Origin: Flavobacterium lipolyticum
GTDB lineage: Bacteria > Bacteroidota > Bacteroidia > Flavobacteriales > Flavobacteriaceae
NCBI RefSeq assembly: GCF_020905335.1
Contig: NZ_JAJJMN010000002.1
Location: forward strand, 558,001-622,000
Direction of reading: 5' to 3'
DNA: 64,000 nucleotides
The position numbers were made by a program, and so were the translations under genes. A model generated the notes under the pieces. The model worked only from the letters and a program-made list of their open reading frames with translations, was not told where the DNA came from and ran no database searches. Positions 1 to 64,000 of the stretch are shown here, in pieces; within the stretch, counting starts at the first letter, position 1; each line of letters begins with the position of its first letter.

Positions 1-2
1 AG

Positions 3-812
3 AAATATGACACAAAAGCAACCGATGCAAAATTTGATGCGATGTTAGGATTAATCTTTGATAAAAACAATCAGTTATGGGTTACCGATATGGGGCTCGA
101 ATTAGGTAAATCCAGACTTTGGGCCTTTGACATCAGTAAGAATAAGGTAGTTCAAAAAATTGAATTGCCTCAAACTGTTGCGCCTAAAGGTACATTCACG
201 CAGGATGTTGCCATTGATGAAAAAAATGGTTTTGCTTACTTAGCCGATATTGCCAACCCAGGTATTATTGTTCTGAATCTGAAAACAAAAAAAACACGTC
301 GATTTAGCGGACATACTTCTTTACAGGCAGAAGACAAAGACATGATTATTGACGGGAAAGTGATCTATTTTGGCAGAAAACCGGCGCGTGTAGCTATTGA
401 CCCGATTACACTTTCAAATGACAGGGAAACAATCTTTTTTGGAGCTATGAACGGAACTTCCTGGTATAGTGTACCGGCTAGATTATTCAGAGAAGGAAAA
501 AGTGATGCTGAAATTAGTAAGGCAATAAGAAAAGCAGGTAACAAACCTTTTAGTGACGGTGCTTTGACAGATGAATATGGAAATCATTATTTTACGAATC
601 TGCAAGAACACTCCATAACAAAACTGGACATTTCAGGTCAATTGACTACGGTCGTACAGGATGCTCAAAAAATGCAATGGCCGGACAATGTTTATAAAGG
701 ACCTGATGGTTGGATGTACATTTCAGTCAATCAGCTCAATAGTTCGCCAGCTTTTACAGGTGCGGACGATCAGGGAAAACCTCCTTATTATATTTATCGT
801 TTCAAACTATAA
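3..812 (+). CDS. Yellow/major royal jelly-like (SMP-30-type) beta-propeller protein, 3' part
   Basis: The reading frame is open from base 3, so the gene begins before the window; about 269 residues are present and the first Met at base 42 is internal. The protein shows repeated propeller-type strands, with phrases such as LWVTDMG, DVAIDEKNGFAYLAD, RVAIDPITLS and WPDNVYKGPDGWMYIS. These are typical of the Yellow/MRJP family, related to SMP-30 gluconolactonases, which in bacteria are usually exported. The signal peptide, if any, lies outside the window. The substrate is unknown; a lactonase-like or ligand-binding role is possible. There is no obvious operon partner downstream, where a decayed gene follows. 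The family call is fairly firm, the function is not. Confidence 0.7.
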   Translation, partial: KYDTKATDAKFDAMLGLIFDKNNQLWVTDMGLELGKSRLWAFDISKNKVVQKIELPQTVAPKGTFTQDVAIDEKNGFAYLADIANPGIIVLNLKTKKTRRFSGHTSLQAEDKDMIIDGKVIYFGRKPARVAIDPITLSNDRETIFFGAMNGTSWYSVPARLFREGKSDAEISKAIRKAGNKPFSDGALTDEYGNHYFTNLQEHSITKLDISGQLTTVVQDAQKMQWPDNVYKGPDGWMYISVNQLNSSPAFTGADDQGKPPYYIYRFKL

Positions 813-1029
813 ATCAATCTTTTATATTTGGTATGATAACAATAGTGCTTGTATCCGATTGATTTTACCGAATATTATCATTTTGCAACCGATTATTGCG
901 TAAGTGATAACGCATTTTTAAAACGTGTCGTCAAATAGTACGAATAGACTTAGTTTTGAACAAACAGTATCACCCTTTTATAGATTCTGTTGATGTTCAT
1001 AAAGTAAAAGTTAATCTTTAATAATAAGC

Positions 1030-1354
1030 AATAAAAAAATAGTCAGTGTAGTAATGCTATTTTGCGTTCTTGCGGCAAATGCTCAAGATAAAGGGAAAAA
1101 AAGTGAAACTAGAGTAGGGTAAACATGGCTTTTGGTATAAGTGGAGTCAAATACAAGAATACGAAGTCTGCCACATTTGGAATGTTTGAAGTAGCTTACC
1201 GTTACAACATTAGGGAAAAATTTAAGGCAGGAGGTGATTTGAGTTACCTTAGAACCGAAGATAAATTTGAAAAAAGCAAACGTTTGGAGCCTTCGTGGAG
1301 TTGGGTTTTGGATATAAAGGAATTGCTACGGCAGGGCTTAATTATAAATTTTAA
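1030..1354 (+). pseudogene. Decayed outer-membrane beta-barrel protein gene
   Basis: Three fragments in different frames join into a small outer-membrane barrel protein. Bases 1033-1110 encode a signal-peptide-like stretch (KKIVSVVMLFCVLAANAQDKG) that ends at a stop. One inserted base would restore the frame into 1125-1295 (MAFGISGVKYKN, then FEVAYRYNIREKFKAGGDL). A second frame change leads to the typical barrel end GFGYKGIATAGLNYKF and a stop at 1352-1354. The start codon also looks damaged: the run at 1031-1039 reads as an ATG-AAA start that has lost its G. At about 105 residues the product is far shorter than the roughly 190-200 of opacity-type porins, so the middle is probably deleted too. 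A reading of 1125-1373 as an intact 82-residue protein is therefore unlikely. Confidence 0.72.
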
Positions 1355-1410
1355 AGAAAGATTTAACAAGTAGACTAACTAGAACCAATTATTAAAATTT
1401 AACCATTTTT

Positions 1411-1438
1411 AAGAGGGGAGAAATCTCCTCTTTTTTTT
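1411..1438 (+). terminator. Rho-independent terminator after the barrel pseudogene
   Basis: A 9-bp stem (1411-1419 with 1424-1432, one G-U pair) closes a GAAA tetraloop and is followed by a run of eight T to 1438. It lies 57 bases past the stop of the decayed gene and was presumably its terminator. Confidence 0.85.
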
Positions 1439-1629
1439 GTCATTACGCTGGATTTTTGATAGCAACTAGCTCACAGGAATACTTAGACCAATGTGTTAAA
1501 TTAATAAGATTCTTATTCGAATTAAATGATGCTTGAAGATAAAGGTGTTGATATTCAGGGTTATGTGTTTTTTTTAACTTAGAGTATATTCCACATTTAC
1601 ACTAAAAGTTATCAATTATTCCACAGTTG

Positions 1630-2520
1630 ATGCACTTATTGAAATCGGCATTTGAGTCCCATAAGACCACCCTATATTTGTACTCAGAAAGCAAGTTTTA
1701 TCAACTAACAGCTCCTTTAAGAATTAAACAACAGGCAAGCCATGATGATTTGTATATCATAAACTTTGATCTTAGCGAAGAGTTCAACTGGATTCAGATT
1801 CGTGATATTAGTTATAAAATAGGTTCTTTAGCGAATTTAGGACTCTTTGTTTGGAAGAATAGCATAGAAAATATTTATGAACATGCAGCCGGAAAGAGGA
1901 TATTTACAATGCGTTTAATCGTGGATCAGAAGTTACTTCGTCCTATCTATATTCATAAACTAAACGATAAACTAGCTTTAAAAAGCAACGATAAATTTGA
2001 CAGCAAAGAACTTTGCTTTCACGATCTTATTGACAGCAATAGCAGAATACTGATTGATTCGATAAAGCATAAGGATGTTTTAAATCAATTTTCAAGTTTC
2101 TATCTCAAAGGAGTCGCTTTAAAATTACTGGGAAACTTTATTCAGCGGTATTCAGATACCGTTTTACCTTCATGCAGAATAAAAAAAACAGACCTGGCCG
2201 GCATAGAGATTTCTAAAAAGTATTTACTGCAAAATTTAAAAAATAAATTCCCCGGAATTGGAGAGTTGTCAAAAGTTGCCAATATGTCGACCAGTAAATA
2301 CAAAAGACTCTTTAAAGAAATTGAAGGTGTAACACCAAATGATTTTTTTAAGAGAGAAAAAATTATTTTGGCGCACCAATTATTGTGTAGCGGATCTTAT
2401 GATTCTATTGTTCGGTTGGCCTATGATCTTAATTTCACCAGAGCAGATTATTTTTCAAAGAAATATTTTAAAGTTTTTGGAAGAAATCCTTCTAAAGATT
2501 TGATTGAAAAAAGTATATAA
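1630..2520 (+). CDS. AraC family transcriptional regulator
   Basis: A 296-residue DNA-binding regulator. The C-terminal 100 residues hold the two helix-turn-helix units of the AraC family: IGELSKVANMSTSKYKRLFK, then YDSIVRLAYDLNFTRADYFSKKYFKVFGRNPS. The N-terminal 190 residues resemble the poorly conserved sensor half of Bacteroidota AraC proteins of the PchR kind and carry no recognised ligand-binding motif. I chose the ATG at 1630; a TTG three bases earlier gives one extra residue and is less likely. The gene stands alone: the decayed barrel gene and its terminator lie upstream and the lrp-like gene is convergent downstream. Its target is unknown. It may once have controlled the dead barrel gene, but that is only inferred from position. 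Confidence 0.88.
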   Translation: MHLLKSAFESHKTTLYLYSESKFYQLTAPLRIKQQASHDDLYIINFDLSEEFNWIQIRDISYKIGSLANLGLFVWKNSIENIYEHAAGKRIFTMRLIVDQKLLRPIYIHKLNDKLALKSNDKFDSKELCFHDLIDSNSRILIDSIKHKDVLNQFSSFYLKGVALKLLGNFIQRYSDTVLPSCRIKKTDLAGIEISKKYLLQNLKNKFPGIGELSKVANMSTSKYKRLFKEIEGVTPNDFFKREKIILAHQLLCSGSYDSIVRLAYDLNFTRADYFSKKYFKVFGRNPSKDLIEKSI

Positions 2521-2623
2521 ATACTTTTAAAACACATGCTGTTTTCTAAAATTAAGTTTTAGGAAACAGCTTTTCTAATTTAAACCGGGATAACTGTAAA
2601 CCTTTAGCTGCTAATATAAATGG

Positions 2624-3094
2624 TTATACCGGCAGGTTTTTCTCAAATGCTGATCCAAATGAAAAGAACGAATCGGTGCTTCCTACACCTTCAATTTGAT
2701 GGATTTGCTCGTACAAAATTTTGCGGAGCTCTTCATTATTAACGGCCACAATTTTTATAAACAAGGCATACTTTCCCGAAACCCAATGGCACTCTACAAC
2801 TTCCGGAATTTCTTTTAATTTTTCGGCAATAGAATAGGAAAATCGTGCTTCTTTAGTCACAATTCCTGTATAGGTAGTGGTTTCAAAACCAATTTCTTTA
2901 GGATTTAATTTTACCGAAAAACCGGTAATAATTCCCGATTCCTGTAATTTTCTAACTCTTAAATGTACCAATGAATTGGATATGTTTAATTCTTTGGCAA
3001 GATCTGAAAAAGAGATTCTTCCATTTTCACTTAGTTTATGTATGATTTCACGGTCTAAATAGTCAGTATTTTCATTCTTCTTGATACTTGGCAT
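2624..3094 (-). CDS. Lrp/AsnC family transcriptional regulator, likely regulator of the hydroxylysine locus
   Basis: A 156-residue protein of usual Lrp/AsnC length. Residues 10-65 form the winged helix-turn-helix (LDREIIHKLSENGRISFSDL, then NISNSLVHLRVRKLQESGII). Residues 72-150 form the RAM ligand-binding domain (TTYTGIVTKEARFSYSIAEK, VECHWVSGKYALFIKIVA). Family members sense amino acids and often sit divergent from the catabolic genes they control. This one is divergent from hglS and the ALDH7-type dehydrogenase, with a 189-bp spacer containing two identical-pattern palindromes and a third inverted repeat over its own -10-type element. I infer that it senses lysine, hydroxylysine or aminoadipate and controls the 3284-21095 genes. 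The direction of control, repression or activation, cannot be told from sequence, although one palindrome covers the predicted hglS start point. Confidence 0.9.
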   Translation of the reverse strand: MPSIKKNENTDYLDREIIHKLSENGRISFSDLAKELNISNSLVHLRVRKLQESGIITGFSVKLNPKEIGFETTTYTGIVTKEARFSYSIAEKLKEIPEVVECHWVSGKYALFIKIVAVNNEELRKILYEQIHQIEGVGSTDSFFSFGSAFEKNLPV

Positions 3095-3122
3095 GGTTGG
3101 GCGTAGTTTAGAGATTTCTATT

Positions 3123-3170
3123 ATTTTGACAATTCTTAAGTTAAAAATGATTTTATAAGTGTCAAAATTA
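3123..3170 (-). promoter_or_regulatory. Promoter element and inverted repeat for the lrp-like gene
   Basis: On the minus strand TAATTTTG (3163-3170) fits the Bacteroidota -7 consensus TAnnTTTG. It overlaps the right arm of an inverted repeat, ATTTTGACA at 3123-3131 and TGTCAAAAT at 3160-3168, centres 37 bp apart. Autoregulation is plausible. No good -33 element was seen. Confidence 0.45.
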
Positions 3171-3219
3171 CAAAAAAAAGGATATGAAATGTCGGATTTT
3201 AAATAAACGTAAAAGTAAG

Positions 3220-3234
3220 GTGTTATAATAACAC
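3220..3234. promoter_or_regulatory. Operator palindrome 1 upstream of hglS
   Basis: GTGTTATAATAACAC is a perfect 7-1-7 palindrome. Its centre is 31 bp, about three helical turns, from the centre of palindrome 2, and it covers the -33 zone of the predicted hglS promoter. The pattern GTGTkATAATmACAC is shared by both sites, as expected for a dimeric or oligomeric Lrp-type regulator. Confidence 0.65.
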
Positions 3235-3243
3235 TTTTATATA

Positions 3244-3251
3244 TAAATTTG
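3244..3251 (+). promoter_or_regulatory. -7 promoter element for hglS
   Basis: TAAATTTG matches TAnnTTTG and would place the start of transcription near 3254, about 30 bases before the hglS ATG and inside operator palindrome 2. There is no TTG at the expected -33 distance. Confidence 0.5.
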
Positions 3252-3265
3252 TGTGATAATCACAC
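3251..3265. promoter_or_regulatory. Operator palindrome 2 over the hglS transcription start
   Basis: GTGTGATAATCACAC is a 7-1-7 palindrome with the same centre as the one at 3220. Its position at the predicted +1 suits a repressor that is released by an amino-acid ligand. Confidence 0.65.
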
Positions 3266-3283
3266 TATTTTAACAAAACGGAA

Positions 3284-4099
3284 ATGGATAAAAATCAATT
3301 ACTTATGAAATTATGGGAGCAATATGCCAATATTACCCCATCTGCAAGAAGAATACATGAATTACTGGAAGAAAGAGGAGAAGAGATAAAAAATGACCAT
3401 ATAGCGATTCGTACTTTTAATGATAAACGTGTAAATATTGAGGTTTTGGAAAAAGCTTTCCTGAATGTTGGTTATGAAGCAAAAGGAGAATATAATTTTG
3501 AGAGCAAAAAACTTTTTGCCAAACATTATGAGCACGCTACTGATAAGGATGCACCAAGAATTTTTATTTCGGAGCTGGAATTAGAAAAATGTTCCTCTGA
3601 GTTACAGGACACGGTACAAAATATCCTGAACAGTTGTGATCAGAACTTGTTTAACGATCCTGAATTAGTTTTAAGCGGATCTGTATGGAAAGGGAATTCG
3701 CAGGCCATCTATAAATCTTTATTAGAGGAATCGGAGTATGCAGCCTGGATGTATGTTTACGGTTTCAGAGCGAATCACTTTACGATTAGTACCAATGCAT
3801 TAAAAGGATTTAACACCCTAGAAGAGCTTAATACTTTTCTGGAAAACAACGGATGGAAACTGAATGCTTCCGGTGGAAAAATCAAAGGAACACCGGAGCA
3901 ATTATTAGAGCAATCCAGTACACTTGCTGATTTGTATGTAGTTGATTTTGAAGAGGGTGTTTTAGAAATTCCATCTTGTTATTATGAGTTTGCCCTTCGT
4001 TACCCAATGGCGAATGGCGAATTGTATCAGGGATTTGTAGCATCGTCTGCCGATAAAATATTTGAAAGTACAGATGTAAAGCTGCAGGAGGTTAAATAA
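3284..4099 (+). CDS. hglS: 2-oxoadipate dioxygenase/decarboxylase (DUF1338, HglS family)
   Basis: DUF1338 proteins of the HglS type are Fe(II) enzymes that turn 2-oxoadipate, O2 and water into D-2-hydroxyglutarate and CO2, a late step of lysine breakdown. The 271 residues show the family marks: DHIAIRTF with likely metal ligand His39, GFRANHFTIS with His165, and GVLEIPSCYYEFALRYP with Glu228. The protein is shorter than the roughly 460-residue proteobacterial form but like other short Bacteroidota members. It has no signal peptide, so it is cytosolic. It is the first gene after the divergent lrp-like gene and lies 83 bases before the aminoadipate-semialdehyde dehydrogenase, which fits one lysine/hydroxylysine pathway. 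Family assignment is firm; the substrate follows from characterised homologues and the neighbours. Confidence 0.85.
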   Translation: MDKNQLLMKLWEQYANITPSARRIHELLEERGEEIKNDHIAIRTFNDKRVNIEVLEKAFLNVGYEAKGEYNFESKKLFAKHYEHATDKDAPRIFISELELEKCSSELQDTVQNILNSCDQNLFNDPELVLSGSVWKGNSQAIYKSLLEESEYAAWMYVYGFRANHFTISTNALKGFNTLEELNTFLENNGWKLNASGGKIKGTPEQLLEQSSTLADLYVVDFEEGVLEIPSCYYEFALRYPMANGELYQGFVASSADKIFESTDVKLQEVK

Positions 4100-4182
4100 T
4101 CACAGGAATTAAGTATAGTTATCGTTATCATAATCAGTTTTTTATAATTTAAAGCTGAACAACCTATTTTAAAAAAGTCATA

Positions 4183-5736
4183 ATGGCAGTAACAGAATTA
4201 CAATTCGGAATAAAGGAAGCTTTAAGCCAATTGGGAATAAAAGAAGTTAATGAGGGAACTTCAACCGGATTGAATCATTTTTCGGGAGGAGAAATTCTGG
4301 AGAGTTATTCTCCGGTTGACGGACAATTGATCGCAAAAGTTAAAACATCAACTGCTGCTGATTATGAAAAAGTGATGGAGGCAGCAACAGCTGCTTTCAA
4401 ACAGTTCAGACTGATGCCGGCACCACAGCGTGGAGAAATTGTACGTCAGTTTGGGGAGAAGTTGCGTGTGCATAAAGAGGCATTAGGAAAATTGGTTTCT
4501 TACGAGATGGGAAAATCTTTGCAGGAAGGTTATGGTGAAGTGCAGGAAATGATAGATATCTGCGATTTTGCAGTTGGACTTTCCCGTCAGCTTCACGGAT
4601 TAACAATGCATTCAGAACGTCCAGGACATCGTATGTACGAACAGTATCATTCTTTGGGGGTAGTTGGAATTATTTCGGCTTTTAACTTTCCGGTGGCTGT
4701 TTGGGCGTGGAATACAGCCCTGGCATGGATTTGTGGAGATGTTTGCGTTTGGAAACCATCAGAGAAAACGCCTATTTGTGCCATAGCTTGTCAGAATATT
4801 ATAAGTGAGGTCATCAAAGAGAATAATTTACCGGAAGGTATTTCAGGTTTGATCAATGGCGACTATACCATTGGAGAGTTACTGACAAAAGATATACGTG
4901 TTCCTTTGATTTCGGCTACTGGTTCAACCCGCATGGGAAAAATTGTAGCGCAGGTAGTTGCAGGACGTTTAGGAAAATCATTATTGGAGCTGGGAGGAAA
5001 TAATGCGATCATTGTAACTCCGGATGCTGATATTAAAATGACGGTTATTGGTGCTGTTTTTGGAGCCGTTGGAACTGCGGGACAAAGATGTACGTCGACA
5101 CGCCGTTTAATTATTCACGAAAGTATATTCGACAAAGTAAAAGATGCAATAGTTGCTGCCTACAAGCAATTACGCATCGGAAATCCGTTGGACGAAAAGA
5201 ATCATGTTGGTCCGTTGATCGATACTCAGGCAGTTGAAATGTATCAGCAGGCGCTACGAAAAGTGGTAGCCGAAGGAGGAAAAATTCTGGTTGAAGGTGG
5301 TGTACTTTCAGGTGCGGGATACGAAAGCGGCTGTTACGTAAAACCAGCTATCGCAGAGGCTGATAACTCATTTGAAATCGTACAGCACGAAACTTTTGCT
5401 CCGGTTTTATATTTATTAAAATACTCAGGGACTGTCGAGAATGCGATCGCCATTCAAAATGGTGTAGCACAAGGCTTATCCTCAGCAATCATGACTAATA
5501 ATTTAAGAGAAGCCGAATTATTTTTATCGGTTACCGGCTCTGACTGCGGTATTGCGAATGTTAACATCGGTACTTCCGGTGCTGAAATTGGCGGTGCTTT
5601 TGGCGGAGAAAAAGAAACAGGCGGTGGGAGAGAATCCGGCTCCGATGCCTGGAAAGTGTACATGCGCAGACAAACCAATACCATTAATTATACCACTAGT
5701 CTGCCATTGGCACAAGGAATAAAGTTTGACTTATAA
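4183..5736 (+). CDS. amaB: L-2-aminoadipate-6-semialdehyde dehydrogenase (ALDH7 family)
   Basis: NAD(P)-dependent oxidation of 2-aminoadipate semialdehyde (in equilibrium with piperideine-6-carboxylate) to 2-aminoadipate. The 517 residues match the ALDH7A1/antiquitin type closely. Visible marks are ISAFNFPVAVWAWN with oxyanion Asn168, the cofactor Lys191 in WKPSEKT, general base Glu269 in LLELGGNNA, and nucleophile Cys303 in GTAGQRCTSTRR. The ALDH7-specific segment GEVQEMIDICDFAVGLSRQL includes the Glu119 position used for substrate recognition. It is cytosolic. It follows hglS by 83 bases and precedes a stem-loop and the SusC gene. In human hydroxylysine breakdown the same enzyme type acts on the product of the phospholyase, here encoded by the PLP half of the gene at 15700. 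Confidence 0.9.
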   Translation: MAVTELQFGIKEALSQLGIKEVNEGTSTGLNHFSGGEILESYSPVDGQLIAKVKTSTAADYEKVMEAATAAFKQFRLMPAPQRGEIVRQFGEKLRVHKEALGKLVSYEMGKSLQEGYGEVQEMIDICDFAVGLSRQLHGLTMHSERPGHRMYEQYHSLGVVGIISAFNFPVAVWAWNTALAWICGDVCVWKPSEKTPICAIACQNIISEVIKENNLPEGISGLINGDYTIGELLTKDIRVPLISATGSTRMGKIVAQVVAGRLGKSLLELGGNNAIIVTPDADIKMTVIGAVFGAVGTAGQRCTSTRRLIIHESIFDKVKDAIVAAYKQLRIGNPLDEKNHVGPLIDTQAVEMYQQALRKVVAEGGKILVEGGVLSGAGYESGCYVKPAIAEADNSFEIVQHETFAPVLYLLKYSGTVENAIAIQNGVAQGLSSAIMTNNLREAELFLSVTGSDCGIANVNIGTSGAEIGGAFGGEKETGGGRESGSDAWKVYMRRQTNTINYTTSLPLAQGIKFDL

Positions 5737-5786
5737 AATAAACGAATACCAGCAGTTTTTCTAAAAGTCAAATTAAAGAGAATACC

Positions 5787-5830
5787 GCACTTTATAAGGC
5801 AGTTTTGTAATCGAATGTCTTATAAAGTGC
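5787..5830 (+). promoter_or_regulatory. Stem-loop between amaB and susC without a T-tract
   Basis: GCACTTTATAAG (5787-5798) pairs with CTTATAAAGTGC (5819-5830), a perfect 12-bp stem with a 20-base loop. No run of T follows, so it is probably not an intrinsic terminator. A processing or mRNA-stabilising stem that separates expression of the cytosolic enzymes from the outer-membrane transporter is a reasonable guess. Confidence 0.6.
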
Positions 5831-5891
5831 TTGCCTACAAATAAAAAAACTAAAAAAAGCGAAATTTTAATTAACCAAAACCATTACCAAA

Positions 5892-8800
5892 ATGAAAAAA
5901 CTACTCATTAGGAAGTTCTATTTTCTTCCTTTATTGTTATGCTTGTGGTTGCCAAACATCAATTTTGCGCAAGCAAATCAAGCACAAAAGACCATTTCCG
6001 GAAAAGTTACTGATGATAAGAACAATACGCTGCCGGGTGTGAGTATTTCTATTAAAGACTCTAAATACAATGCAGCAACAGATATTGACGGAAATTATAC
6101 TTTGGTGTATTCATCAAGTCTTGTGAATCCGGTTATCGTTTTCTCTTATATGGGATTTATAGAGAAAAGTGAGGCTGTAAACAATCGTGGTGAACTTAAT
6201 ATTACCATGCAGGAAGAAACCAATAAACTGAATGAAGTAGTCGTTATTGGTTATGGTTCTCAGAAGAAAAGCAACGTTACGGGAGCTATTTCTACTGTTA
6301 AAAAAGAAAGTTTAGAAACCAGAGCGACAACAAGCCCTTCTGAGGCACTTCAGGGCTTAGTTGCGGGAGTAAACGTGCAGAAAAGCGGAGGTGTAGCAGG
6401 TGCTTCGGTAAGCGTAAAAATCCGTGGGGTAAATACCTTTGGAGCTACAGAACCACTTTATATTATTGACGGATTCCAGGGAGATATTAATACGATAAAT
6501 CCAACCAATATCGAATCGATGGAGGTATTGAAAGATGGTGCTGCGGCTGCAATTTACGGATCTGTTGCTGCAAATGGTGTGATTATCGTAACCACTAAAA
6601 ACGGACAAAAAGAAGGTGTAAAAATAGATTTCAGCTCTTTTTTAAGTATCACCAATCCGTCGAAAACATTAGATTTATTGGATGCTGACGGATATCGTAC
6701 GGTTCATAAAAGAATGTACGATGAGTATAACAAGTATGTGACTTCACCAAAAGCGCTTCCGGCTTATATCACGGCTCCATCTGATGTTAATACAGACTGG
6801 CAGGATGAAGTTTTCCGTTCCGGATTTACACAAAACTACGGTTTAGGAGTTCAAGGAAGACAAGGTGATTTTAAATTTGCTTTATACGGAAACTTTGTAA
6901 AGCAAAAAGGAATTATTATCGACAATCAATTTGGTTCTCAAACAGGAAGTGCAAGGGTAAGTTTCAAAAAATCTATTTTTGATATTGATGGAAAAATGGC
7001 TTATATCGGAACCCAAAATGCATTGCCTAACTTTCAGTTGAAAGAAGTTTATACAATGTCTCCGTTAGTTCCGGTTTATGATGATAATGAGCAATACGGT
7101 TATGGATTGACTAATAAGAATGGTTTGCCGGCCGGAACGAATCCGGTTGCCGAAGAGCATTTCAGAAAAAGTAATAATGTAGGGCAGGATATTACAGCTA
7201 ATATTGCTGCAACGGCTAATATAGCACCTTGGTTCAAATATAAATTGGCCTATTCTTACCGTGTGAAAAACAACCAGCAAACCGCTCATTTTCCTCCATT
7301 TATTGCTAATCCAAAAGAGGTACATCTTTATCCCTTGCAATCGGAGTTGAGAACAACCTGGAGTGAGCAGATATTAGATAACATTATTACTATCGATAAA
7401 ACTTTCGGAAAACATGTTTTTGGTTTAATGCTGGGTAATACTTTTAACAGTCAGGCATCCAACTGGAATCAGGTAAGTGTTGAAGGAAAAACAACTGATT
7501 ATACTGTAGAAAATGGACAGTTGGTTTCTATCGACCGTCCGTCAGGATTTCTTGATCCTGGTTTTGAAACTATCGGAGCCGGAAGAGGAGGGACTTACAC
7601 TGCAGACGGTTCAAAGTTTCAATACAATCGTGTTTCTTTCTTCGGAAGGTTAAACTATTCGTATAATGATCGTTATTTATTGCAAATGACCGTTAGAAGA
7701 GACGGTTCTTCTAAGTTTGGTGCAGACAGCCGTTGGGGAACTTTCCCGTCTATCGCCTTAGGATGGAAAATCGAGCAGGAAGATTTTTTCCCGAAAGATA
7801 TTTTTATCTCTACTTTAAAACTACGTGCGAGCTGGGGACAATTGGGTAACGAAGCTGCTTTAGGATACTATTCTGCTAATACTTTAATTAACACAGGAAA
7901 TTCTTTAGGTTCAGGTTATGTACAGGGAGTTGGAAGTAATCCCTGGCCGGGAAGTATTGCGCTAGCATTAGAAAATAGAAATTTACAGTGGGAAACTACA
8001 GATTCTAAAAACATTGGTATTGATTATACTCTTTTGAAAGGAAAAATCAGCGGTTCGATGAACTACTATCACAATGTGACGGACAATTTATTAATTACAA
8101 AAAAACTGGCTCCATCTGCCGGAGTTGATGATCCGATTCTTAACGTAGGTAAGATTAGCAACAGCGGTTTTGAATTTGAAGTAAATTACCGTGATCAGGT
8201 TGATGAATTTAAATACAATGCAGGTTTGAATTTTACAACTCTTAAAAATAAAGTAGTAGCCTTAGCAAATGAGGGACAAACTATTTATGGAGAAGGATTA
8301 AAATTCAATGCCGAACATTTTCCAACTCAGGCACGTGTAGGAAGTCCAATCAGTGGATTCTATTTGTACAAAACAGATGGTATTTTTCAATCGGTTGAAG
8401 AGGTAAATGCTCACAATAAAAATGGTGTTTTATTACAGCCAAATGCAAAGCCGGGTGATATTCGTTTTAAAGATATAAACGGAGACGGAGTTATTGACGA
8501 CAACGATAAAGCTTATTCAGGAACAGGATTGCCAAAAGTAGAAGTGAACCTTACTTTGGGAGCCAGCTACAAAGGATTTGATTTTTCAGCATTGATTGGA
8601 AGTGGCTGGGGGAATAAATTGTACAACGGAAACCGTTATTTTTACGAGTCTATGAGTTCAGGAACTAACATGTTAGCTTCAACATTAAATTCATGGACAC
8701 CGGATAACCGTAGTGATATTCCAAGAGCAGTATTACAGGACCCTAACGGAAACAGTCGTGAGTCAGATCGTTTTCTGGAAAGTGGAAATTTTATAAGAAT

Positions 8801-9023
8801 GCGTCAATTGCAGTTTGGATATACGATACCAAGCAAAATGTTAGGCAAAGCCAAAATAGACAAGCTTAGAATTTATATCAGTGCAGAGAATTTATTTACG
8901 ATCACCAATTATTCAGGTATTGATCCTGAGTTTTCACGTAGTTCTGTACTTAACACTGGTATTGATCGTTTTGTGTATCCATTTACAAGATCGTTTGTAA
9001 CGGGTATTCAGTATATATTTTAA
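5892..9023 (+). CDS. SusC/RagA-family TonB-dependent outer-membrane transporter
   Basis: A 1043-residue SusC-type transporter, the barrel half of a pedal-bin importer whose lid is the SusD lipoprotein encoded 24 bases downstream. The signal peptide is about residues 1-27 (LLLCLWLPNINFAQA). A carboxypeptidase-regulatory-like domain covers about 35-115 (ISGKVTDDKNNTLPGVSIS). A TonB-box-like segment and plug follow (NEVVVIGYGSQKKSNVTGAI, GVNTFGATEPLYIIDGFQGD), then the 22-strand barrel to the terminal aromatic end GIQYIF. SusC/SusD pairs import glycans or peptides. Here the pair is flanked by an alpha-glucosidase and a beta-galactosidase on one side and hydroxylysine-type enzymes on both sides, so I infer glycosylated hydroxylysine or short collagen glycopeptides as cargo. 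It may also be read from its own promoter, but I could not identify one. Confidence 0.93.
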   Translation: MKKLLIRKFYFLPLLLCLWLPNINFAQANQAQKTISGKVTDDKNNTLPGVSISIKDSKYNAATDIDGNYTLVYSSSLVNPVIVFSYMGFIEKSEAVNNRGELNITMQEETNKLNEVVVIGYGSQKKSNVTGAISTVKKESLETRATTSPSEALQGLVAGVNVQKSGGVAGASVSVKIRGVNTFGATEPLYIIDGFQGDINTINPTNIESMEVLKDGAAAAIYGSVAANGVIIVTTKNGQKEGVKIDFSSFLSITNPSKTLDLLDADGYRTVHKRMYDEYNKYVTSPKALPAYITAPSDVNTDWQDEVFRSGFTQNYGLGVQGRQGDFKFALYGNFVKQKGIIIDNQFGSQTGSARVSFKKSIFDIDGKMAYIGTQNALPNFQLKEVYTMSPLVPVYDDNEQYGYGLTNKNGLPAGTNPVAEEHFRKSNNVGQDITANIAATANIAPWFKYKLAYSYRVKNNQQTAHFPPFIANPKEVHLYPLQSELRTTWSEQILDNIITIDKTFGKHVFGLMLGNTFNSQASNWNQVSVEGKTTDYTVENGQLVSIDRPSGFLDPGFETIGAGRGGTYTADGSKFQYNRVSFFGRLNYSYNDRYLLQMTVRRDGSSKFGADSRWGTFPSIALGWKIEQEDFFPKDIFISTLKLRASWGQLGNEAALGYYSANTLINTGNSLGSGYVQGVGSNPWPGSIALALENRNLQWETTDSKNIGIDYTLLKGKISGSMNYYHNVTDNLLITKKLAPSAGVDDPILNVGKISNSGFEFEVNYRDQVDEFKYNAGLNFTTLKNKVVALANEGQTIYGEGLKFNAEHFPTQARVGSPISGFYLYKTDGIFQSVEEVNAHNKNGVLLQPNAKPGDIRFKDINGDGVIDDNDKAYSGTGLPKVEVNLTLGASYKGFDFSALIGSGWGNKLYNGNRYFYESMSSGTNMLASTLNSWTPDNRSDIPRAVLQDPNGNSRESDRFLESGNFIRMRQLQFGYTIPSKMLGKAKIDKLRIYISAENLFTITNYSGIDPEFSRSSVLNTGIDRFVYPFTRSFVTGIQYIF

Positions 9024-9047
9024 TTCTATTTTATAAAAGACATCATC

Positions 9048-10547
9048 ATGAAAAAGATATTTTTATTATTTTCCACTATAGGTTTGCTGACTATAACAAG
9101 CTGTAGTGATTATCTGGAGCAGCAATCTCCGGACCAATTGACCTCAGAGAATTTCTGGAGAAATAAAGCCGATGCCGAATCTGCTTTAGCGGCAACTTAC
9201 GGACAGCTTGAATGTGCTACTAACGAATGGACTTTTGCGGAAATAAAATGGCCGGTAGAAGCCTATCGTGAAGACATCAACGAATTGGGAAGCGATGCTT
9301 TGAACTATCAAAACTGGGTTGAACTTTCAACTTTTACATATACGAACGGGAATAGTCAGTTCACCAGTTATTGGAAAATTAATTACAGAGGAATCAGTAA
9401 TGCCAATCAGGTGATTGATAAATTACCAAAGGTCCCGGCTTCTGCCATAACAGATGCTGACCGTAAACAAATTGAGGCGGAAGCTCGTTTCTTACGTGCT
9501 TATTACCACATGAAATTGCTTTTGAACTGGGATAAAATTTATGTTAGAGATAAATACGTAACTAAAGAAAGTGATTTAAATATTCCACTATCAACAAGAC
9601 CGGAGGCCTGGGATTTTATTACAAAAGAATTTAAAGCAGTAGCAGACATACTTCCTGCGAAGCAAACTTCGGATAAAACAGGACGCGCAACAAGCGGAGC
9701 AGCCAACAGCTACCTTGGGTTTGCTTATTTAACCAGAGCTTATGAGGAAACAGCTCAAAAGCAAGCTTTTTTAAACGAAGCGCTTACAGCATTGAATAAA
9801 GTTCAGGGGTATGAGTTAGTGAAGGATTATGTATCGATGTTTGACGGTACCACAAAAAACAGTAAAGAGTCTATTTTTGAATTGCAATTTTCTGAAACTA
9901 CGGCTAACGGTGCTTTTTATCGTAATGCGCTTCATTATTGGATGGCAGCGGGAGAACTTGGCGGATGGGATGAAATTTTACCAAGCCCTATGTTGGTAAA
10001 CGAATTCAAAAAAGAAGGGAAAATTGCGACGACAGGAAATTATGATACGCGTTTGTACAGTACTATTTTCTTTAAAGATCCTTATTTTAATGATGCCAAT
10101 AATCCTTTGGTATTAGGCACTACTTATGATGAAAAGTTTGAAGGGAAAGACAAACCGGTATACCGCAGATACATTCCAAATACTCAGGAAAAAATGAATC
10201 AGGAGTTTACGGCAATCAACATTCCTTTGATGCGATATGCGAATGTATTGTTGATGCAGGCTGAGGCACTGAATGAGTTAGGACGTACCGGAGAAGCTAT
10301 TCCGTATATCAATAAAGTTCGTGAAAGAGCTGATATGCCAGCGATGACCGGAACAACTGCTACCGCTGTTAAAGCTCAGATTGAACACGAAAGAATCATA
10401 GAATTTCCATTAGAAAACTACCGTTTTTATGATTTACGTCGTTGGGGAAAAACGAAAGCAGCACTTGATGCAGTAGGACGTAGCGGTTTTGATGCAGCAA
10501 AAAACAATTTTTACCCAATTCCATTAACGGAATTACAGACAAATTAA
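9048..10547 (+). CDS. SusD/RagB-family substrate-binding surface lipoprotein
   Basis: A 499-residue SusD homologue. The lipobox is LTITSC with the acylated Cys near residue 20, followed by the usual SDYLEQQSPDQLTSENFW start of RagB/SusD proteins. Family segments include EAEARFLRAYYHMKLLLNWD, IPLMRYANVLLMQAEALNEL with EAIPYINKVRERADM, and near the end IEHERIIEFPLENYRFYDLR. It binds substrate on the cell surface and closes the SusC barrel encoded just upstream (24-base gap). The binding-site residues cannot be assigned from sequence alone. A terminator-like hairpin lies about 55 bases after the stop, which suggests that the glycosidase genes are partly transcribed as a separate unit or by read-through. 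Confidence 0.93.
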   Translation: MKKIFLLFSTIGLLTITSCSDYLEQQSPDQLTSENFWRNKADAESALAATYGQLECATNEWTFAEIKWPVEAYREDINELGSDALNYQNWVELSTFTYTNGNSQFTSYWKINYRGISNANQVIDKLPKVPASAITDADRKQIEAEARFLRAYYHMKLLLNWDKIYVRDKYVTKESDLNIPLSTRPEAWDFITKEFKAVADILPAKQTSDKTGRATSGAANSYLGFAYLTRAYEETAQKQAFLNEALTALNKVQGYELVKDYVSMFDGTTKNSKESIFELQFSETTANGAFYRNALHYWMAAGELGGWDEILPSPMLVNEFKKEGKIATTGNYDTRLYSTIFFKDPYFNDANNPLVLGTTYDEKFEGKDKPVYRRYIPNTQEKMNQEFTAINIPLMRYANVLLMQAEALNELGRTGEAIPYINKVRERADMPAMTGTTATAVKAQIEHERIIEFPLENYRFYDLRRWGKTKAALDAVGRSGFDAAKNNFYPIPLTELQTN

Positions 10548-10602
10548 TTCTTTAGCAGAAAGAGTTGAATTCCTAAAAAATGTTTTCAATAAAGATTTTA
10601 AT

Positions 10603-10640
10603 CCTGCAAGATCTTTTTCAGATCTTGTAGGTTTAATTTT
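10603..10640 (+). terminator. Terminator-like hairpin after susD
   Basis: CCTGCAAGATCT (10603-10614) pairs with AGATCTTGTAGG (10620-10631), a 12-bp stem with one G-U pair and a TTTTC loop, followed by a weak T-rich tail (TTTAATTTTTAT). It may attenuate transcription between susD and the GH63 gene. Confidence 0.6.
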
Positions 10641-10680
10641 TATAGCTACAAGCCTCACATACTAAAAGGATTAGATTGAA

Positions 10681-10980
10681 AGATTAAAGAAAACCTGCAA
10701 AATCTGCGAGAGAAAATTCAGCACAAAACAACTAAGCGGTTGTTGAAATAAAGCCACAGATTAAAGGATTAAAAGAGAAAAGAAAATCTGCCAAATCTGC
10801 GAGAAAACATTCAGCACAAAGCAACTAAGCAGTTGCCGAAATAAAGCCACAGATTAAAGGATTAGAAAGATTAAAGAAAATCCTTAATCTCCAAAATCTG
10901 CGAGAGTACATTAAACATAAAGATTAAAAAGGTACTGTAATAAAGCCACAGATTAAAGGATTAAAGAAATCCACTAAATC
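10681..10980. repeat. Three imperfect direct repeats of about 93-101 bp
   Basis: The 509-bp gap between susD and the GH63 gene is non-coding apart from the hairpin at 10603. It holds three copies of a unit with the anchors AAATCTGCGAG (10700, 10793, 10894) and AATAAAGCCACAGATTAAAG (10747, 10840, 10939). The spacings are 93 bp, then 99-101 bp. The copies are similar but not identical. No ORF or known element was recognised. Confidence 0.8.
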
Positions 10981-11056
10981 TAACGCAAAGCACTTAAGTT
11001 AATGAAAAATTTACTACATTATCTAACTAAAAAACACACCACAAAAACAAAATAAC

Positions 11057-13063
11057 ATGAACAAAAAGGAAATACTTTTTATTCTTGCATCCTTTTTTAT
11101 AGTACAATCCGGTTGGACACAAAAAAGCTATCCAAACTTAGAATCGGCTAAAAACAGTCTGAACTATAAAGGAAACCCAACAAATGCAACAGATCGAAAA
11201 TCACTGGCGTTTTCAGATAAAGGGGCCTGGTTTGGGTTTGGATTTTTAGAACCATCCGTAGTGCAGGCCGGATTTTCAGGACCTTTTTTAATGACAGAAC
11301 AAAATGGTGTCTGGTTAAGTTCTTCGTTTGTTTCTTTACAGCTTACGGATGAAAACAAAAAAGAAGCCATTCAATGGAAAAATACGCTGGTGAACCAATG
11401 CAGCTATAACAGCCATTTGGAACAGGAGTTTAAAAACGAAAAGTTAACGGTAAAACAGCAGTTGGTTTATTTATCCGGTCATTCGGCTTTACAAAAGACG
11501 AGTATTACCAACACATCAGGAAAAACAGTAACCCTTTTTCCGTCCTACCATTCAACACTTTTTTTAAATGATTTAAAGCTTTCAAAAGAAGGTAAAACTT
11601 TAAAAATTGTTTCTTCTAAAAGCACAGCAACGGGGTACATTCAGTTTTTGAATAGTACTCCCGAAATTGAAATTACGAATCAGGGCTATAAAGCTCAAAC
11701 CGGGAAATTGGTTTTAAAACCAAATGAAACTAAAGAAATAGTGGTTTCTCAAACCTTTATTTTTTCTCAGTATTCCTGGAAAACAGAAAATGAAAGCATT
11801 GCTAAAACGGCATTCAATACCTTACTAAACAACACACAAAAAGAAAAAGAAAATCAACTGACACAATTAATTGCCAGAAAGAAAAATATTTACAAAGAGG
11901 CAGTTTACTCTAATTTGATTGCTAAACTGCTATTGACTTTACAAAACAATACCCGAATTGCTGCCGAGGGTTTGAAACATCGCGGACTTTTCCCAAGCTA
12001 TAATTACGAATGGTTTCATGGTTTCTGGGCCTGGGACAGCTGGAAACACGCCGTTGCGGTTGCCAATTATAATTCAGAACTGGCAAAAGATCAGATGCGT
12101 GCTTTATTTGATTATCAGGAACCAAACGGATTTATTCCGGACTGTATTTACAGAAACAATCTTCTCGAAGAAAACAATTACCGAAATACTAAAGCGCCGC
12201 TTGCAGCCTGGGCCATCTGGAAGATTTATGAAAAATCAAAAGACGTTACTTTCATAAAAGAGTTTTATCCAAAGTTGAAATTATATCACAATTGGTGGTA
12301 CAAAGACCGCGATCACGATCAGGATGGTTTGTGTGAATTTGGTTCTACAGATGGAACTGTGATTGCTGCCAAATGGGAAAGCGGAATGGACAATGCGGTT
12401 CGTTTTGACGACAGTAAGATTTTGAAAAACGGTGAGAAAGCCTTTTCGTTAGATCAGGAAAGTGTAGATTTAAATTCCTTTTTATATGCCGAGAAAAATT
12501 ATTTGAAGAAGATGGCAGAAGTTTTAAAACTAGCGGAAGAAGCTAAAAAATGGAAGGAAGAAAGTTCCATTTTGAAAGTTAAAATTCAAAATCAGTTTTG
12601 GGATGCTGCTACAGGTTGGTTTTACGACACGACTATCGATGGTAAAACCTTGATAAAAGCAATGGGCTGTGAAGGATATTTGCCTGTTTGGGCAGAGGTC
12701 GCTACCGCTGAGCAAGCTCAGTTAGCCAAACAAAACATGTTTGATACGGCCAGTCTGAACACATTTGTTCCTTTACCGACACTGGCAGCCAATCATCCGA
12801 AGTTCAAACCGGATAATGGGTATTGGAGAGGACCGGTCTGGCTTGATCAAAGTTATTTTGGTATAAACGGACTGGAAAAGTATGGCTATGTGAAAGAAGC
12901 AAACGAACTGGCTCATAAATTAATTTACAATGCCGAAGGAGTTTTGGACAAAGGAACTTCTATCAGAGAAAATTATCAACCTATTACAGGAAAAGGATTG
13001 GAAGCGTACAACTTTAGCTGGTCGGCTTCTCATTATTTAATGCTGCTTTTAGAAGATAAATAG
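11057..13063 (+). CDS. GH63-type exo-alpha-glucosidase, periplasmic; predicted to remove Glc(alpha1-2) from Gal-hydroxylysine
   Basis: A 668-residue (alpha/alpha)6-barrel glycosidase of family GH63, related to E. coli YgjK and eukaryotic processing glucosidase I. The signal peptide ends near residue 22 (FFIVQSGWTQ), so it is periplasmic or surface-exposed. The likely acid is Asp327 in HGFWAWDSWKHAVAV and the base Glu638 in GTSIRENYQPITG. Asp-rich DRDHDQDGLCEFGSTDG (418-434) resembles the family's calcium site, and RGPVWLDQSYFGINGLEKYG is typical. GH63 enzymes invert alpha-glucosidic bonds. From memory, work on YgjK pointed to Glc(alpha1-2)Gal as its best-fitting ligand, which is exactly the disaccharide of collagen hydroxylysine. 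Together with the beta-galactosidase downstream it would deglycosylate that unit. Family placement is firm; linkage specificity is inferred. Confidence 0.85.
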   Translation: MNKKEILFILASFFIVQSGWTQKSYPNLESAKNSLNYKGNPTNATDRKSLAFSDKGAWFGFGFLEPSVVQAGFSGPFLMTEQNGVWLSSSFVSLQLTDENKKEAIQWKNTLVNQCSYNSHLEQEFKNEKLTVKQQLVYLSGHSALQKTSITNTSGKTVTLFPSYHSTLFLNDLKLSKEGKTLKIVSSKSTATGYIQFLNSTPEIEITNQGYKAQTGKLVLKPNETKEIVVSQTFIFSQYSWKTENESIAKTAFNTLLNNTQKEKENQLTQLIARKKNIYKEAVYSNLIAKLLLTLQNNTRIAAEGLKHRGLFPSYNYEWFHGFWAWDSWKHAVAVANYNSELAKDQMRALFDYQEPNGFIPDCIYRNNLLEENNYRNTKAPLAAWAIWKIYEKSKDVTFIKEFYPKLKLYHNWWYKDRDHDQDGLCEFGSTDGTVIAAKWESGMDNAVRFDDSKILKNGEKAFSLDQESVDLNSFLYAEKNYLKKMAEVLKLAEEAKKWKEESSILKVKIQNQFWDAATGWFYDTTIDGKTLIKAMGCEGYLPVWAEVATAEQAQLAKQNMFDTASLNTFVPLPTLAANHPKFKPDNGYWRGPVWLDQSYFGINGLEKYGYVKEANELAHKLIYNAEGVLDKGTSIRENYQPITGKGLEAYNFSWSASHYLMLLLEDK

Positions 13064-13144
13064 ACAAGGTAGTTGCGTAAGATTGCTAATCTCAAATCAA
13101 TTAACTAAGGACAATTTGATTTAATTATGAGATTTTAGAATGAA

Positions 13145-13238
13145 GATTAACGATTGCAGATTTCTGATTTGGTATTGGTAAATAGTACTATTTTCTATTT
13201 TTCTAAATTTACACATCTGAAATCAAAAATCGTTAATC
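13145..13238. repeat. Palindromic element between the GH63 and GH42 genes
   Basis: GATTAACGATT (13145-13155) is repeated inverted as AATCGTTAATC (13228-13238), and pairing extends inward for another GATTTC block. In the middle lies a perfect 14-base palindrome, AAATAGTACTATTT (13180-13193). The rest of the 298-bp gap is A+T-rich. A TAAATTTG at 13332-13339 could be a -7 element for the GH42 gene, but it has no -33 partner. Confidence 0.65.
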
Positions 13239-13361
13239 AAATACCAGCAATTGTTTTAACTATTTTATTAACTTAATCACATTGCTCGTAAGGGGAGGCT
13301 ATATTTAAGCCCGCAGTAGGAATTAACTATCTAAATTTGATTAACACCAATAGTACAGATT

Positions 13362-15497
13362 ATGTTCAACCACAACAGATCACTTACCAAAATAGTTGCA
13401 ACGGCTTTGCTTATTGCGGGCTGTAATACAACGACCGTTTATTCTCAAAGTAAAAAAACGGCAGCGACAGAAAAGAGAGACCCACAGCGTTTTTTCTCAA
13501 AACCAGATTTGATGCAGATCGGTGTTTATTATTATCCGGAGCAATGGCCAAGGGAGCAATGGGAACGCGATTTAAAAAACATCAAAAAACTGGGATTTGA
13601 GTTTACACATTTTGCCGAATTTGCCTGGACGTATATGGAACCGGAAGAAGGCAAGTATGACTTTAAATGGCTCGATGACGCTTTGGCAATTGCCGAAAAA
13701 GAAGGTTTAAAAGTGATTCTTTGCACACCAACACCAACTCCGCCGGCATGGATGGGGGAAAAGTACCCTGAAATTTATCTCGTAGATGCAAGCGGACGTC
13801 GCAGAGAGCATGGAAACAGAGCCAATCAATCGGTTTCAAATGAAAAATACAGAGCATTTGTCGAAAAGATAGTGACTGAACTTGGAAAAAGATACGGGAA
13901 GAATAAAAATATTATGGGCTGGCAAGTGGATAACGAGCCGGGAGCTCCGGATGATTTTAGTCCATCTGCACAAAAAGGATTTCAAAAATGGTTAAAGGCA
14001 AAATACGGTACAATCGAAAAATTGAATGCCGAGTGGCTGGGCAGTTTTTGGAGTATTCGCTATAACAACTTCGAACAGATTGCCATTCCAAATGCTGAGA
14101 TTTATTTTGAAGACAAATTGAGCCCGCATGCCATATTGGATTTCAAAAGATTCACGGCAGATTCACAAGCCGAATATTTGAATTTACAAGCAGAAACACT
14201 TCGAAAATATGTTGATCCAAAACAATGGATTACGACCAATTATACGAATGTAGTTTATGGTGCAGACCCAAGAAGAACCGATAAGATGGATTTTGCCACC
14301 TACACTATGTATCCGGTGAGCGGGAGAAATCAATTAGGTGGTCAGAATTTTAGAATGGGACATCCGAATAAAATATCAGAAGCCAATGATTATTACAGAT
14401 CGATCAATGGGGTGACTGGGGTTATGGAAATGCAGCCGGGACAAGTGAACTGGGCGAGTATTAATCCACAATTACTTCCGGGAACTGTTCATATGTGGAT
14501 CTCACAAGCTTTTGGAGGAGGCTGTTCTTTCACCTGCACCTATCGATACAGACATCCACTGGGGAGCAGTGAAATGTACCATGACGGAATTGTAGGTACC
14601 GATGGTGTAACCTTGACTACAGGAGGAAAAGAGTTTGTACAGTCGATCGAAGATATGAAACTGCTTCGAAAAGAGTACAATCCGAAAGCGGTACTTCCGG
14701 CTGATCTTGCCAAAAGAAAAACAGGATTTTTATGGAGTCATGAGAATCTGTGGGATTTGGAAAACCAAAAACAAACGGAGTTCTGGAGTACGTGGAGACA
14801 TCGAAATACCTATACTTCAGCAGTAAAATCGACTGGAGCACCAATGGATTTTATTACAGAAGAAGATGATTTTTCTGCTTATCCGTTTATCGTGGCACCG
14901 GCTTATCAGCTGATCGATCAGAAATTGGTTGACAAATGGACGAAATATGTAGAAAATGGTGGTAACCTGATTTTGTCCTGCCGTACCGGTCAGAAAGATA
15001 AAAACGGACATTTCTTTGAGGCTAAATGGAGTGGACCAATCGTTCCGTTAATTGGTGCTGATGTAGATTTTTTTGATATGCTTGTAGCAGATGTAAATGG
15101 AACCATAAGTTCTGGAAACAATACCTATAAATGGAATACCTGGGCAGATGTTTTAAGTCCGAAACCGGGAACAGAAGTTTTAGCAACGTATGCCGATCAG
15201 TTTTATAAGGGAAAAGCGGCAGCAATTACCAGAAAACAAGGAAAAGGAACGGTTACTTATATAGGAGCAGAAAGTAAAGACGGTGACTTGGAAAGACAAG
15301 TAGTGAGATCGGTTTACGAACGTTCTAAAGTTACTATCGAAGATTTGCCAAAAGGTGTATATTTAGAATGGAGAGACGGGTTTTATACAGGAGTAAATTA
15401 TACCAATGAGCCTATACAGTTAGCAATTCCTGAGGGAAGCAAAATTTTGGTAGGACAAAATCCTTTACAACCGGCTCAGGCGATTATTTGGAAATAA
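13362..15497 (+). CDS. GH42 beta-galactosidase lipoprotein; predicted to release Gal from hydroxylysine
   Basis: A 711-residue family GH42 retaining beta-galactosidase. The leader ends in a lipobox LLIAGC with Cys21, so it is membrane-anchored in the periplasm or at the surface. The catalytic barrel starts at GVYYYPEQWPREQWERDLKN. The acid/base is Glu192 in GWQVDNEPG and the nucleophile Glu356 in GVMEMQPGQVNW, both in family consensus settings. A trimerisation-like domain follows (about 440-650), then a short C-terminal beta domain. GH42 enzymes cleave terminal beta-galactosides. After removal of the outer glucose by the preceding GH63 enzyme, the residual collagen sugar is Gal(beta)-O-hydroxylysine, so the order of activities fits. 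Plant galactan or other beta-galactosides are the alternative substrates if the locus assignment is wrong. Confidence 0.9.
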   Translation: MFNHNRSLTKIVATALLIAGCNTTTVYSQSKKTAATEKRDPQRFFSKPDLMQIGVYYYPEQWPREQWERDLKNIKKLGFEFTHFAEFAWTYMEPEEGKYDFKWLDDALAIAEKEGLKVILCTPTPTPPAWMGEKYPEIYLVDASGRRREHGNRANQSVSNEKYRAFVEKIVTELGKRYGKNKNIMGWQVDNEPGAPDDFSPSAQKGFQKWLKAKYGTIEKLNAEWLGSFWSIRYNNFEQIAIPNAEIYFEDKLSPHAILDFKRFTADSQAEYLNLQAETLRKYVDPKQWITTNYTNVVYGADPRRTDKMDFATYTMYPVSGRNQLGGQNFRMGHPNKISEANDYYRSINGVTGVMEMQPGQVNWASINPQLLPGTVHMWISQAFGGGCSFTCTYRYRHPLGSSEMYHDGIVGTDGVTLTTGGKEFVQSIEDMKLLRKEYNPKAVLPADLAKRKTGFLWSHENLWDLENQKQTEFWSTWRHRNTYTSAVKSTGAPMDFITEEDDFSAYPFIVAPAYQLIDQKLVDKWTKYVENGGNLILSCRTGQKDKNGHFFEAKWSGPIVPLIGADVDFFDMLVADVNGTISSGNNTYKWNTWADVLSPKPGTEVLATYADQFYKGKAAAITRKQGKGTVTYIGAESKDGDLERQVVRSVYERSKVTIEDLPKGVYLEWRDGFYTGVNYTNEPIQLAIPEGSKILVGQNPLQPAQAIIWK

Positions 15498-15503
15498 AAT
15501 TTA

Positions 15504-15666
15504 GACACGAATTTCACGAATGAGCACGAATTTTTTAAGTGGCATGCGTACAATAGTTCGTGAATTACTTCGTCCGTTCGCTATCGCTCGGGTCGTGGCG
15601 AAAAAGGTTTGTCAGATTGGGTAAACAAACAAAATATAATTCGCGTTAATTTGTGAATTTCGCGGC
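15504..15666. repeat. MITE-like element with imperfect terminal inverted repeats
   Basis: The gap between the GH42 and kinase/phospholyase genes is bounded by CACGAATTTCACGAAT and, inverted at the other end, CGCGAAATTCACAAATT. About 27 bp pair at each end with some six mismatches. The interior carries a G+C-rich stretch around 15571-15600 (CGTCCGTTCGCTATCGCTCG) unlike its surroundings. There is no ORF. It looks like a small non-autonomous repeat, but other copies cannot be checked from this window. Confidence 0.5.
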
Positions 15667-15699
15667 AAAAAAATAAGAAACAATTTTAATATAGTATCA

Positions 15700-17997
15700 A
15701 TGATTTTTTCAGAAGCAACTATTCAGGATTTAGTAAAAGAACATTACGGATTAAATGTTACCGTAAAAGCATTAAATGGATATGATGAACTGAACTTTCT
15801 TTTATCGAATGAGAAGAATGAAAAGTACATTCTAAAAGTATCAAACGAAAGTCACCCTTTTCCTTTTTTAGAAGCGCAGATCAATATCATTCAGCATCTA
15901 AAAAAGAGCCCTGTTTCAAATTGTTTTCAGCATTTTAGTATCAATAAACATGGAGAAGAACTGACTAAAATTGTTGGTAATTCTCAAACCTACTATATCA
16001 GAATACTGAACTTTTTGGAAGGTGTTTTTTGGGTGGATGAAAAAGCTAAAACAAAAGAATTACAATATGATCTGGGAAGCTTTTTAGGAAAGATGGATCA
16101 TGCTCTGCAAGATTTCTCACATCCTGCCATGCACCGCAATTATACTTGGGACATCAGTCGTGCGAGTGAAGCAGCGGACAATTTAAAATACATTCTAAAT
16201 CACGAAAAAAGACGTATTGCCGGCTATTTCCTGTTGCAGTTTGATACCGAAGTTTTACCTCAATTGCATCGCTTGCGTCATGCTTATGTGCATAACGATG
16301 CCAATGATTATAATGTATTGGTACAGGACAATCGTGTCAGCGGTTTAATCGATTTTGGTGATATGGTGTATACTGCTTTAATCAACAATTTAGCGATAGC
16401 CTGTACGTATGCCATGCTGGATGAAGAAAATCCGGTGGCCGTTGCAGCATTAATCGTTGAAGGATACCATAAATCGTATGCTTTAACCGAGCAAGAATTG
16501 GATGTATTGTATTATCTGATTGCCGGAAGACTTTGTATCAGTGTAACACAATCCGCTTACAATGCTTCATTAGACAGCAACAACGAACATCATTTTATTA
16601 CCGAAAAACCGGCGTGGAATTTATTGTTTAAACTGATTCAGATTAATCCAATCAAAGCGCAGGATGCTTTTAGAAAAGCCTGTGGTTTTGAAGGAGTAAT
16701 TACTGGGGATGATTACAGTGATTTATTGGAAGTTCGAAAAAAGAAAATAGGACGTAATTTAAGCATTGGTTATCAGGACAAATTGAAAATTGTGAAGGGT
16801 GCTTTGCAATATTTGTATGATGATAAAGGACGAACCTTTGTAGATTGTGTCAATAATCCTTCGCATGTGGGACATTGTCATCCGGTCGTGGTTCGAAGAA
16901 TGCAGAAACAGATTGCCACTTTAAATACGAATACCCGCTATTTAAATGATGCGATTACGGCCTATGCCGAGAAACTGACAGCAACATTACCTTCAAAACT
17001 GAGTGTTTGTTACTTTGTGAACTCGGGTAGTGAGGCCAATGATCTGGCGATTCGAATGAGCCGTCATTTTACCAAACAAAAAGATATTATTGTATTGGAT
17101 CATGCTTATCACGGAACTTCTACCGTTGCGATGGAAATGAGTCCGTATAAATTTGACAGTAAAGGTGGATTTGGCCAAATGCCTTGGATACACAAGGCGA
17201 TTAATCCTGATTTGTATCGCGGCCCTTATAAATATGGTGATACCAATGCGGGAGAAAAATATGCTGCCGATGTACAAAGAATTATAGAGGACTTGAAAGA
17301 AGAGGATAAAGCTCCTGCGGTATTCATCTGTGAAACTTTATTGGGAGTAGGAGGTCAGATTCCGCTACCGGAAAATTATTTAAAAACAGCGTATGATTAT
17401 GTCAGAGCCGCCGGTGGGGTTTGTATTGCCGACGAAGTTCAGGTTGGATTTGGACGAATCGGAGACCACTTTTGGGGCTTCGAATTACAAAATGTAGTTC
17501 CGGATATCGTGGTATTAGGAAAACCAATTGGTAACGGACACCCTCTTGCTGCGGTGATTGTAACAGAAGAAATTGCGGATGCCTTTAGTAACGGAATGGA
17601 GTATTTTAACACCTTTGGCGGTAATCCCGTATCGATGACTACAGGATTGGCTGTATTGGATGTGATTCAGGAGGAAGAAATGCAGCAGCATGCTCTGGAA
17701 ACGGGTAATCATTTAATGGATGGTCTTAGAAAGTTAATGGCGAAGTATCCAATTATTAGTGATGTTCGCGGACATGGTCTGTTTATTGGTGCCGAAATGG
17801 TAAAAGACAGATCAACCATGGAACCTGCTGTTTCTGAAATAGATTTTGTAGTAGAAAAAATGAAAGCCCATGGCTATTTATTGAGCACAGACGGTCCTTT
17901 GCACAATGTTTTGAAAATAAAACCTCCTATGACATTCAGCAAACAAAACGCTGATGAAATGGTGCGATTATTAGATATTGCTTTGAGCGAATTGTAG
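15700..17997 (+). CDS. Bifunctional hydroxylysine kinase / 5-phosphohydroxylysine phospholyase (APH domain fused to class III PLP enzyme)
   Basis: A 765-residue fusion. Residues 1-330 are an APH-type kinase with [12 protein letters not shown] (catalytic Asp200, Asn205) and GLIDFGDM (Asp218), the setting found in hydroxylysine kinase (HYKK/AGPHD1). Residues 340-765 are a class III PLP enzyme with [31 protein letters not shown] (Asp578) and [13 protein letters not shown] (Schiff-base Lys608), the pattern of the AGXT2L ammoniophospholyases PHYKPL and ETNPPL. In animals HYKK phosphorylates 5-hydroxylysine and PHYKPL splits it to ammonia, phosphate and 2-aminoadipate semialdehyde. Fusion in one chain implies channelling. 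No signal peptide is visible. The ALDH7 gene nearby supports hydroxylysine rather than ethanolamine as substrate. Ethanolamine kinase/phosphoethanolamine lyase is the main alternative. Confidence 0.82.
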
Positions 17998-18017
17998 GTA
18001 CCTAATAACACACAATA

Positions 18018-18119
18018 TTGTCATTTCGAGGAACGAGAAATCTTCACGTCAATATTCTGCAAAGATTGAAATACTTTGTCGAGTTACTTGCGAAGATTTC
18101 TCGTTCCTCGAAATGACAA
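18018..18119. repeat. 102-bp element with 28-bp perfect terminal inverted repeats
   Basis: The arms at 18018-18045 and 18092-18119 are exact reverse complements (left arm begins TTGTCATTTCGAGGAACGAG) around a 46-base centre. It fills most of the gap between the kinase/phospholyase and D-2-hydroxyglutarate dehydrogenase genes. A perfect 28-bp stem in the transcript could stabilise upstream mRNA or reduce read-through. The form is that of a REP/MITE-type element. Confidence 0.85.
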
Positions 18120-18143
18120 ACTCCAATTAATAAAAGAATAAAA

Positions 18144-21095
18144 ATGAATAACAATAATGTCTTTTCCGATAGTTCTGTTCCTTTAGAACAGTTGGAAAAA
18201 CAATTAGAAGGTAAATTATTCTACGATCATACCATGCGCTTGCTTTATGCCACTGATGCGAGTGCCTATAAAGAAATGCCGCTCGCAGTTGCCATTCCAA
18301 AAACAAAAGAAGATATTCAGAAGATCATTGCTTTTGCGAGAGAGTATAAAAGCAGTGTAATTCCGCGCGCTGCCGGAACATCATTGGCGGGACAGGTTGT
18401 GGGGAACGGAATCATAGTAGATATTTCACAGGAGTTTACCAAAATTATATCGGTCGATGAAGTCGCTAAAACGGCATGGGTTGAGCCCGGAGTTATACGT
18501 GATGAACTGAACCTCCATTTGAAACCTTATAAGTTGTTTTTCGGACCTGAAACTTCGACCAGCAATCGCTGTATGATTGGCGGAATGGTAGGCAACAATG
18601 CCTGCGGTGCGAGATCGGTTATTTATGGATCAACCCGCGAACACTTGCTTGAAATCAAAGGCTTTTTGGCCGATGGTCACGAAGTCACATTTGGCTCGTT
18701 AACCAATGCTGAATTTGAAGATAAGTGCAACGGAATTAACGTCGTAAGTCCATTGGAACAGGCCATTTATGTTCAGGTCAAAGAAATACTATCGTCAGCA
18801 TCAAACCAAATTTTGTTTGAAGATCATTTTCCTAAAAAATCAATTCCCAGAAGAAATACTGGTTATGCTTTAGATTTACTGGCCGATACAATGCCTTTTA
18901 AAGATACAGAAGAGCAATTCAACTTCTGTAAATTAATAGCAGGATCAGAAGGAACTTTGTTCTTTTCGACTGCTATCAAATTAAATTTGGTCGACGCGTT
19001 AAAACCTTATTCTGCATTGGTGTGCATTCATTTTGAAAGTATTAATGAATCACTTAAAGCCAATATTGAGGCTTTAAAATTTCAACCGGACAGTGTGGAG
19101 TTAATCGATCACTATATTCTGGAATGTACAAAAGAAAATATTGAACAAAGTAAGAATCGTTTTTTTGTAAAAGGCGATCCTCAGGCGATTTTAGCCGTTG
19201 AATTTTTAAGAGATTCTCCTGAAGAAATTGACACCATTGCCAAAGAAATGGAAGCTTTGCTGCGTTCTAAAAATTTAGGGTATCATTTCCCAATTGTTTA
19301 TGGTGAAGATACCAATAAAGTCTGGGCTTTGCGCAAAGCTGGATTGGGCTTGCTGTCTAATATTCCCGGTGATGCCAAAGCGGTTGCCGTAATTGAAGAT
19401 ACAGCGGTAGATGTAAACGATTTACCCGATTTTATCGAAGATTTTAATGCTATTCTAAAAAAACGAAATCTAAACTGTGTACACTATGCGCATGCGGCAA
19501 CAGGAGAATTGCATCTTCGTCCTATTATTGATTTAAAAACCGAAGAAGGGACGGTGCTTTTTAGAACTATTGCGACAGACATTGCGCATTTGGTTAAAAA
19601 ATACAAAGGCTCTTTAAGCGGTGAACATGGAGATGGAAGGCTTAGAGGGGAATTTATTCCGCTGATGTTAGGAGAGGAAATCTATCAATTGTTTGTTCAG
19701 ATTAAGGAAGTTTGGGACCCGTGGGGTATTTTCAATCCCGGCAAAATTGTGAACACACCACCGATGGATACAAACTTAAGGTATACTGCCGGACAGGATA
19801 CCCCGATGCCGGAAACTTATTTTGATTTTTCGGAACACAATGGAATTTTGCGTGCTGCCGAGATGTGTAACGGATCCGGAGATTGCCGAAAAACCGAAAA
19901 AGGTGGCGGTACCATGTGTCCGAGTTATATGGCCACACGTGATGAGAAACATACCACACGCGCCAGAGCAAACATGCTGAGAGAGACGATAACCAATTCT
20001 GCCAAAGCTAATAAATTTGACGATGACAATCTTGTTGCCGTATTGGATTTGTGTTTGAGCTGTAAAGGCTGTAAATCAGAATGTCCTTCGAATGTGGATA
20101 TGGCCAAATTAAAAGCTGAAACTTTACAACACTATCACGATAAAAATGGAGTGAAATTTCGTTCCAGACTTATCGGAAATACTCCTAAAATAAACAGCTG
20201 GTTTGCTGCGATTCCTTGGATGTATAATTTATCTACAAAAGGGGTTTTGGGGAATGTGGTTAAAAAAACAACAGGATTTGCTACAGAACGAAAATTGCCC
20301 TTGATGCATAAAATTACTTTCGCTAAGTGGATGAAAACGTATCGTCAAAAGGGTGATTTTGGTAACGGGAAGGTATATCTGTACAATGATGAATTTTTAA
20401 ATTATTATGATGTCGAAATAGGGCAGACCGCGGTACAATTACTGAATCGTTTGGGGTATCAGGTCGAAATTCCAAAAATAGGGATTAGCGGCAGGACGTA
20501 CCTTTCAAAAGGAATGCTAAAAGAAGCGCGTAAAATTGCAGAAAAAAATATTAAGGATTTTGAGCAGGAGATTCCACAGGATGGTATTTTGATCGGAATT
20601 GAACCCTCGGCGATCTTAACTTTTCGGGACGAATATCCCGATTTATGCCGAGGAGAATTAAAAGTGAAAGCAAAAAAAACTGCTGCAAAAGCTTTTCTGA
20701 TCGAGGAATTTTTGGCAAAAGAGCTAGAGGAAGGCAGAATTTCTTCAAGTAATTTTACCGACAGGCAGGAACGTATACGCATGCACGGACATTGTTTTCA
20801 AAAAGCCTTATCGTCATTGGTGCCTCTTAAAAAAATACTGGCTTTGCCTGAAAATTATACCGTTTTGAACATTCCGAGTGGTTGCTGTGGTATGGCTGGG
20901 TCTTTTGGCTATGAAAAAGAACATTATGAGTTGTCGATGCAAATTGGCGAGTTGGTTTTGTTTCCAACCATTCGTTCTGAAGAAGAAGCCACTTTAATCT
21001 CTGCCTCAGGCACTAGCTGCAGGCATCAGATTGCTGATGGTACGGGTAGAAAAGCACAACATCCGGTTGAGATCTTGTACAAAGCGTTAAAATAG
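18144..21095 (+). CDS. D-2-hydroxyglutarate dehydrogenase, YdiJ-type FAD/iron-sulfur enzyme
   Basis: A 983-residue three-part flavoprotein. Residues 45-280 form the FAD-binding domain (VIPRAAGTSLAGQVVGNGII, GGMVGNNACGARSVIYGSTR). Residues 290-545 form the FAD-oxidase C-domain (HYAHAATGELHLRP, SGEHGDGRLRGEF). Then come iron-sulfur motifs (CNGSGDCRK, DLCLSCKGCKSECPSNVDMA) and C-terminal Cys-rich CCG-type segments (HGHCFQKAL, PSGCCGMAGSFGYEKEHYEL, SGTSCRHQI). Length and layout match E. coli YdiJ (about 1018 residues), reported to oxidise D-2-hydroxyglutarate. It would consume the product of HglS and yield 2-oxoglutarate for the TCA cycle. It is the last gene of the locus. D-lactate or glycolate oxidation is possible for this wider family, but the presence of hglS argues for D-2-hydroxyglutarate. 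Confidence 0.8.
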   Translation: MNNNNVFSDSSVPLEQLEKQLEGKLFYDHTMRLLYATDASAYKEMPLAVAIPKTKEDIQKIIAFAREYKSSVIPRAAGTSLAGQVVGNGIIVDISQEFTKIISVDEVAKTAWVEPGVIRDELNLHLKPYKLFFGPETSTSNRCMIGGMVGNNACGARSVIYGSTREHLLEIKGFLADGHEVTFGSLTNAEFEDKCNGINVVSPLEQAIYVQVKEILSSASNQILFEDHFPKKSIPRRNTGYALDLLADTMPFKDTEEQFNFCKLIAGSEGTLFFSTAIKLNLVDALKPYSALVCIHFESINESLKANIEALKFQPDSVELIDHYILECTKENIEQSKNRFFVKGDPQAILAVEFLRDSPEEIDTIAKEMEALLRSKNLGYHFPIVYGEDTNKVWALRKAGLGLLSNIPGDAKAVAVIEDTAVDVNDLPDFIEDFNAILKKRNLNCVHYAHAATGELHLRPIIDLKTEEGTVLFRTIATDIAHLVKKYKGSLSGEHGDGRLRGEFIPLMLGEEIYQLFVQIKEVWDPWGIFNPGKIVNTPPMDTNLRYTAGQDTPMPETYFDFSEHNGILRAAEMCNGSGDCRKTEKGGGTMCPSYMATRDEKHTTRARANMLRETITNSAKANKFDDDNLVAVLDLCLSCKGCKSECPSNVDMAKLKAETLQHYHDKNGVKFRSRLIGNTPKINSWFAAIPWMYNLSTKGVLGNVVKKTTGFATERKLPLMHKITFAKWMKTYRQKGDFGNGKVYLYNDEFLNYYDVEIGQTAVQLLNRLGYQVEIPKIGISGRTYLSKGMLKEARKIAEKNIKDFEQEIPQDGILIGIEPSAILTFRDEYPDLCRGELKVKAKKTAAKAFLIEEFLAKELEEGRISSSNFTDRQERIRMHGHCFQKALSSLVPLKKILALPENYTVLNIPSGCCGMAGSFGYEKEHYELSMQIGELVLFPTIRSEEEATLISASGTSCRHQIADGTGRKAQHPVEILYKALK

Positions 21096-21340
21096 GCTGT
21101 AATGGGCCGTTTTTGAGTTTTTAAATAATTATAAAATGTAAAAAGACAGATTTTATCATTGAAATTAAGGCGTTTAACTTTCAAAAAAAACAAAAAGTGT
21201 AGTGGAAATAGTTTTCGACGAACGATTTTTTCATCTCCGCTAATCAGGACTGTGGCAGCTTGTTAATCAATTGTTTATAGTTTGTTGATAAATAATAGCT
21301 TATGTTTGTTTTTTTAACAAGCATTCAAAAGAATAATATT

Positions 21341-21348
21341 TAAATTTG
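21341..21348 (+). promoter_or_regulatory. -7 promoter element for the 82-residue gene
   Basis: TAAATTTG fits TAnnTTTG and lies 38 bases before the ATG at 21387. The rest of the 291-bp gap after the dehydrogenase gene is A+T-rich with no clear feature. Confidence 0.4.
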
Positions 21349-21386
21349 AGTAGAGGTTAAAGGTTTGTCATTTTAAAACATCTATT

Positions 21387-21635
21387 ATGGAAAAAGCTAT
21401 AAAACTAAAAGTTCGCAAGGAATTAGATGGTCGCCAACAGTTGAACATTATAAAACTTAAAGGAAGTTTAATTTCTAAAGGGTATACAGAAATCATACAT
21501 ATTCTGGATCAGGATGATGAATTTCATATTAACTCTTTTGAAACACGATCTGAAAGTACTAACGAAGTTCAGGAGTTTATTACAGCTTTTATACACAGAG
21601 AAAACCTAACCGATACAATCTCGTTTTATAAATAA
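21387..21635 (+). CDS. Small protein of unknown function
   Basis: An 82-residue protein that I do not recognise. It is charged, with a basic N-terminal third (KAIKLKVRKELDGRQQ) and an acidic middle (HILDQDDEFHINSFE); it has no signal peptide, membrane segment or Cys. The pattern of alternating hydrophobic residues and a final helix suggests a small alpha/beta fold. Support for its being real comes from an ATG start, a promoter-type TAAATTTG 38 bases upstream and a strong terminator 38 bases after the stop. It stands alone between the D-2-hydroxyglutarate dehydrogenase gene and the convergent RND efflux operon. No function is proposed. Confidence 0.65.
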   Translation: MEKAIKLKVRKELDGRQQLNIIKLKGSLISKGYTEIIHILDQDDEFHINSFETRSESTNEVQEFITAFIHRENLTDTISFYK

Positions 21636-21672
21636 TACTTTTGCAGTAAACGATAAATAATGCATAAAAAAC

Positions 21673-21706
21673 AAGAACCCCGTTTCTATACCGAAACGGG
21701 GTTCTT
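21673..21706. terminator. Strong hairpin terminator between the small gene and the RND operon
   Basis: A 13-bp perfect stem (left arm AAGAACCCCGTTT at 21673-21685) with an 8-base loop, followed by TTG then TTTT on the plus strand and preceded by an A-run. It can serve the small gene and perhaps, in reverse, the efflux operon. Confidence 0.85.
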
Positions 21707-21722
21707 TGTTTTAAAATAGTTT

Positions 21723-21806
21723 GTCCAAAGTCAAAGTTTAAAGTTCAAAGTTTCAAGTTTCAAGTTGAAACCTAAAATCTAAAACCTGAAACTTGAAACC
21801 TGAAAC
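21723..21806. repeat. Heptanucleotide-period tandem array, 12 units
   Basis: The 84 bases parse exactly into twelve 7-base units. The first half is of the type TTTCAAG/TTCAAAG and the second of the type CTGAAAC/TTGAAAC, which are inverted relatives. GTTTCAAGTTTC (21750-21761) can pair with GAAACTTGAAAC (21788-21799). It lies just after the stop of the RND outer-membrane gene. Confidence 0.8.
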
Positions 21807-21816
21807 AGAATGTTTA

Positions 21817-23313
21817 TCACATCCCACCTCCTAAAGCTTTGTAAAGTAAGATTTGTGCATTTGCATTTTTCAACTGAATATCTACAAAATCAAGTTCGGC
21901 CTGCAATTTGTTTTTTTGCGCATTGATGATTTCAAGGTAATTGGCGTAACCACTCAGATACAAATCATTGGAAACATTTACAGCAATTTCAAGATGCTCA
22001 ATCTCTTTAGATTTATATTTCAGCACATTTTCAAAAGCTTCAGTTCGGTGCAGTAAAGCACTTAGTTCATTATAAGCGGTTGTAATGGTGTTTTGATAGT
22101 GTAGAAAAGAAATTTCCTGTCTTCGGTTGGCAGTAAAAAATTCCTGTTTGATTTGTCCTTTATTGAAAATCGGAGCAGTGATTCCGCCTAATAGTTGCCA
22201 GGCAAACGAACCGCTGTCAAAAAAAGTAGTCAAAGAAAAAGAGTTCATTCCTACGTATCCACCTAAATTTAGAGTGGGAAAGAAGGCTGCACGAGCCGCT
22301 TTAGCATCTGCATTTGTAGCCCTCAATTCAAAGTAAGCTTCTGATACATCGGGTCTTTTGTGTATGATAGAGTCTACACTTATTTTTTGATTTAAGACTT
22401 TAAGATAACCCGACGAAAAATCAGTGTTTCTTTCGATTTTTCCGCCGTATTCTCCAAGCAGCGTAAGTAGTGCCTTTTCTGCCTGATTGATTTTAAGATT
22501 TAATTGTTCTGCCTCAGCCAATATATTGTTGTTTTGCGCATTGAATTGCTGTACGGCAAGTTCTGTTGCTTTTCCAACAGATCGCTGTGCCGAAACGATA
22601 TGCAGTGCCTGCTGCTGTGTATCAAGGTTTCGTTTGTAGATTAGTGCTTGTTTGTCTAAGGCTACTAATTCGTAGTACAGTTCTGCAATATCGCCTAACA
22701 ATTTAGTCTTCAGCAATCGCATTCCTTGTTGAGAGGCAAAATATCGGTCACGTGCCGCTTTCTTCCTATTGCTTAGTTTTCCCCATATATCAGCTTCCCA
22801 GGATACTTTTCCTCCCAGGAAAAAGTTAGGAGTAGTAGCCGTTGCAATTCGTTGTTTGTCGGATATGTTTTGAGACAAATTAGTATCAAAGTTTCCAACA
22901 CCCTCCATAGTATATTTGCCATAACGGGTTCCTGAAGCATCGGCCTGAAAATCCAATGAAGGCAATAAAGCCAGTTTAGCTGCTTTCAGATGCGAGTTGG
23001 CTATTAAGATACGCTGTTCCATGATTAAATAATCCGGATTCTGAGCCATCGCTTTGTCTAATAATTGTTCTAATTTTTGATCCTTAAAATAAGTGGCTGT
23101 TTGCAGCGGAACAAAAGTTGTTCCGCTGTCAGTAGCTTTTTTTGAAGTAACATCGAAATTTTTGGGCAGTGCTTTAGCAGCGAGATTATCATTAACTTTT
23201 GGAGCAGAACAAGCTGTGAATAACAGAATTCCGGTTACCAATAAGAGTGAAAACAACTTAAACTTATAGTTTTGATCAGTAACTGCTTTATATTGATTTA
23301 GTGATTTTTTCAT
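21817..23313 (-). CDS. RND efflux outer-membrane factor, NodT/OprM-type lipoprotein
   Basis: A 498-residue TolC-like outer-membrane channel of the NodT/OprM family. The leader ends in a lipobox (LLFTAC, Cys near residue 35), followed by the usual start with PKNFD and long periodic helices. Family segments are DYLIMEQRILIANSHLKAAK, WEADIWGKLSNRKKAARDRY, KRPDVSEAYFELRATNADAK and AAFFPTLNLGGYVGMNS. It forms the exit duct for the pump and adaptor encoded directly upstream, with an 8-base gap to the pump gene. It is the last gene of a three-gene operon read leftwards. The exported drug or metabolite cannot be told from sequence. Confidence 0.93.
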   Translation of the reverse strand: MKKSLNQYKAVTDQNYKFKLFSLLLVTGILLFTACSAPKVNDNLAAKALPKNFDVTSKKATDSGTTFVPLQTATYFKDQKLEQLLDKAMAQNPDYLIMEQRILIANSHLKAAKLALLPSLDFQADASGTRYGKYTMEGVGNFDTNLSQNISDKQRIATATTPNFFLGGKVSWEADIWGKLSNRKKAARDRYFASQQGMRLLKTKLLGDIAELYYELVALDKQALIYKRNLDTQQQALHIVSAQRSVGKATELAVQQFNAQNNNILAEAEQLNLKINQAEKALLTLLGEYGGKIERNTDFSSGYLKVLNQKISVDSIIHKRPDVSEAYFELRATNADAKAARAAFFPTLNLGGYVGMNSFSLTTFFDSGSFAWQLLGGITAPIFNKGQIKQEFFTANRRQEISFLHYQNTITTAYNELSALLHRTEAFENVLKYKSKEIEHLEIAVNVSNDLYLSGYANYLEIINAQKNKLQAELDFVDIQLKNANAQILLYKALGGGM

Positions 23314-23321
23314 TATTGTGT

Positions 23322-26300
23322 TTATTTTTTCAGTGCTTTTTCAAATTTGGCAAACAGTATATAAAGACCCGGTATGATAACAAGTCCAAACACCGTTCCG
23401 ATGAACATTCCTCCCGCGGCGGCTGTACCAATCGAACGGTTACCAACGGCTCCCGCACCCGAGGCGATACATAAAGGAATCAGTCCTGAAATAAAAGCAA
23501 AAGAAGTCATTAAAATAGGTCGGAAACGCAGTCGGGCTCCTTCGATGGCAGCCTCCGTGATGTCCCGTCCAATTTTGTTCTGCGCCATCGCAAATTCTAC
23601 AATCAGAATGGCATTTTTGGCGAGCAACCCGATCAGCATGACGAGCGCTACCTGAGCATAAATGTTATTGTCGAGTCCCACCATTAACAGCGCGAGATAC
23701 GATCCGAATACTCCCACAGGCAAACTTAAAAGTACCGGAAACGGAAGCAGTAAACTTTCGTATTGGGCAGCAAGAAGTAAATAGACAAACAGTATGCATA
23801 AAGCAAAAATGTAAATCGTCTGATTCCCGGACAGGATTTCTTCACGCGTCATACCTGACCATTCCAGTTCAAACCTGCTCGGAAGTTTTTCGGCAGCGAT
23901 TTTCTCCACAGCAGCAATTGCCTCACCGGAGCTGTATCCGTCAGCAGGTTCTCCGTTGATCATAGCCGACATGTACATGTTGTATCGGGTTAAAACTTCG
24001 GGACCGTACACACGTTCCAGTTTGATGAAAGTAGAGAACGGAACCATTTCGCCGGCATCATTCTTAAGATACATATCCAGAATACTTTCGGGATTCTTCC
24101 TAAACTGAGGACTGGCCTGAACCATTACTTTATACATTTGTGAGAAACGAATAAAATTAGTCGCATAAAAAGAACCCAGCATCGTTTGCAGAGTCGACAT
24201 GGCATTGTCTACCGAAACTCCTTTTTTAGCCGCCTGATCGTAATCAATATGAATTAAATACTGCGGGAAAGTAGCATCAAAACTGGTAAAAGAGTTTTGT
24301 ATTTCAGGTGAAGCATTGAGTTCCTTGATGAAATTTTTGGTTACGGCATCGGTATTAGTAATCGTTCCGCCCGATTTGTCGAGTAAGCGAAGTTCAAACC
24401 CGCTTGTATTTCCAAAACCGGGTACCGTTGGCGGTGCAAAAATCTCAATCTGAGCATCAGAAATGTTCTTTGTTTTCTCTCCCAGTTTGGTGATGAATTC
24501 GTTTACCGAGATATCACGATCGTTCCAGTCTTTTAAATTGATCATTCCCATTCCGTAAGAAGCTCCTGCAATTTCGGTTACAATACTGTATCCGGCAAGA
24601 GTGGTCACGTTGTCGACACCCTTAATTTCTTTGGCTAATCGGGTAACCTCATCCAGTACTTTTTCAGTACGTTCTACCGTGGCGCCCTGAGGTGTAGTCA
24701 CACTTACATATACCATTCCTTGATCTTCAGAAGGAATAAATCCACCTGGAACAAATTTACTGGTTCCCCAGGTAAGCAGACAGAATAAAACCAATAATCC
24801 GGCTGTAACGGTAGTACGGTCTGCAAATTTGGCCAGTATTCTGATATAACCTGCCGTTACATTATCAAACCATTTATTAAAAGCGTCGAAGAAACGATTC
24901 AGTAAAGAAGTCTTCTTCTCGTCCGGATTATGCGGTTTAAGCAATATAGCACAGAGCGCAGGAGTTAAAGTAAGTGCATTGATACCTGAGATCACAATAC
25001 TAATCGCCATGGTTAAAGAAAACTGTCTGTAGAAAACTCCAACCGGACCGCTAAGAAAGGCAACAGGAATAAACACAGCACTCATTACTATCGTTATGGC
25101 AATAACTGCTCCCGTAATTTCTTTCATGGCACTTATGGTTGCCGGAAGTGGAGCCATATGTTCTTCGGAAATTTTAACGTGGACGGCTTCGACGACTACA
25201 ATGGCGTTGTCGACCACAATTCCGATCGATAGTACTAAAGCAAACAAGGTTAGCAGGTTGATCGAAAAGCCCATCATCGACATGAAAGCAAACGAACCAA
25301 TAAGCGCTACTGGTACGGCTAAAACCGGTATTAAAGTAGAACGCCAGTCCTGAAGGAATATAAAAACCACAAAGGCTACCAAGATAAAGGCTTCGACAAG
25401 TGTTTTTAAAACCTCATCGATCGATGCGTCCAGAAAGCGCGATACATCGTAAGCAATATTGTAATCCATTCCGGGAGGGAAGGAAGTCTTTTGAAGTTCG
25501 GCCATTTTTTCTTTTACGCTGGCAATTACTTCAGAAGCATTTGAACCCGGACGCTGTTTTAGCATGATAGAAGCCGAGGGTTTACCATCGGTTTTGGAAA
25601 CCATTCCGTAACTCATCGATCCAAATTCGATCTTAGAGATGTCTTTTAATTTTAAGATGGTTCCATCTGAATTGGCACGAATCGGAATTTCTTCATACTG
25701 TTTGGGTTCGTAAAATTTCCCTCCGTATTTGATTACATATTGAAGCTGATTGTCCAATTGTCCGGAGCCTTCACCTACTTTTCCGGGTGCAGCAGAGATG
25801 TTTTGTTTTTGAAGAGAAGCAATGACCTCATTTGCCGATATAGCATAAGAGAGCATTTTTTGAGGATCAAGCCATACCCGCATCGAGTATTCTTTTTGTC
25901 CCATAATTTCAGCACGTCCGACACCATCTATACGTTTCAGTTCCTGTAGAATGTTGATATCGGTGAAGTTAAAGATAAATTGCTCGTCCTGAGTTTTATC
26001 CGTACTCGTAATATTCAGGTACATCAGCATACTGTTCACTTCTTTCTCGGTCGTTACTCCGGCACGAATTACCTCTTCAGGCAACTCATCGAGTATAGTA
26101 GTCACACGATTTTGGACGTTTACGGCTGCCAAATCGGGATCGGTTCCCACTTCAAAAAAGACTTGTATCAGCGTCAGACCGTCGTTTGACGTAACCGTTG
26201 ACATGTAGGTCATACCGGGAACACCATTAATAGCGCGCTCTAAAGGCAGTGCGACGGCATTGGCCGAAACTTCGGCATTGGCTCCTGTATATTTAGCCGT

Positions 26301-26435
26301 TACCGTTACAGATGGCGGAACAATATCAGGAAATTGTGTAATAGGCAACTGAAACAAGGCCAGTATACCAAGGAGCACTATCATAACCGAAATGATTAAC
26401 GATAGTATTTTTCGTTTGATAAATAACTCTATCAT
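23322..26435 (-). CDS. RND efflux pump, HAE-1 inner-membrane transporter (AcrB-like)
   Basis: A 1037-residue proton-driven drug exporter with the twelve membrane helices and two large periplasmic loops of HAE-1 pumps. Visible marks are the N-terminal FIKRKILSLIISVMIVLLGI, the periplasmic ATVERTEKVLDEVTRLAKEI, and in helix 10 IGLLAKNAILIVEFAMAQN, with the Lys that matches AcrB Lys940. In helix 4 the sequence is IGIVVDNAIVVVEA: Asp409 is kept but the second Asp of AcrB (Asp408) is Asn410. It is the middle gene of the adaptor-pump-channel operon (32 and 8 bases to neighbours). The substrate is unknown; solvents, dyes or antibiotics are usual for the family. Confidence 0.95.
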   Translation of the reverse strand: MIELFIKRKILSLIISVMIVLLGILALFQLPITQFPDIVPPSVTVTAKYTGANAEVSANAVALPLERAINGVPGMTYMSTVTSNDGLTLIQVFFEVGTDPDLAAVNVQNRVTTILDELPEEVIRAGVTTEKEVNSMLMYLNITSTDKTQDEQFIFNFTDINILQELKRIDGVGRAEIMGQKEYSMRVWLDPQKMLSYAISANEVIASLQKQNISAAPGKVGEGSGQLDNQLQYVIKYGGKFYEPKQYEEIPIRANSDGTILKLKDISKIEFGSMSYGMVSKTDGKPSASIMLKQRPGSNASEVIASVKEKMAELQKTSFPPGMDYNIAYDVSRFLDASIDEVLKTLVEAFILVAFVVFIFLQDWRSTLIPVLAVPVALIGSFAFMSMMGFSINLLTLFALVLSIGIVVDNAIVVVEAVHVKISEEHMAPLPATISAMKEITGAVIAITIVMSAVFIPVAFLSGPVGVFYRQFSLTMAISIVISGINALTLTPALCAILLKPHNPDEKKTSLLNRFFDAFNKWFDNVTAGYIRILAKFADRTTVTAGLLVLFCLLTWGTSKFVPGGFIPSEDQGMVYVSVTTPQGATVERTEKVLDEVTRLAKEIKGVDNVTTLAGYSIVTEIAGASYGMGMINLKDWNDRDISVNEFITKLGEKTKNISDAQIEIFAPPTVPGFGNTSGFELRLLDKSGGTITNTDAVTKNFIKELNASPEIQNSFTSFDATFPQYLIHIDYDQAAKKGVSVDNAMSTLQTMLGSFYATNFIRFSQMYKVMVQASPQFRKNPESILDMYLKNDAGEMVPFSTFIKLERVYGPEVLTRYNMYMSAMINGEPADGYSSGEAIAAVEKIAAEKLPSRFELEWSGMTREEILSGNQTIYIFALCILFVYLLLAAQYESLLLPFPVLLSLPVGVFGSYLALLMVGLDNNIYAQVALVMLIGLLAKNAILIVEFAMAQNKIGRDITEAAIEGARLRFRPILMTSFAFISGLIPLCIASGAGAVGNRSIGTAAAGGMFIGTVFGLVIIPGLYILFAKFEKALKK

Positions 26436-26467
26436 TTTATATTTTTTTGATACTAATTAATAAGGAA

Positions 26468-27568
26468 CTATAAGCTTGCGTTTTGGATGTTAATTTTGTC
26501 ACCGTCCCGTAGTGATTGAGTTCCTTCTTGTACAATCAGGTCGTCGCTTTTTAATCCTTTGTTGAGGATAAATACATCGTCAAGCGTGCTTCCAATACTA
26601 ATGTTGGTCATTTTTACAATTCCTTCTTTGTTGACAAGAAATACAAACTGTTTGTCCTGAATCGAAAAAACAGCTTTCTGCGGAATTAGAATCACATTCT
26701 TTTTAGGTTCTGATATAATTAGTTTTCCCGATGTTCCGTGTTTGATAAAACCTTGCGGATTATGAAATTTTGCTTTGTACTGAATAGAACCTGTTTGTCG
26801 GTCAATTTCACCGTCGGCAGTTCTTAATTCGCCTTTTTGGTTGTATACGACTCCGTTTGGTAATTCCAGTTTAATATCGCCTCCTGCTTTGTTCAGAGTT
26901 TTGTCGGTCATCATTTGAAAATAGATGTTTTCAGGGATCGAGAAGTAGGCGTAGATATCATCCAGTTGAGAAACCGTTGTCAGCAGGGAGCCATTCTCTA
27001 CAAGACTGCCTTCTTTGAACGGGATACGATCGATCGTTCCGTCAAAAGGAGCCCTGATAGTGGTGAAACTAATCTGCTGATTGATTGCTTTTCGTTCGGC
27101 AACTGCATGGGCAACTTTGGCAGAAGCGGCTTCATACTTGGCTTTTGAAAGTTCCAGTTCTTTGTCGGCAATTACTTTCTTGTTAAACAGGGTTTGTGCC
27201 TGCTCAAGCTCGACTGTAGCAATCCTCAGGTCTGCCATGGTACTTTTGTATACCGCCTGAGCTTTTAGTAATTGTATTTGGAGCTCAACATCACTGATTT
27301 TAAAGAGCAGTTGCCCTTTTTGTACCTTTTGTCCTTCGCTCACATAAACCTTATCCAGTAATCCGGGAATGCGAACGTGTATTTCTACATTGTTTTTGGC
27401 GTGCACATCAGCCACAAACCGGTTAGAAACGATGGTGTCCTGCAAGGTGACTTTGTAGACGGGCAGTGTCTTGATTTTCGAAGTCTCTTTTTTGGTTTTA
27501 TCTCCACAAGAGCTCAGAAATAAAACAGATAAAACAATTAACAAGAATTGATTTTTTGTAGTGTTCAT
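26468..27568 (-). CDS. RND efflux periplasmic adaptor lipoprotein (AcrA-like)
   Basis: A 366-residue membrane-fusion protein. The leader has a lipobox (VLFLSSC, Cys near 21). The split biotinyl-lipoyl domain is seen as IPGLLDKVYVSEGQKVQKGQ and FTTIRAPFDGTIDRIPFKEG, and encloses an alpha-helical hairpin (AQAVYKSTMADLRIATVELE to KAINQQ). The beta-barrel and membrane-proximal domains follow (VILIPQKAVFSIQDKQFVFL). It links the pump to the outer-membrane channel. It is the first gene of the operon. The 224-bp region upstream holds a short dyad, TACTGCT and AGCAGTA at 27673-27693, that could be a repressor site; no regulator gene is adjacent in the same direction. No TAnnTTTG element was found before it. 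Confidence 0.93.
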   Translation of the reverse strand: MNTTKNQFLLIVLSVLFLSSCGDKTKKETSKIKTLPVYKVTLQDTIVSNRFVADVHAKNNVEIHVRIPGLLDKVYVSEGQKVQKGQLLFKISDVELQIQLLKAQAVYKSTMADLRIATVELEQAQTLFNKKVIADKELELSKAKYEAASAKVAHAVAERKAINQQISFTTIRAPFDGTIDRIPFKEGSLVENGSLLTTVSQLDDIYAYFSIPENIYFQMMTDKTLNKAGGDIKLELPNGVVYNQKGELRTADGEIDRQTGSIQYKAKFHNPQGFIKHGTSGKLIISEPKKNVILIPQKAVFSIQDKQFVFLVNKEGIVKMTNISIGSTLDDVFILNKGLKSDDLIVQEGTQSLRDGDKINIQNASL

Positions 27569-27792
27569 AATGAATTTTTAAATAGGGGTATATAAATGAA
27601 GGTGCTCCCCAACATTGATTTGCAGGGAGTCGTGAATAATTTAAATGTTAAATAAGGGATATTGTAACGACTACTGCTTTTAGAGAGCAGTAACGTTTGG
27701 ATAGAATTTTTTTATATCACAAGCTGTCCTTTGCAATAAAACACAGAAAGTGCATTGCATAAGAGGAATATAAAAATGAAACGGATTATGAC

Positions 27793-28155
27793 CTAGAATA
27801 ACTGGTACAGGTGCAGATGGGTATGACGCTGAATCTGGTAGACAGTGGCCATACCATAAATTAAGCGATTTTTGAAAATTCTGAATGGTACTAATTTGGT
27901 ATAGTACGGTGTTTTTAAAGTACTGCTGTCTGAAGTTGTAGCACGGTGTTTGATCTTCTTTTTGACAATGAAATGAATGTCAAGATCTTTGGGACTAACC
28001 AAAGCGGAAGACGAAAATTGAGGTACTTCTGAAGCAGTGAAGTTTTCCTGAAGCTGACAAATCGTAAGTTCAGCAGTATGTTTACCAGATTCTCCTCCAC
28101 TTAAAAAAGGGAGTAAGAACAGCAAAATAATACCTATGAACTTTAGTGGTTTCAT
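27793..28155 (-). CDS. Small membrane-anchored or exported protein of unknown function
   Basis: A 120-residue protein starting at the ATG at 28155. The frame is open further upstream to 28233, but the Met at 28155 directly precedes a good export or anchor helix (KFIGIILLFLLPFLSGG), so the longer form is unlikely. The mature part is basic and Thr/Ser-rich, with a C-terminal segment NRLIYGMATVYQIQRHTHLH that is rich in His and aromatic residues. I do not recognise the family. The gene lies upstream of the RND operon on the same strand, 225 bases away, and divergent from an AraC regulator. A link to efflux or to that regulator is possible but rests only on position. Confidence 0.55.
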   Translation of the reverse strand: MKPLKFIGIILLFLLPFLSGGESGKHTAELTICQLQENFTASEVPQFSSSALVSPKDLDIHFIVKKKIKHRATTSDSSTLKTPYYTKLVPFRIFKNRLIYGMATVYQIQRHTHLHLYQLF

Positions 28156-28360
28156 GTATGCAGTAAAAAATTGTAGCTTGTCATCTGTAAAGACAACTTC
28201 TATTTGATATGGGCCAAATATAGGCATTTGCAAAATAAAGGATTCTTAAAATTTTAAGAAAATATTAAAAATTGAGGATAGGATAACATTCCGGAAAGAC
28301 ACCATTCATTTTTAGGACGGTTTTATAGAGGCTTGATGTTATAAAAACAGAATTCATTCT

Positions 28361-28368
28361 TAATTTTG
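28361..28368 (+). promoter_or_regulatory. -7 promoter element for the AraC gene at 28401
   Basis: TAATTTTG fits TAnnTTTG and would start transcription about 25 bases before the ATG. A TTG at 28333-28335 is slightly too far upstream for a standard -33 element. Confidence 0.45.
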
Positions 28369-28400
28369 TAAAATGACAAAGAAGCATTAAAATTATTGAA

Positions 28401-29252
28401 ATGAATAAAGTATTCTCCCAACAGGGCACATTTTTATTAGGAACAGATCGATCAGAACAATTTGTTCTGAGTACACCTGTTCAGTTTAGCGAGTATACTG
28501 TTTTATTCGTTAGTGAAGGCGAGGGGATTTTTCATGCTGATTTTGCCTCTTTTCATTTTAGAGGCCCGGTTCTTTTGTTCTCAACACCTCAACAATCTAT
28601 TTATATAAAAGAAATTAAACCTCTTGTATATAGTGTTTTACAATTTCATAGTGACTTCTATTGTATTGAGTATCACAGGAATGAAGTTGCTTGTAACGGT
28701 TTACTTTTCAATAATATATATTTAGAACCTTCTATACTATTAACGGTTGAACAGCATCAATTATACACACAATTAATGGATCAGATTACGGATGAACTAA
28801 AGCAGGAAACTCCATCCGAGATTGTATTGAGAGCTTATATTCAGTTGTTCTTAGCCAAATCGAGCAGTATCAAAATAAACAGCATGGAGAAGCAGGAACT
28901 TCAAAAAGATGAAAAAATGGATCAGTTTCGCCTACTTTTGGAGGAGTATTTTCTAACCCTTCATAAACCAAGTGATTATGCGTCCTTATTAGCGATGACT
29001 CCAAATAGTTTTACCAAACAATGTAGAAAACGCTTCCATAAAACTCCAACGCAAATGATTCAGGAACGACAAATTCTTGAAGCTAAGAAACACCTGCACC
29101 TGACCAGAATGAGTATTAAAGAAATTGCTTTTGCTTTGAAGTTTCAGGACGAATACTATTTTAGCAGGGTCTTTAAAAAAAGGACAAACATTTCTCCGCA
29201 AACTTTCAGAAAAACAACCGGAATCTCGATCGTGGCAGATTTGTCTAGTTAA
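28401..29252 (+). CDS. AraC family transcriptional regulator with cupin-like sensor domain
   Basis: A 283-residue regulator. Residues 1-130 have the strand pattern of an AraC-type cupin sensor (FSEYTVLFVSEGEGIFHADF, RGPVLLFSTPQQSIYI), including FYCIEYHRNEVACNGLLFNN with two Cys, a segment common in Bacteroidota members. The double helix-turn-helix is at the C-terminus (DYASLLAMTPNSFTKQCRKR, then IKEIAFALKFQDEYYFSRVF with KKRTNISPQTFRK). The DUF417 gene lies 86 bases downstream on the same strand and is the most likely target. In E. coli an AraC regulator with redox-active Cys (RclR) controls a DUF417 gene (rclC). The layout here is similar, but the sensor sequence does not let me claim orthology. 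Confidence 0.88.
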   Translation: MNKVFSQQGTFLLGTDRSEQFVLSTPVQFSEYTVLFVSEGEGIFHADFASFHFRGPVLLFSTPQQSIYIKEIKPLVYSVLQFHSDFYCIEYHRNEVACNGLLFNNIYLEPSILLTVEQHQLYTQLMDQITDELKQETPSEIVLRAYIQLFLAKSSSIKINSMEKQELQKDEKMDQFRLLLEEYFLTLHKPSDYASLLAMTPNSFTKQCRKRFHKTPTQMIQERQILEAKKHLHLTRMSIKEIAFALKFQDEYYFSRVFKKRTNISPQTFRKTTGISIVADLSS

Positions 29253-29338
29253 TATCCTTTTTCGTCCATTCTTTACCAAACCTTTGAACGGTAGTTTTGC
29301 TGTGTTATTTAAAAACAAATAATTTAAAAACTACAGCA

Positions 29339-29902
29339 ATGAAAAATACCATTTTGAATACAATTGCAAATTTAGATCAGTTAGGGAAAAAAGCAGTACG
29401 TGCCGGAATCGTAATTGTTTTTTTATGGATTGGCGGACTTAAGTTTTTTACCTACGAAGCAGACGGAATCGTACCTTTTGTAGCCAACAGCCCTTTTATG
29501 TCTTTCTTTTACAATCAGCCCTCTGAGTACAAAGAATTTGTCAATAAGGAAGGGGAGCTGGTTACCGAAAACCATGAATGGCAGATCGCCAATAATACGT
29601 ACGGGTTTGCCAATGGTCTCGGAATTTTGTTAATCGGAATAGGGATTTTGGTAGCGATTCATCAATGGGCACCTTTGGCAAGTCTGATCGGAAGTATACT
29701 GGTTTTTATACTGACTATTGGAACATTATCTTTTTTAGTCACAACACCCGAAAGCTGGGTACCACATTTAACGGATGAGCAATATGGCTTTCCTTATTTG
29801 TCAGGCAGAGGACGTTTGGTTCTAAAAGACATTGTGATTCTGGGAGCTTCCTTAATTACGATGAGCGAATCGGCCGCATTGTATCTCAAGAGACCGTCTT
29901 AA
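29339..29902 (+). CDS. DUF417 family inner-membrane protein (YkgB/RclC-like)
   Basis: A 187-residue membrane protein starting at the ATG at 29339; the frame extends 42 bases further upstream, but that segment has no start context and is rejected. The family signature is clear: RAGIVIVFLWIGGLKFFTYEADGIVPFVANSPFMSF near the N-terminus and LVTTPESWVPHL with SGRGRLVLKDIVILGAS at the end. Four hydrophobic helices are predicted. In E. coli the homologue RclC belongs to a reactive-chlorine resistance operon, though its biochemical role is not settled. The preceding AraC gene is a likely regulator. A bidirectional terminator follows. Confidence 0.85.
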   Translation: MKNTILNTIANLDQLGKKAVRAGIVIVFLWIGGLKFFTYEADGIVPFVANSPFMSFFYNQPSEYKEFVNKEGELVTENHEWQIANNTYGFANGLGILLIGIGILVAIHQWAPLASLIGSILVFILTIGTLSFLVTTPESWVPHLTDEQYGFPYLSGRGRLVLKDIVILGASLITMSESAALYLKRPS

Positions 29903-29926
29903 AAAGCTAAATCACAGTAATACCAG

Positions 29927-29962
29927 AAAAGCCTTTAGTGCTCAGGGCAGCTAAAGGCTTTT
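29927..29962. terminator. Bidirectional terminator between the DUF417 gene and the lipoprotein operon
   Basis: AAAAGCCTTTAG (29927-29938) and CTAAAGGCTTTT (29951-29962) form a 12-bp stem with A- and T-rich flanks on both strands. It lies between convergent genes. Confidence 0.85.
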
Positions 29963-29989
29963 GCATTTTCAATTATTAAAGCTTTAAAA

Positions 29990-31021
29990 CTATTGCACGG
30001 TTACGGCATAACTTAGATTTGAGGTTGCAGTACCTCTTTTAAATCTCATTCTGTTGTATGCTCCGACAGGAACTCCGGCAGGAATTTTCAGTACGGCTTT
30101 ATAAGAAGAAAGACTTACAATTTCTAAAGGATAGGTGACAGCAGTGTTAGTTGTATTGTAAATTTCTACTGCAGTAAGTTCATTTAATAAACCGCCTCGC
30201 ACTTCAAGAGTTTCTCCTGAACGTTTAGTAGTTGGAAAACCAAATCTCTCTGTTTTGAAATAGTCAGGTTCTGTTACTTCAATCTTAAATCTGTTTTCTA
30301 CACTGGCATTCTGAAGGGTGTAAGCTCCATTTTTAATGCGAAGATCATATAATCCCAGTGGCATATTTTCCGGAAGAAAGTAATATACTCCATACTCAAG
30401 AAAAGGCGCTGTCGTTTCACCATTGCCTAAGTACACGATTTCTGCTGTGTATTCTGTTTTTTGATCGGCAGCAGATACAAAGTAAACTCTGGTATCTTTA
30501 AGACTCATCCATAAATCATTGATGATCGCCGGATCGCTCGTACCACGATTGGTGATTTTTGCCATAAAACCTTTGGCTAGTGGCTCTTCCTGTGTTGAAG
30601 TCCATGTACGCGGTTCCTTTTGCCTGAAATCTATTTTTAGGGTGTATTTTTTTGTAGTACCTGCTTTTGATGTAACGGTATAAACGGTACCGTCTTTAAA
30701 AGCTACCTCTGCACCAGATGCTGGAGAGATAGTAGCCTCGGTACCCAGAATGATTTCCGGTTTAACCGTTTCGGGAAGTGTTATGTGGTTGCTCCAGGTA
30801 ATTACTATATTTTCCTCAGTCAGAGCGGCACTAATCGCATTGTTTTCAGTATCCTTGATGGTAAAAGATTCAATATGGGTGTAACCCGGAACTTTAATAA
30901 CATCGGCCGGAATAGTATTTACCTTGTCGATATACTCCGTTTCGCACGAAACACATGCCAATGCTATAAAAAGCAGGGTCATTTGATATAAAAAGACAGG
31001 ATTATGTATTCTTTTAGTCAT
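29990..31021 (-). CDS. Surface lipoprotein with DUF5018-like and TIG-like domains, unknown function
   Basis: A 343-residue lipoprotein with leader TLLFIALACVSC (Cys near 26). Residues 45-130 form a domain of the DUF5018 kind found in many Bacteroidota surface lipoproteins (HIESFTIKDTENNAISAALT, VYTVTSKAGTTKKYTLKID). The remainder is all-beta, with a C-terminal part like IPT/TIG domains (RSGETLEVRGGLLNELTAVE, YKAVLKIPAGVPVGAYNRMR). It is the last gene in the direction of the TonB receptor/HmuY genes but is separated from the previous one by 245 bases, so co-transcription is uncertain. Its domain plan resembles the lipoprotein at 32018-32764. A ligand-capture or surface-display role is a guess. 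Confidence 0.75.
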   Translation of the reverse strand: MTKRIHNPVFLYQMTLLFIALACVSCETEYIDKVNTIPADVIKVPGYTHIESFTIKDTENNAISAALTEENIVITWSNHITLPETVKPEIILGTEATISPASGAEVAFKDGTVYTVTSKAGTTKKYTLKIDFRQKEPRTWTSTQEEPLAKGFMAKITNRGTSDPAIINDLWMSLKDTRVYFVSAADQKTEYTAEIVYLGNGETTAPFLEYGVYYFLPENMPLGLYDLRIKNGAYTLQNASVENRFKIEVTEPDYFKTERFGFPTTKRSGETLEVRGGLLNELTAVEIYNTTNTAVTYPLEIVSLSSYKAVLKIPAGVPVGAYNRMRFKRGTATSNLSYAVTVQ

Positions 31022-31266
31022 GATTGTGTTGTCTATGTAATTATTACTTGATTTTATTTATTAGTTTTGCCACTTATTGGATAAGCGGGTTATTATTTTT
31101 AAAATGCCTGTTTTACAATGCTTACGGTAATTTTACAGAGCCGTTTGTGGTCATGGGGGAATGATTTAGGGAATAGGGTATTTTGCAGTCGATCGCCGGT
31201 CAGCATTTGCTGCAGTTACTTTTATCTATTTCGTGCTCCCATGTTCTTTTTTTACGCTGTTGTTAA

Positions 31267-31938
31267 TTATTTTACCTGAGTCCAGTTATAGTTTACAGTA
31301 CTGTTTGAAGATCCCGGAGTAATACTGGTTACCTTAACCAGGTAAGCTTCTAATGCTGATGCAGGACTAGTAACTGATTGTGAATTTGTACCAGAATTAG
31401 TTCTCCAGATTACAATAGCTTTTGCAGGAGTCATAACATGTGTAAGGATGTTGTAAGAGTAGTATCCTAAACCATAATTTGCGCCGGATATAGTTCCGTT
31501 GTATCCTAACACATTGTACGGATCTGCAGGTGAAGTACCCACATTACCAGATGCGTTTTTAACTACAATAGCAGAGTTCCAGCTATCCCAGTCGTCGCAA
31601 GTCTGATTTAAGTTAACAGTACCCACATACCATTTACCGGCATTACCTACCGGACGGATTGACCCTCCGTAAATACCTTCCCATTGAACGTTAACACCTC
31701 CAATTGCAGCCGCAACAGGAGTCCAGTTCGTATAGGTAGAAGACGGTGCAGCAGTTCTGTTTACCGTAACAGAGGTAGAAGTAACTGTACAAAGAGCTAA
31801 AGCAGATTTCTTAGTTAAATTGGATCCTTGCGATTGTTCTTTTGCTACCGCTTGTGTTTCGGCATTTTGTTCGTCAGTACTACAAGATGTAAATGAAATA
31901 GCAGCCACTGCTAAAATTGATAGAATTATTTTTTTCAT
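31267..31938 (-). CDS. Lipoprotein of unknown function
   Basis: A 223-residue lipoprotein with a textbook leader (MKKIILSILAVAAISFTSC, Cys19). The mature part is rich in Ser, Thr, Gly, Asn, Trp and Tyr (TYTNWTPVAAAIGGVNVQWE, LNQTCDDWDSWNSAIVVKNA, YNVLGYNGTISGANYGLGYY), suggesting a compact beta-rich extracellular domain. I do not recognise the family. It lies 79 bases downstream of the lipoprotein gene at 32018 in the same direction as the HmuY-like genes and is probably part of that uptake operon. Three Cys besides the lipid-bearing one leave room for a disulfide. No function is proposed beyond membership of a likely haem/iron locus. Confidence 0.7.
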   Translation of the reverse strand: MKKIILSILAVAAISFTSCSTDEQNAETQAVAKEQSQGSNLTKKSALALCTVTSTSVTVNRTAAPSSTYTNWTPVAAAIGGVNVQWEGIYGGSIRPVGNAGKWYVGTVNLNQTCDDWDSWNSAIVVKNASGNVGTSPADPYNVLGYNGTISGANYGLGYYSYNILTHVMTPAKAIVIWRTNSGTNSQSVTSPASALEAYLVKVTSITPGSSNSTVNYNWTQVK

Positions 31939-32017
31939 AATGATTTATATTTGATAGATTAATTGGCTTCTTTCATTACCCTCGCAGTGTAAACAGGCAT
32001 TTTTTATTTTCTTAAAT

Positions 32018-32764
32018 TTAATTGGTGATCCTGAACGGATATTTCATGGTAGTTGACAGATTGTAACTTTCCATCATTAACCAGTAATCGGTATCCGGTT
32101 GAAGAGGTACAGTTGTATTGGCAGCATCTGCAAAAACATACATGACATAAAAACTTCCAATATCAAGACCTTCATTGTATTGTTTCATCTGCCATTTTTT
32201 GTTGCCTTGCGCGTCTACCACAAATACTTTTGTCACCTCATAAGACGGCAGGAAGTTTTGCCCTTTTACCGTAAGCGGACTATCGGTACTAATCGAGAAA
32301 GTTTCTGTTGGACTTGATACTTCATTTACGACTAATTTAGGCTGTTGTATGACAACGTTCACTGTGTAAACCGCGGTTGTTCCGTCTGCTGCCTTTGTGG
32401 TATAGGTTACCGGAGTTTTACTAAAAACAGGTATCAGTTCTTTTGCGGCAGGAGAAATAGTGGTATTTGCCGGTAATGTTATGGCAGCTTCAAGATATTG
32501 ATACTCATAATAAGAAGGCAGGTAAACTGTAATGGTCTTTTTGAGATTATTTACAGCACTATGAATGGCCTGAGTGGTGCCCGGATTGGTTACACGAAAA
32601 GATATAATTCTCTTAGCATCCAGACCGGTAACTATTTCTGTAATGGGTGCTTCTTTTACATCTGTCCATCTTTCTTCCTCACTGCTGCATCCTGTTAACA
32701 GAGTAAGTAGTGTAAAAGCTGAAGAAAATAAAGTTGTTTTTAATGGGGTAATTTTACTATTCAT
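32018..32764 (-). CDS. Lipoprotein with DUF5018-like domain, in the HmuY operon
   Basis: A 248-residue lipoprotein (leader TLLTLLTGCSSEEE, Cys near 26). Residues 50-145 form a DUF5018-type domain (RIISFRVTNPGTTQAIHSAV, VTYTTKAADGTTAVYTVNVV). The C-terminal 100 residues are TIG-like, with TDSPLTVKGQNFLPSYEVTK and LQPDTDYWLMMESYNLSTTM. It sits 14 bases after the second HmuY-like gene and shares its layout with the lipoprotein at 29990, so the two may be diverged paralogues. Tight spacing places it in the operon headed by the TonB receptor. It may be an accessory surface protein for cargo capture; this is inferred only from context. Confidence 0.75.
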   Translation of the reverse strand: MNSKITPLKTTLFSSAFTLLTLLTGCSSEEERWTDVKEAPITEIVTGLDAKRIISFRVTNPGTTQAIHSAVNNLKKTITVYLPSYYEYQYLEAAITLPANTTISPAAKELIPVFSKTPVTYTTKAADGTTAVYTVNVVIQQPKLVVNEVSSPTETFSISTDSPLTVKGQNFLPSYEVTKVFVVDAQGNKKWQMKQYNEGLDIGSFYVMYVFADAANTTVPLQPDTDYWLMMESYNLSTTMKYPFRITN

Positions 32765-32778
32765 GTGAATTAAATTGA

Positions 32779-33564
32779 TTATCGGATTTCAAATTTGGTA
32801 CTTCCCGCTGGTACCATTACATATTCAAAAGTGTAATACATGTGTGGAGTGTCTTTAAACCAATCTTTAGCGCTGTATACATCTTTATAAACAGATATCA
32901 TTTTGATTTTTGCGTAATTACCGTTAGCGGTTTTCAGGATAATCGTTCTGGCCGGAATTACAGTCCCGTTTGCAATTTTTAACGATTCCCCAAGTGCATA
33001 AGCCACATGTGCTTTCTGCGGATTCTTTCCATCCGATACCACTTCACCTCCAAAATCATACAAGTACCATCCTGTTCCGTTTCCAAATGAGCCCGCATCA
33101 TCAGTACCGATAAGGTCAATTCCGGTTTTAAACTGACTGTCTGCAGGAATATCGATAACTTCGTTAAAAGGTTTGGCTACAATTGTGATTCCACCAACAC
33201 CTCCCGCAAGAGAGCCGTTGTTTTGGGAGTTACTTCCATTGTTTCCGGATAAAAAGCTCGCGTAAAGCCCGCCAAAAGCCAGATCCCATTTGCGGGTTTT
33301 TTTATAAGATCCTTCTACAGCTTTATTTTCTTCAAGACTGTAGTAAAGTGTTGCTGAAGGAGCAGTAGGATTTGCATCAGAAGTACTCCCTTGATAGTTT
33401 TTGACCTGTATTACTTTATAGAATAAACCGGTTGAAGGAATTTCGGTTTTCGGATCGGTTGCCTTATTTTCGTCTGCTGAGCAGGCGGTAAACAAAACAG
33501 TTAGGAGAAAAATGACCAGTAAGGTTCCGGGCATTTTTGGGGTTAGGGTTTTGATTTTTGTCAT
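32779..33564 (-). CDS. HmuY-like haem-binding lipoprotein, second copy
   Basis: A 261-residue lipoprotein (leader LLTVLFTAC, Cys28) of the HmuY family. Typical segments are RKWDLAFGGLYASF near residue 90, GWYLYDFGGEV near 170, and RTIILKTANGNYAKIKMISV near 215, with an aromatic end PHMYYTFEYVMVPAG. HmuY of Porphyromonas gingivalis takes haem from host proteins with two His ligands and passes it to the TonB receptor HmuR. Candidate His here are in HVAYALGES and PHMYY, but equivalence cannot be claimed. It lies 9 bases after the other HmuY-like gene, with which it shares only limited similarity, so cargo may differ. Iron-linked regulation is likely but unproven. Confidence 0.8.
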   Translation of the reverse strand: MTKIKTLTPKMPGTLLVIFLLTVLFTACSADENKATDPKTEIPSTGLFYKVIQVKNYQGSTSDANPTAPSATLYYSLEENKAVEGSYKKTRKWDLAFGGLYASFLSGNNGSNSQNNGSLAGGVGGITIVAKPFNEVIDIPADSQFKTGIDLIGTDDAGSFGNGTGWYLYDFGGEVVSDGKNPQKAHVAYALGESLKIANGTVIPARTIILKTANGNYAKIKMISVYKDVYSAKDWFKDTPHMYYTFEYVMVPAGSTKFEIR

Positions 33565-33573
33565 GTTGTTAAA

Positions 33574-34290
33574 TTAATTGGTATTTAAATTTTTACTTCC
33601 GTCCTGCTGTACAAAGTATTTGAAAGTAAAATAGGGAGCAGGCCAGTTTAAATCAGTTACAGCAGGGGGATTGCCTTTGTAAGCATTTATGAGTTGTAGT
33701 TTTGCATATTTTCCATTAGGCAGACGTAACGCGTAAGTACGATCCGGAATAGCCTGCATGATATGACTGCTCAGGCTGTAATAAAACCAACCCGCAGAGC
33801 TTTCAGAGGAAGACCATCCAATTTTAGTAACTTCACTGTTGTTAAAATCAGTATCTGAAGGTGCCTGATTGACATTTTTATAAGCCTCTTTCAATAGTAT
33901 TACCGCTGTGTTTTTTGCCGGACCGCCGTAACCGGGATTGTACTGGTATTTTGTGTTGTTTATAAAAACCTCACTATTGTAAGGCCCTGTAAAAGCAATG
34001 TCCCAGTCGTTTGTTTTCATGAATTGTAAAGAATCTGCTTTTGTATGCAGCCAGATTTGTTTCTGATCGCTAAAGCGAAAAAGAAAAGTATGGAAACTTC
34101 TTTTTTCCTTGCCCTTTGTGTCGGTGCTCATAGAAGCTCCGGTATCTCCGGCAAGATCTGAAACTACGGTACTTTTGCCATCCGTCAAAGCAGCTGTTGG
34201 ATTTTCGTCAGTGCTGCTGCACGAAAGAAAGTTCATACTTAGAATAAGTAGTAGTAAAGGCCATTTTTTGAATCTATTATTTGTTATCAT
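33574..34290 (-). CDS. HmuY-like haem-binding lipoprotein, first copy
   Basis: A 238-residue lipoprotein (leader LLLLILSMNFLSC, Cys24) of the HmuY family. It has TNDWDIAFTGPYNSEVFINN near residue 95, GWFYYSLSSHIMQAIPDRTY near 170, and LRLPNGKYAKLQLINAYKGN near 190, the same order of elements as HmuY. His residues at SSHIMQ and in HTKAD are possible haem ligands. It is the gene directly after the TonB receptor (28-base gap), the position hmuY and hmuR share, in reversed order, in Porphyromonas. The protein is anchored in the outer membrane and would hand haem or a related tetrapyrrole to the receptor. A non-haem cargo is possible for diverged members. Confidence 0.78.
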   Translation of the reverse strand: MITNNRFKKWPLLLLILSMNFLSCSSTDENPTAALTDGKSTVVSDLAGDTGASMSTDTKGKEKRSFHTFLFRFSDQKQIWLHTKADSLQFMKTNDWDIAFTGPYNSEVFINNTKYQYNPGYGGPAKNTAVILLKEAYKNVNQAPSDTDFNNSEVTKIGWSSSESSAGWFYYSLSSHIMQAIPDRTYALRLPNGKYAKLQLINAYKGNPPAVTDLNWPAPYFTFKYFVQQDGSKNLNTN

Positions 34291-34318
34291 GATGAAATAT
34301 TTAAGGTAAATTATAGTT

Positions 34319-36706
34319 TTATTGATCTTTAAAAAAACGATAGCTTATGCCGGCAAGTACTATTCTTCCGGGCTGTCCGGGCATTAACGGATCGGTATAG
34401 TTGAAAATATTATCAGCTGTAAATCGAATACTGAGATGGTCTTTTAACAGTTGTTTTTCTATACTGGCATTAGTAAGCCAATAATTCTTCACAAAAATGT
34501 CGTATTGGTCAATGAATTGATTGCCGTTTCGATCTCCGAAAGGATACTTGCCTCTAAAATTAACCCTGATATTTGCATTAAGTTTCCACGGAGTGTAGCG
34601 ATAGAAAATAGAGGTATTGGCCATGTGGCGGGAACGATTTTCGATACCCCAGTAATCAGACGGACTGGGTTTATACGAATTTCCGGTTGCAGGATCATGT
34701 ATGTTTTGGCTATAAGGCCATTTACCCGCACTGATGCTATCTTTAATACTAAGATCTTTAGCAATTAAATATTGATAACCGGCACTTATTTCCAGATTCT
34801 TTATCGGACTGAGCTTTAAAGCAATTTCAAATCCTTTGTTAACAGCTTTCGGCAGGTTTTGATACGTATAAATAATTTGACTGTTCGTTCCTGTAGCGAC
34901 TTGAATGCTATTGATTTGATTGGTTATTTTATGATAAAAAAGATTTCCTTCTATTTTAAACTTTTTGGAAGATTCCAAAACTAACCCTGCATTGTACGAA
35001 GTACTCTTTTCGGCCTGAAGATTTCCGGCAGTTTGATTGAGCACATATTGCCTGATTTCACTAATCTGACCGTCCTGTTTTAACTGCTGTAGTGTAGGAG
35101 CGAGAACCGCATTACCAATAACCAGATAATTTCCGTTAGGATTAAAGAAAACGAGGTAATTGGTTTTAAAATCAGGAGCTTTAAATCCAGTTCCAATACC
35201 TGTTTTAAAAGTCAGTTTAGGCGTAAGGAAGTATTGTAATCCAAAACTAGGATTGAGTCTTCCTCCAAAATTATTAGTATGATCGTAACGGAGTCCGCCC
35301 ACAGCTTTTACTTTCTGAACAGGAGACCATTCACCCTGAACATAAGAGAAAAAAGTCTGTAGAGAATTGACGCCATTCAGCGATTTATCGTTCATATTTT
35401 CCAGACTTCCGCCAATGCCGCCAACAAGCTGGTACGAATTGTTATTACTGTAGGAGAATTGCTGTTCTATGCGGTGAAGTGTCTGTTTGAAAACATCCTG
35501 ACTAACAGCATTATTGCTTTGCTGCCAGGCCACACTCATATCGGCAGTATAATGAGTGAGGTAGTATCGCGTAATGCTTCTTAAATTAGTATTGAAACGG
35601 TGATCGAACGAAAGTGAAAGGTTAAGATCCTGCTCGTCCTGATGGTCTCCGGAAATGTGTCCAAGACCAAAATCCTTTTGCATAAAAGAACGTCGCAGAC
35701 CGTAACGACCGCTTAAATTTAAATAACTCTCAGCACCAGTTTGATAGCGTGATCTTCCTTGTAAGCTATAATTGTCGTAGGGTGGAGAAGTGGTACCTTT
35801 AATGTACTTTGAATTGGTATTAAAGCCATCGGTTCGATAATAATTTGCCGCTAAATTGGCAGTTCCCTTATTTTGCGCGAATGGAGTTTCACCTTCTACA
35901 GTGGCATCAAGAATGTTCAATGAACCATAACTTACAGAAGTCTGTAGCTGCGGATCAACTACGCCGTGTCGGGTAATAATATTAATGGTACCACCCAACG
36001 CTTCACTGCCGTAAAGACTGGAAGATGCTCCTTTTATGATCTCAATACGTTCAATGTTAGATATACTGATTCTTGAGAGATCGAAGTTACCATTGTTGCG
36101 TCCCACCATAGGCTGACCGTCAATAAGTACCATGATGTATTCGCTGCCAAAGCCCTGCATTTGAACACCTACAGATCGTGCGCCTCCACTAATATTGTTG
36201 ACAATTGCAATTCCCGTCTGCTCTTTTAAAACCTCATCAAGTCTTCGGCTGCCCATTAATTCGATGGTTTTACGATCAATAATGGTTACGGGCATCGCAC
36301 TATACTGAGCATTGACAAGACTTTCGGGATTACTCTTTTTGGAACGACCTTTTACGCTTACTTCATTCAGATCAATACCCGGCTCCATAGTAATGTGCAG
36401 TGGCTTCATAGCGGAGCCATTCAAAACAATCTGTCGGATGTAATCTTTAAATCCCATGGTGGTGATTCTGATGTTGTAAGTTCCATTTGATACACCGCTA
36501 AATGAAAAGTATCCCGTACGATCTGATAGTACTGACTTGCCTGAAGACTCCAGTGTTACGAGAACCTTTTGAAGCGGATTTCCGCCATGATAGACAAAAC
36601 CGCTAAAATCGGAACTGTTTTGAGCCTGAACAAAACTTATATACAAAACAAGCAAACAAGTAAGTATTGTTTTTTGGACAGAGGCGTTGGTATTTTGGTT
36701 TTTCAT
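34319..36706 (-). CDS. TonB-dependent outer-membrane receptor, HmuR-like
   Basis: A 795-residue receptor. The signal peptide is about residues 1-28 (LTCLLVLYISFVQAQ). A carboxypeptidase-like domain follows (SDFSGFVYHGGNPLQKVLVT), then the plug (GSRRLDEVLKEQTGIAIVNN, EYIMVLIDGQPMVGRNNGNF, IEIIKGASSSLYGSEALGGT with INIITR) and the barrel, ending in LAGISYRFFKDQ. The plug is of the siderophore/haem-receptor kind rather than the SusC kind. Four lipoprotein genes follow closely, two of them HmuY-like, which points to haem or iron-complex uptake. An imperfect AT-rich dyad 54-76 bases upstream is a candidate Fur-type site. The exact ligand cannot be deduced; FRAP/NPNL-type haem motifs were not clear. 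Confidence 0.88.
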   Translation of the reverse strand: MKNQNTNASVQKTILTCLLVLYISFVQAQNSSDFSGFVYHGGNPLQKVLVTLESSGKSVLSDRTGYFSFSGVSNGTYNIRITTMGFKDYIRQIVLNGSAMKPLHITMEPGIDLNEVSVKGRSKKSNPESLVNAQYSAMPVTIIDRKTIELMGSRRLDEVLKEQTGIAIVNNISGGARSVGVQMQGFGSEYIMVLIDGQPMVGRNNGNFDLSRISISNIERIEIIKGASSSLYGSEALGGTINIITRHGVVDPQLQTSVSYGSLNILDATVEGETPFAQNKGTANLAANYYRTDGFNTNSKYIKGTTSPPYDNYSLQGRSRYQTGAESYLNLSGRYGLRRSFMQKDFGLGHISGDHQDEQDLNLSLSFDHRFNTNLRSITRYYLTHYTADMSVAWQQSNNAVSQDVFKQTLHRIEQQFSYSNNNSYQLVGGIGGSLENMNDKSLNGVNSLQTFFSYVQGEWSPVQKVKAVGGLRYDHTNNFGGRLNPSFGLQYFLTPKLTFKTGIGTGFKAPDFKTNYLVFFNPNGNYLVIGNAVLAPTLQQLKQDGQISEIRQYVLNQTAGNLQAEKSTSYNAGLVLESSKKFKIEGNLFYHKITNQINSIQVATGTNSQIIYTYQNLPKAVNKGFEIALKLSPIKNLEISAGYQYLIAKDLSIKDSISAGKWPYSQNIHDPATGNSYKPSPSDYWGIENRSRHMANTSIFYRYTPWKLNANIRVNFRGKYPFGDRNGNQFIDQYDIFVKNYWLTNASIEKQLLKDHLSIRFTADNIFNYTDPLMPGQPGRIVLAGISYRFFKDQ

Positions 36707-37188
36707 TCTTTGTGTTATCCATTGTCTAAAGAAATAAGTGCATTATTAAATCACTATTCTTATTTAGACTGTGTAAAAATAATAATTAATACTATTGTAA
36801 TAGTAATTTTTTTACAGAACGGGTGGAAATTAAGTAGGTAAAAGATTATCAATGTGAATTTAAACTTGAGCTAAAAGGTTTTAGCTGATTGTTAATTAGT
36901 CTTTTAGATGTTTAAAGAATAAGTAAGTTGAGTTCTGTTTTTAAGAAAAATTTAACAGAATAAAAGAGATGAAAAAGCACAAAATACAGTGGCTTTTTTG
37001 GGTTATTTAGGTGCCGGTTCTTACAAAATCGTCTCAAAACAAGAGAAAATAGCTTTTGAAAATTTTAAATACTATCTGTTTTGGATTTTGAATGGTGTGA
37101 CAGCTGAGCTGTTCTGTTGGTAATAGAATAAAAAAATCTCATTTCGAAATGAAATGAGATTAGCGAGGTTGCCATTAGGAGAAAACGT
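36707..37188. promoter_or_regulatory. Promoter region of the TonB/HmuY operon with candidate dyads
   Basis: This 482-bp non-coding gap holds an imperfect 23-bp dyad at 36760-36782 (TTATTT and AAATAA arms, inner AC and GT pairs), reminiscent of AT-rich Fur boxes. It also holds a 7-2-7 palindrome TACTATT-GT-AATAGTA at 36790-36805 and a small palindrome AGCTAAAAGGTTTTAGCT at 36869-36886. No TAnnTTTG element was found for the operon. Iron control is a guess. Confidence 0.35.
37131..37161 (-). terminator. Terminator of the PhyH-like gene
   Basis: AATCTCATTTC (37135-37145) and GAAATGAGATT (37151-37161) form an 11-bp stem. Read on the minus strand it is followed by a T-run (bases 37131-37136 are all A on the plus strand). 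Confidence 0.85.
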
Positions 37189-38115
37189 CTATATCCATTC
37201 TCCTGCAATATTGTGATCGTTTGGTAAATAGGTAAGATACTGCACCATGCGTGGGTTCTGACCCTTATTAGGTGTGGCACAATGAGGCAATGCACTGTTC
37301 CAGATGATAAAATCACCCGCTTTTCCGAGCACGGGCTCCGATTTCAGGGTTTTGATAGCTTCTTCTCTGGGATTGACATTCGGATCAAGGTTATTTAACC
37401 AATCGTCTATTTTATTATGAAATCCGGGAACACAATGAAAAGCACCATCTTCAGGTCCGCAGTCGGTAAGGTAAAGTAGTCCCTGTATTTCAAACTGAAT
37501 GGGTTGTCTTAAACTCATGTCCCAATGAAGCGGACTTCCCAAGAAGGTAAAATCTTTGGTTTCTGGCGGATTGAAACTTACTTTATCGATAGTTTTATAA
37601 ATCTGGTCAGTGTTGTAAAGCTGTTCGTATGCTCTTTTAATTTTGGTTGAAAATCGGTTTCGGTTTAAAGTTTCATGATCTGAAAAATTAAGCATAAGGC
37701 CTTTTTGATCTTCGTGTCTTTCGTACCAGGTTTCTTCTTTAAAAGGATCCATTTGCAGAAAATCCCAGATAGCACGTTGCGTGTCTTCACAATCTTTCTC
37801 CGAAATAGCCTTTTTTAGAACCACATAACCGTTTTCATTCCAGAATTCCAGATCTTCCTGCGAGAGAACATCAGTGGTAATACCTTCAGATTCATAATTG
37901 ATATTTCGTTTTCTGTTACTGATCCATATTTTAAAAGTATCAAAATCAGGTTTTTCAAAATACAAATACTGTAAAGTGTCTTCCATACCAATACCCAATT
38001 GGAACAAGGCTTTAATTTCTGCATTCCAGGTTTCGTCATCGGTTTGAACGGTTGAACCGTCCGGCTGTAAAGTGCGTTTCCATAACTTTTCAAGAACAGT
38101 TAGTGAGTCTGTCAT
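37189..38115 (-). CDS. Phytanoyl-CoA dioxygenase (PhyH) family Fe(II)/2-oxoglutarate oxygenase
   Basis: A 308-residue enzyme with the PhyH jelly-roll. The iron triad is visible as His197 and Asp199 in GSPLHWDMSL and His278 in NSALPHCATPNKGQN, with Arg289 as the likely 2-oxoglutarate partner. Flanking family segments are WNENGYVVLKKAISEKDCED, QGLLYLTDCGPEDGAFHCVP and GKAGDFIIWNS. Such enzymes hydroxylate or halogenate small molecules; the substrate here is unknown. It has no signal peptide. The gene stands alone, with its own terminator and a -7-type element upstream, in the opposite direction to the membrane protein/amidohydrolase pair. A role in making hydroxylysine was considered and has no support. 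Confidence 0.85.
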   Translation of the reverse strand: MTDSLTVLEKLWKRTLQPDGSTVQTDDETWNAEIKALFQLGIGMEDTLQYLYFEKPDFDTFKIWISNRKRNINYESEGITTDVLSQEDLEFWNENGYVVLKKAISEKDCEDTQRAIWDFLQMDPFKEETWYERHEDQKGLMLNFSDHETLNRNRFSTKIKRAYEQLYNTDQIYKTIDKVSFNPPETKDFTFLGSPLHWDMSLRQPIQFEIQGLLYLTDCGPEDGAFHCVPGFHNKIDDWLNNLDPNVNPREEAIKTLKSEPVLGKAGDFIIWNSALPHCATPNKGQNPRMVQYLTYLPNDHNIAGEWI

Positions 38116-38150
38116 TTCGGTAGTTTTTATCGTTTATGAATCAATACTTT

Positions 38151-38158
38151 CAAAAGTA
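38151..38158 (-). promoter_or_regulatory. -7 promoter element for the PhyH-like gene
   Basis: On the minus strand TACTTTTG fits TAnnTTTG; transcription would start about 30 bases before the ATG at 38115. No -33 partner is seen. Confidence 0.45.
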
Positions 38159-38209
38159 AGGTATTTAAAGCGGTCTGCTAAAAGTAAAAATACGTGTTTT
38201 TGTCTTTAG

Positions 38210-38321
38210 TTTATGGTTTATGGTTTATAGTTTATGGTTTATAGTTTATGGTTTATAGTTTATAGTTTATGGTTTATAGTTTATAGTTTATAGTTTATAG
38301 TTTATAGTTTATGGTTTATGG
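38210..38321. repeat. Heptanucleotide tandem array TTTATRG, 16 units
   Basis: Exactly sixteen uninterrupted 7-base units, each TTTATGG or TTTATAG, cover 112 bases with no indels. The array lies in the 621-bp non-coding gap between the PhyH-like gene and the membrane protein gene at 38737. It is next to a second array with the same period but another sequence. Confidence 0.95.
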
Positions 38322-38332
38322 TTTGCGCTACG

Positions 38333-38458
38333 CATCTTTCATCTCACATCTTGCTTCTCATATCTTGCATTTAACATCTTGCATCTAACATCTTGCTTCT
38401 CACATCTTGCTTCTTGCTTCTTGCTTCTCACATCTAACATTTCACATTTCACACTTTA
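38333..38458. repeat. Heptanucleotide-period tandem array CATCTTG/CTTCTCA, 18 units
   Basis: The 126 bases parse without indels into eighteen 7-base units such as CATCTTG, CTTCTCA, CATCTAA and CATTTCA. It begins 11 bases after the TTTATRG array and is more degenerate. The rest of the gap to 38736 shows nothing recognisable. Confidence 0.9.
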
Positions 38459-38736
38459 TAGCTACACTCCGTTAAAGAACAAAATACGGAAAATTTAAGA
38501 TCCGATTTATTTATCACTTCACAAAATGGAATAAAACAGGTGTATTTACGTATTAATAATTGCAGTTTTTTACTTATACTTGTTGGTGGTTTATGGGATA
38601 ATAAATTGATTATAAGCGACTAATTTTTTCACCTCTTTTCATAGTTAAGAGTTGAATTTTTACCTTCCAAGGTCATCCAGTAAGGAGTATGCTAAAAATC
38701 CTTTAAAGAGTAAGCAAAACTTTAAATTCAGAGATA

Positions 38737-39792
38737 ATGGACATCAGTTTTTTTTCCTCCACTATTGTTCAGGTCGCTATTTCACTGATCATAAGCTGGG
38801 CGTTATTTGCTTTATTGTGCAGTATGATTCTTGAACTAACGGTACAGATAAAAAGTGAAAGAGGCCGGTTTTTCAGAAGTAAAATTATTGAAAAGCTTTT
38901 TGATTTTTCCAATCAGATCAATTGGGGATTGTTAATGTACAACAACAGCAACATCAGATTATTGACGAAATCGGAAAAAGCACCTCCAACCGAAATTACT
39001 TCCAAAACTTTGGCAGAAGTACTGGTGGATACCGTTGCTAATGCTCAGGCAGCTAAAATACTGCTTCAGGACGATGAAGTAAACCATGAAAAGAAGTACA
39101 GCAATGACCTGCTGAATAATTTTGAGTTTGCGATTACTTATTTGGGGCAAAGCGATTTGATTTTGATGTTGAAGAACGCCATGAACAAAGCCAAAATTAG
39201 AGCTTCCGGGGCGGCAAATGGGGCGGCAGAAAAGGTCCTTTATGAAGAATTGATTAAAGAAGTTACGATTTGGTTTGATCAGTTTAGTGACCGAACCAGT
39301 GTATGGTATAAAAAACTCTCCAGAAAGCGCTTGTTCATTATCGGGCTTCTGGTGAGCTGTATCATTAATATTGACAGTATCGTTTTGTTTAAGTATTATG
39401 ATACTAATCCAACGGCAAGAACCGCCATGATTGATTATTATACGAAGAACAAGATGCAATTAGAAGTACTCAGCGCGAAATATGGTACACCGGGACAAGG
39501 CACAGCAACTGATACAGCAGCCCTGAATTCAACCAAAAAAGATATTAAGGGTTTATCCAAACAAATAGATAGTTTAAAAACCAATTTAGATTTGCCTATT
39601 GGGTGGAAAAAAGCACAATGTGCTGATGTGAAAAGCAGTTCAGAAAAAGATTGTTTCACCTTCTCTTGTATTCTGCTTAAAATACTGGGGATCATTATTT
39701 CAGCCTTTGCGGCAAGTTTAGGAGCTCCGTTTTGGTTTGATATTCTGAAAAAAGCAACTTCTACAGCGCAAACAGTAATTAAAGAAGTATAG
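38737..39792 (+). CDS. Membrane protein of unknown function, paired with an amidohydrolase
   Basis: A 351-residue protein with three hydrophobic helices, at about 9-32 (VQVAISLIISWALFALLCSM), 198-220 (LFIIGLLVSCIINIDSIVLF) and 305-335 (LLKILGIIISAFAASLGAPF with WFDILKK). Between the last two lies a polar, helix-prone segment (225-300) with TDTAALNSTKKDIKGLSKQI, probably a coiled coil. The end GAPFWFDILKKAT recurs in bacterial membrane proteins of unknown role. The start lies 415 bases after two heptad arrays. The stop is 3 bases before the ATG of the amidohydrolase gene, so the two are almost surely co-translated and may work together. The function is not known. Confidence 0.75.
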   Translation: MDISFFSSTIVQVAISLIISWALFALLCSMILELTVQIKSERGRFFRSKIIEKLFDFSNQINWGLLMYNNSNIRLLTKSEKAPPTEITSKTLAEVLVDTVANAQAAKILLQDDEVNHEKKYSNDLLNNFEFAITYLGQSDLILMLKNAMNKAKIRASGAANGAAEKVLYEELIKEVTIWFDQFSDRTSVWYKKLSRKRLFIIGLLVSCIINIDSIVLFKYYDTNPTARTAMIDYYTKNKMQLEVLSAKYGTPGQGTATDTAALNSTKKDIKGLSKQIDSLKTNLDLPIGWKKAQCADVKSSSEKDCFTFSCILLKILGIIISAFAASLGAPFWFDILKKATSTAQTVIKEV

Positions 39793-39795
39793 ATT

Positions 39796-41064
39796 ATGGA
39801 AAATAATTACAAAAATGCTCATACGCACATATTCACCATGAATAATGCGCCAAAAAACTTTCTGGAATTGTATATGCCTCCATTTTTGGCTAAAGGAGTT
39901 GATAATTTTACGAACACCAACCTTGGAGCATGGCTAATTAGACAATTGGCAAGCAGTAATAAAGGAATGGCCAAAAGATATGCTACCTTTCTTCAAATCG
40001 GTAAAAGTAAATATCAAACCGATATTTTTGAAGATTTAATGTCCCGATACCCTAACGAAACATTTCAGTTTATTACGCTATGTCAAAACTTGGAATATTT
40101 AGGTGTTGGCAGATCTGTTAGCGGTTTTGAAGGGCAAATAGAGGAAGTGATTGATATCAAAAGAAAATACCCTACCAATATTCTGCCTTTTTTCGGACTT
40201 GATCCAAGATGGAAAAGCAGTGGAGATGAAATTCAGAAAACAGTAGAGCGTTATTTCGAAACTAAAATTGAAGTAGGCGGAACGTATGTATATCCGTTTC
40301 AGGGACTAAAAATGTATCCAAGTACCGGACATTATGCCTTTGACACAAAACTTAGAAAGACGATGGAATGGGCTGCCGACAATGGTGTTCCGATAATGAC
40401 ACACACCTATTATCTGGGTGGAATTTTTAACTATGATAAGAATTACATTATACGAAATTTAAATCCTGTTGATCCCTATACCGGAAATGTGTACGGAGTA
40501 CCTAAATTTATTGAGGAGAAAGGAGGTTTCTTTGGAAATCTCTTTAACGGCCAAACACGGACTAGTTGTAGAAGCAGCTGCTCTTATTTTCTCGAGCCAC
40601 ATTCGTATGAGTCTATGCTGAATACCATTAAAGACCTTAAAATATGTTTTGCACATTTTGGTGGAGTGAAGCAAATACAAGTAATACAAAAGAATAATAC
40701 AGAGAACAATCAAATCAATCCTTACGGGGTGTTAAGAAAGAACTGGTTCAGTCAGATACAAAATCTGATGTCTCAACATCCAAACGTTTACACAGACATA
40801 TCGTATGATGTCGCCGAATGTCTTCTAAAAGAAAATAATGCGCTTTATAAAGTGTTTTTTGATGAGGCTAATAAACCCTATGGCAATCAAATATTGTTCG
40901 GTACCGATTATTTCATGACGGAGAAAGACAGTTTGGAACAAGTTGCGGTGCAGGGATTTAGAAATTATGCTTCAGATAAGATACTTAACAGCGGAAACTC
41001 TTTATGGGATCAAATGGCAAAGAATAATATTAATACTTATTTGAAGAGTAAGTATTATCCTTAA
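39796..41064 (+). CDS. Amidohydrolase superfamily metal-dependent hydrolase
   Basis: A 422-residue enzyme of the amidohydrolase-2 group (TIM-barrel metal hydrolases and decarboxylases). The first metal site is NAHTHIF (His10, His12). Later ligands are in GVPIMTHTYYLGG, KICFAHFGGVKQIQ and NQILFGTDYFMTEKD. The strand NVYTDISYDVAEC is typical of the group. It has no signal peptide. It is translated directly after the membrane protein gene (3-base spacer) and ends at a strong terminator, so the pair is a two-gene operon. The substrate is unknown; the group includes decarboxylases and lactone or amide hydrolases. Pairing with a three-helix membrane protein is unusual. Confidence 0.8.
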   Translation: MENNYKNAHTHIFTMNNAPKNFLELYMPPFLAKGVDNFTNTNLGAWLIRQLASSNKGMAKRYATFLQIGKSKYQTDIFEDLMSRYPNETFQFITLCQNLEYLGVGRSVSGFEGQIEEVIDIKRKYPTNILPFFGLDPRWKSSGDEIQKTVERYFETKIEVGGTYVYPFQGLKMYPSTGHYAFDTKLRKTMEWAADNGVPIMTHTYYLGGIFNYDKNYIIRNLNPVDPYTGNVYGVPKFIEEKGGFFGNLFNGQTRTSCRSSCSYFLEPHSYESMLNTIKDLKICFAHFGGVKQIQVIQKNNTENNQINPYGVLRKNWFSQIQNLMSQHPNVYTDISYDVAECLLKENNALYKVFFDEANKPYGNQILFGTDYFMTEKDSLEQVAVQGFRNYASDKILNSGNSLWDQMAKNNINTYLKSKYYP

Positions 41065-41115
41065 TGGTTTTAATCAATCGTACTGTTTAATTAATATAAG
41101 GAGATGAAATTTTTT

Positions 41116-41152
41116 AACCTCCAGAATCAAGTGATTCTGGAGGTTTTTTTTT
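41116..41152 (+). terminator. Strong terminator after the amidohydrolase gene
   Basis: AACCTCCAGAATC (41116-41128) and GATTCTGGAGGTT (41133-41145) form a perfect 13-bp stem with a 4-base loop, followed by a T-run to 41152. Confidence 0.93.
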
Positions 41153-41606
41153 GCGATAAAGGCTGAAAGCTCAAAAGCACAAGAAACGTGCAACGTAATA
41201 TGATCTACGTTAAGTAGGAGTAGTGCCCTGACAGGTTAAGAGCAAAGAGAGGATCTGAAATCGGCCCTTTAGAACTGTAATTCTTATAATTGTATTTTTA
41301 TTCAGAAGGTTTTGTAGCGTAAATGCTTATTTAGATTAATTATCTTTAAATCAGGTGTTTATACTCTTTTGTACTTCGCTTAGTTTAACGAGTTTTGTTG
41401 TGTTTGGAATAAAATCCTACAAATTACATTGTATTTGTAGGTAAATAGCACTTGTGCAGATACACTTACTGCAACGTTAAACCTTACAATATTCTACCAA
41501 TTATTTAACCTTTAAACCATTCAAATTATGGAAACCAGAAGCCCCCCTTTTTAGTTGTAAAGATTTTTGAGATATAAAGAATGATTCACCCCTTAAATCA
41601 AATTAT
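41153..41606. other. Non-coding upstream region of the subtilase gene, with a stem-loop
   Basis: No gene was found in this 454-bp stretch. CCTACAAAT (41416-41424) pairs with ATTTGTAGG (41433-41441) around an 8-base loop; TGTATTTG next to it is near the TAnnTTTG pattern, with TTTGG about 25 bases upstream, so this may be the promoter with an overlapping operator. The leader to the ATG would be about 160 bases. Confidence 0.4.
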
Positions 41607-44513
41607 ATGAAAAATTTATACAAAATTATGTTGCTGTGTGTCTGTGGAGCTACTTACGCACAAACCCAGAATGATATTGCAAAAATTAGGTCCGGAAGTA
41701 ACGTGTCTGAACTACAGTCTCTGAGTCAGAGATACCAAACCGAGGCGGACCAGAAGAAACAAAGAATCAGTAATCTTGTGAAAACTAATGGCTGGCGCAC
41801 TTCATTTAGTAATAAAAATGGAACCACGAGCGAATTAGTAGATGTAAGTGCCGATGGTAAAACGCCTATTTATTTTGCTACCGAAAATGTAAATGCCGCA
41901 AAATCCACACGGGCAAATTACTTGAATTCCGGTGGTGGTTTAGGACTGAATCTTAACGGACAAAACATGACGGCTTATGTTTGGGATGGCGGTGCTACAC
42001 TTCCTACTCACAATGAGTTTGGCGGAAGAGTGTCCATTAATGATGGGGTTACTGCTATTGTTGCCGGAAGCAACAACAGTCAGCACGCCAATCACGTAAC
42101 AGGTACTATTGTTGCGGCAGGTACTGTAGCGGCATCCAAAGGAATGGCCTTTCAGGGAAATGCCAGAACGAACGAATGGACTAACGATTTGTCTGAAGCC
42201 ACTACAGCAGCGGCAAACGGAATGCTGATCTCCAATCATTCTTATGGATGGGCTACAAGAAATTCTGCTGGAACAGTTCTGATCGCTCCGTGGCAGTTTG
42301 GGGCTTATCAAACTACTGCCAGAGACTGGGACAATCTGATGTTTAATGCTCCTTACTACCTGCAGGTGAAATCAGCCGGAAATGACGGTGGTGATAACAC
42401 CGCAAATACAAGTCCGTTAGGTGGTTTTACCGCTTATGATAAACTTACAGGATTTTCGACTTCTAAAAACAATCTGGTGATTGCTAATGCCAATGATGCT
42501 GTGATAAGTTCAACAGGAGCTTTAACCAGTGTTACCATTAGCGGCTCCAGTAGTCAGGGACCTACAGACGATTTGAGAATCAAACCGGATCTTGCCGGAA
42601 ACGGAGCCTCTGTTTATTCGACAGCCACACTTACAAATCCGGTAACACCATTAACCAATAGCAGTTATGGTAATGCCAGCGGAACTTCAATGGCAGCTCC
42701 AAACGTAACCGGAACACTACTTTTGCTACAACAACATTATAAAAATCTGACCGGAAACTTTATGCGTGCTGCTACTCTAAAAGGATTGGCATTGCATACA
42801 GCCGACGATGCGGGAGCTGTTGGACCTGATGCAATTTTTGGATGGGGTTTACTGAATGCAAAATTTGCTGCGGAAACCATTACAAAAAACGGAACAGCGT
42901 CTATTGTTCAGGAAAGTACACTGGTGAATGGGGGTACTTATACATTGTCGGTAACTTCAGACGGAGTTAATCCGTTAATTGCTTCTATTTCATGGACAGA
43001 TCCAGCCGGTGTTGCTTATTCAGGAAGTACACCAAATATTGGTACAGCAAAATTGATAAACGATTTAGACATTCGTGTGACTAATGGGGCAGGAACTAAT
43101 TTTCCATACCGATTGCTTACTGCAACAACAAACGGATTGGGTGACAATACCAGAGACCCTTTTGAGCGCATCAGAATTGTTGGCGCAGCTGGAACGTATA
43201 CCATAACCGTAACTCATAAAGGAAGTTTGGTAAATGGAAGTCAGAATTTTTCAACAGTGGTAACCGGAATTACCGTACCGGATCTTTACATCAAAGACAG
43301 ACCGTTTGATGTGGGATTACAGCCAAATCCGGATTCAGGACCTATGTGGATCAGTGATGATATTTGGGTAAGACAAACGATTGACGGAGGAACTACTCAT
43401 GAAAATCCTGAGTTTAAATTAAGCTCTCCAAACGGAGTGTACGTTAAGGTGTACAACAAAGGAACAGTTCCTAGTGCATCCGGAAAAGTGAAACTGTATT
43501 TTGCAAAAGCTTCTTCAGGATTAACATGGCCTACCAACTTTGTTAATTTTTATGTTGGACCTGTATTGCATGGTGATTATATCGGAGAGGTAGCTATCCC
43601 GGCAATTGCTGCAGGTGGAAATGCTACGGTGGTTATCCCTTGGTATCCGCCAAATCCTGCTGATTTCACTTACGATGTACACCATTTTTGTTTAGCGGCA
43701 AGAATAGAATCATCAGAAGATCCTATGTTTAATGAACAAACTAATGTGGGTATAGGTGTAAACACCAAAAACAACAACAATATAGCCTGGAAAAATTTAA
43801 GTGTTTACAACCTGAACACGACAGATTTTGTTCCTCCAACTGCAGTATTCATCAGAGGAATCAGATCTAAAAATATCAACGTGAGATTTATAGACAGAGG
43901 ATTTAACGAACAGTTGAAGAATAATTTCTTTGATTTGGGCGGTACAGTTGAAGCTACACTGGATCCAAAACTATTTGAAAGAGCGCAGGCCAATGGAAGT
44001 CTGAAAGGTGTACAGATTTTAGATAAAAATAAAATCCTTATTACTTCCAGAGAGGCATCTATTGCAAACCTGCCTATTGATATCGATGAAACTTTCGGAA
44101 TCACATTTGATTTCAAAGTGGCAAAAGATTTCCCTGTTGAAGAGCAAATTACCTTAGACCTTGTTCAGGAAGATGCTAAAAGCGGAGAACTTGAAGGAGG
44201 AGAGCGTTTTGCACTGGTAAAAGCTAAACCGAATACTAAAGCCGGCGCTACGTCACTTGTTGAAGCTCCTGAATCCCGTTTGGTTGCCATCTATCCAAAT
44301 CCAACAAACGGTATATTTAAAATAGCCGTAAATAGTGAGGAGCAGGGAACATTAAAAATAACAAGCATTTTCAATACGGTTGTTTTTGAAGAAAAAACAA
44401 ATAAACAAAAAGAATTTAGTGTAAATATCTCCAAACAAGTTCCGGGAATTTACATCGTTCAGTTTATTTCTGAAAAAGGAAAAGTAGTGACTAGAAAAAT
44501 AATTAAAAACTAA
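41607..44513 (+). CDS. Secreted subtilisin-like serine protease (S8) with type IX secretion sorting domain
   Basis: A 968-residue secreted protease. The signal peptide is about 1-19 (MLLCVCGATYAQT). Catalytic residues are Asp127 in AYVWDGGATLPTHNEFGG, His160 in NSQHANHVTGT, oxyanion Asn259 in KSAGNDGG, and Ser361 in ASGTSMAAPNVTG. A P/proprotein-type beta domain (about 430-555) follows, then a beta-rich region with CARDB-like features (about 560-780). The end (about 895-968) is a type A sorting domain of the type IX system (VAIYPNPTNGIFKIAVNSEE to KVVTRKIIKN). The enzyme would be released or fixed at the cell surface. The gene is monocistronic, ending at a hairpin terminator. The protein target is unknown; host or dead-tissue proteins are usual for such enzymes. 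Confidence 0.93.
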   Translation: MKNLYKIMLLCVCGATYAQTQNDIAKIRSGSNVSELQSLSQRYQTEADQKKQRISNLVKTNGWRTSFSNKNGTTSELVDVSADGKTPIYFATENVNAAKSTRANYLNSGGGLGLNLNGQNMTAYVWDGGATLPTHNEFGGRVSINDGVTAIVAGSNNSQHANHVTGTIVAAGTVAASKGMAFQGNARTNEWTNDLSEATTAAANGMLISNHSYGWATRNSAGTVLIAPWQFGAYQTTARDWDNLMFNAPYYLQVKSAGNDGGDNTANTSPLGGFTAYDKLTGFSTSKNNLVIANANDAVISSTGALTSVTISGSSSQGPTDDLRIKPDLAGNGASVYSTATLTNPVTPLTNSSYGNASGTSMAAPNVTGTLLLLQQHYKNLTGNFMRAATLKGLALHTADDAGAVGPDAIFGWGLLNAKFAAETITKNGTASIVQESTLVNGGTYTLSVTSDGVNPLIASISWTDPAGVAYSGSTPNIGTAKLINDLDIRVTNGAGTNFPYRLLTATTNGLGDNTRDPFERIRIVGAAGTYTITVTHKGSLVNGSQNFSTVVTGITVPDLYIKDRPFDVGLQPNPDSGPMWISDDIWVRQTIDGGTTHENPEFKLSSPNGVYVKVYNKGTVPSASGKVKLYFAKASSGLTWPTNFVNFYVGPVLHGDYIGEVAIPAIAAGGNATVVIPWYPPNPADFTYDVHHFCLAARIESSEDPMFNEQTNVGIGVNTKNNNNIAWKNLSVYNLNTTDFVPPTAVFIRGIRSKNINVRFIDRGFNEQLKNNFFDLGGTVEATLDPKLFERAQANGSLKGVQILDKNKILITSREASIANLPIDIDETFGITFDFKVAKDFPVEEQITLDLVQEDAKSGELEGGERFALVKAKPNTKAGATSLVEAPESRLVAIYPNPTNGIFKIAVNSEEQGTLKITSIFNTVVFEEKTNKQKEFSVNISKQVPGIYIVQFISEKGKVVTRKIIKN

Positions 44514-44567
44514 TATTTTTCTAGTGAAACGCTTATTATTTTTATGAGTGTATGAAATTAAAGGAAG

Positions 44568-44602
44568 TCGTCTCAAGGTAAACTTGAGACGATTTCTTTT
44601 TT
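44568..44602 (+). terminator. Terminator of the subtilase gene
   Basis: TCGTCTCAAG (44568-44577) and CTTGAGACGA (44583-44592) form a 10-bp stem with a GTAAA loop, followed by a T-rich tail to 44602. Confidence 0.88.
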
Positions 44603-44636
44603 TATAAAAGAAAAGCTTTGCAGACTTTGGCTTTTA

Positions 44637-45320
44637 AACGCAAAGTACGCTAAGTTTTTTTTATGCGTAGGTTTTATATAAAAAACATAAAGTCCGCAAA
44701 GCTTTGTCTAAGTATAGCTTTGCGAACTTTGCCTTTCTAAACGTAATACAGCTAAAATTCTTAGCGTGCTTTGCGTTAAAATTTTAAGCTTCAAATGGAG
44801 TGAAGTACTTTGACATTTAACGCAAAGTGCGCTAAGTTTTTTTATGCACAAGGTTTTATGTAAAAAGCATAAAGTTCGCAAAGCTTTGTCCAGATATAGC
44901 TTTGCGAACTTTATTTTTCTAAGTGTATGCAGCTAAAATTCTTCGCGTGCTTAGCGTTAAAATTTTCAGCTTCAAATGGAGTGAAGTACTTTGACATTTA
45001 ACGCAAAGCGCGCTAAGTTTTTTTATGCACAAGGTTTTATGTGAAAAGCACAAAGTTCGCAAAGCTTTGTCTAAGTATAGCTTTGCGAACTTTGTTTTTC
45101 TAAGTGTATACAGCTAAGATTCTTCGCGTGCTTTGCGTTAAAATTTTCAGCTTCAGATGGAGTGAAGTACTTTGATATTTAACGCAAAGTACGCTAAGTT
45201 TTTTTTATGCGTAGGTTTTATATAAAAAACATAAAGTTCGCAAAGCTTTGTCTAGGTATAGCTTTGCGAACTTTGTTTTTCTGAGTGTATACAGCTAAAA
45301 TTCTTAGCGCGCTTTGCGTT
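44637..45320. repeat. Four tandem nested-palindrome repeats, period about 181 bp
   Basis: Four copies of a 140-141-bp unit at 44637-44777, 44819-44958, 45000-45139 and 45181-45320 are separated by about 41-base spacers. Each unit has outer arms (AACGCAAAGTGCGCTAAG and its inverse near CTTAGCGTGCTTTGCGTT) and inner arms (AAAGTTCGCAAAGC and GCTTTGCGAACTTT) around a loop of about 13 bases. The spacers (with CTTCAAATGGAGTGAAGTAC) are conserved too. The array fills the convergent gap between the subtilase gene and the gene ending at 45355. There is no coding potential. Confidence 0.93.
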
Positions 45321-45354
45321 AAAATTTCCAACTTAGATGATTATTGCTCTATTT

Positions 45355-46386
45355 TCAAGGATGAACTTTTGCAACATACGAAGACACTGTTACGGTACCC
45401 GAATCATCTTTCATTGTATAAACACCTAAAATACTATTTTGATAAGCGGTATTAGCACTTGTACTGTTAGCATCCGGAAAATCAATATCTATCCAGTTGG
45501 CTTCTCCAAATGAGCCATCTGAATTTCGATTTACAGCAACAAAGGAAGCTCCCATATCTTTTCCGTTAACACTAATCCAGTCAGACGGCATATGATAACC
45601 ATTGTCTTTGGATGCGGTGATCCCTTCAAAATGTGTAACTACAGACAGAATCGTTTCATTCTTGTAACTAAACGATTTTAAATTAGTTGTTTTCCTCGTT
45701 TTGGAATTGTAATCCACAAGGAAAGCCTGACTTATCTCCCCTAATTTAGCACTCGAGTAACCGCCTGCCATAGTATAATGATCGCCACCATTATGCCAGA
45801 TACCGTACAAAGTAGTCGTTAAGGAATCGGGAACTTTAAAATCAATGTATTCTTTAGTGACAACATCATACAGAAATGCATATCCATTCTTGTCATTCTC
45901 TACATCATAATTTCCAACAGCGATTCCGCCCATTATACTATGAACAAATACATTATTGGTATTACCGCCATTTGGCGACACCTGAATCCAGGTTCCTGAA
46001 CCATCTACAGGACCTTCGTAATAAAAACCAAGATTTCCGCTTGGAGCTTTACCGGAAGAGGCAGATATTTTATAGGAGCCTACTATTTGTACTTTGCCAT
46101 GATGTCCGTTATTAGGACCGTAACAAGAGGTATTGATAACTGTTGCTGTTGGCGTGCTTGGAAAATTTACAATATTCCATTTACCCTGATTACCGCTTCC
46201 ATTTAGCGGTCCTTCATAGATTAAGCCTTGAACAATATCATCAAGACCTATTAAACTACCTGAAATGTATACATTTTCAGATCCTGTTACGCCTCTTACG
46301 CCTTGTATGCTGGTTTCTCCGCCATTAGGATAATTGAAATCCGTATACTTTGCCGTATTGACTTCCAGATTTATATTTTCTGACAT
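45355..46386 (-). CDS. Propeller-like protein of unknown function, paired with a sulfatase
   Basis: A 343-residue protein without signal peptide or membrane segment. It is all-beta in character, with repeats such as GLIYEGPLNGSGNQGKWNIV, GFYYEGPVDGSGTWIQVSPN, YGPNNGHHGKVQIVGSY and HSIMGGIAVGNYDVENDKNG, which suggest blades of a beta-propeller. I do not recognise a named family. It lies 58 bases downstream of the sulfatase gene in the same direction and is likely co-transcribed. The lack of export signals in both proteins suggests a joint cytosolic job or a non-standard export route. No terminator is obvious, but the palindrome array begins 35 bases beyond its stop. Confidence 0.7.
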   Translation of the reverse strand: MSENINLEVNTAKYTDFNYPNGGETSIQGVRGVTGSENVYISGSLIGLDDIVQGLIYEGPLNGSGNQGKWNIVNFPSTPTATVINTSCYGPNNGHHGKVQIVGSYKISASSGKAPSGNLGFYYEGPVDGSGTWIQVSPNGGNTNNVFVHSIMGGIAVGNYDVENDKNGYAFLYDVVTKEYIDFKVPDSLTTTLYGIWHNGGDHYTMAGGYSSAKLGEISQAFLVDYNSKTRKTTNLKSFSYKNETILSVVTHFEGITASKDNGYHMPSDWISVNGKDMGASFVAVNRNSDGSFGEANWIDIDFPDANSTSANTAYQNSILGVYTMKDDSGTVTVSSYVAKVHP

Positions 46387-46444
46387 AATTTTTCTTTTTT
46401 GATTAGTACTTTATTTTTTTGGAACTGTGTCCTGCAGCTGTTTT

Positions 46445-47977
46445 TTAGTTAAACGTTGTCGTACTATAAACATCTTTTGGCGCATTCACCCAAAGTTTTT
46501 CAACCTCCAGTTGATGCAGTTGTTCTTCTAATTCGTGTCTGATTTCACTATAAGCCGGATCGTAGGCAAGATTGGTGATTTCCAATGGGTCATTAACTAA
46601 ATCATACAGCTCATACTGTTTGAAGTAGGCCGTGGCGGCATCAAAGTAATAATCGAATTTCCATTTTTCGGTTCTGATACATCGAATGCGATTCGCAGCT
46701 CTTACGATCGTCCAGGTACTGTTCGAACCTGCTTTGATATCATCGTAAGTAAACAGTATACTGTGCTGAACAGGAGTGTTGTCCTGCATTATTGGCAGTA
46801 AACTGGTACCTGCAAGTCCCGTTGGCGGATTGGATACGTTGGCCATATCAATAAAAGTTGGAAAAATATCTGCTAAGGTTGCTAAGGCCATAGAGTGTTT
46901 GACAGGATGATCTTTAAATAATATCGGATTAGATATAACAAGGGGAACTCTTAAAGCTTCTTCATAAGCGACAAAAGTTTTCTGACGTAATCCGCCATGA
47001 GCAAGTCCCATTTCTCCGTGATCGGATGTCATTGTAACTAAGGCTGAATCGGCGAGTTTTTTGCCGTGTTCATCTTCTCTGTACAATTCGTCAATCAGGT
47101 AGCCAAACTGTTTGTCGGCAAGACTCAACAAATAACCATAAAAATTAATATAATTCAGTTTATCTTCGGTACTATTGATCGCTCCAAGAGTTAAAGCCAT
47201 ATTAATCAGAATTTGTTCCTGAGCCATAGGTTTTTTACTTTCCAGTAAATTTTCGTTTACAGTGGAAGGAAGCCCAATTTCTCTACCTGACCAGCTATCC
47301 GGATGATATCCTGATGTACCCGCTGTATTAGGATAAGCCAATACATCATGAGGATTTACGAGTGAAAGAATCAAACAATAAGGTTTATGATTTCCAGCAG
47401 CTCTCTGCGCTCTCACTTCTTTTAGATATTGAATAGCTTCGGCGGTGTATCTGGCGTCGTGATTGGCGTAGCCACCTCCAAAATTAAGCGGGTTCACATC
47501 TTCACCGGCGTCGGGAGCAATCCAGCCCATAGCCCCAAAGAGTGAAATATCGGCGGCCGTTAAATCCTCATAGTTTGTTTTAGTTCCATTAGGAGCAACA
47601 CCTTTACTCATGTGCCATTTTCCCCTGAATTGCACATCATAGCCATCGGCCCAAAGTGTATTCATAATATTAGGCAGTGCATTGCTAAGCGTAGGCTCCT
47701 GAGGTGACAACAGACCACCTTCAGTTAACGTTTGACTTACGCCATGTTTTGCGGGATATAGACCTGTGAATAAGGTCGAACGGCTAGGGGAGCACATGCA
47801 GGTGTTACAAAATGCACGGTCAAAACTAAAACCATTCTTTTTTAGAAAAGTTAGTGTAGGAAGGTTTTCTTCCTCCCATCCCGGTGGAAAATGTTGAGTA
47901 GCGCGCTGCTCATCAGTAATAATTAAAATCATGTCCGGCTTTTGGCCAATTTCGTTAAGTTTTTCTTTTAAGTTCAT
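46445..47977 (-). CDS. Sulfatase (formylglycine-dependent, alkaline-phosphatase superfamily)
   Basis: A 510-residue sulfatase. The N-terminus PDMILIITDEQRATQ has the metal-binding Asp22. The modification motif CSPSR (Cys62) in NTCMCSPSRSTLFTGLYPAK would be turned to formylglycine. Further marks are GKWHMSKG, ALVTMTSDHGEMGLAHGGLR and the C-terminal LYDLVNDPLEITNLAYDPAY. It lacks a signal peptide, unlike most Bacteroidota sulfatases, so it acts in the cytosol unless exported otherwise; cytosolic choline- or phosphonate-type sulfatases exist. The propeller-like gene follows by 58 bases. No maturase gene is present in the window. The substrate is unknown. Confidence 0.88.
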   Translation of the reverse strand: MNLKEKLNEIGQKPDMILIITDEQRATQHFPPGWEEENLPTLTFLKKNGFSFDRAFCNTCMCSPSRSTLFTGLYPAKHGVSQTLTEGGLLSPQEPTLSNALPNIMNTLWADGYDVQFRGKWHMSKGVAPNGTKTNYEDLTAADISLFGAMGWIAPDAGEDVNPLNFGGGYANHDARYTAEAIQYLKEVRAQRAAGNHKPYCLILSLVNPHDVLAYPNTAGTSGYHPDSWSGREIGLPSTVNENLLESKKPMAQEQILINMALTLGAINSTEDKLNYINFYGYLLSLADKQFGYLIDELYREDEHGKKLADSALVTMTSDHGEMGLAHGGLRQKTFVAYEEALRVPLVISNPILFKDHPVKHSMALATLADIFPTFIDMANVSNPPTGLAGTSLLPIMQDNTPVQHSILFTYDDIKAGSNSTWTIVRAANRIRCIRTEKWKFDYYFDAATAYFKQYELYDLVNDPLEITNLAYDPAYSEIRHELEEQLHQLEVEKLWVNAPKDVYSTTTFN

Positions 47978-48667
47978 TGTTTGTGGTTTAAGGGGTTAAT
48001 AAAAAATGCAATAATTGTTATATGGATTTGTAATGCATATTGATGGGTCAGTTTGAAATAATTCAAAAAGAGGGATTGGATTATCGTATAAAATTGAGGC
48101 GTGAAGTGAGAATGATAGTAGTGCTTTTTCAATATAATGTTCGGACAAAATAAATTGCAAAAGGCTTGTAGACGATACTGCAGTGTAGTGCTGAATCTGA
48201 TTAATAAGAATAAAGTTACAATAACAAAACAGATTTAAATTACGTATAAATACCTGTTTTGTAGTAGTTTATCTAATTTTTAAAAACTATTAAAGAGTTC
48301 AATAATCTGAAAGGACTCCAATTAGAAAGAGATTTTGTTATGGAAGAGACTCTTTTTGGTGAAGGAATAAAGATAAAGAGCAGTAATTTCCGGACTAAAA
48401 GTATAAGTGCAACTAAGAATTCTAAGGCTTGTGGGAATTGTGCTAAACGACTAAAAAATGTTTAAATAACCCGTTGGGTTAAGTTTAATAAAAAAAATGA
48501 TTAATCACATAGAAACATAGCTTTTAATCTAAAAGAAAATACATTCCTTCCACCTCATATTAGATGTGTTTAAATGAGGTGAAATGGATGTTAAACCTAT
48601 GTTCCTACGTATTAAAATGAATTATACTCAGAAAGTTTAAAATAGTAATAATTTTAAGTTTTAGTTT
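47978..48667. other. Non-coding gap upstream of the sulfatase operon
   Basis: A 690-bp stretch without a credible gene on either strand. It contains a stem, CACCTCAT (48551-48558) with ATGAGGTG (48574-48581), about 90 bases past the methyltransferase stop, possibly a weak terminator. No TAnnTTTG element for the sulfatase gene was identified. Confidence 0.6.
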
Positions 48668-50275
48668 TTAGTTTCCCTTCAATAAATTAATGCTTACTGT
48701 AGCGATATCGGCATCCGGGAATCGTTTAAAAATCGATTGGTCCGGAAATAATCCGGCTTCTGCTGCGACTTTATTAAAAACGTCAATTTCTACAATATAC
48801 TGGTCCGAGAAACCGTGAGTAGCATCATAAGCCGTTGCGGGAGTTTTTCCGATATTAACGGCTGCAAGTTTCGGATTGATGGTATGCAATTCAATCAACA
48901 GCAAGCCAAATTTACGCACATAAGGAGACCACTTTTGTAAATGTTCCAACAGATTATCTTCGACCAGATTGTTGCTGATTCTTTTTCCTCTGTAAGTAAA
49001 TGCACCGGTAGACGTACTGATTCTATCTTTGTTGATGTGTTGGGGATCTGTCCAAATTCGGTTGTGATCTAAAAAAGTCCTTACGTTAAGCAGGTCTTTA
49101 AGATCTATATTGTAGTTTTCTTTCAGATCTTCCGAAAGCAGTTGAGGGTTTCCAATATCGCCCCAGATCACCTTCGCCCAGATGTCCGCTTTGATAAGGT
49201 TAGCTCTGGTTACTTTTAAAGCTGCCTGATTATAGTCGGCACCAACCAAAAATAAAGGGTAGTCGTCAAGCATTTTTCCACGTAAAGTCTGCCTATCGAT
49301 AACTTCAAAAATATGCTGTAAAAAAGCACCATTACCGCAACCCATGTCAAGTATTCCTTTAGGTTGCTGTTCGATTGGTAAATTAAACAGGGTGACAATA
49401 ATTTCATCTACCACTTTAAAATAAGTATCGTGAGCACCACCGCTTCCCCATACATTCATTTCGCGATCTACGTGAATTTCATTTTCACCATCGGCTATCA
49501 TTCTTAAAACTGAAGGATCACCAAAAATCAATTCTTCGATTTTGGCAAAGGTGGGTAAATAAGAAACTGTAACACCGTAAGCACTGGCTCTTTTGGCATA
49601 GAACAAACCGGTTTCGGTAAACTGATAATTGCCATTTTTTTCTAAGAACCATCCAAGATGTACAAAAAAGTCCAGTATTTTTTTAAAGTTTTCCGGAGAT
49701 TTATGAAACTCTTCGGGTTGGAAAGAAGTCTCCATAAAGTATTTGTGAAACATTCCTTTCATGGCCAGACGTACAATGGTGGGACCAATCAAATGTCCTT
49801 CGACGTGTTTTAAAACCTGTTCCTGAAGACTACTTTTCAAAGGATCATCAGAAGGTTCGATTCCATATCCTTTTTTGTATTTTTCAAAAATAAGATTGAG
49901 TTTTTCAAAAGGAACATCGTCAAAAAGTCGTGGATGAAACTGTCCGGAGAATTGGAGTAAATCAACAACATCCTGATAGAGAGGAAACAGCGAAAAGGCA
50001 ATTTCTGTTTTTTCGTTTGTGATGATGGTTATTTCCTGTTTTCGATTATCTACTTCATATTCTAGAAAGCCCTGAGAGGCCAGAATTCTCAAACCCACAT
50101 TCAGATAGCCTTCATTTGCTTTAAAAGCACTAGCTAGCTGCGATAGTTGTACTTGCTTTTGCTTTAGAATATACTCTAAAACTTTGTGGTTTTGTAGTGC
50201 AATTGCAACCGGAGCAACAGCCAGGCCGTCAAGGTGTCTGAAAATAGAACTACGAAGTTGAGATTTATCGGTCAT
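48668..50275 (-). CDS. SAM-dependent methyltransferase with N-terminal winged-helix regions
   Basis: A 535-residue protein. Residues 10-75 look like the winged-helix dimerisation domain of small-molecule O-methyltransferases (AIALQNHKVLEYILKQKQVQ, YLNVGLRILASQGFLEYEV). A similar region recurs at about 160-225 (KILDFFVHLGWFLEKNGNYQ). The SAM site is at 305-320 (PKGILDMGCGNGAFLQHIFE), with a following acidic loop VGADYNQAALKVT. It is much longer than simple O-methyltransferases because of the doubled helical part and a C-terminal extension. It is somewhat like methyltransferase domains tied to polyketide enzymes. The gene stands alone; the substrate is unknown. The spacing to the sulfatase operon (690 bp) makes co-transcription unlikely. 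Confidence 0.75.
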   Translation of the reverse strand: MTDKSQLRSSIFRHLDGLAVAPVAIALQNHKVLEYILKQKQVQLSQLASAFKANEGYLNVGLRILASQGFLEYEVDNRKQEITIITNEKTEIAFSLFPLYQDVVDLLQFSGQFHPRLFDDVPFEKLNLIFEKYKKGYGIEPSDDPLKSSLQEQVLKHVEGHLIGPTIVRLAMKGMFHKYFMETSFQPEEFHKSPENFKKILDFFVHLGWFLEKNGNYQFTETGLFYAKRASAYGVTVSYLPTFAKIEELIFGDPSVLRMIADGENEIHVDREMNVWGSGGAHDTYFKVVDEIIVTLFNLPIEQQPKGILDMGCGNGAFLQHIFEVIDRQTLRGKMLDDYPLFLVGADYNQAALKVTRANLIKADIWAKVIWGDIGNPQLLSEDLKENYNIDLKDLLNVRTFLDHNRIWTDPQHINKDRISTSTGAFTYRGKRISNNLVEDNLLEHLQKWSPYVRKFGLLLIELHTINPKLAAVNIGKTPATAYDATHGFSDQYIVEIDVFNKVAAEAGLFPDQSIFKRFPDADIATVSINLLKGN

Positions 50276-50477
50276 AGAAAAGGGTTGAAGGTTAGTTAAA
50301 AATAGTGATTTTTTAATTTACGACCGTTGCTTTTTTAGGGGCTATTTTAAAATTCTTTTTATAGCTATTTTTCGCAAATAACTATTGGGAACCTCAAAGC
50401 AAGTGAAACGTCTTTATTAGAGCAAAAAACTGTTTTTCTATATGTTAAATTAAGTGATTGACAAGAAGTAGAAGTAA

Positions 50478-51458
50478 TCAGCTAACCGCCATTTTATTAT
50501 ACTTATTGCGATATTCCAACGGATTTAATCCTGTTACTTTTTTAAAAATGGTTCGAAATGCTTTTGTATCGGTATAGCCTACATCATACATTACCTCATT
50601 GATATTTTTACGGCTGGTCTCGAAACTTTTTTTGGCGTACTCAATTTTCACCCGATTGATGTATTCTAAAACTGAATTGTTGGTTGCGGTTTTAAACCGT
50701 CTCTCAAAACTTCTTCTTCCCAGCAATACCATTTCAGCCAATTCATCAATGGTGATTTTTTCCTGTATATTATCTTCAATAAAATTCTGAACCTGTTTAA
50801 TAGCCTCGTCGTTATGATTCTTTTGCCCCTGAAACATAGCAAAAGAAGCCTGACTGTCTCGGTCGATATCGATGGCAAAGTATTTGGAGGCAAGTATTGC
50901 AGTCTCTCTGTCGGTATATTTTTCGACCAGGTGAAGCAATAAGTTCCAGTAAGAATGTCCACCTCCGCTGGAATAAAGACGGTGTTCTTCGGTAATAATG
51001 CTTCCGTCTATGACTTCTACTTCAGGAAACATTTCTCTAAACTCATTTTGAAATCCCCAATGGGTAGAACATTTTTTGCCGTTTAGCAGACCAGTGGAAG
51101 CTAACAAAAACGCTCCAACACATAATGATGCGATCTCGGCGCCCTTATGATATTGTTCGCTGATCCAGGGTAATAGTCCTTGATTTTGGGCAATTGCAGC
51201 TTTCATGTCTCCAAATAAGGCAGGAATGACAATTAAATCAGTGGCAGTAATATCTTTTGTGAGCTGAGACGTATTAACGGAATACAATCCGTTATTAAGT
51301 TTTACTTCTTTTTCTAAACCTACTAATTGTACATCAAACAATAATTTTTTACCGGAGGCGGTCATAAATTGATTTACAGCCGAAAATAAGTATTGCGGAT
51401 CTGCAATTGCCTGCAGAACCGAACTTTCAGGAACAAGAATGCTTACTTTTTTTATCAT
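50478..51458 (-). CDS. GlxA family transcriptional regulator (DJ-1/PfpI sensor plus AraC DNA-binding domain)
   Basis: A 326-residue regulator. Residues 1-190 form a DJ-1/PfpI-like domain with ASLCVGAFLLASTGLLNGKK (elbow Cys113) and CSTHWGFQNEFREMFPEVEV. Residues 220-320 form the AraC double helix-turn-helix (KITIDELAEMVLLGRRSFER, then NINEVMYDVGYTDTKAFRTI with FKKVTGLNPLEYRNKY). It is divergent from the two VOC-protein genes and the DoxX-like gene and probably controls them. A TATCTTTG on the minus strand (51602-51609) fits its -7 element. GlxA-type regulators in Bacteroidota often sit next to VOC and DoxX genes; the inducer is unknown, with electrophiles such as methylglyoxal as one possibility. 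Confidence 0.9.
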   Translation of the reverse strand: MIKKVSILVPESSVLQAIADPQYLFSAVNQFMTASGKKLLFDVQLVGLEKEVKLNNGLYSVNTSQLTKDITATDLIVIPALFGDMKAAIAQNQGLLPWISEQYHKGAEIASLCVGAFLLASTGLLNGKKCSTHWGFQNEFREMFPEVEVIDGSIITEEHRLYSSGGGHSYWNLLLHLVEKYTDRETAILASKYFAIDIDRDSQASFAMFQGQKNHNDEAIKQVQNFIEDNIQEKITIDELAEMVLLGRRSFERRFKTATNNSVLEYINRVKIEYAKKSFETSRKNINEVMYDVGYTDTKAFRTIFKKVTGLNPLEYRNKYNKMAVS

Positions 51459-51601
51459 GGTTTTTTAAGGGTTAGATCAAATTAGGTAAACGATTTACAA
51501 TTGACTGACTGTTTGTGAGCCCTTGATTTTACTTGGTTGACTGTTGAATGCAACACTTTATCGGGATCATAGCGATACAACAATTGATTTCAATGCAATT
51601 T

Positions 51602-51609
51602 CAAAGATA
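51602..51609 (-). promoter_or_regulatory. -7 promoter element for the GlxA-type regulator
   Basis: On the minus strand TATCTTTG fits TAnnTTTG. It would give a leader of about 135 bases to the start at 51458. No clear -33 element is seen. Confidence 0.35.
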
Positions 51610-51718
51610 AAGATAGTTTGTCGTAAATGCCCTTTTTGTTGTCGTTTTTGTGTAGGTGGATTCTGTGATTTCTACTCCATCTTTGTACTATCAATTAACA
51701 ATTAAAAAATCACACAAA

Positions 51719-52126
51719 ATGGCAACAAAAATTTTCATCAATCTGCCGGTAGCAGATTTACAAAAAGCAATGTCTTTTTACACAGCAATCGGATTTACAA
51801 ACAATCCACAATTTACAGATGCTACAGCAGCCTGTATGGTTCTAACCGAAGAAATTTATGTGATGTTGTTGACTCACAATAAATTCAGTGAGTTTATCAA
51901 TAAAGAAATCGGTAATGCTTTCGAGAAAGCTTCGGTAATTAATTCCTTGTCAGTAGAAAGTGTAGACGAAGTGAACGAAATGATCAATAATGCCTTAAAA
52001 GCAGGAGGTAAAGAAACTGCAGAGCCGAAAGACTATGGTTTTATGCAGCAACGCAGTTTTGAAGATTTAGACGGACACCTTTGGGAAGTGCTGTATATGG
52101 ATCTGGCGAAAATCCCACAACAATAA
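51719..52126 (+). CDS. VOC family (glyoxalase/bleomycin-resistance-like) protein
   Basis: A 135-residue VOC protein starting at the ATG at 51719; the frame is open from 51656, but the extra 21 residues do not resemble the family. It opens with IFINLPVADLQKAMSFYTAI, the usual first beta-alpha-beta unit, and closes with GFMQQRSFEDLDGHLWEVLY. Metal-binding or thiol chemistry cannot be assigned; many such proteins have no known substrate. It is the first of three genes (VOC, PhnB-like, DoxX-like) read away from the GlxA-type regulator, with 10 bases to the next. A role in handling reactive aldehydes or drugs is only family-level inference. Confidence 0.85.
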   Translation: MATKIFINLPVADLQKAMSFYTAIGFTNNPQFTDATAACMVLTEEIYVMLLTHNKFSEFINKEIGNAFEKASVINSLSVESVDEVNEMINNALKAGGKETAEPKDYGFMQQRSFEDLDGHLWEVLYMDLAKIPQQ

Positions 52127-52136
52127 CCCTATTCAA

Positions 52137-52574
52137 ATGGCACAGCTTAATTCTTATTTAACATTTAACGGTAATTGCAGAGACGCGATGTTGTTCTACA
52201 AAGCATGTCTTGGTGGTGAACTCGAACTGCAAACCATAGCCGATTCACCAATAGGGGAAGAGCTGCCGGAGAAAATGAAAAGATGTATTTTGCACGCCAC
52301 TCTTAAAAGCGATACTCTTACCATTATGGGATCGGATATGGCTCCCGAAAACCTGACAAAAGGAAATGCCTTCTCGATGATGCTCACGTTTGACAGTGAA
52401 GAAGAAACACGAAAGGTTTATGCTGACCTATCGAAAGATGGTCAGGCTACGCATCCGTTAGAAAGGACTTTTTATGGAGCTTTGTTCGGGAATCTTACGG
52501 ATAAGTTCGGACATCAATGGATGCTCTGTTACTCGTACCAGGAAAAAAAATCTTTATCTGTTGGGTGTAATTAA
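52137..52574 (+). CDS. PhnB-like VOC family protein
   Basis: A 145-residue protein of the PhnB/3-demethylubiquinone-methyltransferase-like group of VOC proteins. It opens with LNSYLTFNGNCRDAMLFYKA and has CILHATLKSDTLTIMGSDMA and FGNLTDKFGHQWMLCYSYQE, all typical. The fold is the paired beta-alpha-beta-beta-beta module. It is cytosolic. It follows the first VOC gene by 10 bases and precedes a DoxX-like gene after a 149-base gap that holds a heptad repeat. The catalytic activity of this group is generally not established. It is probably under the divergent GlxA-type regulator. Confidence 0.85.
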   Translation: MAQLNSYLTFNGNCRDAMLFYKACLGGELELQTIADSPIGEELPEKMKRCILHATLKSDTLTIMGSDMAPENLTKGNAFSMMLTFDSEEETRKVYADLSKDGQATHPLERTFYGALFGNLTDKFGHQWMLCYSYQEKKSLSVGCN

Positions 52575-52657
52575 TTTTTGATGATTATACCCAATCGGAT
52601 AAAACTCTAAATGACTATTAACGGAACTAACAATAACAATAACTATCAACCAACAAC

Positions 52658-52713
52658 CCATAACCCATAATTCATAATTCATAACTCATAACCCATAACT
52701 CATAACCGATAAC
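52658..52713. repeat. Heptanucleotide tandem array YCATAAY, 8 units
   Basis: Seven 7-base units of the form (C/T)CATAA(C/T) plus a final CGATAAC cover 56 bases without indels. The reverse complement, GTTATGG, differs by one base from the TTTATGG units at 38210. It lies just before the DoxX-like gene. Confidence 0.85.
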
Positions 52714-52723
52714 CTCTAAAATC

Positions 52724-53122
52724 ATGAAAAAAGATAAAATCATATTCTGGACGACAACGATCATCATTTTTATTATGGAAGGAATCATTCCGGCCTTAAC
52801 CTCACAAACGGAACTGGCTAAACAAGGGATCAGTCACATGCAATATCCGGTCTATTTCTGTAATGCATTGGTGGTTTTTAAAGTAATCGGAGCACTAACA
52901 GTAATCATTCCGCAAGCACCAAAATTTGCAAAAGAATGGGCGTATACCGGTTTTGGCTTTGTATTTATATTTGCAAGTATCAGTCATTTCGCAGTTGACG
53001 GATTTGGTTTTCAGGCGATATTGCCTTTGATATTCCTGGGTATATTGGTAATTTCCTATAAATTATATCACAAACTAAATGAATACGATTATGCACTTTC
53101 AGAAAAATATCAGCTGCAATAA
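52724..53122 (+). CDS. DoxX-like family membrane protein
   Basis: A 132-residue inner-membrane protein with four hydrophobic helices (IIFWTTTIIIFIMEGIIPAL, FCNALVVFKVIGALTVIIPQ, GFGFVFIFASISHFAVDGFG, ILPLIFLGILVISYKLYH). It matches the DoxX-like family, whose members often pair with stress-response genes but have no settled biochemical role. It is the third gene after the GlxA-type regulator, separated from the PhnB-like gene by 149 bases including a heptad array that ends 10 bases before its ATG. Whether the array affects expression of this gene is unknown. A terminator follows. Confidence 0.85.
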   Translation: MKKDKIIFWTTTIIIFIMEGIIPALTSQTELAKQGISHMQYPVYFCNALVVFKVIGALTVIIPQAPKFAKEWAYTGFGFVFIFASISHFAVDGFGFQAILPLIFLGILVISYKLYHKLNEYDYALSEKYQLQ

Positions 53123-53150
53123 AAAGAAAACTGCAAAATATCGATATAAA

Positions 53151-53190
53151 ATGAGACGCCTAAGCTAAAAGGTCGTCTCATTTTTTTTTC
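53151..53190 (+). terminator. Terminator of the VOC/DoxX operon
   Basis: ATGAGACG (53151-53158) pairs with CGTCTCAT (53174-53181) around a 15-base loop, followed by a T-run to about 53189. Confidence 0.85.
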
Positions 53191-53541
53191 TTTACTATCA
53201 AACCCGGAAAGGTTTTAAAAAACTGTCCGGTATATTAAATGTAACGTTTAGATACTACATCTTTTTTTCCAGCGAGCCGTAATCCTGCATTTTTGAACAT
53301 AATATGGATTTCTGATTTCTTTTATTTCACTCATATCTTATTTTGAAGCACATGAAATAAAAGTGCTAAAACTATTTTTTTAAGAAAGTATAAAACTACA
53401 TGTACTTTAGAGCATCACTTTAGAAAAAATCCTACACAGAAGCGCAAGAGTGATTACTAGTTAACTATTTTATTATAAGTTATTTATCGGTAACAGGTCA
53501 ATTTATTTAACATTTTTTATATAAAAAAAAGAGTTAAAATT

Positions 53542-53570
53542 TTGGCTTTCGTTATTTTAACTTACTTTTG
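53542..53570 (+). promoter_or_regulatory. Promoter of the second SusC/SusD operon
   Basis: TTG (53542-53544) and TACTTTTG (53563-53570), 18 bases apart, fit the Bacteroidota -33/-7 pattern TTG-N(17-23)-TAnnTTTG. The predicted start near 53577 leaves a leader of about 380 bases before the susC ATG. The DNA between 53191 and 53541 shows no gene. Confidence 0.65.
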
Positions 53571-53576
53571 TTCTAT

Positions 53577-53960
53577 CAAATTGGTAGAGTATAAAATTAA
53601 CAGACTAGTGAAGACTAAAAAGTAGAATATTCACGACTGTTTTTTAACCAGTGAGAATTAATAGGAGATAAGTTCTCTTTAAAAGTAGCCGGACAGTAAA
53701 GTAATTTTTAATCAAACGTTATAATTCCACTAAGATGAAGCCCTTTTTTTTGAGGTTGAAATCTTACACAAATACATTAAAAAAATAGTAATCCAAAATA
53801 ATAAAAAATGAAGAAACGAATGCATAGCTGTTAAAAAAAGAACCATTTCTGCGGGAACAGAAATGGCGAAGCTTAAAGAAATTGTACATCTCTATAAGGA
53901 AAGCACGAGCGGAATAAATCCGACTTCAGGGCACCTTATGTATTAAACTAAAACAAAGTA
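53577..53960 (+). promoter_or_regulatory. Long structured 5' leader of the second SusC gene
   Basis: The predicted transcript carries at least two stems: CCATTTCTG with CAGAAATGG (53843-53866), and an outer ATAAGG with CCTTAT around an inner CGGA-ATAAA-TCCG hairpin (about 53895-53939), just before the coding region. A short reading frame at 53863-53946 overlaps these stems. I could not match the leader to a known riboswitch class. Confidence 0.4.
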
Positions 53961-56900
53961 ATGAAAAAAAAATTAAACAGATATATAGGATTATGTATTT
54001 TGTTAATTTCCGCAGGTATTAAAGCACAGGAAGTTAAACCCTTAATCCAGTCGAAACTCGAAGGAACTGTAATCGATGCTGTTACAAAGGAGCCCGTTAT
54101 TGGAGCTTCGATAAACATTAAAGGAACTACTCACGGGGTTGTAACGGATATGGACGGTAAATTTTACTTTCAAACCGGGCAAAAACTTCCTTATACGTTA
54201 ATTGTAAGTTATTTGGGTTACAAAAAAGCGGAAGTTACAGCCAATGAAAATTCAGTTGTGGTTACGCTTACTCAGGAACAGAATGCACTGTCAGAAGTAG
54301 TGGTTACGGCACTTGGTATTACAAAAGAAAAGAAGTCTCTGGGATATACTACACAGGCCGTTAAGGGCAAGGAATTGTCAGACACAAAAGAAACCAATTT
54401 TCTGAACAGCCTTAGTGGTAAACTTGCCGGTGTTCGTATTACCAATTCGCAAGGTGATATGGGATCTTCGCGTATCATCATTCGTGGGGAAACGTCTATT
54501 TCCGGAAATAATCAGCCGCTTTTTGTGGTCGATGGAGTTCCTGTAGACAACTCACAACTAGGAAGTACGGGAGGGACCACTCGTGATTTTAAAAATGCTA
54601 TTGCCGATTTAAATCCACAGGATATTGAATCCCTAAGTGTATTAAAAGGTCCTAATGCTGCTGCTCTTTACGGATCACGTGCTGCACATGGAGTAGTGCT
54701 TATCACAACAAAATCCGGAAAAAGTCAAAAAGGGTTAGGAATAAGTGTTAATTCCGGAATCACAATTTCTCAGGTGGCTACTTTGCCTAAATTTCAAAAT
54801 TCATACGGACAAGGATCAAACGGAAAGTTCAGTTACGTAGACGGTAAAGGCGGCGGAATCAATGATGGAGTTGATGAAAGCTGGGGGCCAAAATTAGACG
54901 GTCGTCTTATTCCTCAGTTCTATTCCAATGGTGTCGCGGTACCTTTTGTGGCACATCCTAATAATGTAAAAGACTTTTTTAACACTGGTGTTACCTACGA
55001 TAATAGCGTATCTATAGCTAAATCGGATGAAAAATCAGATTTTCGTTTAGGAATAAACAATCAAAAACAATTGGGTACAGTACCTAACAGTGAAGTAAAT
55101 AAAACAAACTTTACGGTTAATACAAATTACCAAATTTCTAAAAACATAAAAGTAGGGGTAACGGCTAACTATATTGTGACTGATGCACCCGCACTTCCGG
55201 GTGGTCCGCAAGGTAACCGTGCCGCTGGTGTGATGCTACAGTTCCTTTGGTTCGGACGCCAGGTAGATATCGATCAGCTTCAGAACAACAGAGAGGTGAA
55301 CTGGAATAACAGCTATTACAGCAATCCCTATTGGAACGCCTATTACAACACCACTAGCCAACAGCGTAACCGTATAATAGGAGATATTCATTTGGATGCG
55401 AAAATTATCGAGGGACTTAATTTTAAATTCCGTACCGGAGTTGATTATTATAACGATCGCAGAAAGTACACCATTAAATATGGTACAAACGGAACTCCAT
55501 TTGGATCCTATGCAGAAGATGCTTACACGGTAAACGAAAGAAATACAGAAGGAATTTTTACGTATACCAAAAAACTAACCGAAGACTTTAGTGTGGATGC
55601 TCTTGCCGGATTCAATATTCGTAACCACAGTGATGCCAATAACTATCAAAAAGCACCACGTTTAGCCGTACCGGATTTATATACCTTAACGAATTCAAGA
55701 GATCCGTTGACTTCATCGAATTCACTGTCAAGATTAAGAGTATACAGTGCCTATGCTTCAGCACAGTTTGGATATAAAAACTATGCTTATTTAAACGTAA
55801 CTGCGCGTAATGACTGGTCGTCAACCTTACCAAGCAGCAACCGTTCTTACTTTTATCCTTCCTTCAATGGTAGTTTTGTAGTTTCTGATGCTTTCAATTT
55901 GAAAAGCAACACACTTGATTTCTTAAAACTTCGCGGAGGCTGGTCTGAAGTAGGAAACGATGCAGATCCGTATCAATTGTCTACGGTTTACGATTTTCAA
56001 ACTGCATTTGACGGAAACCCTATTCAAACTTCAGCGAAGAAAAAACTGAATGAGAACCTGAAACCGGAAACCACTCGTTCTACGGAATTGGGTATAGAAT
56101 CTTCGTTCTGGAAAAACAGACTGCACTTAGATGTAGCTTACTACAATACCAACAGTTTTGACCAGATTTTAGAAATAAAAACTACGGCTTCAAGTGGTTA
56201 TAATTCGCAATTAATCAACGCGGGTAAAATAAACAATCGTGGTATTGAAGTTCAGTTAGACGGAACTCCGATTCAAACCGAGAATTTTAAATGGAATGTA
56301 GGAGTTAACTATTCAAAAAACATCAGTGACGTAAAGATTTTAGATTACGACAAACAAATCCAAAACTATACGATTGGTTCATCAGGAGGTGTTGATGTAC
56401 TGGCGTCGGTAGGACAGGCTTATGGAGCACTTTATGGTACAGCGTATCAGCGCGATGCAAACGGAAATATAGTAGTTGGAGCTAACGGATTGCCGAAAGC
56501 GGATCCTCAAAAACGAGTATTGGGACATTATACTCCGGACTTTTTAGCAGGTGTAACCAACACTTTGAGTTATAAAAATCTTGAATTTTCATTCCTTATT
56601 GATGCCAGTGTAGGCGGAGATATTTTTTCGGGTACCAACAGAACAGGTACTTATACCGGAGTACTGGCTGAGACGCTGGCTGGTCGTGATGCAGCAAACG
56701 GAGGGTTAAATTACTACTATCCGGGCAACAGTACAGCCAATCCAAAAACATTGGTAACGAGTGGTGGAGCACCAAATGGAGTAACGGTGTATGATGACGG
56801 AGTTCTCTTTAACGGAGTTTATGCAGACGGAACCCCAAATACTCAGGTGATTAGTGCGCAGGAGTTTCATAAAGCATCTTACAATATTAGTGAAGCCTAT

Positions 56901-57152
56901 ATTTACAGTTCGACTTTTGTAAAACTGAGAGAAATAAAACTGGGATACAATTTCAATAAGAAATTTGCCAGAAGACTGGGACTGGAAGGAGCAAGTATTA
57001 CTGCTGTAGGCCGAAACCTTTTGTTTATTTACAAAGATGCGCCAAACATTGATCCTGAAACCGCTTTCAATACCGGAAATGCTCAGGGATTGGAGAGTTT
57101 GTCTTTACCAACTACGAGAAACTTCAGTCTGAATGTTAATCTTAAATTTTAA
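53961..57152 (+). CDS. SusC/RagA-family TonB-dependent transporter, second locus
   Basis: A 1063-residue SusC-type transporter. The signal peptide is about 1-22 (LCILLISAGIKAQE). The carboxypeptidase-like domain covers about 30-110 (EGTVIDAVTKEPVIGASINI). The TonB-box/plug region has SEVVVTALGITKEKKSLGYT, SISGNNQPLFVVDGVPVDN and LSVLKGPNAAALYGSRAAHG. The barrel ends in FSLNVNLKF. It forms a pedal-bin importer with the SusD-like protein encoded 12 bases downstream. No glycosidases, peptidases or regulators are adjacent, so the cargo cannot be inferred from context; SusD_2-type partners are often linked to protein or peptide uptake rather than classical glycans. Its long leader suggests post-transcriptional control. 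Confidence 0.93.
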   Translation: MKKKLNRYIGLCILLISAGIKAQEVKPLIQSKLEGTVIDAVTKEPVIGASINIKGTTHGVVTDMDGKFYFQTGQKLPYTLIVSYLGYKKAEVTANENSVVVTLTQEQNALSEVVVTALGITKEKKSLGYTTQAVKGKELSDTKETNFLNSLSGKLAGVRITNSQGDMGSSRIIIRGETSISGNNQPLFVVDGVPVDNSQLGSTGGTTRDFKNAIADLNPQDIESLSVLKGPNAAALYGSRAAHGVVLITTKSGKSQKGLGISVNSGITISQVATLPKFQNSYGQGSNGKFSYVDGKGGGINDGVDESWGPKLDGRLIPQFYSNGVAVPFVAHPNNVKDFFNTGVTYDNSVSIAKSDEKSDFRLGINNQKQLGTVPNSEVNKTNFTVNTNYQISKNIKVGVTANYIVTDAPALPGGPQGNRAAGVMLQFLWFGRQVDIDQLQNNREVNWNNSYYSNPYWNAYYNTTSQQRNRIIGDIHLDAKIIEGLNFKFRTGVDYYNDRRKYTIKYGTNGTPFGSYAEDAYTVNERNTEGIFTYTKKLTEDFSVDALAGFNIRNHSDANNYQKAPRLAVPDLYTLTNSRDPLTSSNSLSRLRVYSAYASAQFGYKNYAYLNVTARNDWSSTLPSSNRSYFYPSFNGSFVVSDAFNLKSNTLDFLKLRGGWSEVGNDADPYQLSTVYDFQTAFDGNPIQTSAKKKLNENLKPETTRSTELGIESSFWKNRLHLDVAYYNTNSFDQILEIKTTASSGYNSQLINAGKINNRGIEVQLDGTPIQTENFKWNVGVNYSKNISDVKILDYDKQIQNYTIGSSGGVDVLASVGQAYGALYGTAYQRDANGNIVVGANGLPKADPQKRVLGHYTPDFLAGVTNTLSYKNLEFSFLIDASVGGDIFSGTNRTGTYTGVLAETLAGRDAANGGLNYYYPGNSTANPKTLVTSGGAPNGVTVYDDGVLFNGVYADGTPNTQVISAQEFHKASYNISEAYIYSSTFVKLREIKLGYNFNKKFARRLGLEGASITAVGRNLLFIYKDAPNIDPETAFNTGNAQGLESLSLPTTRNFSLNVNLKF

Positions 57153-57164
57153 AAACGCGAAATC

Positions 57165-58589
57165 ATGCTAAAAAAAATAGCTTATATAACACTATTTGCG
57201 GTAGCACTTACCTCTTGTAGTGACACTTTGGACGATATTAATAAAAATCCAAATGCAACCGAAACACCCTTAGCACCTTATCTATTGACAGGTACGTTAA
57301 AGCAGGGAGCCGATTTGTACTGGGGAGCCGACAATAATTTTAATGCGTCGTTACTATTTGTACAGCATTGGGCTAAAGTTCAGTATACAGAACCGGACCG
57401 ATATGACGTATCGAACACTTCTTTCACTTCATTGTGGAATACGGGATACGCCACTTTGATTACAGATTTAAACACGATTCTGAAATTTCCGGATCAGCAG
57501 GCAAATCCAAATTACAAAGGAATTGCGTTAACCTTGCGTTCATGGGCATTTTTATTGCTTACAGATGCTTACGGGAGCATTCCTTATAAAGAAGCAGGCT
57601 TAAAAGTAACTCCGGCATACAACACTCAAAAAGAGGTGTACACCGGTTTATTGGAAGATTTAAAACAAGCGCAGTCTTTACTAAATCCAACCAGTGGAAG
57701 CGTAACGGGAGATTTGGCTTATAAAGGCGATATCTCGAAATGGAAAAAATTGGTAAACTCCCTTCGTTTGCGTATTGCATTGAGAATTTCTGATAAAGAA
57801 CCTGCGTTAGCCAAACAAGCCGCGATCGATGCAACGACGGATGCTGCCGGAGTAATTAGCAATAACAATGAAACTTTTAAGTTTACTTATACGAGTTCGC
57901 CTCAGCAAAATCCTGCTTCGGCCTGGTTTGAAACCCGTGATGACTTTCGTATTTCGAAAACATTGGTGGATAAGTTAAATGAATTCTCCGATCCGCGTTT
58001 GCCGGTTTATGCTCAGTTGCCAACAGATGCAACTGTTGGAAAATATGTGGGAGGTGCTAACGGATTATCCAACAGTGATGCCAACAGTCAGGGATTTGCT
58101 AAAACATCAAAGCCGGGAGCTTATTTTTTAACCTCGTCATCACCAGCTGTAATTGTTTCTTATTCAGAAGTATTGTTTAATCTTTCAGAGGCGGTGGCTC
58201 GCGGTTATATTGCCGGAGATGCAGAACAGTTGTATAAAAATGCGATTACAGCATCGTTCAATCAGTTTGGAATTACTGATGCCGCTACAATTTCAAATTA
58301 TCTTAATCAGGCAGCGGTAAAGTACGATGCAGCGAATTATGCTAAATCGATTGGTACACAAAAATGGATCGCATTTTTCGGGCAGGGTCTTGATGCTTTT
58401 GCAGAATGGAGAAGATTGGACTATCCGGTATTGAAAGCAGGTCCGGCTACCGTTTTAAACGGACAGATTCCTTCACGTTTCTTTTATCCGGGAACAGAAC
58501 AGTCACTGAATGGAGCCAGCTATCAGACAGCTGTATCGGCTCAGGGAAAAGATTTGCTGACTACAAAACTATGGTTTGACGCAAAGTAA
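57165..58589 (+). CDS. SusD-like (SusD_2/RagB group) surface lipoprotein, second locus
   Basis: A 474-residue lipoprotein with leader ITLFAVALTSC (Cys17), then SDTLDDINKNPNATETPLAP, the hallmark start of the SusD_2 group. Other segments are GIALTLRSWAFLLLTDAYGS, PYKEAGLKVTPAYNTQKEVY and VIVSYSEVLFNLSEAVARGY, which belong to the helical TPR-like core. It is the lid of the SusC barrel encoded directly upstream (12-base gap). It ends the operon: a perfect palindromic terminator follows and the next genes are convergent. The substrate is unknown. Confidence 0.92.
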   Translation: MLKKIAYITLFAVALTSCSDTLDDINKNPNATETPLAPYLLTGTLKQGADLYWGADNNFNASLLFVQHWAKVQYTEPDRYDVSNTSFTSLWNTGYATLITDLNTILKFPDQQANPNYKGIALTLRSWAFLLLTDAYGSIPYKEAGLKVTPAYNTQKEVYTGLLEDLKQAQSLLNPTSGSVTGDLAYKGDISKWKKLVNSLRLRIALRISDKEPALAKQAAIDATTDAAGVISNNNETFKFTYTSSPQQNPASAWFETRDDFRISKTLVDKLNEFSDPRLPVYAQLPTDATVGKYVGGANGLSNSDANSQGFAKTSKPGAYFLTSSSPAVIVSYSEVLFNLSEAVARGYIAGDAEQLYKNAITASFNQFGITDAATISNYLNQAAVKYDAANYAKSIGTQKWIAFFGQGLDAFAEWRRLDYPVLKAGPATVLNGQIPSRFFYPGTEQSLNGASYQTAVSAQGKDLLTTKLWFDAK

Positions 58590-58651
58590 ACCTTAATTTA
58601 AAAAGAACAAAGCAAACGGCTTAAACCAGCTCGTAATCAATTATAACAGAT

Positions 58652-58683
58652 AATACTTCAGAGAAAATTTTCTCTGAAGTATT
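58652..58683. terminator. Bidirectional terminator between the SusD-like gene and the peroxidase operon
   Basis: A perfect 32-base palindrome whose left half is AATACTTCAGAGAAAA. It lies between the convergent SusD-like and cytochrome-c peroxidase genes, with short T/A-rich flanks. Confidence 0.85.
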
Positions 58684-58702
58684 ATTCATTTATAGACCAA
58701 AG

Positions 58703-59845
58703 TTATCTTGGTATTTGTGGTCTTTCCATCTTATACTGTCTTCCGGATAACGTTTTAATAAAAGAAACCAAAGCCACAATTTCGTCATCAGTAAGATTTA
58801 ACGGCTGCATTAAAACATCTGTCTTAGGAAATAGAGGATCAGCTATTTTTTCTGTTTCATCAGGATCAATCATGTGCATGCCGCTGTTATACATATTCAC
58901 AATTCCAGTGATATTATCAAATAAACCATTGTGCATCCAGGGGCCTGTATAAAGTACATCACGAAGAGAAGGAGTTCGGAATTTTCCAACATCTTCCGCT
59001 TTTTTAGTAACCGTATAAAGTCCTAAATCTTCATATTCCCTTTTGTAATAAGTAAGCCCAATATTATGGAATGACTCATCGGTCAGGTATTTTCCGGAGT
59101 GACAATTCATACATCTTGCTTTGGTTCGAAAAAGGTGCAGACCATAGATTTCCTGATCTGATAATTGCGTGTAATCGCCATCCATAAAGGCATCAAAACG
59201 GCTTCGTTTGCTTAAAATTGTTTTTTGGAATACGGCCAGTGACTGCAGGATTTTTTCATAAGTAATCTCAGAACTTCCATAAGCATTTTGAAATAAAACA
59301 GGATAACCTTTAATTTTTTTCAATTTTTTAGCCAGATTTTTAGGTTCCATACTCATTTCATGATGCGCTGTAATGGGCCCTTGAGCTTGCTCTTCTAAAG
59401 TGGCAGCCCGTCCGTCCCAAAAGAATGATTTTCGGGCTCCGATGTTGTATAACGAAGGTGTATTTCTTTTTCCTTGCAAATGATCATTCCCTAAAGATAC
59501 TTCACGCGCATCTCCCCAAGCCAGTTCCGGATCGTGGCAACTGCTGCAGGATACCTGACTAGACCCCGAAAGTTTGGGATCGAAAAAAAGCAGCTGTCCT
59601 AAAATTACTTTAGGATTTTCCATGGTATCGTAGTAACTCGTATCGATCGCAAGAGATTCGAATTCCTGCCATTGTACACCGTCATCAATAGTAGGTTTTG
59701 GCCATTGACTGGTTGGTTTACTATAGATTTCACGCCAATTTGAACTTGCAAGTTTCTCACTAAATGAAGCACTGAAACTTAACAATACATAAATTAGACC
59801 TATGAAAAGAATAGAAAAAGAGGTTTTTAATAAAAGAGACTTCAT
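58703..59845 (-). CDS. Dihaem cytochrome-c peroxidase (CcpA/MauG family)
   Basis: A 380-residue periplasmic dihaem protein. An N-terminal anchor or signal helix (SFSILFIGLIYVLLSFSASF) is followed by two CxxCH sites: VSCSSCHDPELAWGD (Cys100, Cys103, His104) and ARCMNCHSGKYLTDESFHNI (Cys245, Cys248, His249). The family segments NTPSLYNIGARKSFFWDGRA and FRTPSLRDVLYTGPWMHNGL are present. Members reduce H2O2 with cytochrome-c electrons or, in MauG-like cases, oxidise a protein partner. It is the last gene of an operon with a TonB receptor, a DUF4876-like lipoprotein and a DUF6850-like barrel. That company suggests oxidative work on imported or surface material, but no function is established. Confidence 0.9.
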   Translation of the reverse strand: MKSLLLKTSFSILFIGLIYVLLSFSASFSEKLASSNWREIYSKPTSQWPKPTIDDGVQWQEFESLAIDTSYYDTMENPKVILGQLLFFDPKLSGSSQVSCSSCHDPELAWGDAREVSLGNDHLQGKRNTPSLYNIGARKSFFWDGRAATLEEQAQGPITAHHEMSMEPKNLAKKLKKIKGYPVLFQNAYGSSEITYEKILQSLAVFQKTILSKRSRFDAFMDGDYTQLSDQEIYGLHLFRTKARCMNCHSGKYLTDESFHNIGLTYYKREYEDLGLYTVTKKAEDVGKFRTPSLRDVLYTGPWMHNGLFDNITGIVNMYNSGMHMIDPDETEKIADPLFPKTDVLMQPLNLTDDEIVALVSFIKTLSGRQYKMERPQIPR

Positions 59846-59875
59846 TATAAGCGGATAGTGATGTTATAATCTAAA

Positions 59876-61396
59876 TTAAAATGTCAAACCTATTGACATT
59901 TGAAAAAAAGTGTTGTTTTGTTTTTGAGGAAAACGGTAGTAATCCAGACTTGTCTTAACGAAAAAGTTAAGATCCGGTTGGTACTTGTAATCCCATCGTG
60001 CAGCGAGATTTATTTTAGTGTACGGGGAGGACAGAAAAGCAAAGTTATAATTGAGCATATTAAAAATTAAATTGGCTTTGCGATCGCTTAATTCCATTTC
60101 TGAACTTAAAATCCAGTTGTGTTCGAGTGAAGCCGAAACATTAATTAAGGACGGAGATAAAAGTTTTGAAATGGCAAAATCCAATCGGCCGATACCTTGC
60201 TGTAAGTCGATAGTCCGAAGAGGATCAATATATTTTTCCGCAGTACTTTTTAAGTTAAAGCTTGGTGCAATCGACCATGATAATTCAGGATTTGGAACGT
60301 AGTACAATCCTGAAAACACAACAGACGTAACCTGATTGGTATATTTGGTATGCTCAGCTATTTTGATGTAAGATGTAGTACTTTGGTTGTCAAATATATT
60401 TTCTTTTCCGGTTCGATCTGTGTAAAAAAGCCCAATTTTCGCGCCCCAAAACTTCTCTTTTGTTTTTTTTAAATAAGAAACCTCTCCTTCATACTGATTC
60501 TCTAAAATTGTAGACGCGACAAGGTTTTGGAATTCGGTCATGATTTTTTCATAACCAAATTGATGGTATCCCAGTAGTAAACCAAAGCCATTTCGGTCTT
60601 TTGGAAAAAACTGCACATTGGCGCCATAGCCTCTTCCGTCATAATACGAACTCAGTTTACTTCCGGTAAGTAATTTATTGTAAACGCCAAGTCCTGCCAT
60701 ATGATAAACTGCGGGAGCTCCTAATTCGCTAAAGAATTTTAGATTATTCGATTGTGTATATTTTTGCAGATTTAAAGCCGAACCTAATACATAATGATCA
60801 CTAAGATTTAAGGAAATACCGGTAGAAACATTAAGATCTGAAACCGTATTTTTAGGTCTTGGATCAATATCCCTATACTCCATTAATGCCCTGTAATCAG
60901 TACTAATACCCAGAGTTATTTTATTAAAAGCTTTAGTATAACCGCCACTAAAGGAGTACTCTTCATACGAAAGATCACCTCCTATAGAATCTGCCGTTAC
61001 ATAAGGATAAATTGTTTGATAATCTGAACTTTCGTTCCAACGCACATTTTTGCGTTTACCATTCTTGTAATGAGCGTTTCCAAAAACAGTATTTTCAGAG
61101 TTAATCTTATAATACGATTGTGCCTTAATAAGAAATTGACGAATTCCATTTCCCAACTGTTGGATATTGGTTTGCTGTGCTGCCGAGCTATAACCCGCGC
61201 TCAATTCTGATAAAGAGTAACGGCGGGCATAATGCTGATTTGCAGGATTGGTATAAAATCTTCGGGCAAAAGTATTCTCGGGAGACAAGTCTTCGTGAAT
61301 GCGAAGGAGCACAGAAGTACTGTCCTGTGCCTGCAGCAAACCGCAACTCAAAATGATAAATAGAAATAGGGAACGAAAGCTCATGATTAAATTCAT
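59876..61396 (-). CDS. DUF6850-like outer-membrane beta-barrel protein
   Basis: A 506-residue protein with a signal peptide (SLFLFIILSCGLLQAQ) and a long series of amphipathic strands ending in FFQMSIGLTF, as in outer-membrane barrels. It starts with TSVLLRIHEDLSPENTFARR and FYTNPANQHYARRYSLSEL, as I recall for the DUF6850 family. The start at 61396 overlaps the stop of the preceding lipoprotein gene by one base, which implies translational coupling; an ATG at 61384 is an alternative start that also gives a good signal peptide. It is the third gene of the TonB receptor operon. It could be a channel or structural partner for the receptor. The role is unknown. Confidence 0.75.
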   Translation of the reverse strand: MNLIMSFRSLFLFIILSCGLLQAQDSTSVLLRIHEDLSPENTFARRFYTNPANQHYARRYSLSELSAGYSSAAQQTNIQQLGNGIRQFLIKAQSYYKINSENTVFGNAHYKNGKRKNVRWNESSDYQTIYPYVTADSIGGDLSYEEYSFSGGYTKAFNKITLGISTDYRALMEYRDIDPRPKNTVSDLNVSTGISLNLSDHYVLGSALNLQKYTQSNNLKFFSELGAPAVYHMAGLGVYNKLLTGSKLSSYYDGRGYGANVQFFPKDRNGFGLLLGYHQFGYEKIMTEFQNLVASTILENQYEGEVSYLKKTKEKFWGAKIGLFYTDRTGKENIFDNQSTTSYIKIAEHTKYTNQVTSVVFSGLYYVPNPELSWSIAPSFNLKSTAEKYIDPLRTIDLQQGIGRLDFAISKLLSPSLINVSASLEHNWILSSEMELSDRKANLIFNMLNYNFAFLSSPYTKINLAARWDYKYQPDLNFFVKTSLDYYRFPQKQNNTFFQMSIGLTF

Positions 61397-62598
61397 TAAT
61401 TCAGTAAAGAAGGTTTAACCTCAGGGGAAAAATCTAATGTCGAATTATTAGTGTCTTTTAGTATTTTTTTGCCGTTTGAAGTAGTAGAAAGCGTTTTACG
61501 ACGAACACTTTTTCCATAACGCGTTGCATCTGAATCTACTTTTCCGCAATAAGTCCACCCTTTATCCAGCGATGGAGCAGTAACAATCCATTTAAATTCA
61601 GATTCAACACTTAAATTAACAGCGTCTACAATCCATGAATTTGGAATCGAATACACGTTTTCGCCCATTGGATAACTTTCTCCGCCAAATACCAGATTGT
61701 ATTCGTAGTTATAGGTATAATCTGTTAGATATTTTGTTTTGTTTACAGGCATACGAGCGATAACAAAACTTTTAAAACCTCTGTTATGAATCACCATAGA
61801 AGAGAATAAATTCTCCATATTTGGAACAGAAGGATTATCAACATCATCAGCGTCTTCCGTATAGAATTCAAAAGTAGCTTTTCTTAAATCCAACGAAGCT
61901 GAATTGTATTCTTTATGGTCGATAGCATCTTCGGCAATAACAAAAAACTCACCCGGAGCGATTGGATAAGTAGTTCCGTTACCGGGAACAATTGCAACAG
62001 CAGATACCGCAAACGACTGCGCCATGATATTCGGGCTATAGTCTTGTTTGTCAGTGGTCATGAATTCCGATTGTGCGATCATTAAGCCATCAGCATACAA
62101 TACTTTATCCGTATTATTATGAATTTTAAAGTATTTGTCACCTAAATATTGTTTGCCCTGGGGTGTTTTGGTTCCGGTAAAAAAGACCTCTTCAATTACA
62201 AAATCAGATTGTGTTGTTTTGAGGAAAAGATTTAAAGAAACAGCGGCACTTCCGCCACTAATCACTACGGCTTCTTTATAGCTGCTTACCGAAGCTTCGG
62301 TAATGTTACCGTCTATTGTATAGTTGATTTTTCCATCAATAGATATTTCGTAAGAACCTTCACTTAAAGAGACAGAGAGATTATTATTTAAAGCTTTACT
62401 TTGAATTACTTTACCGGTATTACGCTCTTTAAAAGAAACGGAAACATCAGAAAAGGTAACACTGCTTAGATCTTCCGGATTTACAAGTGTTAAGGTTAAA
62501 GCGGTCTCTTTATTGCGGTTATCATCATCTTTAGAACAGGATGGTAATAGTGTCATTATGGCTATTGTGAGATAAATGGGTAGTAATCTGATTTTCAT
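61396..62598 (-). CDS. DUF4876-like surface lipoprotein
   Basis: A 400-residue lipoprotein (leader LTIAIMTLLPSC, Cys near 21, then an Asp-rich SKDDDNRNKE start). Residues 30-125 are an all-beta domain (DVSVSFKERNTGKVIQSKAL, SEGSYEISIDGKINYTIDGN). The rest has an LTD-like beta domain (FVIEEVFFTGTKTPQGKQYL, KYFKIHNNTDKVLYADGLMI, ILMAQS-type strands) as in DUF4876 proteins. It is co-transcribed with the TonB receptor upstream (27-base gap) and coupled to the barrel gene downstream. It is likely exposed on the cell surface and may present cargo to the receptor. The ligand is unknown. The family name is from memory of this gene arrangement and is less certain than the lipoprotein call. Confidence 0.72.
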   Translation of the reverse strand: MKIRLLPIYLTIAIMTLLPSCSKDDDNRNKETALTLTLVNPEDLSSVTFSDVSVSFKERNTGKVIQSKALNNNLSVSLSEGSYEISIDGKINYTIDGNITEASVSSYKEAVVISGGSAAVSLNLFLKTTQSDFVIEEVFFTGTKTPQGKQYLGDKYFKIHNNTDKVLYADGLMIAQSEFMTTDKQDYSPNIMAQSFAVSAVAIVPGNGTTYPIAPGEFFVIAEDAIDHKEYNSASLDLRKATFEFYTEDADDVDNPSVPNMENLFSSMVIHNRGFKSFVIARMPVNKTKYLTDYTYNYEYNLVFGGESYPMGENVYSIPNSWIVDAVNLSVESEFKWIVTAPSLDKGWTYCGKVDSDATRYGKSVRRKTLSTTSNGKKILKDTNNSTLDFSPEVKPSLLN

Positions 62599-62625
62599 AA
62601 TTGGGTATTTATTTAATATTAAAAG

Positions 62626-64000
62626 TTAAAAATTCAAGTTTAATTCCATCCCGAAATATGGTGAAGTAAGACCGCGTCGCTCGATCTTCTGACCATTAAT
62701 TTCATAGTTTTGATAGTAACTGAAGAGTCGGTTAACGAACATGGAAATTCTAAATCTCTTGTAAAAATCTTTAGATACTTTCAGATTCATATTCATGGAC
62801 ATTGGGATTGATTTTTTTTGAAAAAGAGCATCATTGTATTTGATATCAAGCCATTGCAGAATAGGATCTGATTGGTCTTTTTCGAGATAAGGATGCTGTT
62901 TTCCAGAAGGATCAATATAAGCAACCGGTGTTCCGTTCATAGGAAGCGACTGATCACTTCTAAACCATAAAAACTGAAACGATCCCGAGAACTCTAAGCC
63001 AAGAGGAGCAACGTAGGTATCTACAATCAAATTGGTATTGAACTGCTGTTTTTCAGAACCATCATCAAACTGATATAGTCCTAAGTAAGGAAGCCTCTTC
63101 CCATCAATAATAACATCTTTCTGTCCTCTTTTATAAACCGGACTGCTATTGGTATAAGTGGTTTTAAACCAGGCTCCATTTAGAGTAAATCGGGTATTAA
63201 TTGTCGTAAAACGTTTTGAAGAAAATTGAAATTCAACCCCGCTTTTAAGCAGCTTACTTCCGTTATTAGTGGTGTTGTATGAGGTTAATAGTGTATCTCT
63301 AACAAAACGCATATCGTCTAAATTTGGCTGTGAGGTTAAGGTGAGAGGATCAATAGAATTATGGTCATACTTTTTATACGATAGTGCCTGATATTGAGAA
63401 TTATTTCTAAATCCGGAATCCATACGTTCATTGAAAAAAGTAACCGAAAAGCGATTATTGTCATAAGAGAAATCCGCTCGAACCTCCCATTTTTTATTTA
63501 TAGCCGGTGTTAGATTGTAATTTACAGCAGATGTTTTATAAGTCATTAAATTAATTCTTCTGTATTCCGGTGTATTATGATAATAGTTCAATTGCACCAG
63601 ATCATTATAGATAAAATCCGGGTAAAGCTGAGCCAGTGTTGGGAATTTGGTGTACTGTCCGAAACCGGCCGTAAGTTCTGTTTTTAGTAAACGTTTCCCC
63701 ATTTTAAAAGATGGAAACACCCATTGCGTATTAACTCGGGGATCAAAATAGTATTTTCCCGAAATGCTATAAGGCGATGGCACATTCAACAACGACATCG
63801 CCCGTAAACCTCCTGCGAGATTTAATTGGTGCTTACCAATTGGAATGGACAGGACATCTTCGACAAAAAAAGAAAGATCAGTACTCGCCGGAATGTCTTT
63901 ATACGATCTGGGACGTGTAGACATTTCAGGAGATGGGGGATGGGTAGTATCGTAAACCTGTCCTTTTCCGTTATTTTTTGAATAAGTCCATTCCGAACCC
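62626..64000 (-). CDS. TonB-dependent receptor, C-terminal part (runs off the window)
   Basis: At least 457 residues of the barrel half of a TonB-dependent receptor; the frame stays open to the window end, so the Met at 63924 is internal and the plug and signal peptide are missing. Barrel-type strands are STDLSFFVEDVLSIPIGKHQ, LNLAGGLRAMSLLNVPSPYS, FPSFKMGKRLLKTELTAGFG and the terminal TSPYFGMELNLNF. It is the first visible gene of the operon with the DUF4876-like lipoprotein, the barrel protein and the dihaem peroxidase. From memory this four-gene set recurs across Bacteroidota. The ligand is unknown; iron or other metal complexes are a common guess for such sets. Confidence 0.85.
   Translation of the reverse strand, partial: GSEWTYSKNNGKGQVYDTTHPPSPEMSTRPRSYKDIPASTDLSFFVEDVLSIPIGKHQLNLAGGLRAMSLLNVPSPYSISGKYYFDPRVNTQWVFPSFKMGKRLLKTELTAGFGQYTKFPTLAQLYPDFIYNDLVQLNYYHNTPEYRRINLMTYKTSAVNYNLTPAINKKWEVRADFSYDNNRFSVTFFNERMDSGFRNNSQYQALSYKKYDHNSIDPLTLTSQPNLDDMRFVRDTLLTSYNTTNNGSKLLKSGVEFQFSSKRFTTINTRFTLNGAWFKTTYTNSSPVYKRGQKDVIIDGKRLPYLGLYQFDDGSEKQQFNTNLIVDTYVAPLGLEFSGSFQFLWFRSDQSLPMNGTPVAYIDPSGKQHPYLEKDQSDPILQWLDIKYNDALFQKKSIPMSMNMNLKVSKDFYKRFRISMFVNRLFSYYQNYEINGQKIERRGLTSPYFGMELNLNF

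What the first reader, a model, noticed from the sequence alone, without database searches (positions are those of the whole stretch)
2624..21095. A self-contained locus for using collagen glucosyl-galactosyl-hydroxylysine
Eight genes plus a divergent Lrp-type regulator cover nearly every step from Glc(alpha1-2)Gal(beta)-O-hydroxylysine to 2-oxoglutarate: SusC/SusD uptake, GH63 alpha-glucosidase, GH42 beta-galactosidase, hydroxylysine kinase fused to phosphohydroxylysine lyase, ALDH7-type aminoadipate-semialdehyde dehydrogenase, HglS and a YdiJ-type D-2-hydroxyglutarate dehydrogenase. The two glycosidase families match the outer alpha-glucose and inner beta-galactose of the collagen unit. The kinase, lyase and dehydrogenase families match the animal hydroxylysine route (HYKK, PHYKPL, ALDH7A1). 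I know of no described bacterial locus with this combination. Family calls are established knowledge; the joint pathway is inference.
Basis: partly seen in the sequence, partly recalled or inferred. Interest (0 to 1): 0.95.

Follow-up and report, generated by a model that had tools for sequence, protein, structure and literature searches.

The report
Bacterial locus eating collagen's sugared hydroxylysine
A Flavobacterium gene cluster looks built to import collagen's sugar-capped hydroxylysine, cut off both sugars and burn the leftover amino acid by an animal-like route, which would let the bacterium feed on a distinctive part of animal tissue.

Summary
Confirmed: window 2624-21095 holds Lrp <-> HglS, ALDH7, SusC, SusD, GH63, GH42, a kinase/class III phospholyase fusion (KL) and a YdiJ-type dehydrogenase. 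Comparison supports the collagen Glc-Gal-hydroxylysine reading. (1) Of 150 Flavobacterium genomes KL is in 18 and GH63 in 16, all 16 beside KL and GH42. (2) Of 78 named KL loci 55 carry GH63, and those 55 a beta-galactosidase: 43 GH42, 12 (Pedobacter, Chitinophaga) GH2. (3) Proline-racemase-family (hydroxyproline-type) genes: 13/18 KL+ against 10/132 KL- genomes; within 30 kb of KL in 7 of the 13, 0.25 expected. (4) Where no KL lies in the stretch, SusCD-GH2-GH63 sits beside a lysine exporter (1 genome) or a LysA-type decarboxylase plus APH kinase (2). (5) The GH63 model is nearest to YgjK, one entry of which holds 2-O-alpha-glucosyl-galactose. Not in the locus: aminoadipate transaminase, inner-membrane transporter, collagenase. 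No activity is shown; KL also occurs without GH63 (23 of 78). Rivals: ethanolamine for KL, or another Glc-Gal glycan.

The parts
2624..3094 (-). Lrp/AsnC-family regulator, divergent from the operon
   Evidence: PF01037 57.3 bits and HTH_24 49.5 bits, over cut-off; its relative is also divergent from HglS in the four clusters without KL that I fetched (L118-L121)
3220..3265 (.). Probable Lrp operator: palindromes GTGTTATAATAACAC (3220-3234) and GTGTGATAATCACAC (3251-3265), starts 31 bases apart, around a -7-like TAAATTTG (3244-3251)
   Evidence: Only two hits of the pattern in the window; of 10 relatives with Lrp and HglS, 3 keep both by the pattern, 3 keep one, 4 none; 3 exact sites in the 5.77 Mb genome, two of them these. 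Binding by Lrp is inferred
3284..4099 (+). HglS (PF07063), 2-oxoadipate dioxygenase/decarboxylase giving D-2-hydroxyglutarate
   Evidence: 110 bits against cut-off 25; H39 and R43 align with His and Arg of 6w1k, read off the alignment
4183..5736 (+). ALDH7-type aminoadipate-semialdehyde / piperideine-6-carboxylate dehydrogenase
   Evidence: NF050084 over cut-off; nearest solved structures include antiquitin and ALDH7A1; in 150 genomes a second copy occurs in 10, the same 10 that have the locus-linked copy
5892..9023 (+). SusC-type TonB-dependent outer-membrane transporter
   Evidence: TIGR04056 811 bits against 368
9048..10547 (+). SusD-type outer-membrane lipoprotein
   Evidence: PF07980 128 bits against 23
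11057..13063 (+). GH63 YgjK-like alpha-glucosidase with a signal-like N terminus (read by eye); D445 and E638 match YgjK D501 and E727
   Evidence: (both invariant in 33 sequences)
13362..15497 (+). GH42 beta-galactosidase, lipobox-like LIAGC read by eye
   Evidence: PF02449 380 bits and PF08532 170 bits; best PDB hits are beta-galactosidases
15700..17997 (+). KL: APH-type kinase fused to a class III PLP enzyme of phospholyase type; proposed hydroxylysine kinase plus phosphohydroxylysine ammonia-lyase
18144..21095 (+). YdiJ-type FAD/FeS D-2-hydroxyglutarate dehydrogenase (inferred)
   Evidence: FAD_binding_4, FAD-oxidase_C, Fer4; NF049975 below cut-off; relatives of 81-88% lie near HglS in L118-L121, with a SerA-SerB fusion between in the two scanned

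Best explanation
A locus for using the collagen unit Glc(alpha1-2)Gal(beta)-O-5-hydroxylysine. Small glycosylated hydroxylysine or glycopeptides made by proteases coded elsewhere cross the outer membrane through SusCD. GH63, probably periplasmic, removes the outer alpha-glucose; GH42 (GH2 in other lineages) removes the beta-galactose. Free hydroxylysine enters the cytoplasm by a transporter outside the locus; KL phosphorylates it and eliminates ammonia and phosphate to aminoadipate semialdehyde / piperideine-6-carboxylate; ALDH7 oxidises this to 2-aminoadipate; a transaminase coded elsewhere gives 2-oxoadipate; HglS converts that to D-2-hydroxyglutarate; the YdiJ-type enzyme makes 2-oxoglutarate. 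Lrp controls the HglS-side promoter through two palindromes. Shown: genes, domains, conserved catalytic residues, conserved linkage. Inferred: substrates, step order, localisation, regulation.
For: Domains and cut-offs. Genus sample of 150: KL 18, GH63 16 (all KL+), GH42 of 80% or more in the same 16, contiguous by coordinates. HglS in 14 of 18 KL+ and 3 of 132 KL-; in 4 of the 14 it is not linked to KL, so it co-occurs without linkage. Named loci: 55 of 78 have GH63, those 55 all have a beta-galactosidase, 43 GH42 and 12 GH2. Hydroxyproline-type genes within the stretch in 7 of 78 named loci; L060 has a 4-hydroxyproline epimerase and a pyrroline-2-carboxylate reductase over cut-off. Proline-racemase family genus-wide: 13/18 KL+ against 10/132 KL-; within 30 kb of KL in 7 of those 13, 0.25 expected under uniform placement. 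The own genome has a 4-hydroxyproline-type operon and a t3Hyp-type pair elsewhere. Other lineages: GH63-KL-GH2 (L133), SusCD-GH2-APH kinase-LysA-type-GH63 (L134, L135), SusCD-LysO-GH2-GH63 (L137). GH63 model best matches YgjK, including 3w7w with 2-O-alpha-glucosyl-galactose.
Against: No enzyme of the locus has been assayed. No transaminase, inner-membrane permease or collagenase in the locus; peptidase M9 was found in 0 of 150 genomes, though that search rang in no control either. KL occurs without GH63 in 23 of 78 named loci, some beside unrelated genes (HSP70 in L065, DUF1501/PSCyt genes in L081, L083, L084). Among solved structures the lyase half is nearest to the phosphoethanolamine enzyme. 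Of 11 GH63 genomes in the phylum sample, 5 have no KL in the stretch fetched, and 2 of these sit in other settings. The APH kinase of L135 is only weakly similar to the KL kinase (E 0.017) and its LysA-type neighbour passes the plain lysA cut-off. 5 of 18 KL+ genomes lack the proline-racemase family. One paper argues that free hydroxyprolines in nature come from peptide antibiotics rather than collagen (PMC5144071, passages). Fisher values are not corrected for shared descent.
Confidence: 0.84

Rival explanations
1. KL is an ethanolamine kinase/phosphoethanolamine phospho-lyase, and the cluster joins aminoalcohol use to a separate oligosaccharide locus.
For: Lyase half is 50% identical to human phosphoethanolamine phospho-lyase 6tor; KL exists without the glycosidases (23 of 78).
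Against: ALDH7 of the piperideine-6-carboxylate type and HglS fit the hydroxylysine product and have no role after acetaldehyde (pathway knowledge); HglS co-occurs with KL even when unlinked; lysine-type genes stand in for KL in related clusters. No PHYKPL is named in the 60 PDB rows shown, so 6tor being nearest does not discriminate.
Confidence: 0.06
2. The SusCD-GH63-beta-galactosidase part serves another Glc(alpha)-Gal(beta) glycan (lipid, capsule or plant glycoside) and the hydroxylysine genes are a fortuitous neighbour.
For: GH63 relatives have no KL in the fetched stretch in 5 of 11 genomes of the phylum sample, one in a GH36/GH97 setting.
Against: Linkage kept in Flavobacterium, Pedobacter, Chitinophaga and G220 with different gene orders and a different beta-galactosidase family; three of the five clusters without KL carry lysine-type genes instead.
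Confidence: 0.07
3. The cytoplasmic part is mainly a lysine pathway (ALDH7-HglS-YdiJ under Lrp), and KL and the glycosidases feed it only incidentally.
For: HglS, Lrp and a YdiJ relative form a unit without KL in L118-L121; ALDH7 is in 138 of 150 genomes.
Against: The second ALDH7 copy occurs in 10 genomes, the 10 with the locus-linked copy; HglS is in 14 of 18 KL+ but 3 of 132 KL- genomes. Partly compatible with the best explanation: a lysine unit may have been recruited.
Confidence: 0.1

Closest known systems
Animal hydroxylysine catabolism (HYKK, PHYKPL, ALDH7A1). Veiga-da-Cunha 2012 not readable here; its lyases are mentioned in passages of PMC9283133; the rest recalled
   Same: Kinase, class III phospholyase and ALDH7 families in the same order of chemistry
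   Different: Kinase and lyase fused, and encoded with an uptake system, glycosidases and HglS/YdiJ in one bacterial locus
Human PGGHG, GH65 glucosidase of Glc-Gal-Hyl, and Flavobacterium johnsoniae kojibiose hydrolase FjGH65A (PMC8626586, passages)
   Same: Proposed cut of the alpha1,2-linked glucose
   Different: Here the glucosidase is GH63, a different family; no GH65 model among its Pfam hits
E. coli YgjK, GH63
   Same: Fold and catalytic Asp and Glu; solved with 2-O-alpha-glucosyl-galactose
   Different: 28-29% identical; below the NCBIfam cut-off
HglS route of Pseudomonas and plant lysine catabolism (PMC7286885, passages and section 8)
   Same: 2-oxoadipate to D-2-hydroxyglutarate; conserved metal His and substrate Arg
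   Different: Fed by hydroxylysine rather than lysine
Bacteroidota polysaccharide utilization loci
   Same: SusC/SusD pair with glycosidases
   Different: Proposed target is a glycosylated amino acid; Lrp-type regulator; amino-acid catabolic genes in the same run of genes

Membership tests
Polysaccharide utilization locus | SusC/SusD pair with adjacent glycosidase genes | tested here: met
   TIGR04056 and PF07980 over cut-off, adjacent, followed by GH63 and GH42
Polysaccharide utilization locus | Uptake of a glycan substrate by SusCD | not testable with these tools
   needs binding or uptake assays
Animal-type hydroxylysine pathway | APH-type kinase with conserved catalytic residues | tested here: met
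   PF01636 77.6 bits; D200, N205, D218 invariant, H198 nearly invariant; roles of these residues recalled
Animal-type hydroxylysine pathway | Class III phospholyase | tested here: met
Animal-type hydroxylysine pathway | Specificity for 5-hydroxylysine over ethanolamine | not testable with these tools
   context only; needs assays
Animal-type hydroxylysine pathway | ALDH7-type dehydrogenase | tested here: met
   NF050084 825.4 bits against 730
HglS / PF07063 | Family score, metal His and substrate Arg | tested here: met
   110 bits against 25; H39 and R43 aligned to 6w1k
YdiJ D-2-hydroxyglutarate dehydrogenase (NF049975) | Equivalog cut-off | tested here: not met
   572.5 against 1350 bits; the L121 relative 562.7
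YgjK-type alpha-glucosidase (NF007525) | Equivalog cut-off | tested here: not met
   355.6 against 625 bits
GH63 | Family model, fold and catalytic Asp/Glu | tested here: met
GH42 | Catalytic and trimerisation domains | tested here: met
   PF02449 and PF08532 over cut-off
PGGHG (GH65) | GH65 domain | tested here: not met
   no GH65 model among the Pfam hits of the GH63 protein at E 0.001

The most novel reading that the evidence does not exclude
Bacteroidota have a dedicated strategy for collagen's glycosylated hydroxylysine: a SusCD-GH63-beta-galactosidase core that strips the disaccharide, plugged into interchangeable ways of dealing with the released lysine analogue: phosphorylate and burn it (kinase-lyase, ALDH7, HglS), decarboxylate it beside a separate kinase (LysA-type), or expel it (LysO). 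It is often kept together with hydroxyproline catabolism, so that these bacteria hold a toolkit for the amino acids that mark collagen.
Probability: 0.6. Interest if true: 0.9.

Novelty: new variant of a known kind. Interest (0 to 1): 0.86.

Why it matters
Collagen is the most abundant protein of mammals, and to my knowledge the microbial fate of its glycosylated hydroxylysine is little explored. The locus turns it into a testable pathway with named genes. It suggests a physiological substrate for YgjK-like GH63 enzymes (Glc-alpha1,2-Gal), a function for a common bacterial kinase-lyase fusion that NCBIfam names hypothetical protein or aminotransferase, and a genomic marker for collagen feeding in Flavobacterium, a genus with many fish- and soil-derived species (recalled; one carrier here is titled as a rainbow trout larvae isolate).

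Tried and rejected
Peptidase M9 collagenase in 150 genomes: 0, and the control rang nowhere, so uninformative. Rfam on the window at gathering scores: no match. Flavobacterial promoter pattern (TTG-N17-21-TAnnTTTG, recalled): no full match in the intergenic gaps, only -7-like ones, among them 3244. A possible GH63 substitute next to KL in L071 (692 aa): its relative in L102 belongs to a very large family (at least 7999 proteins) without Pfam domains in the rows shown; not specific, dropped. KL elsewhere in the five GH63 genomes without KL nearby was not searched. Kinase half of KL: the structure lists were filled by PLP enzymes, so its fold was not tested separately. Literature: ten searches of the open library; I saw only the listed rows (for example 10 of 22,181, 10 of 212, 20 of 52), and none of the listed titles or abstract starts describes a bacterial Glc-Gal-Hyl locus. 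Subscription papers are mostly not held. I recall, unchecked, that Veiga-da-Cunha 2012 mentions bacterial kinase/lyase fusions. A paper passage on Pseudoalteromonas tunicata concerned siderophore hydroxylysine and was set aside.

Rows set aside before counts: loci under 12 kb were not labelled and KL frames under 680 residues were left out of the KL tree. The t3Hyp-type group of the proline-racemase family (8 genomes) was set by score (E 1e-96 to 1e-102); one further hit at 8.3e-91 in KL- genome G393 was left out of it, and with it the count is 8/18 against 1/132. Linkage to KL was counted only in the 13 KL+ genomes that have the family.


Full report
Check of the observation. NCBIfam places the dehydrogenase over the cut-off for piperideine-6-carboxylate dehydrogenase (the cyclic form of aminoadipate semialdehyde); the YdiJ and YgjK names stay below their equivalog cut-offs. 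The window lies in a 5.77 Mb genome; its KL is 99% identical to that of Flavobacterium sp. UGB4466 from trout larvae and 98% to F. tructae.

Conservation in the genus. In one draw of 150 Flavobacterium genomes KL (E 1e-150) is in 18, GH63 (E 1e-60) in 16 and GH42 of 80% or more in 16 (28 genomes with distant paralogues included). The 16 are the same genomes, all KL+, with the three genes contiguous by coordinates; in G315 the glycosidases point the other way from KL. KL without GH63: G343 and G414. HglS is in 17, 14 of them KL+; linked to KL in 10, unlinked in G315, G328, G334, G354. ALDH7 is in 138; a second copy occurs in 10 genomes, the 10 with the locus-linked copy. Fisher p values of 1e-19 (GH63) and 1e-13 (HglS) ignore shared descent.

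Beyond the genus. One search returned 78 distinct named KL loci (best 80 of 150 confirmed stretches). I counted 42 as Flavobacterium and 36 as others; GH63 is in 41 of 42 and 14 of 36. The 55 GH63 loci all have a beta-galactosidase: 43 GH42 and 12 GH2, the 12 being Pedobacter or Chitinophaga. One representative of the GH2 group was scanned and is LacZ-type. Order there: SusC-SusD-GH2-GH63-KL, then HglS and ALDH7 in several. The 23 loci without GH63 include 9 on pieces under 20 kb; of loci of 20 kb or more, 49 of 63 have it. On the KL tree (quick method, long branches flagged) beta-galactosidase type needs 7 changes and GH63 presence 6. In G220, outside the genus, GH63 is followed by the long 1012-residue kinase-M23-lyase form (PRK06148 over cut-off) and a GH2.

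Collagen link. Around GH63-GH42-KL, L060 holds a 4-hydroxyproline epimerase and a pyrroline-2-carboxylate reductase over cut-off, and, below cut-off or by family only, a t3Hyp dehydratase-like protein (375.5 against 540), a D-amino-acid-dehydrogenase-like protein, an aldehyde dehydrogenase, Xaa-Pro-peptidase-like and S37-type peptidases; the DapA-like partner was scanned in L062. L063 has the same set by similarity. Seven of 78 named loci have at least one such gene (L060-L064, L076, L105). In the 150 genomes proline-racemase-family genes are in 23: 13 of 18 KL+ and 10 of 132 KL-. A lower-scoring t3Hyp-type group is in 8 genomes, all KL+; a further weaker hit in KL- G393 makes it 1 of 132 if counted. 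In 7 of the 13 KL+ genomes with the family a member lies within 30 kb of KL; 0.25 would be expected from uniform placement. The window's own genome carries a 4-hydroxyproline-type operon (L112) and a t3Hyp-type pair (L113) elsewhere, matched by similarity to L060 and L062. Against: 5 of 18 KL+ genomes lack the family, and PMC5144071 ascribes natural free hydroxyprolines to peptide antibiotics (passages).

Glycosidases without KL. In 395 genomes drawn across the phylum GH63 (E 1e-60) is in 11. KL is adjacent or one gene away in 6 (G000, G360, G677, G717, G754, G220). Two genomes (L134, L135) have SusC-SusD-GH2-APH kinase-LysA-type decarboxylase-GH63; the kinases are 55% and the decarboxylases 71% identical to each other. 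One (L137) has SusC-SusD-LysO in two pieces-GH2-GH63. The last two are a GH63 near an FtsX permease without beta-galactosidase (L136) and a GH36-GH63-GH97 cluster (L138), other uses. So the aglycone of the shared glycosidase core is marked in three ways by lysine-type functions. Limits: n is 2 and 1; the decarboxylase passes the lysA cut-off and could be plain lysine synthesis; the L135 kinase scores below the homoserine kinase cut-off and is only weakly similar to the KL kinase; KL elsewhere in these genomes was not searched.

Downstream end. In L118-L120 (KL- genomes) and L121 (KL+ G334, unlinked) HglS with divergent Lrp and a YdiJ relative of 81-88% occur without the cassette, with a SerA-SerB-type fusion between them in the two I scanned, L118 and L121. 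SerA makes D-2-hydroxyglutarate as a side product (recalled), so both neighbours point to D-2-hydroxyglutarate as the substrate of the YdiJ-type enzyme.

Regulation. Two palindromes 31 bases apart flank a TAAATTTG element before HglS; they are the only two hits of the pattern in the window. Of 10 relatives with Lrp and HglS, 3 keep both by the pattern, 3 one and 4 none. Genome-wide there are three exact sites, two of them here; with up to one mismatch 17 against 8 for the reversed control. Binding by Lrp is inferred.

Verdict. The collagen reading is well supported by context and unproven in function. The locus is not self-contained: a transaminase, an inner-membrane permease and collagen proteases lie elsewhere or are unknown.

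Noticed in passing
L134:6681-8747, L135:6152-8309: APH kinase and LysA-type PLP decarboxylase between GH2 and GH63 in a SusCD cluster: possible second hydroxylysine route.
   Followed up: partly
L137:14301-15214: Split lysine exporter LysO between SusD and GH2-GH63: possible export of hydroxylysine after sugar removal.
   Followed up: partly
L133:10838-13876: Long KL form with an M23 peptidase domain between kinase and lyase; open frames of about 1000-1070 residues with both halves are frequent in the family sample; NCBIfam names it hypothetical protein.
   Followed up: partly
L081, L083, L084: KL near DUF1501 and DUF1553/planctomycete-type cytochrome genes, an unrelated and unexplained setting.
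   Followed up: no
L102:15752-17761: Protein of a very large family without Pfam match (some sources name it six-hairpin glycosidase), near the locus in 11 of the 78 named loci.
   Followed up: partly
L060, L063, L114, L116: DUF4407 protein (scanned in L060) and ATP-type PEP carboxykinase (scanned in L114) beside the KL cassette in several Flavobacterium.
   Followed up: no
window 41607-44513: Subtilase with Por secretion tail, a candidate secreted protease; no evidence that it acts on collagen.
   Followed up: no
window 48668-50275: Protein with AprA N-terminal, winged-helix and MT2-like methyltransferase domains by Pfam.
   Followed up: no
window 21817-26435: AcrB-type efflux pump and outer-membrane channel directly downstream on the other strand; found next to the locus in 4 named loci (L032, L033, L034, L086), the closest relatives.
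   Followed up: partly
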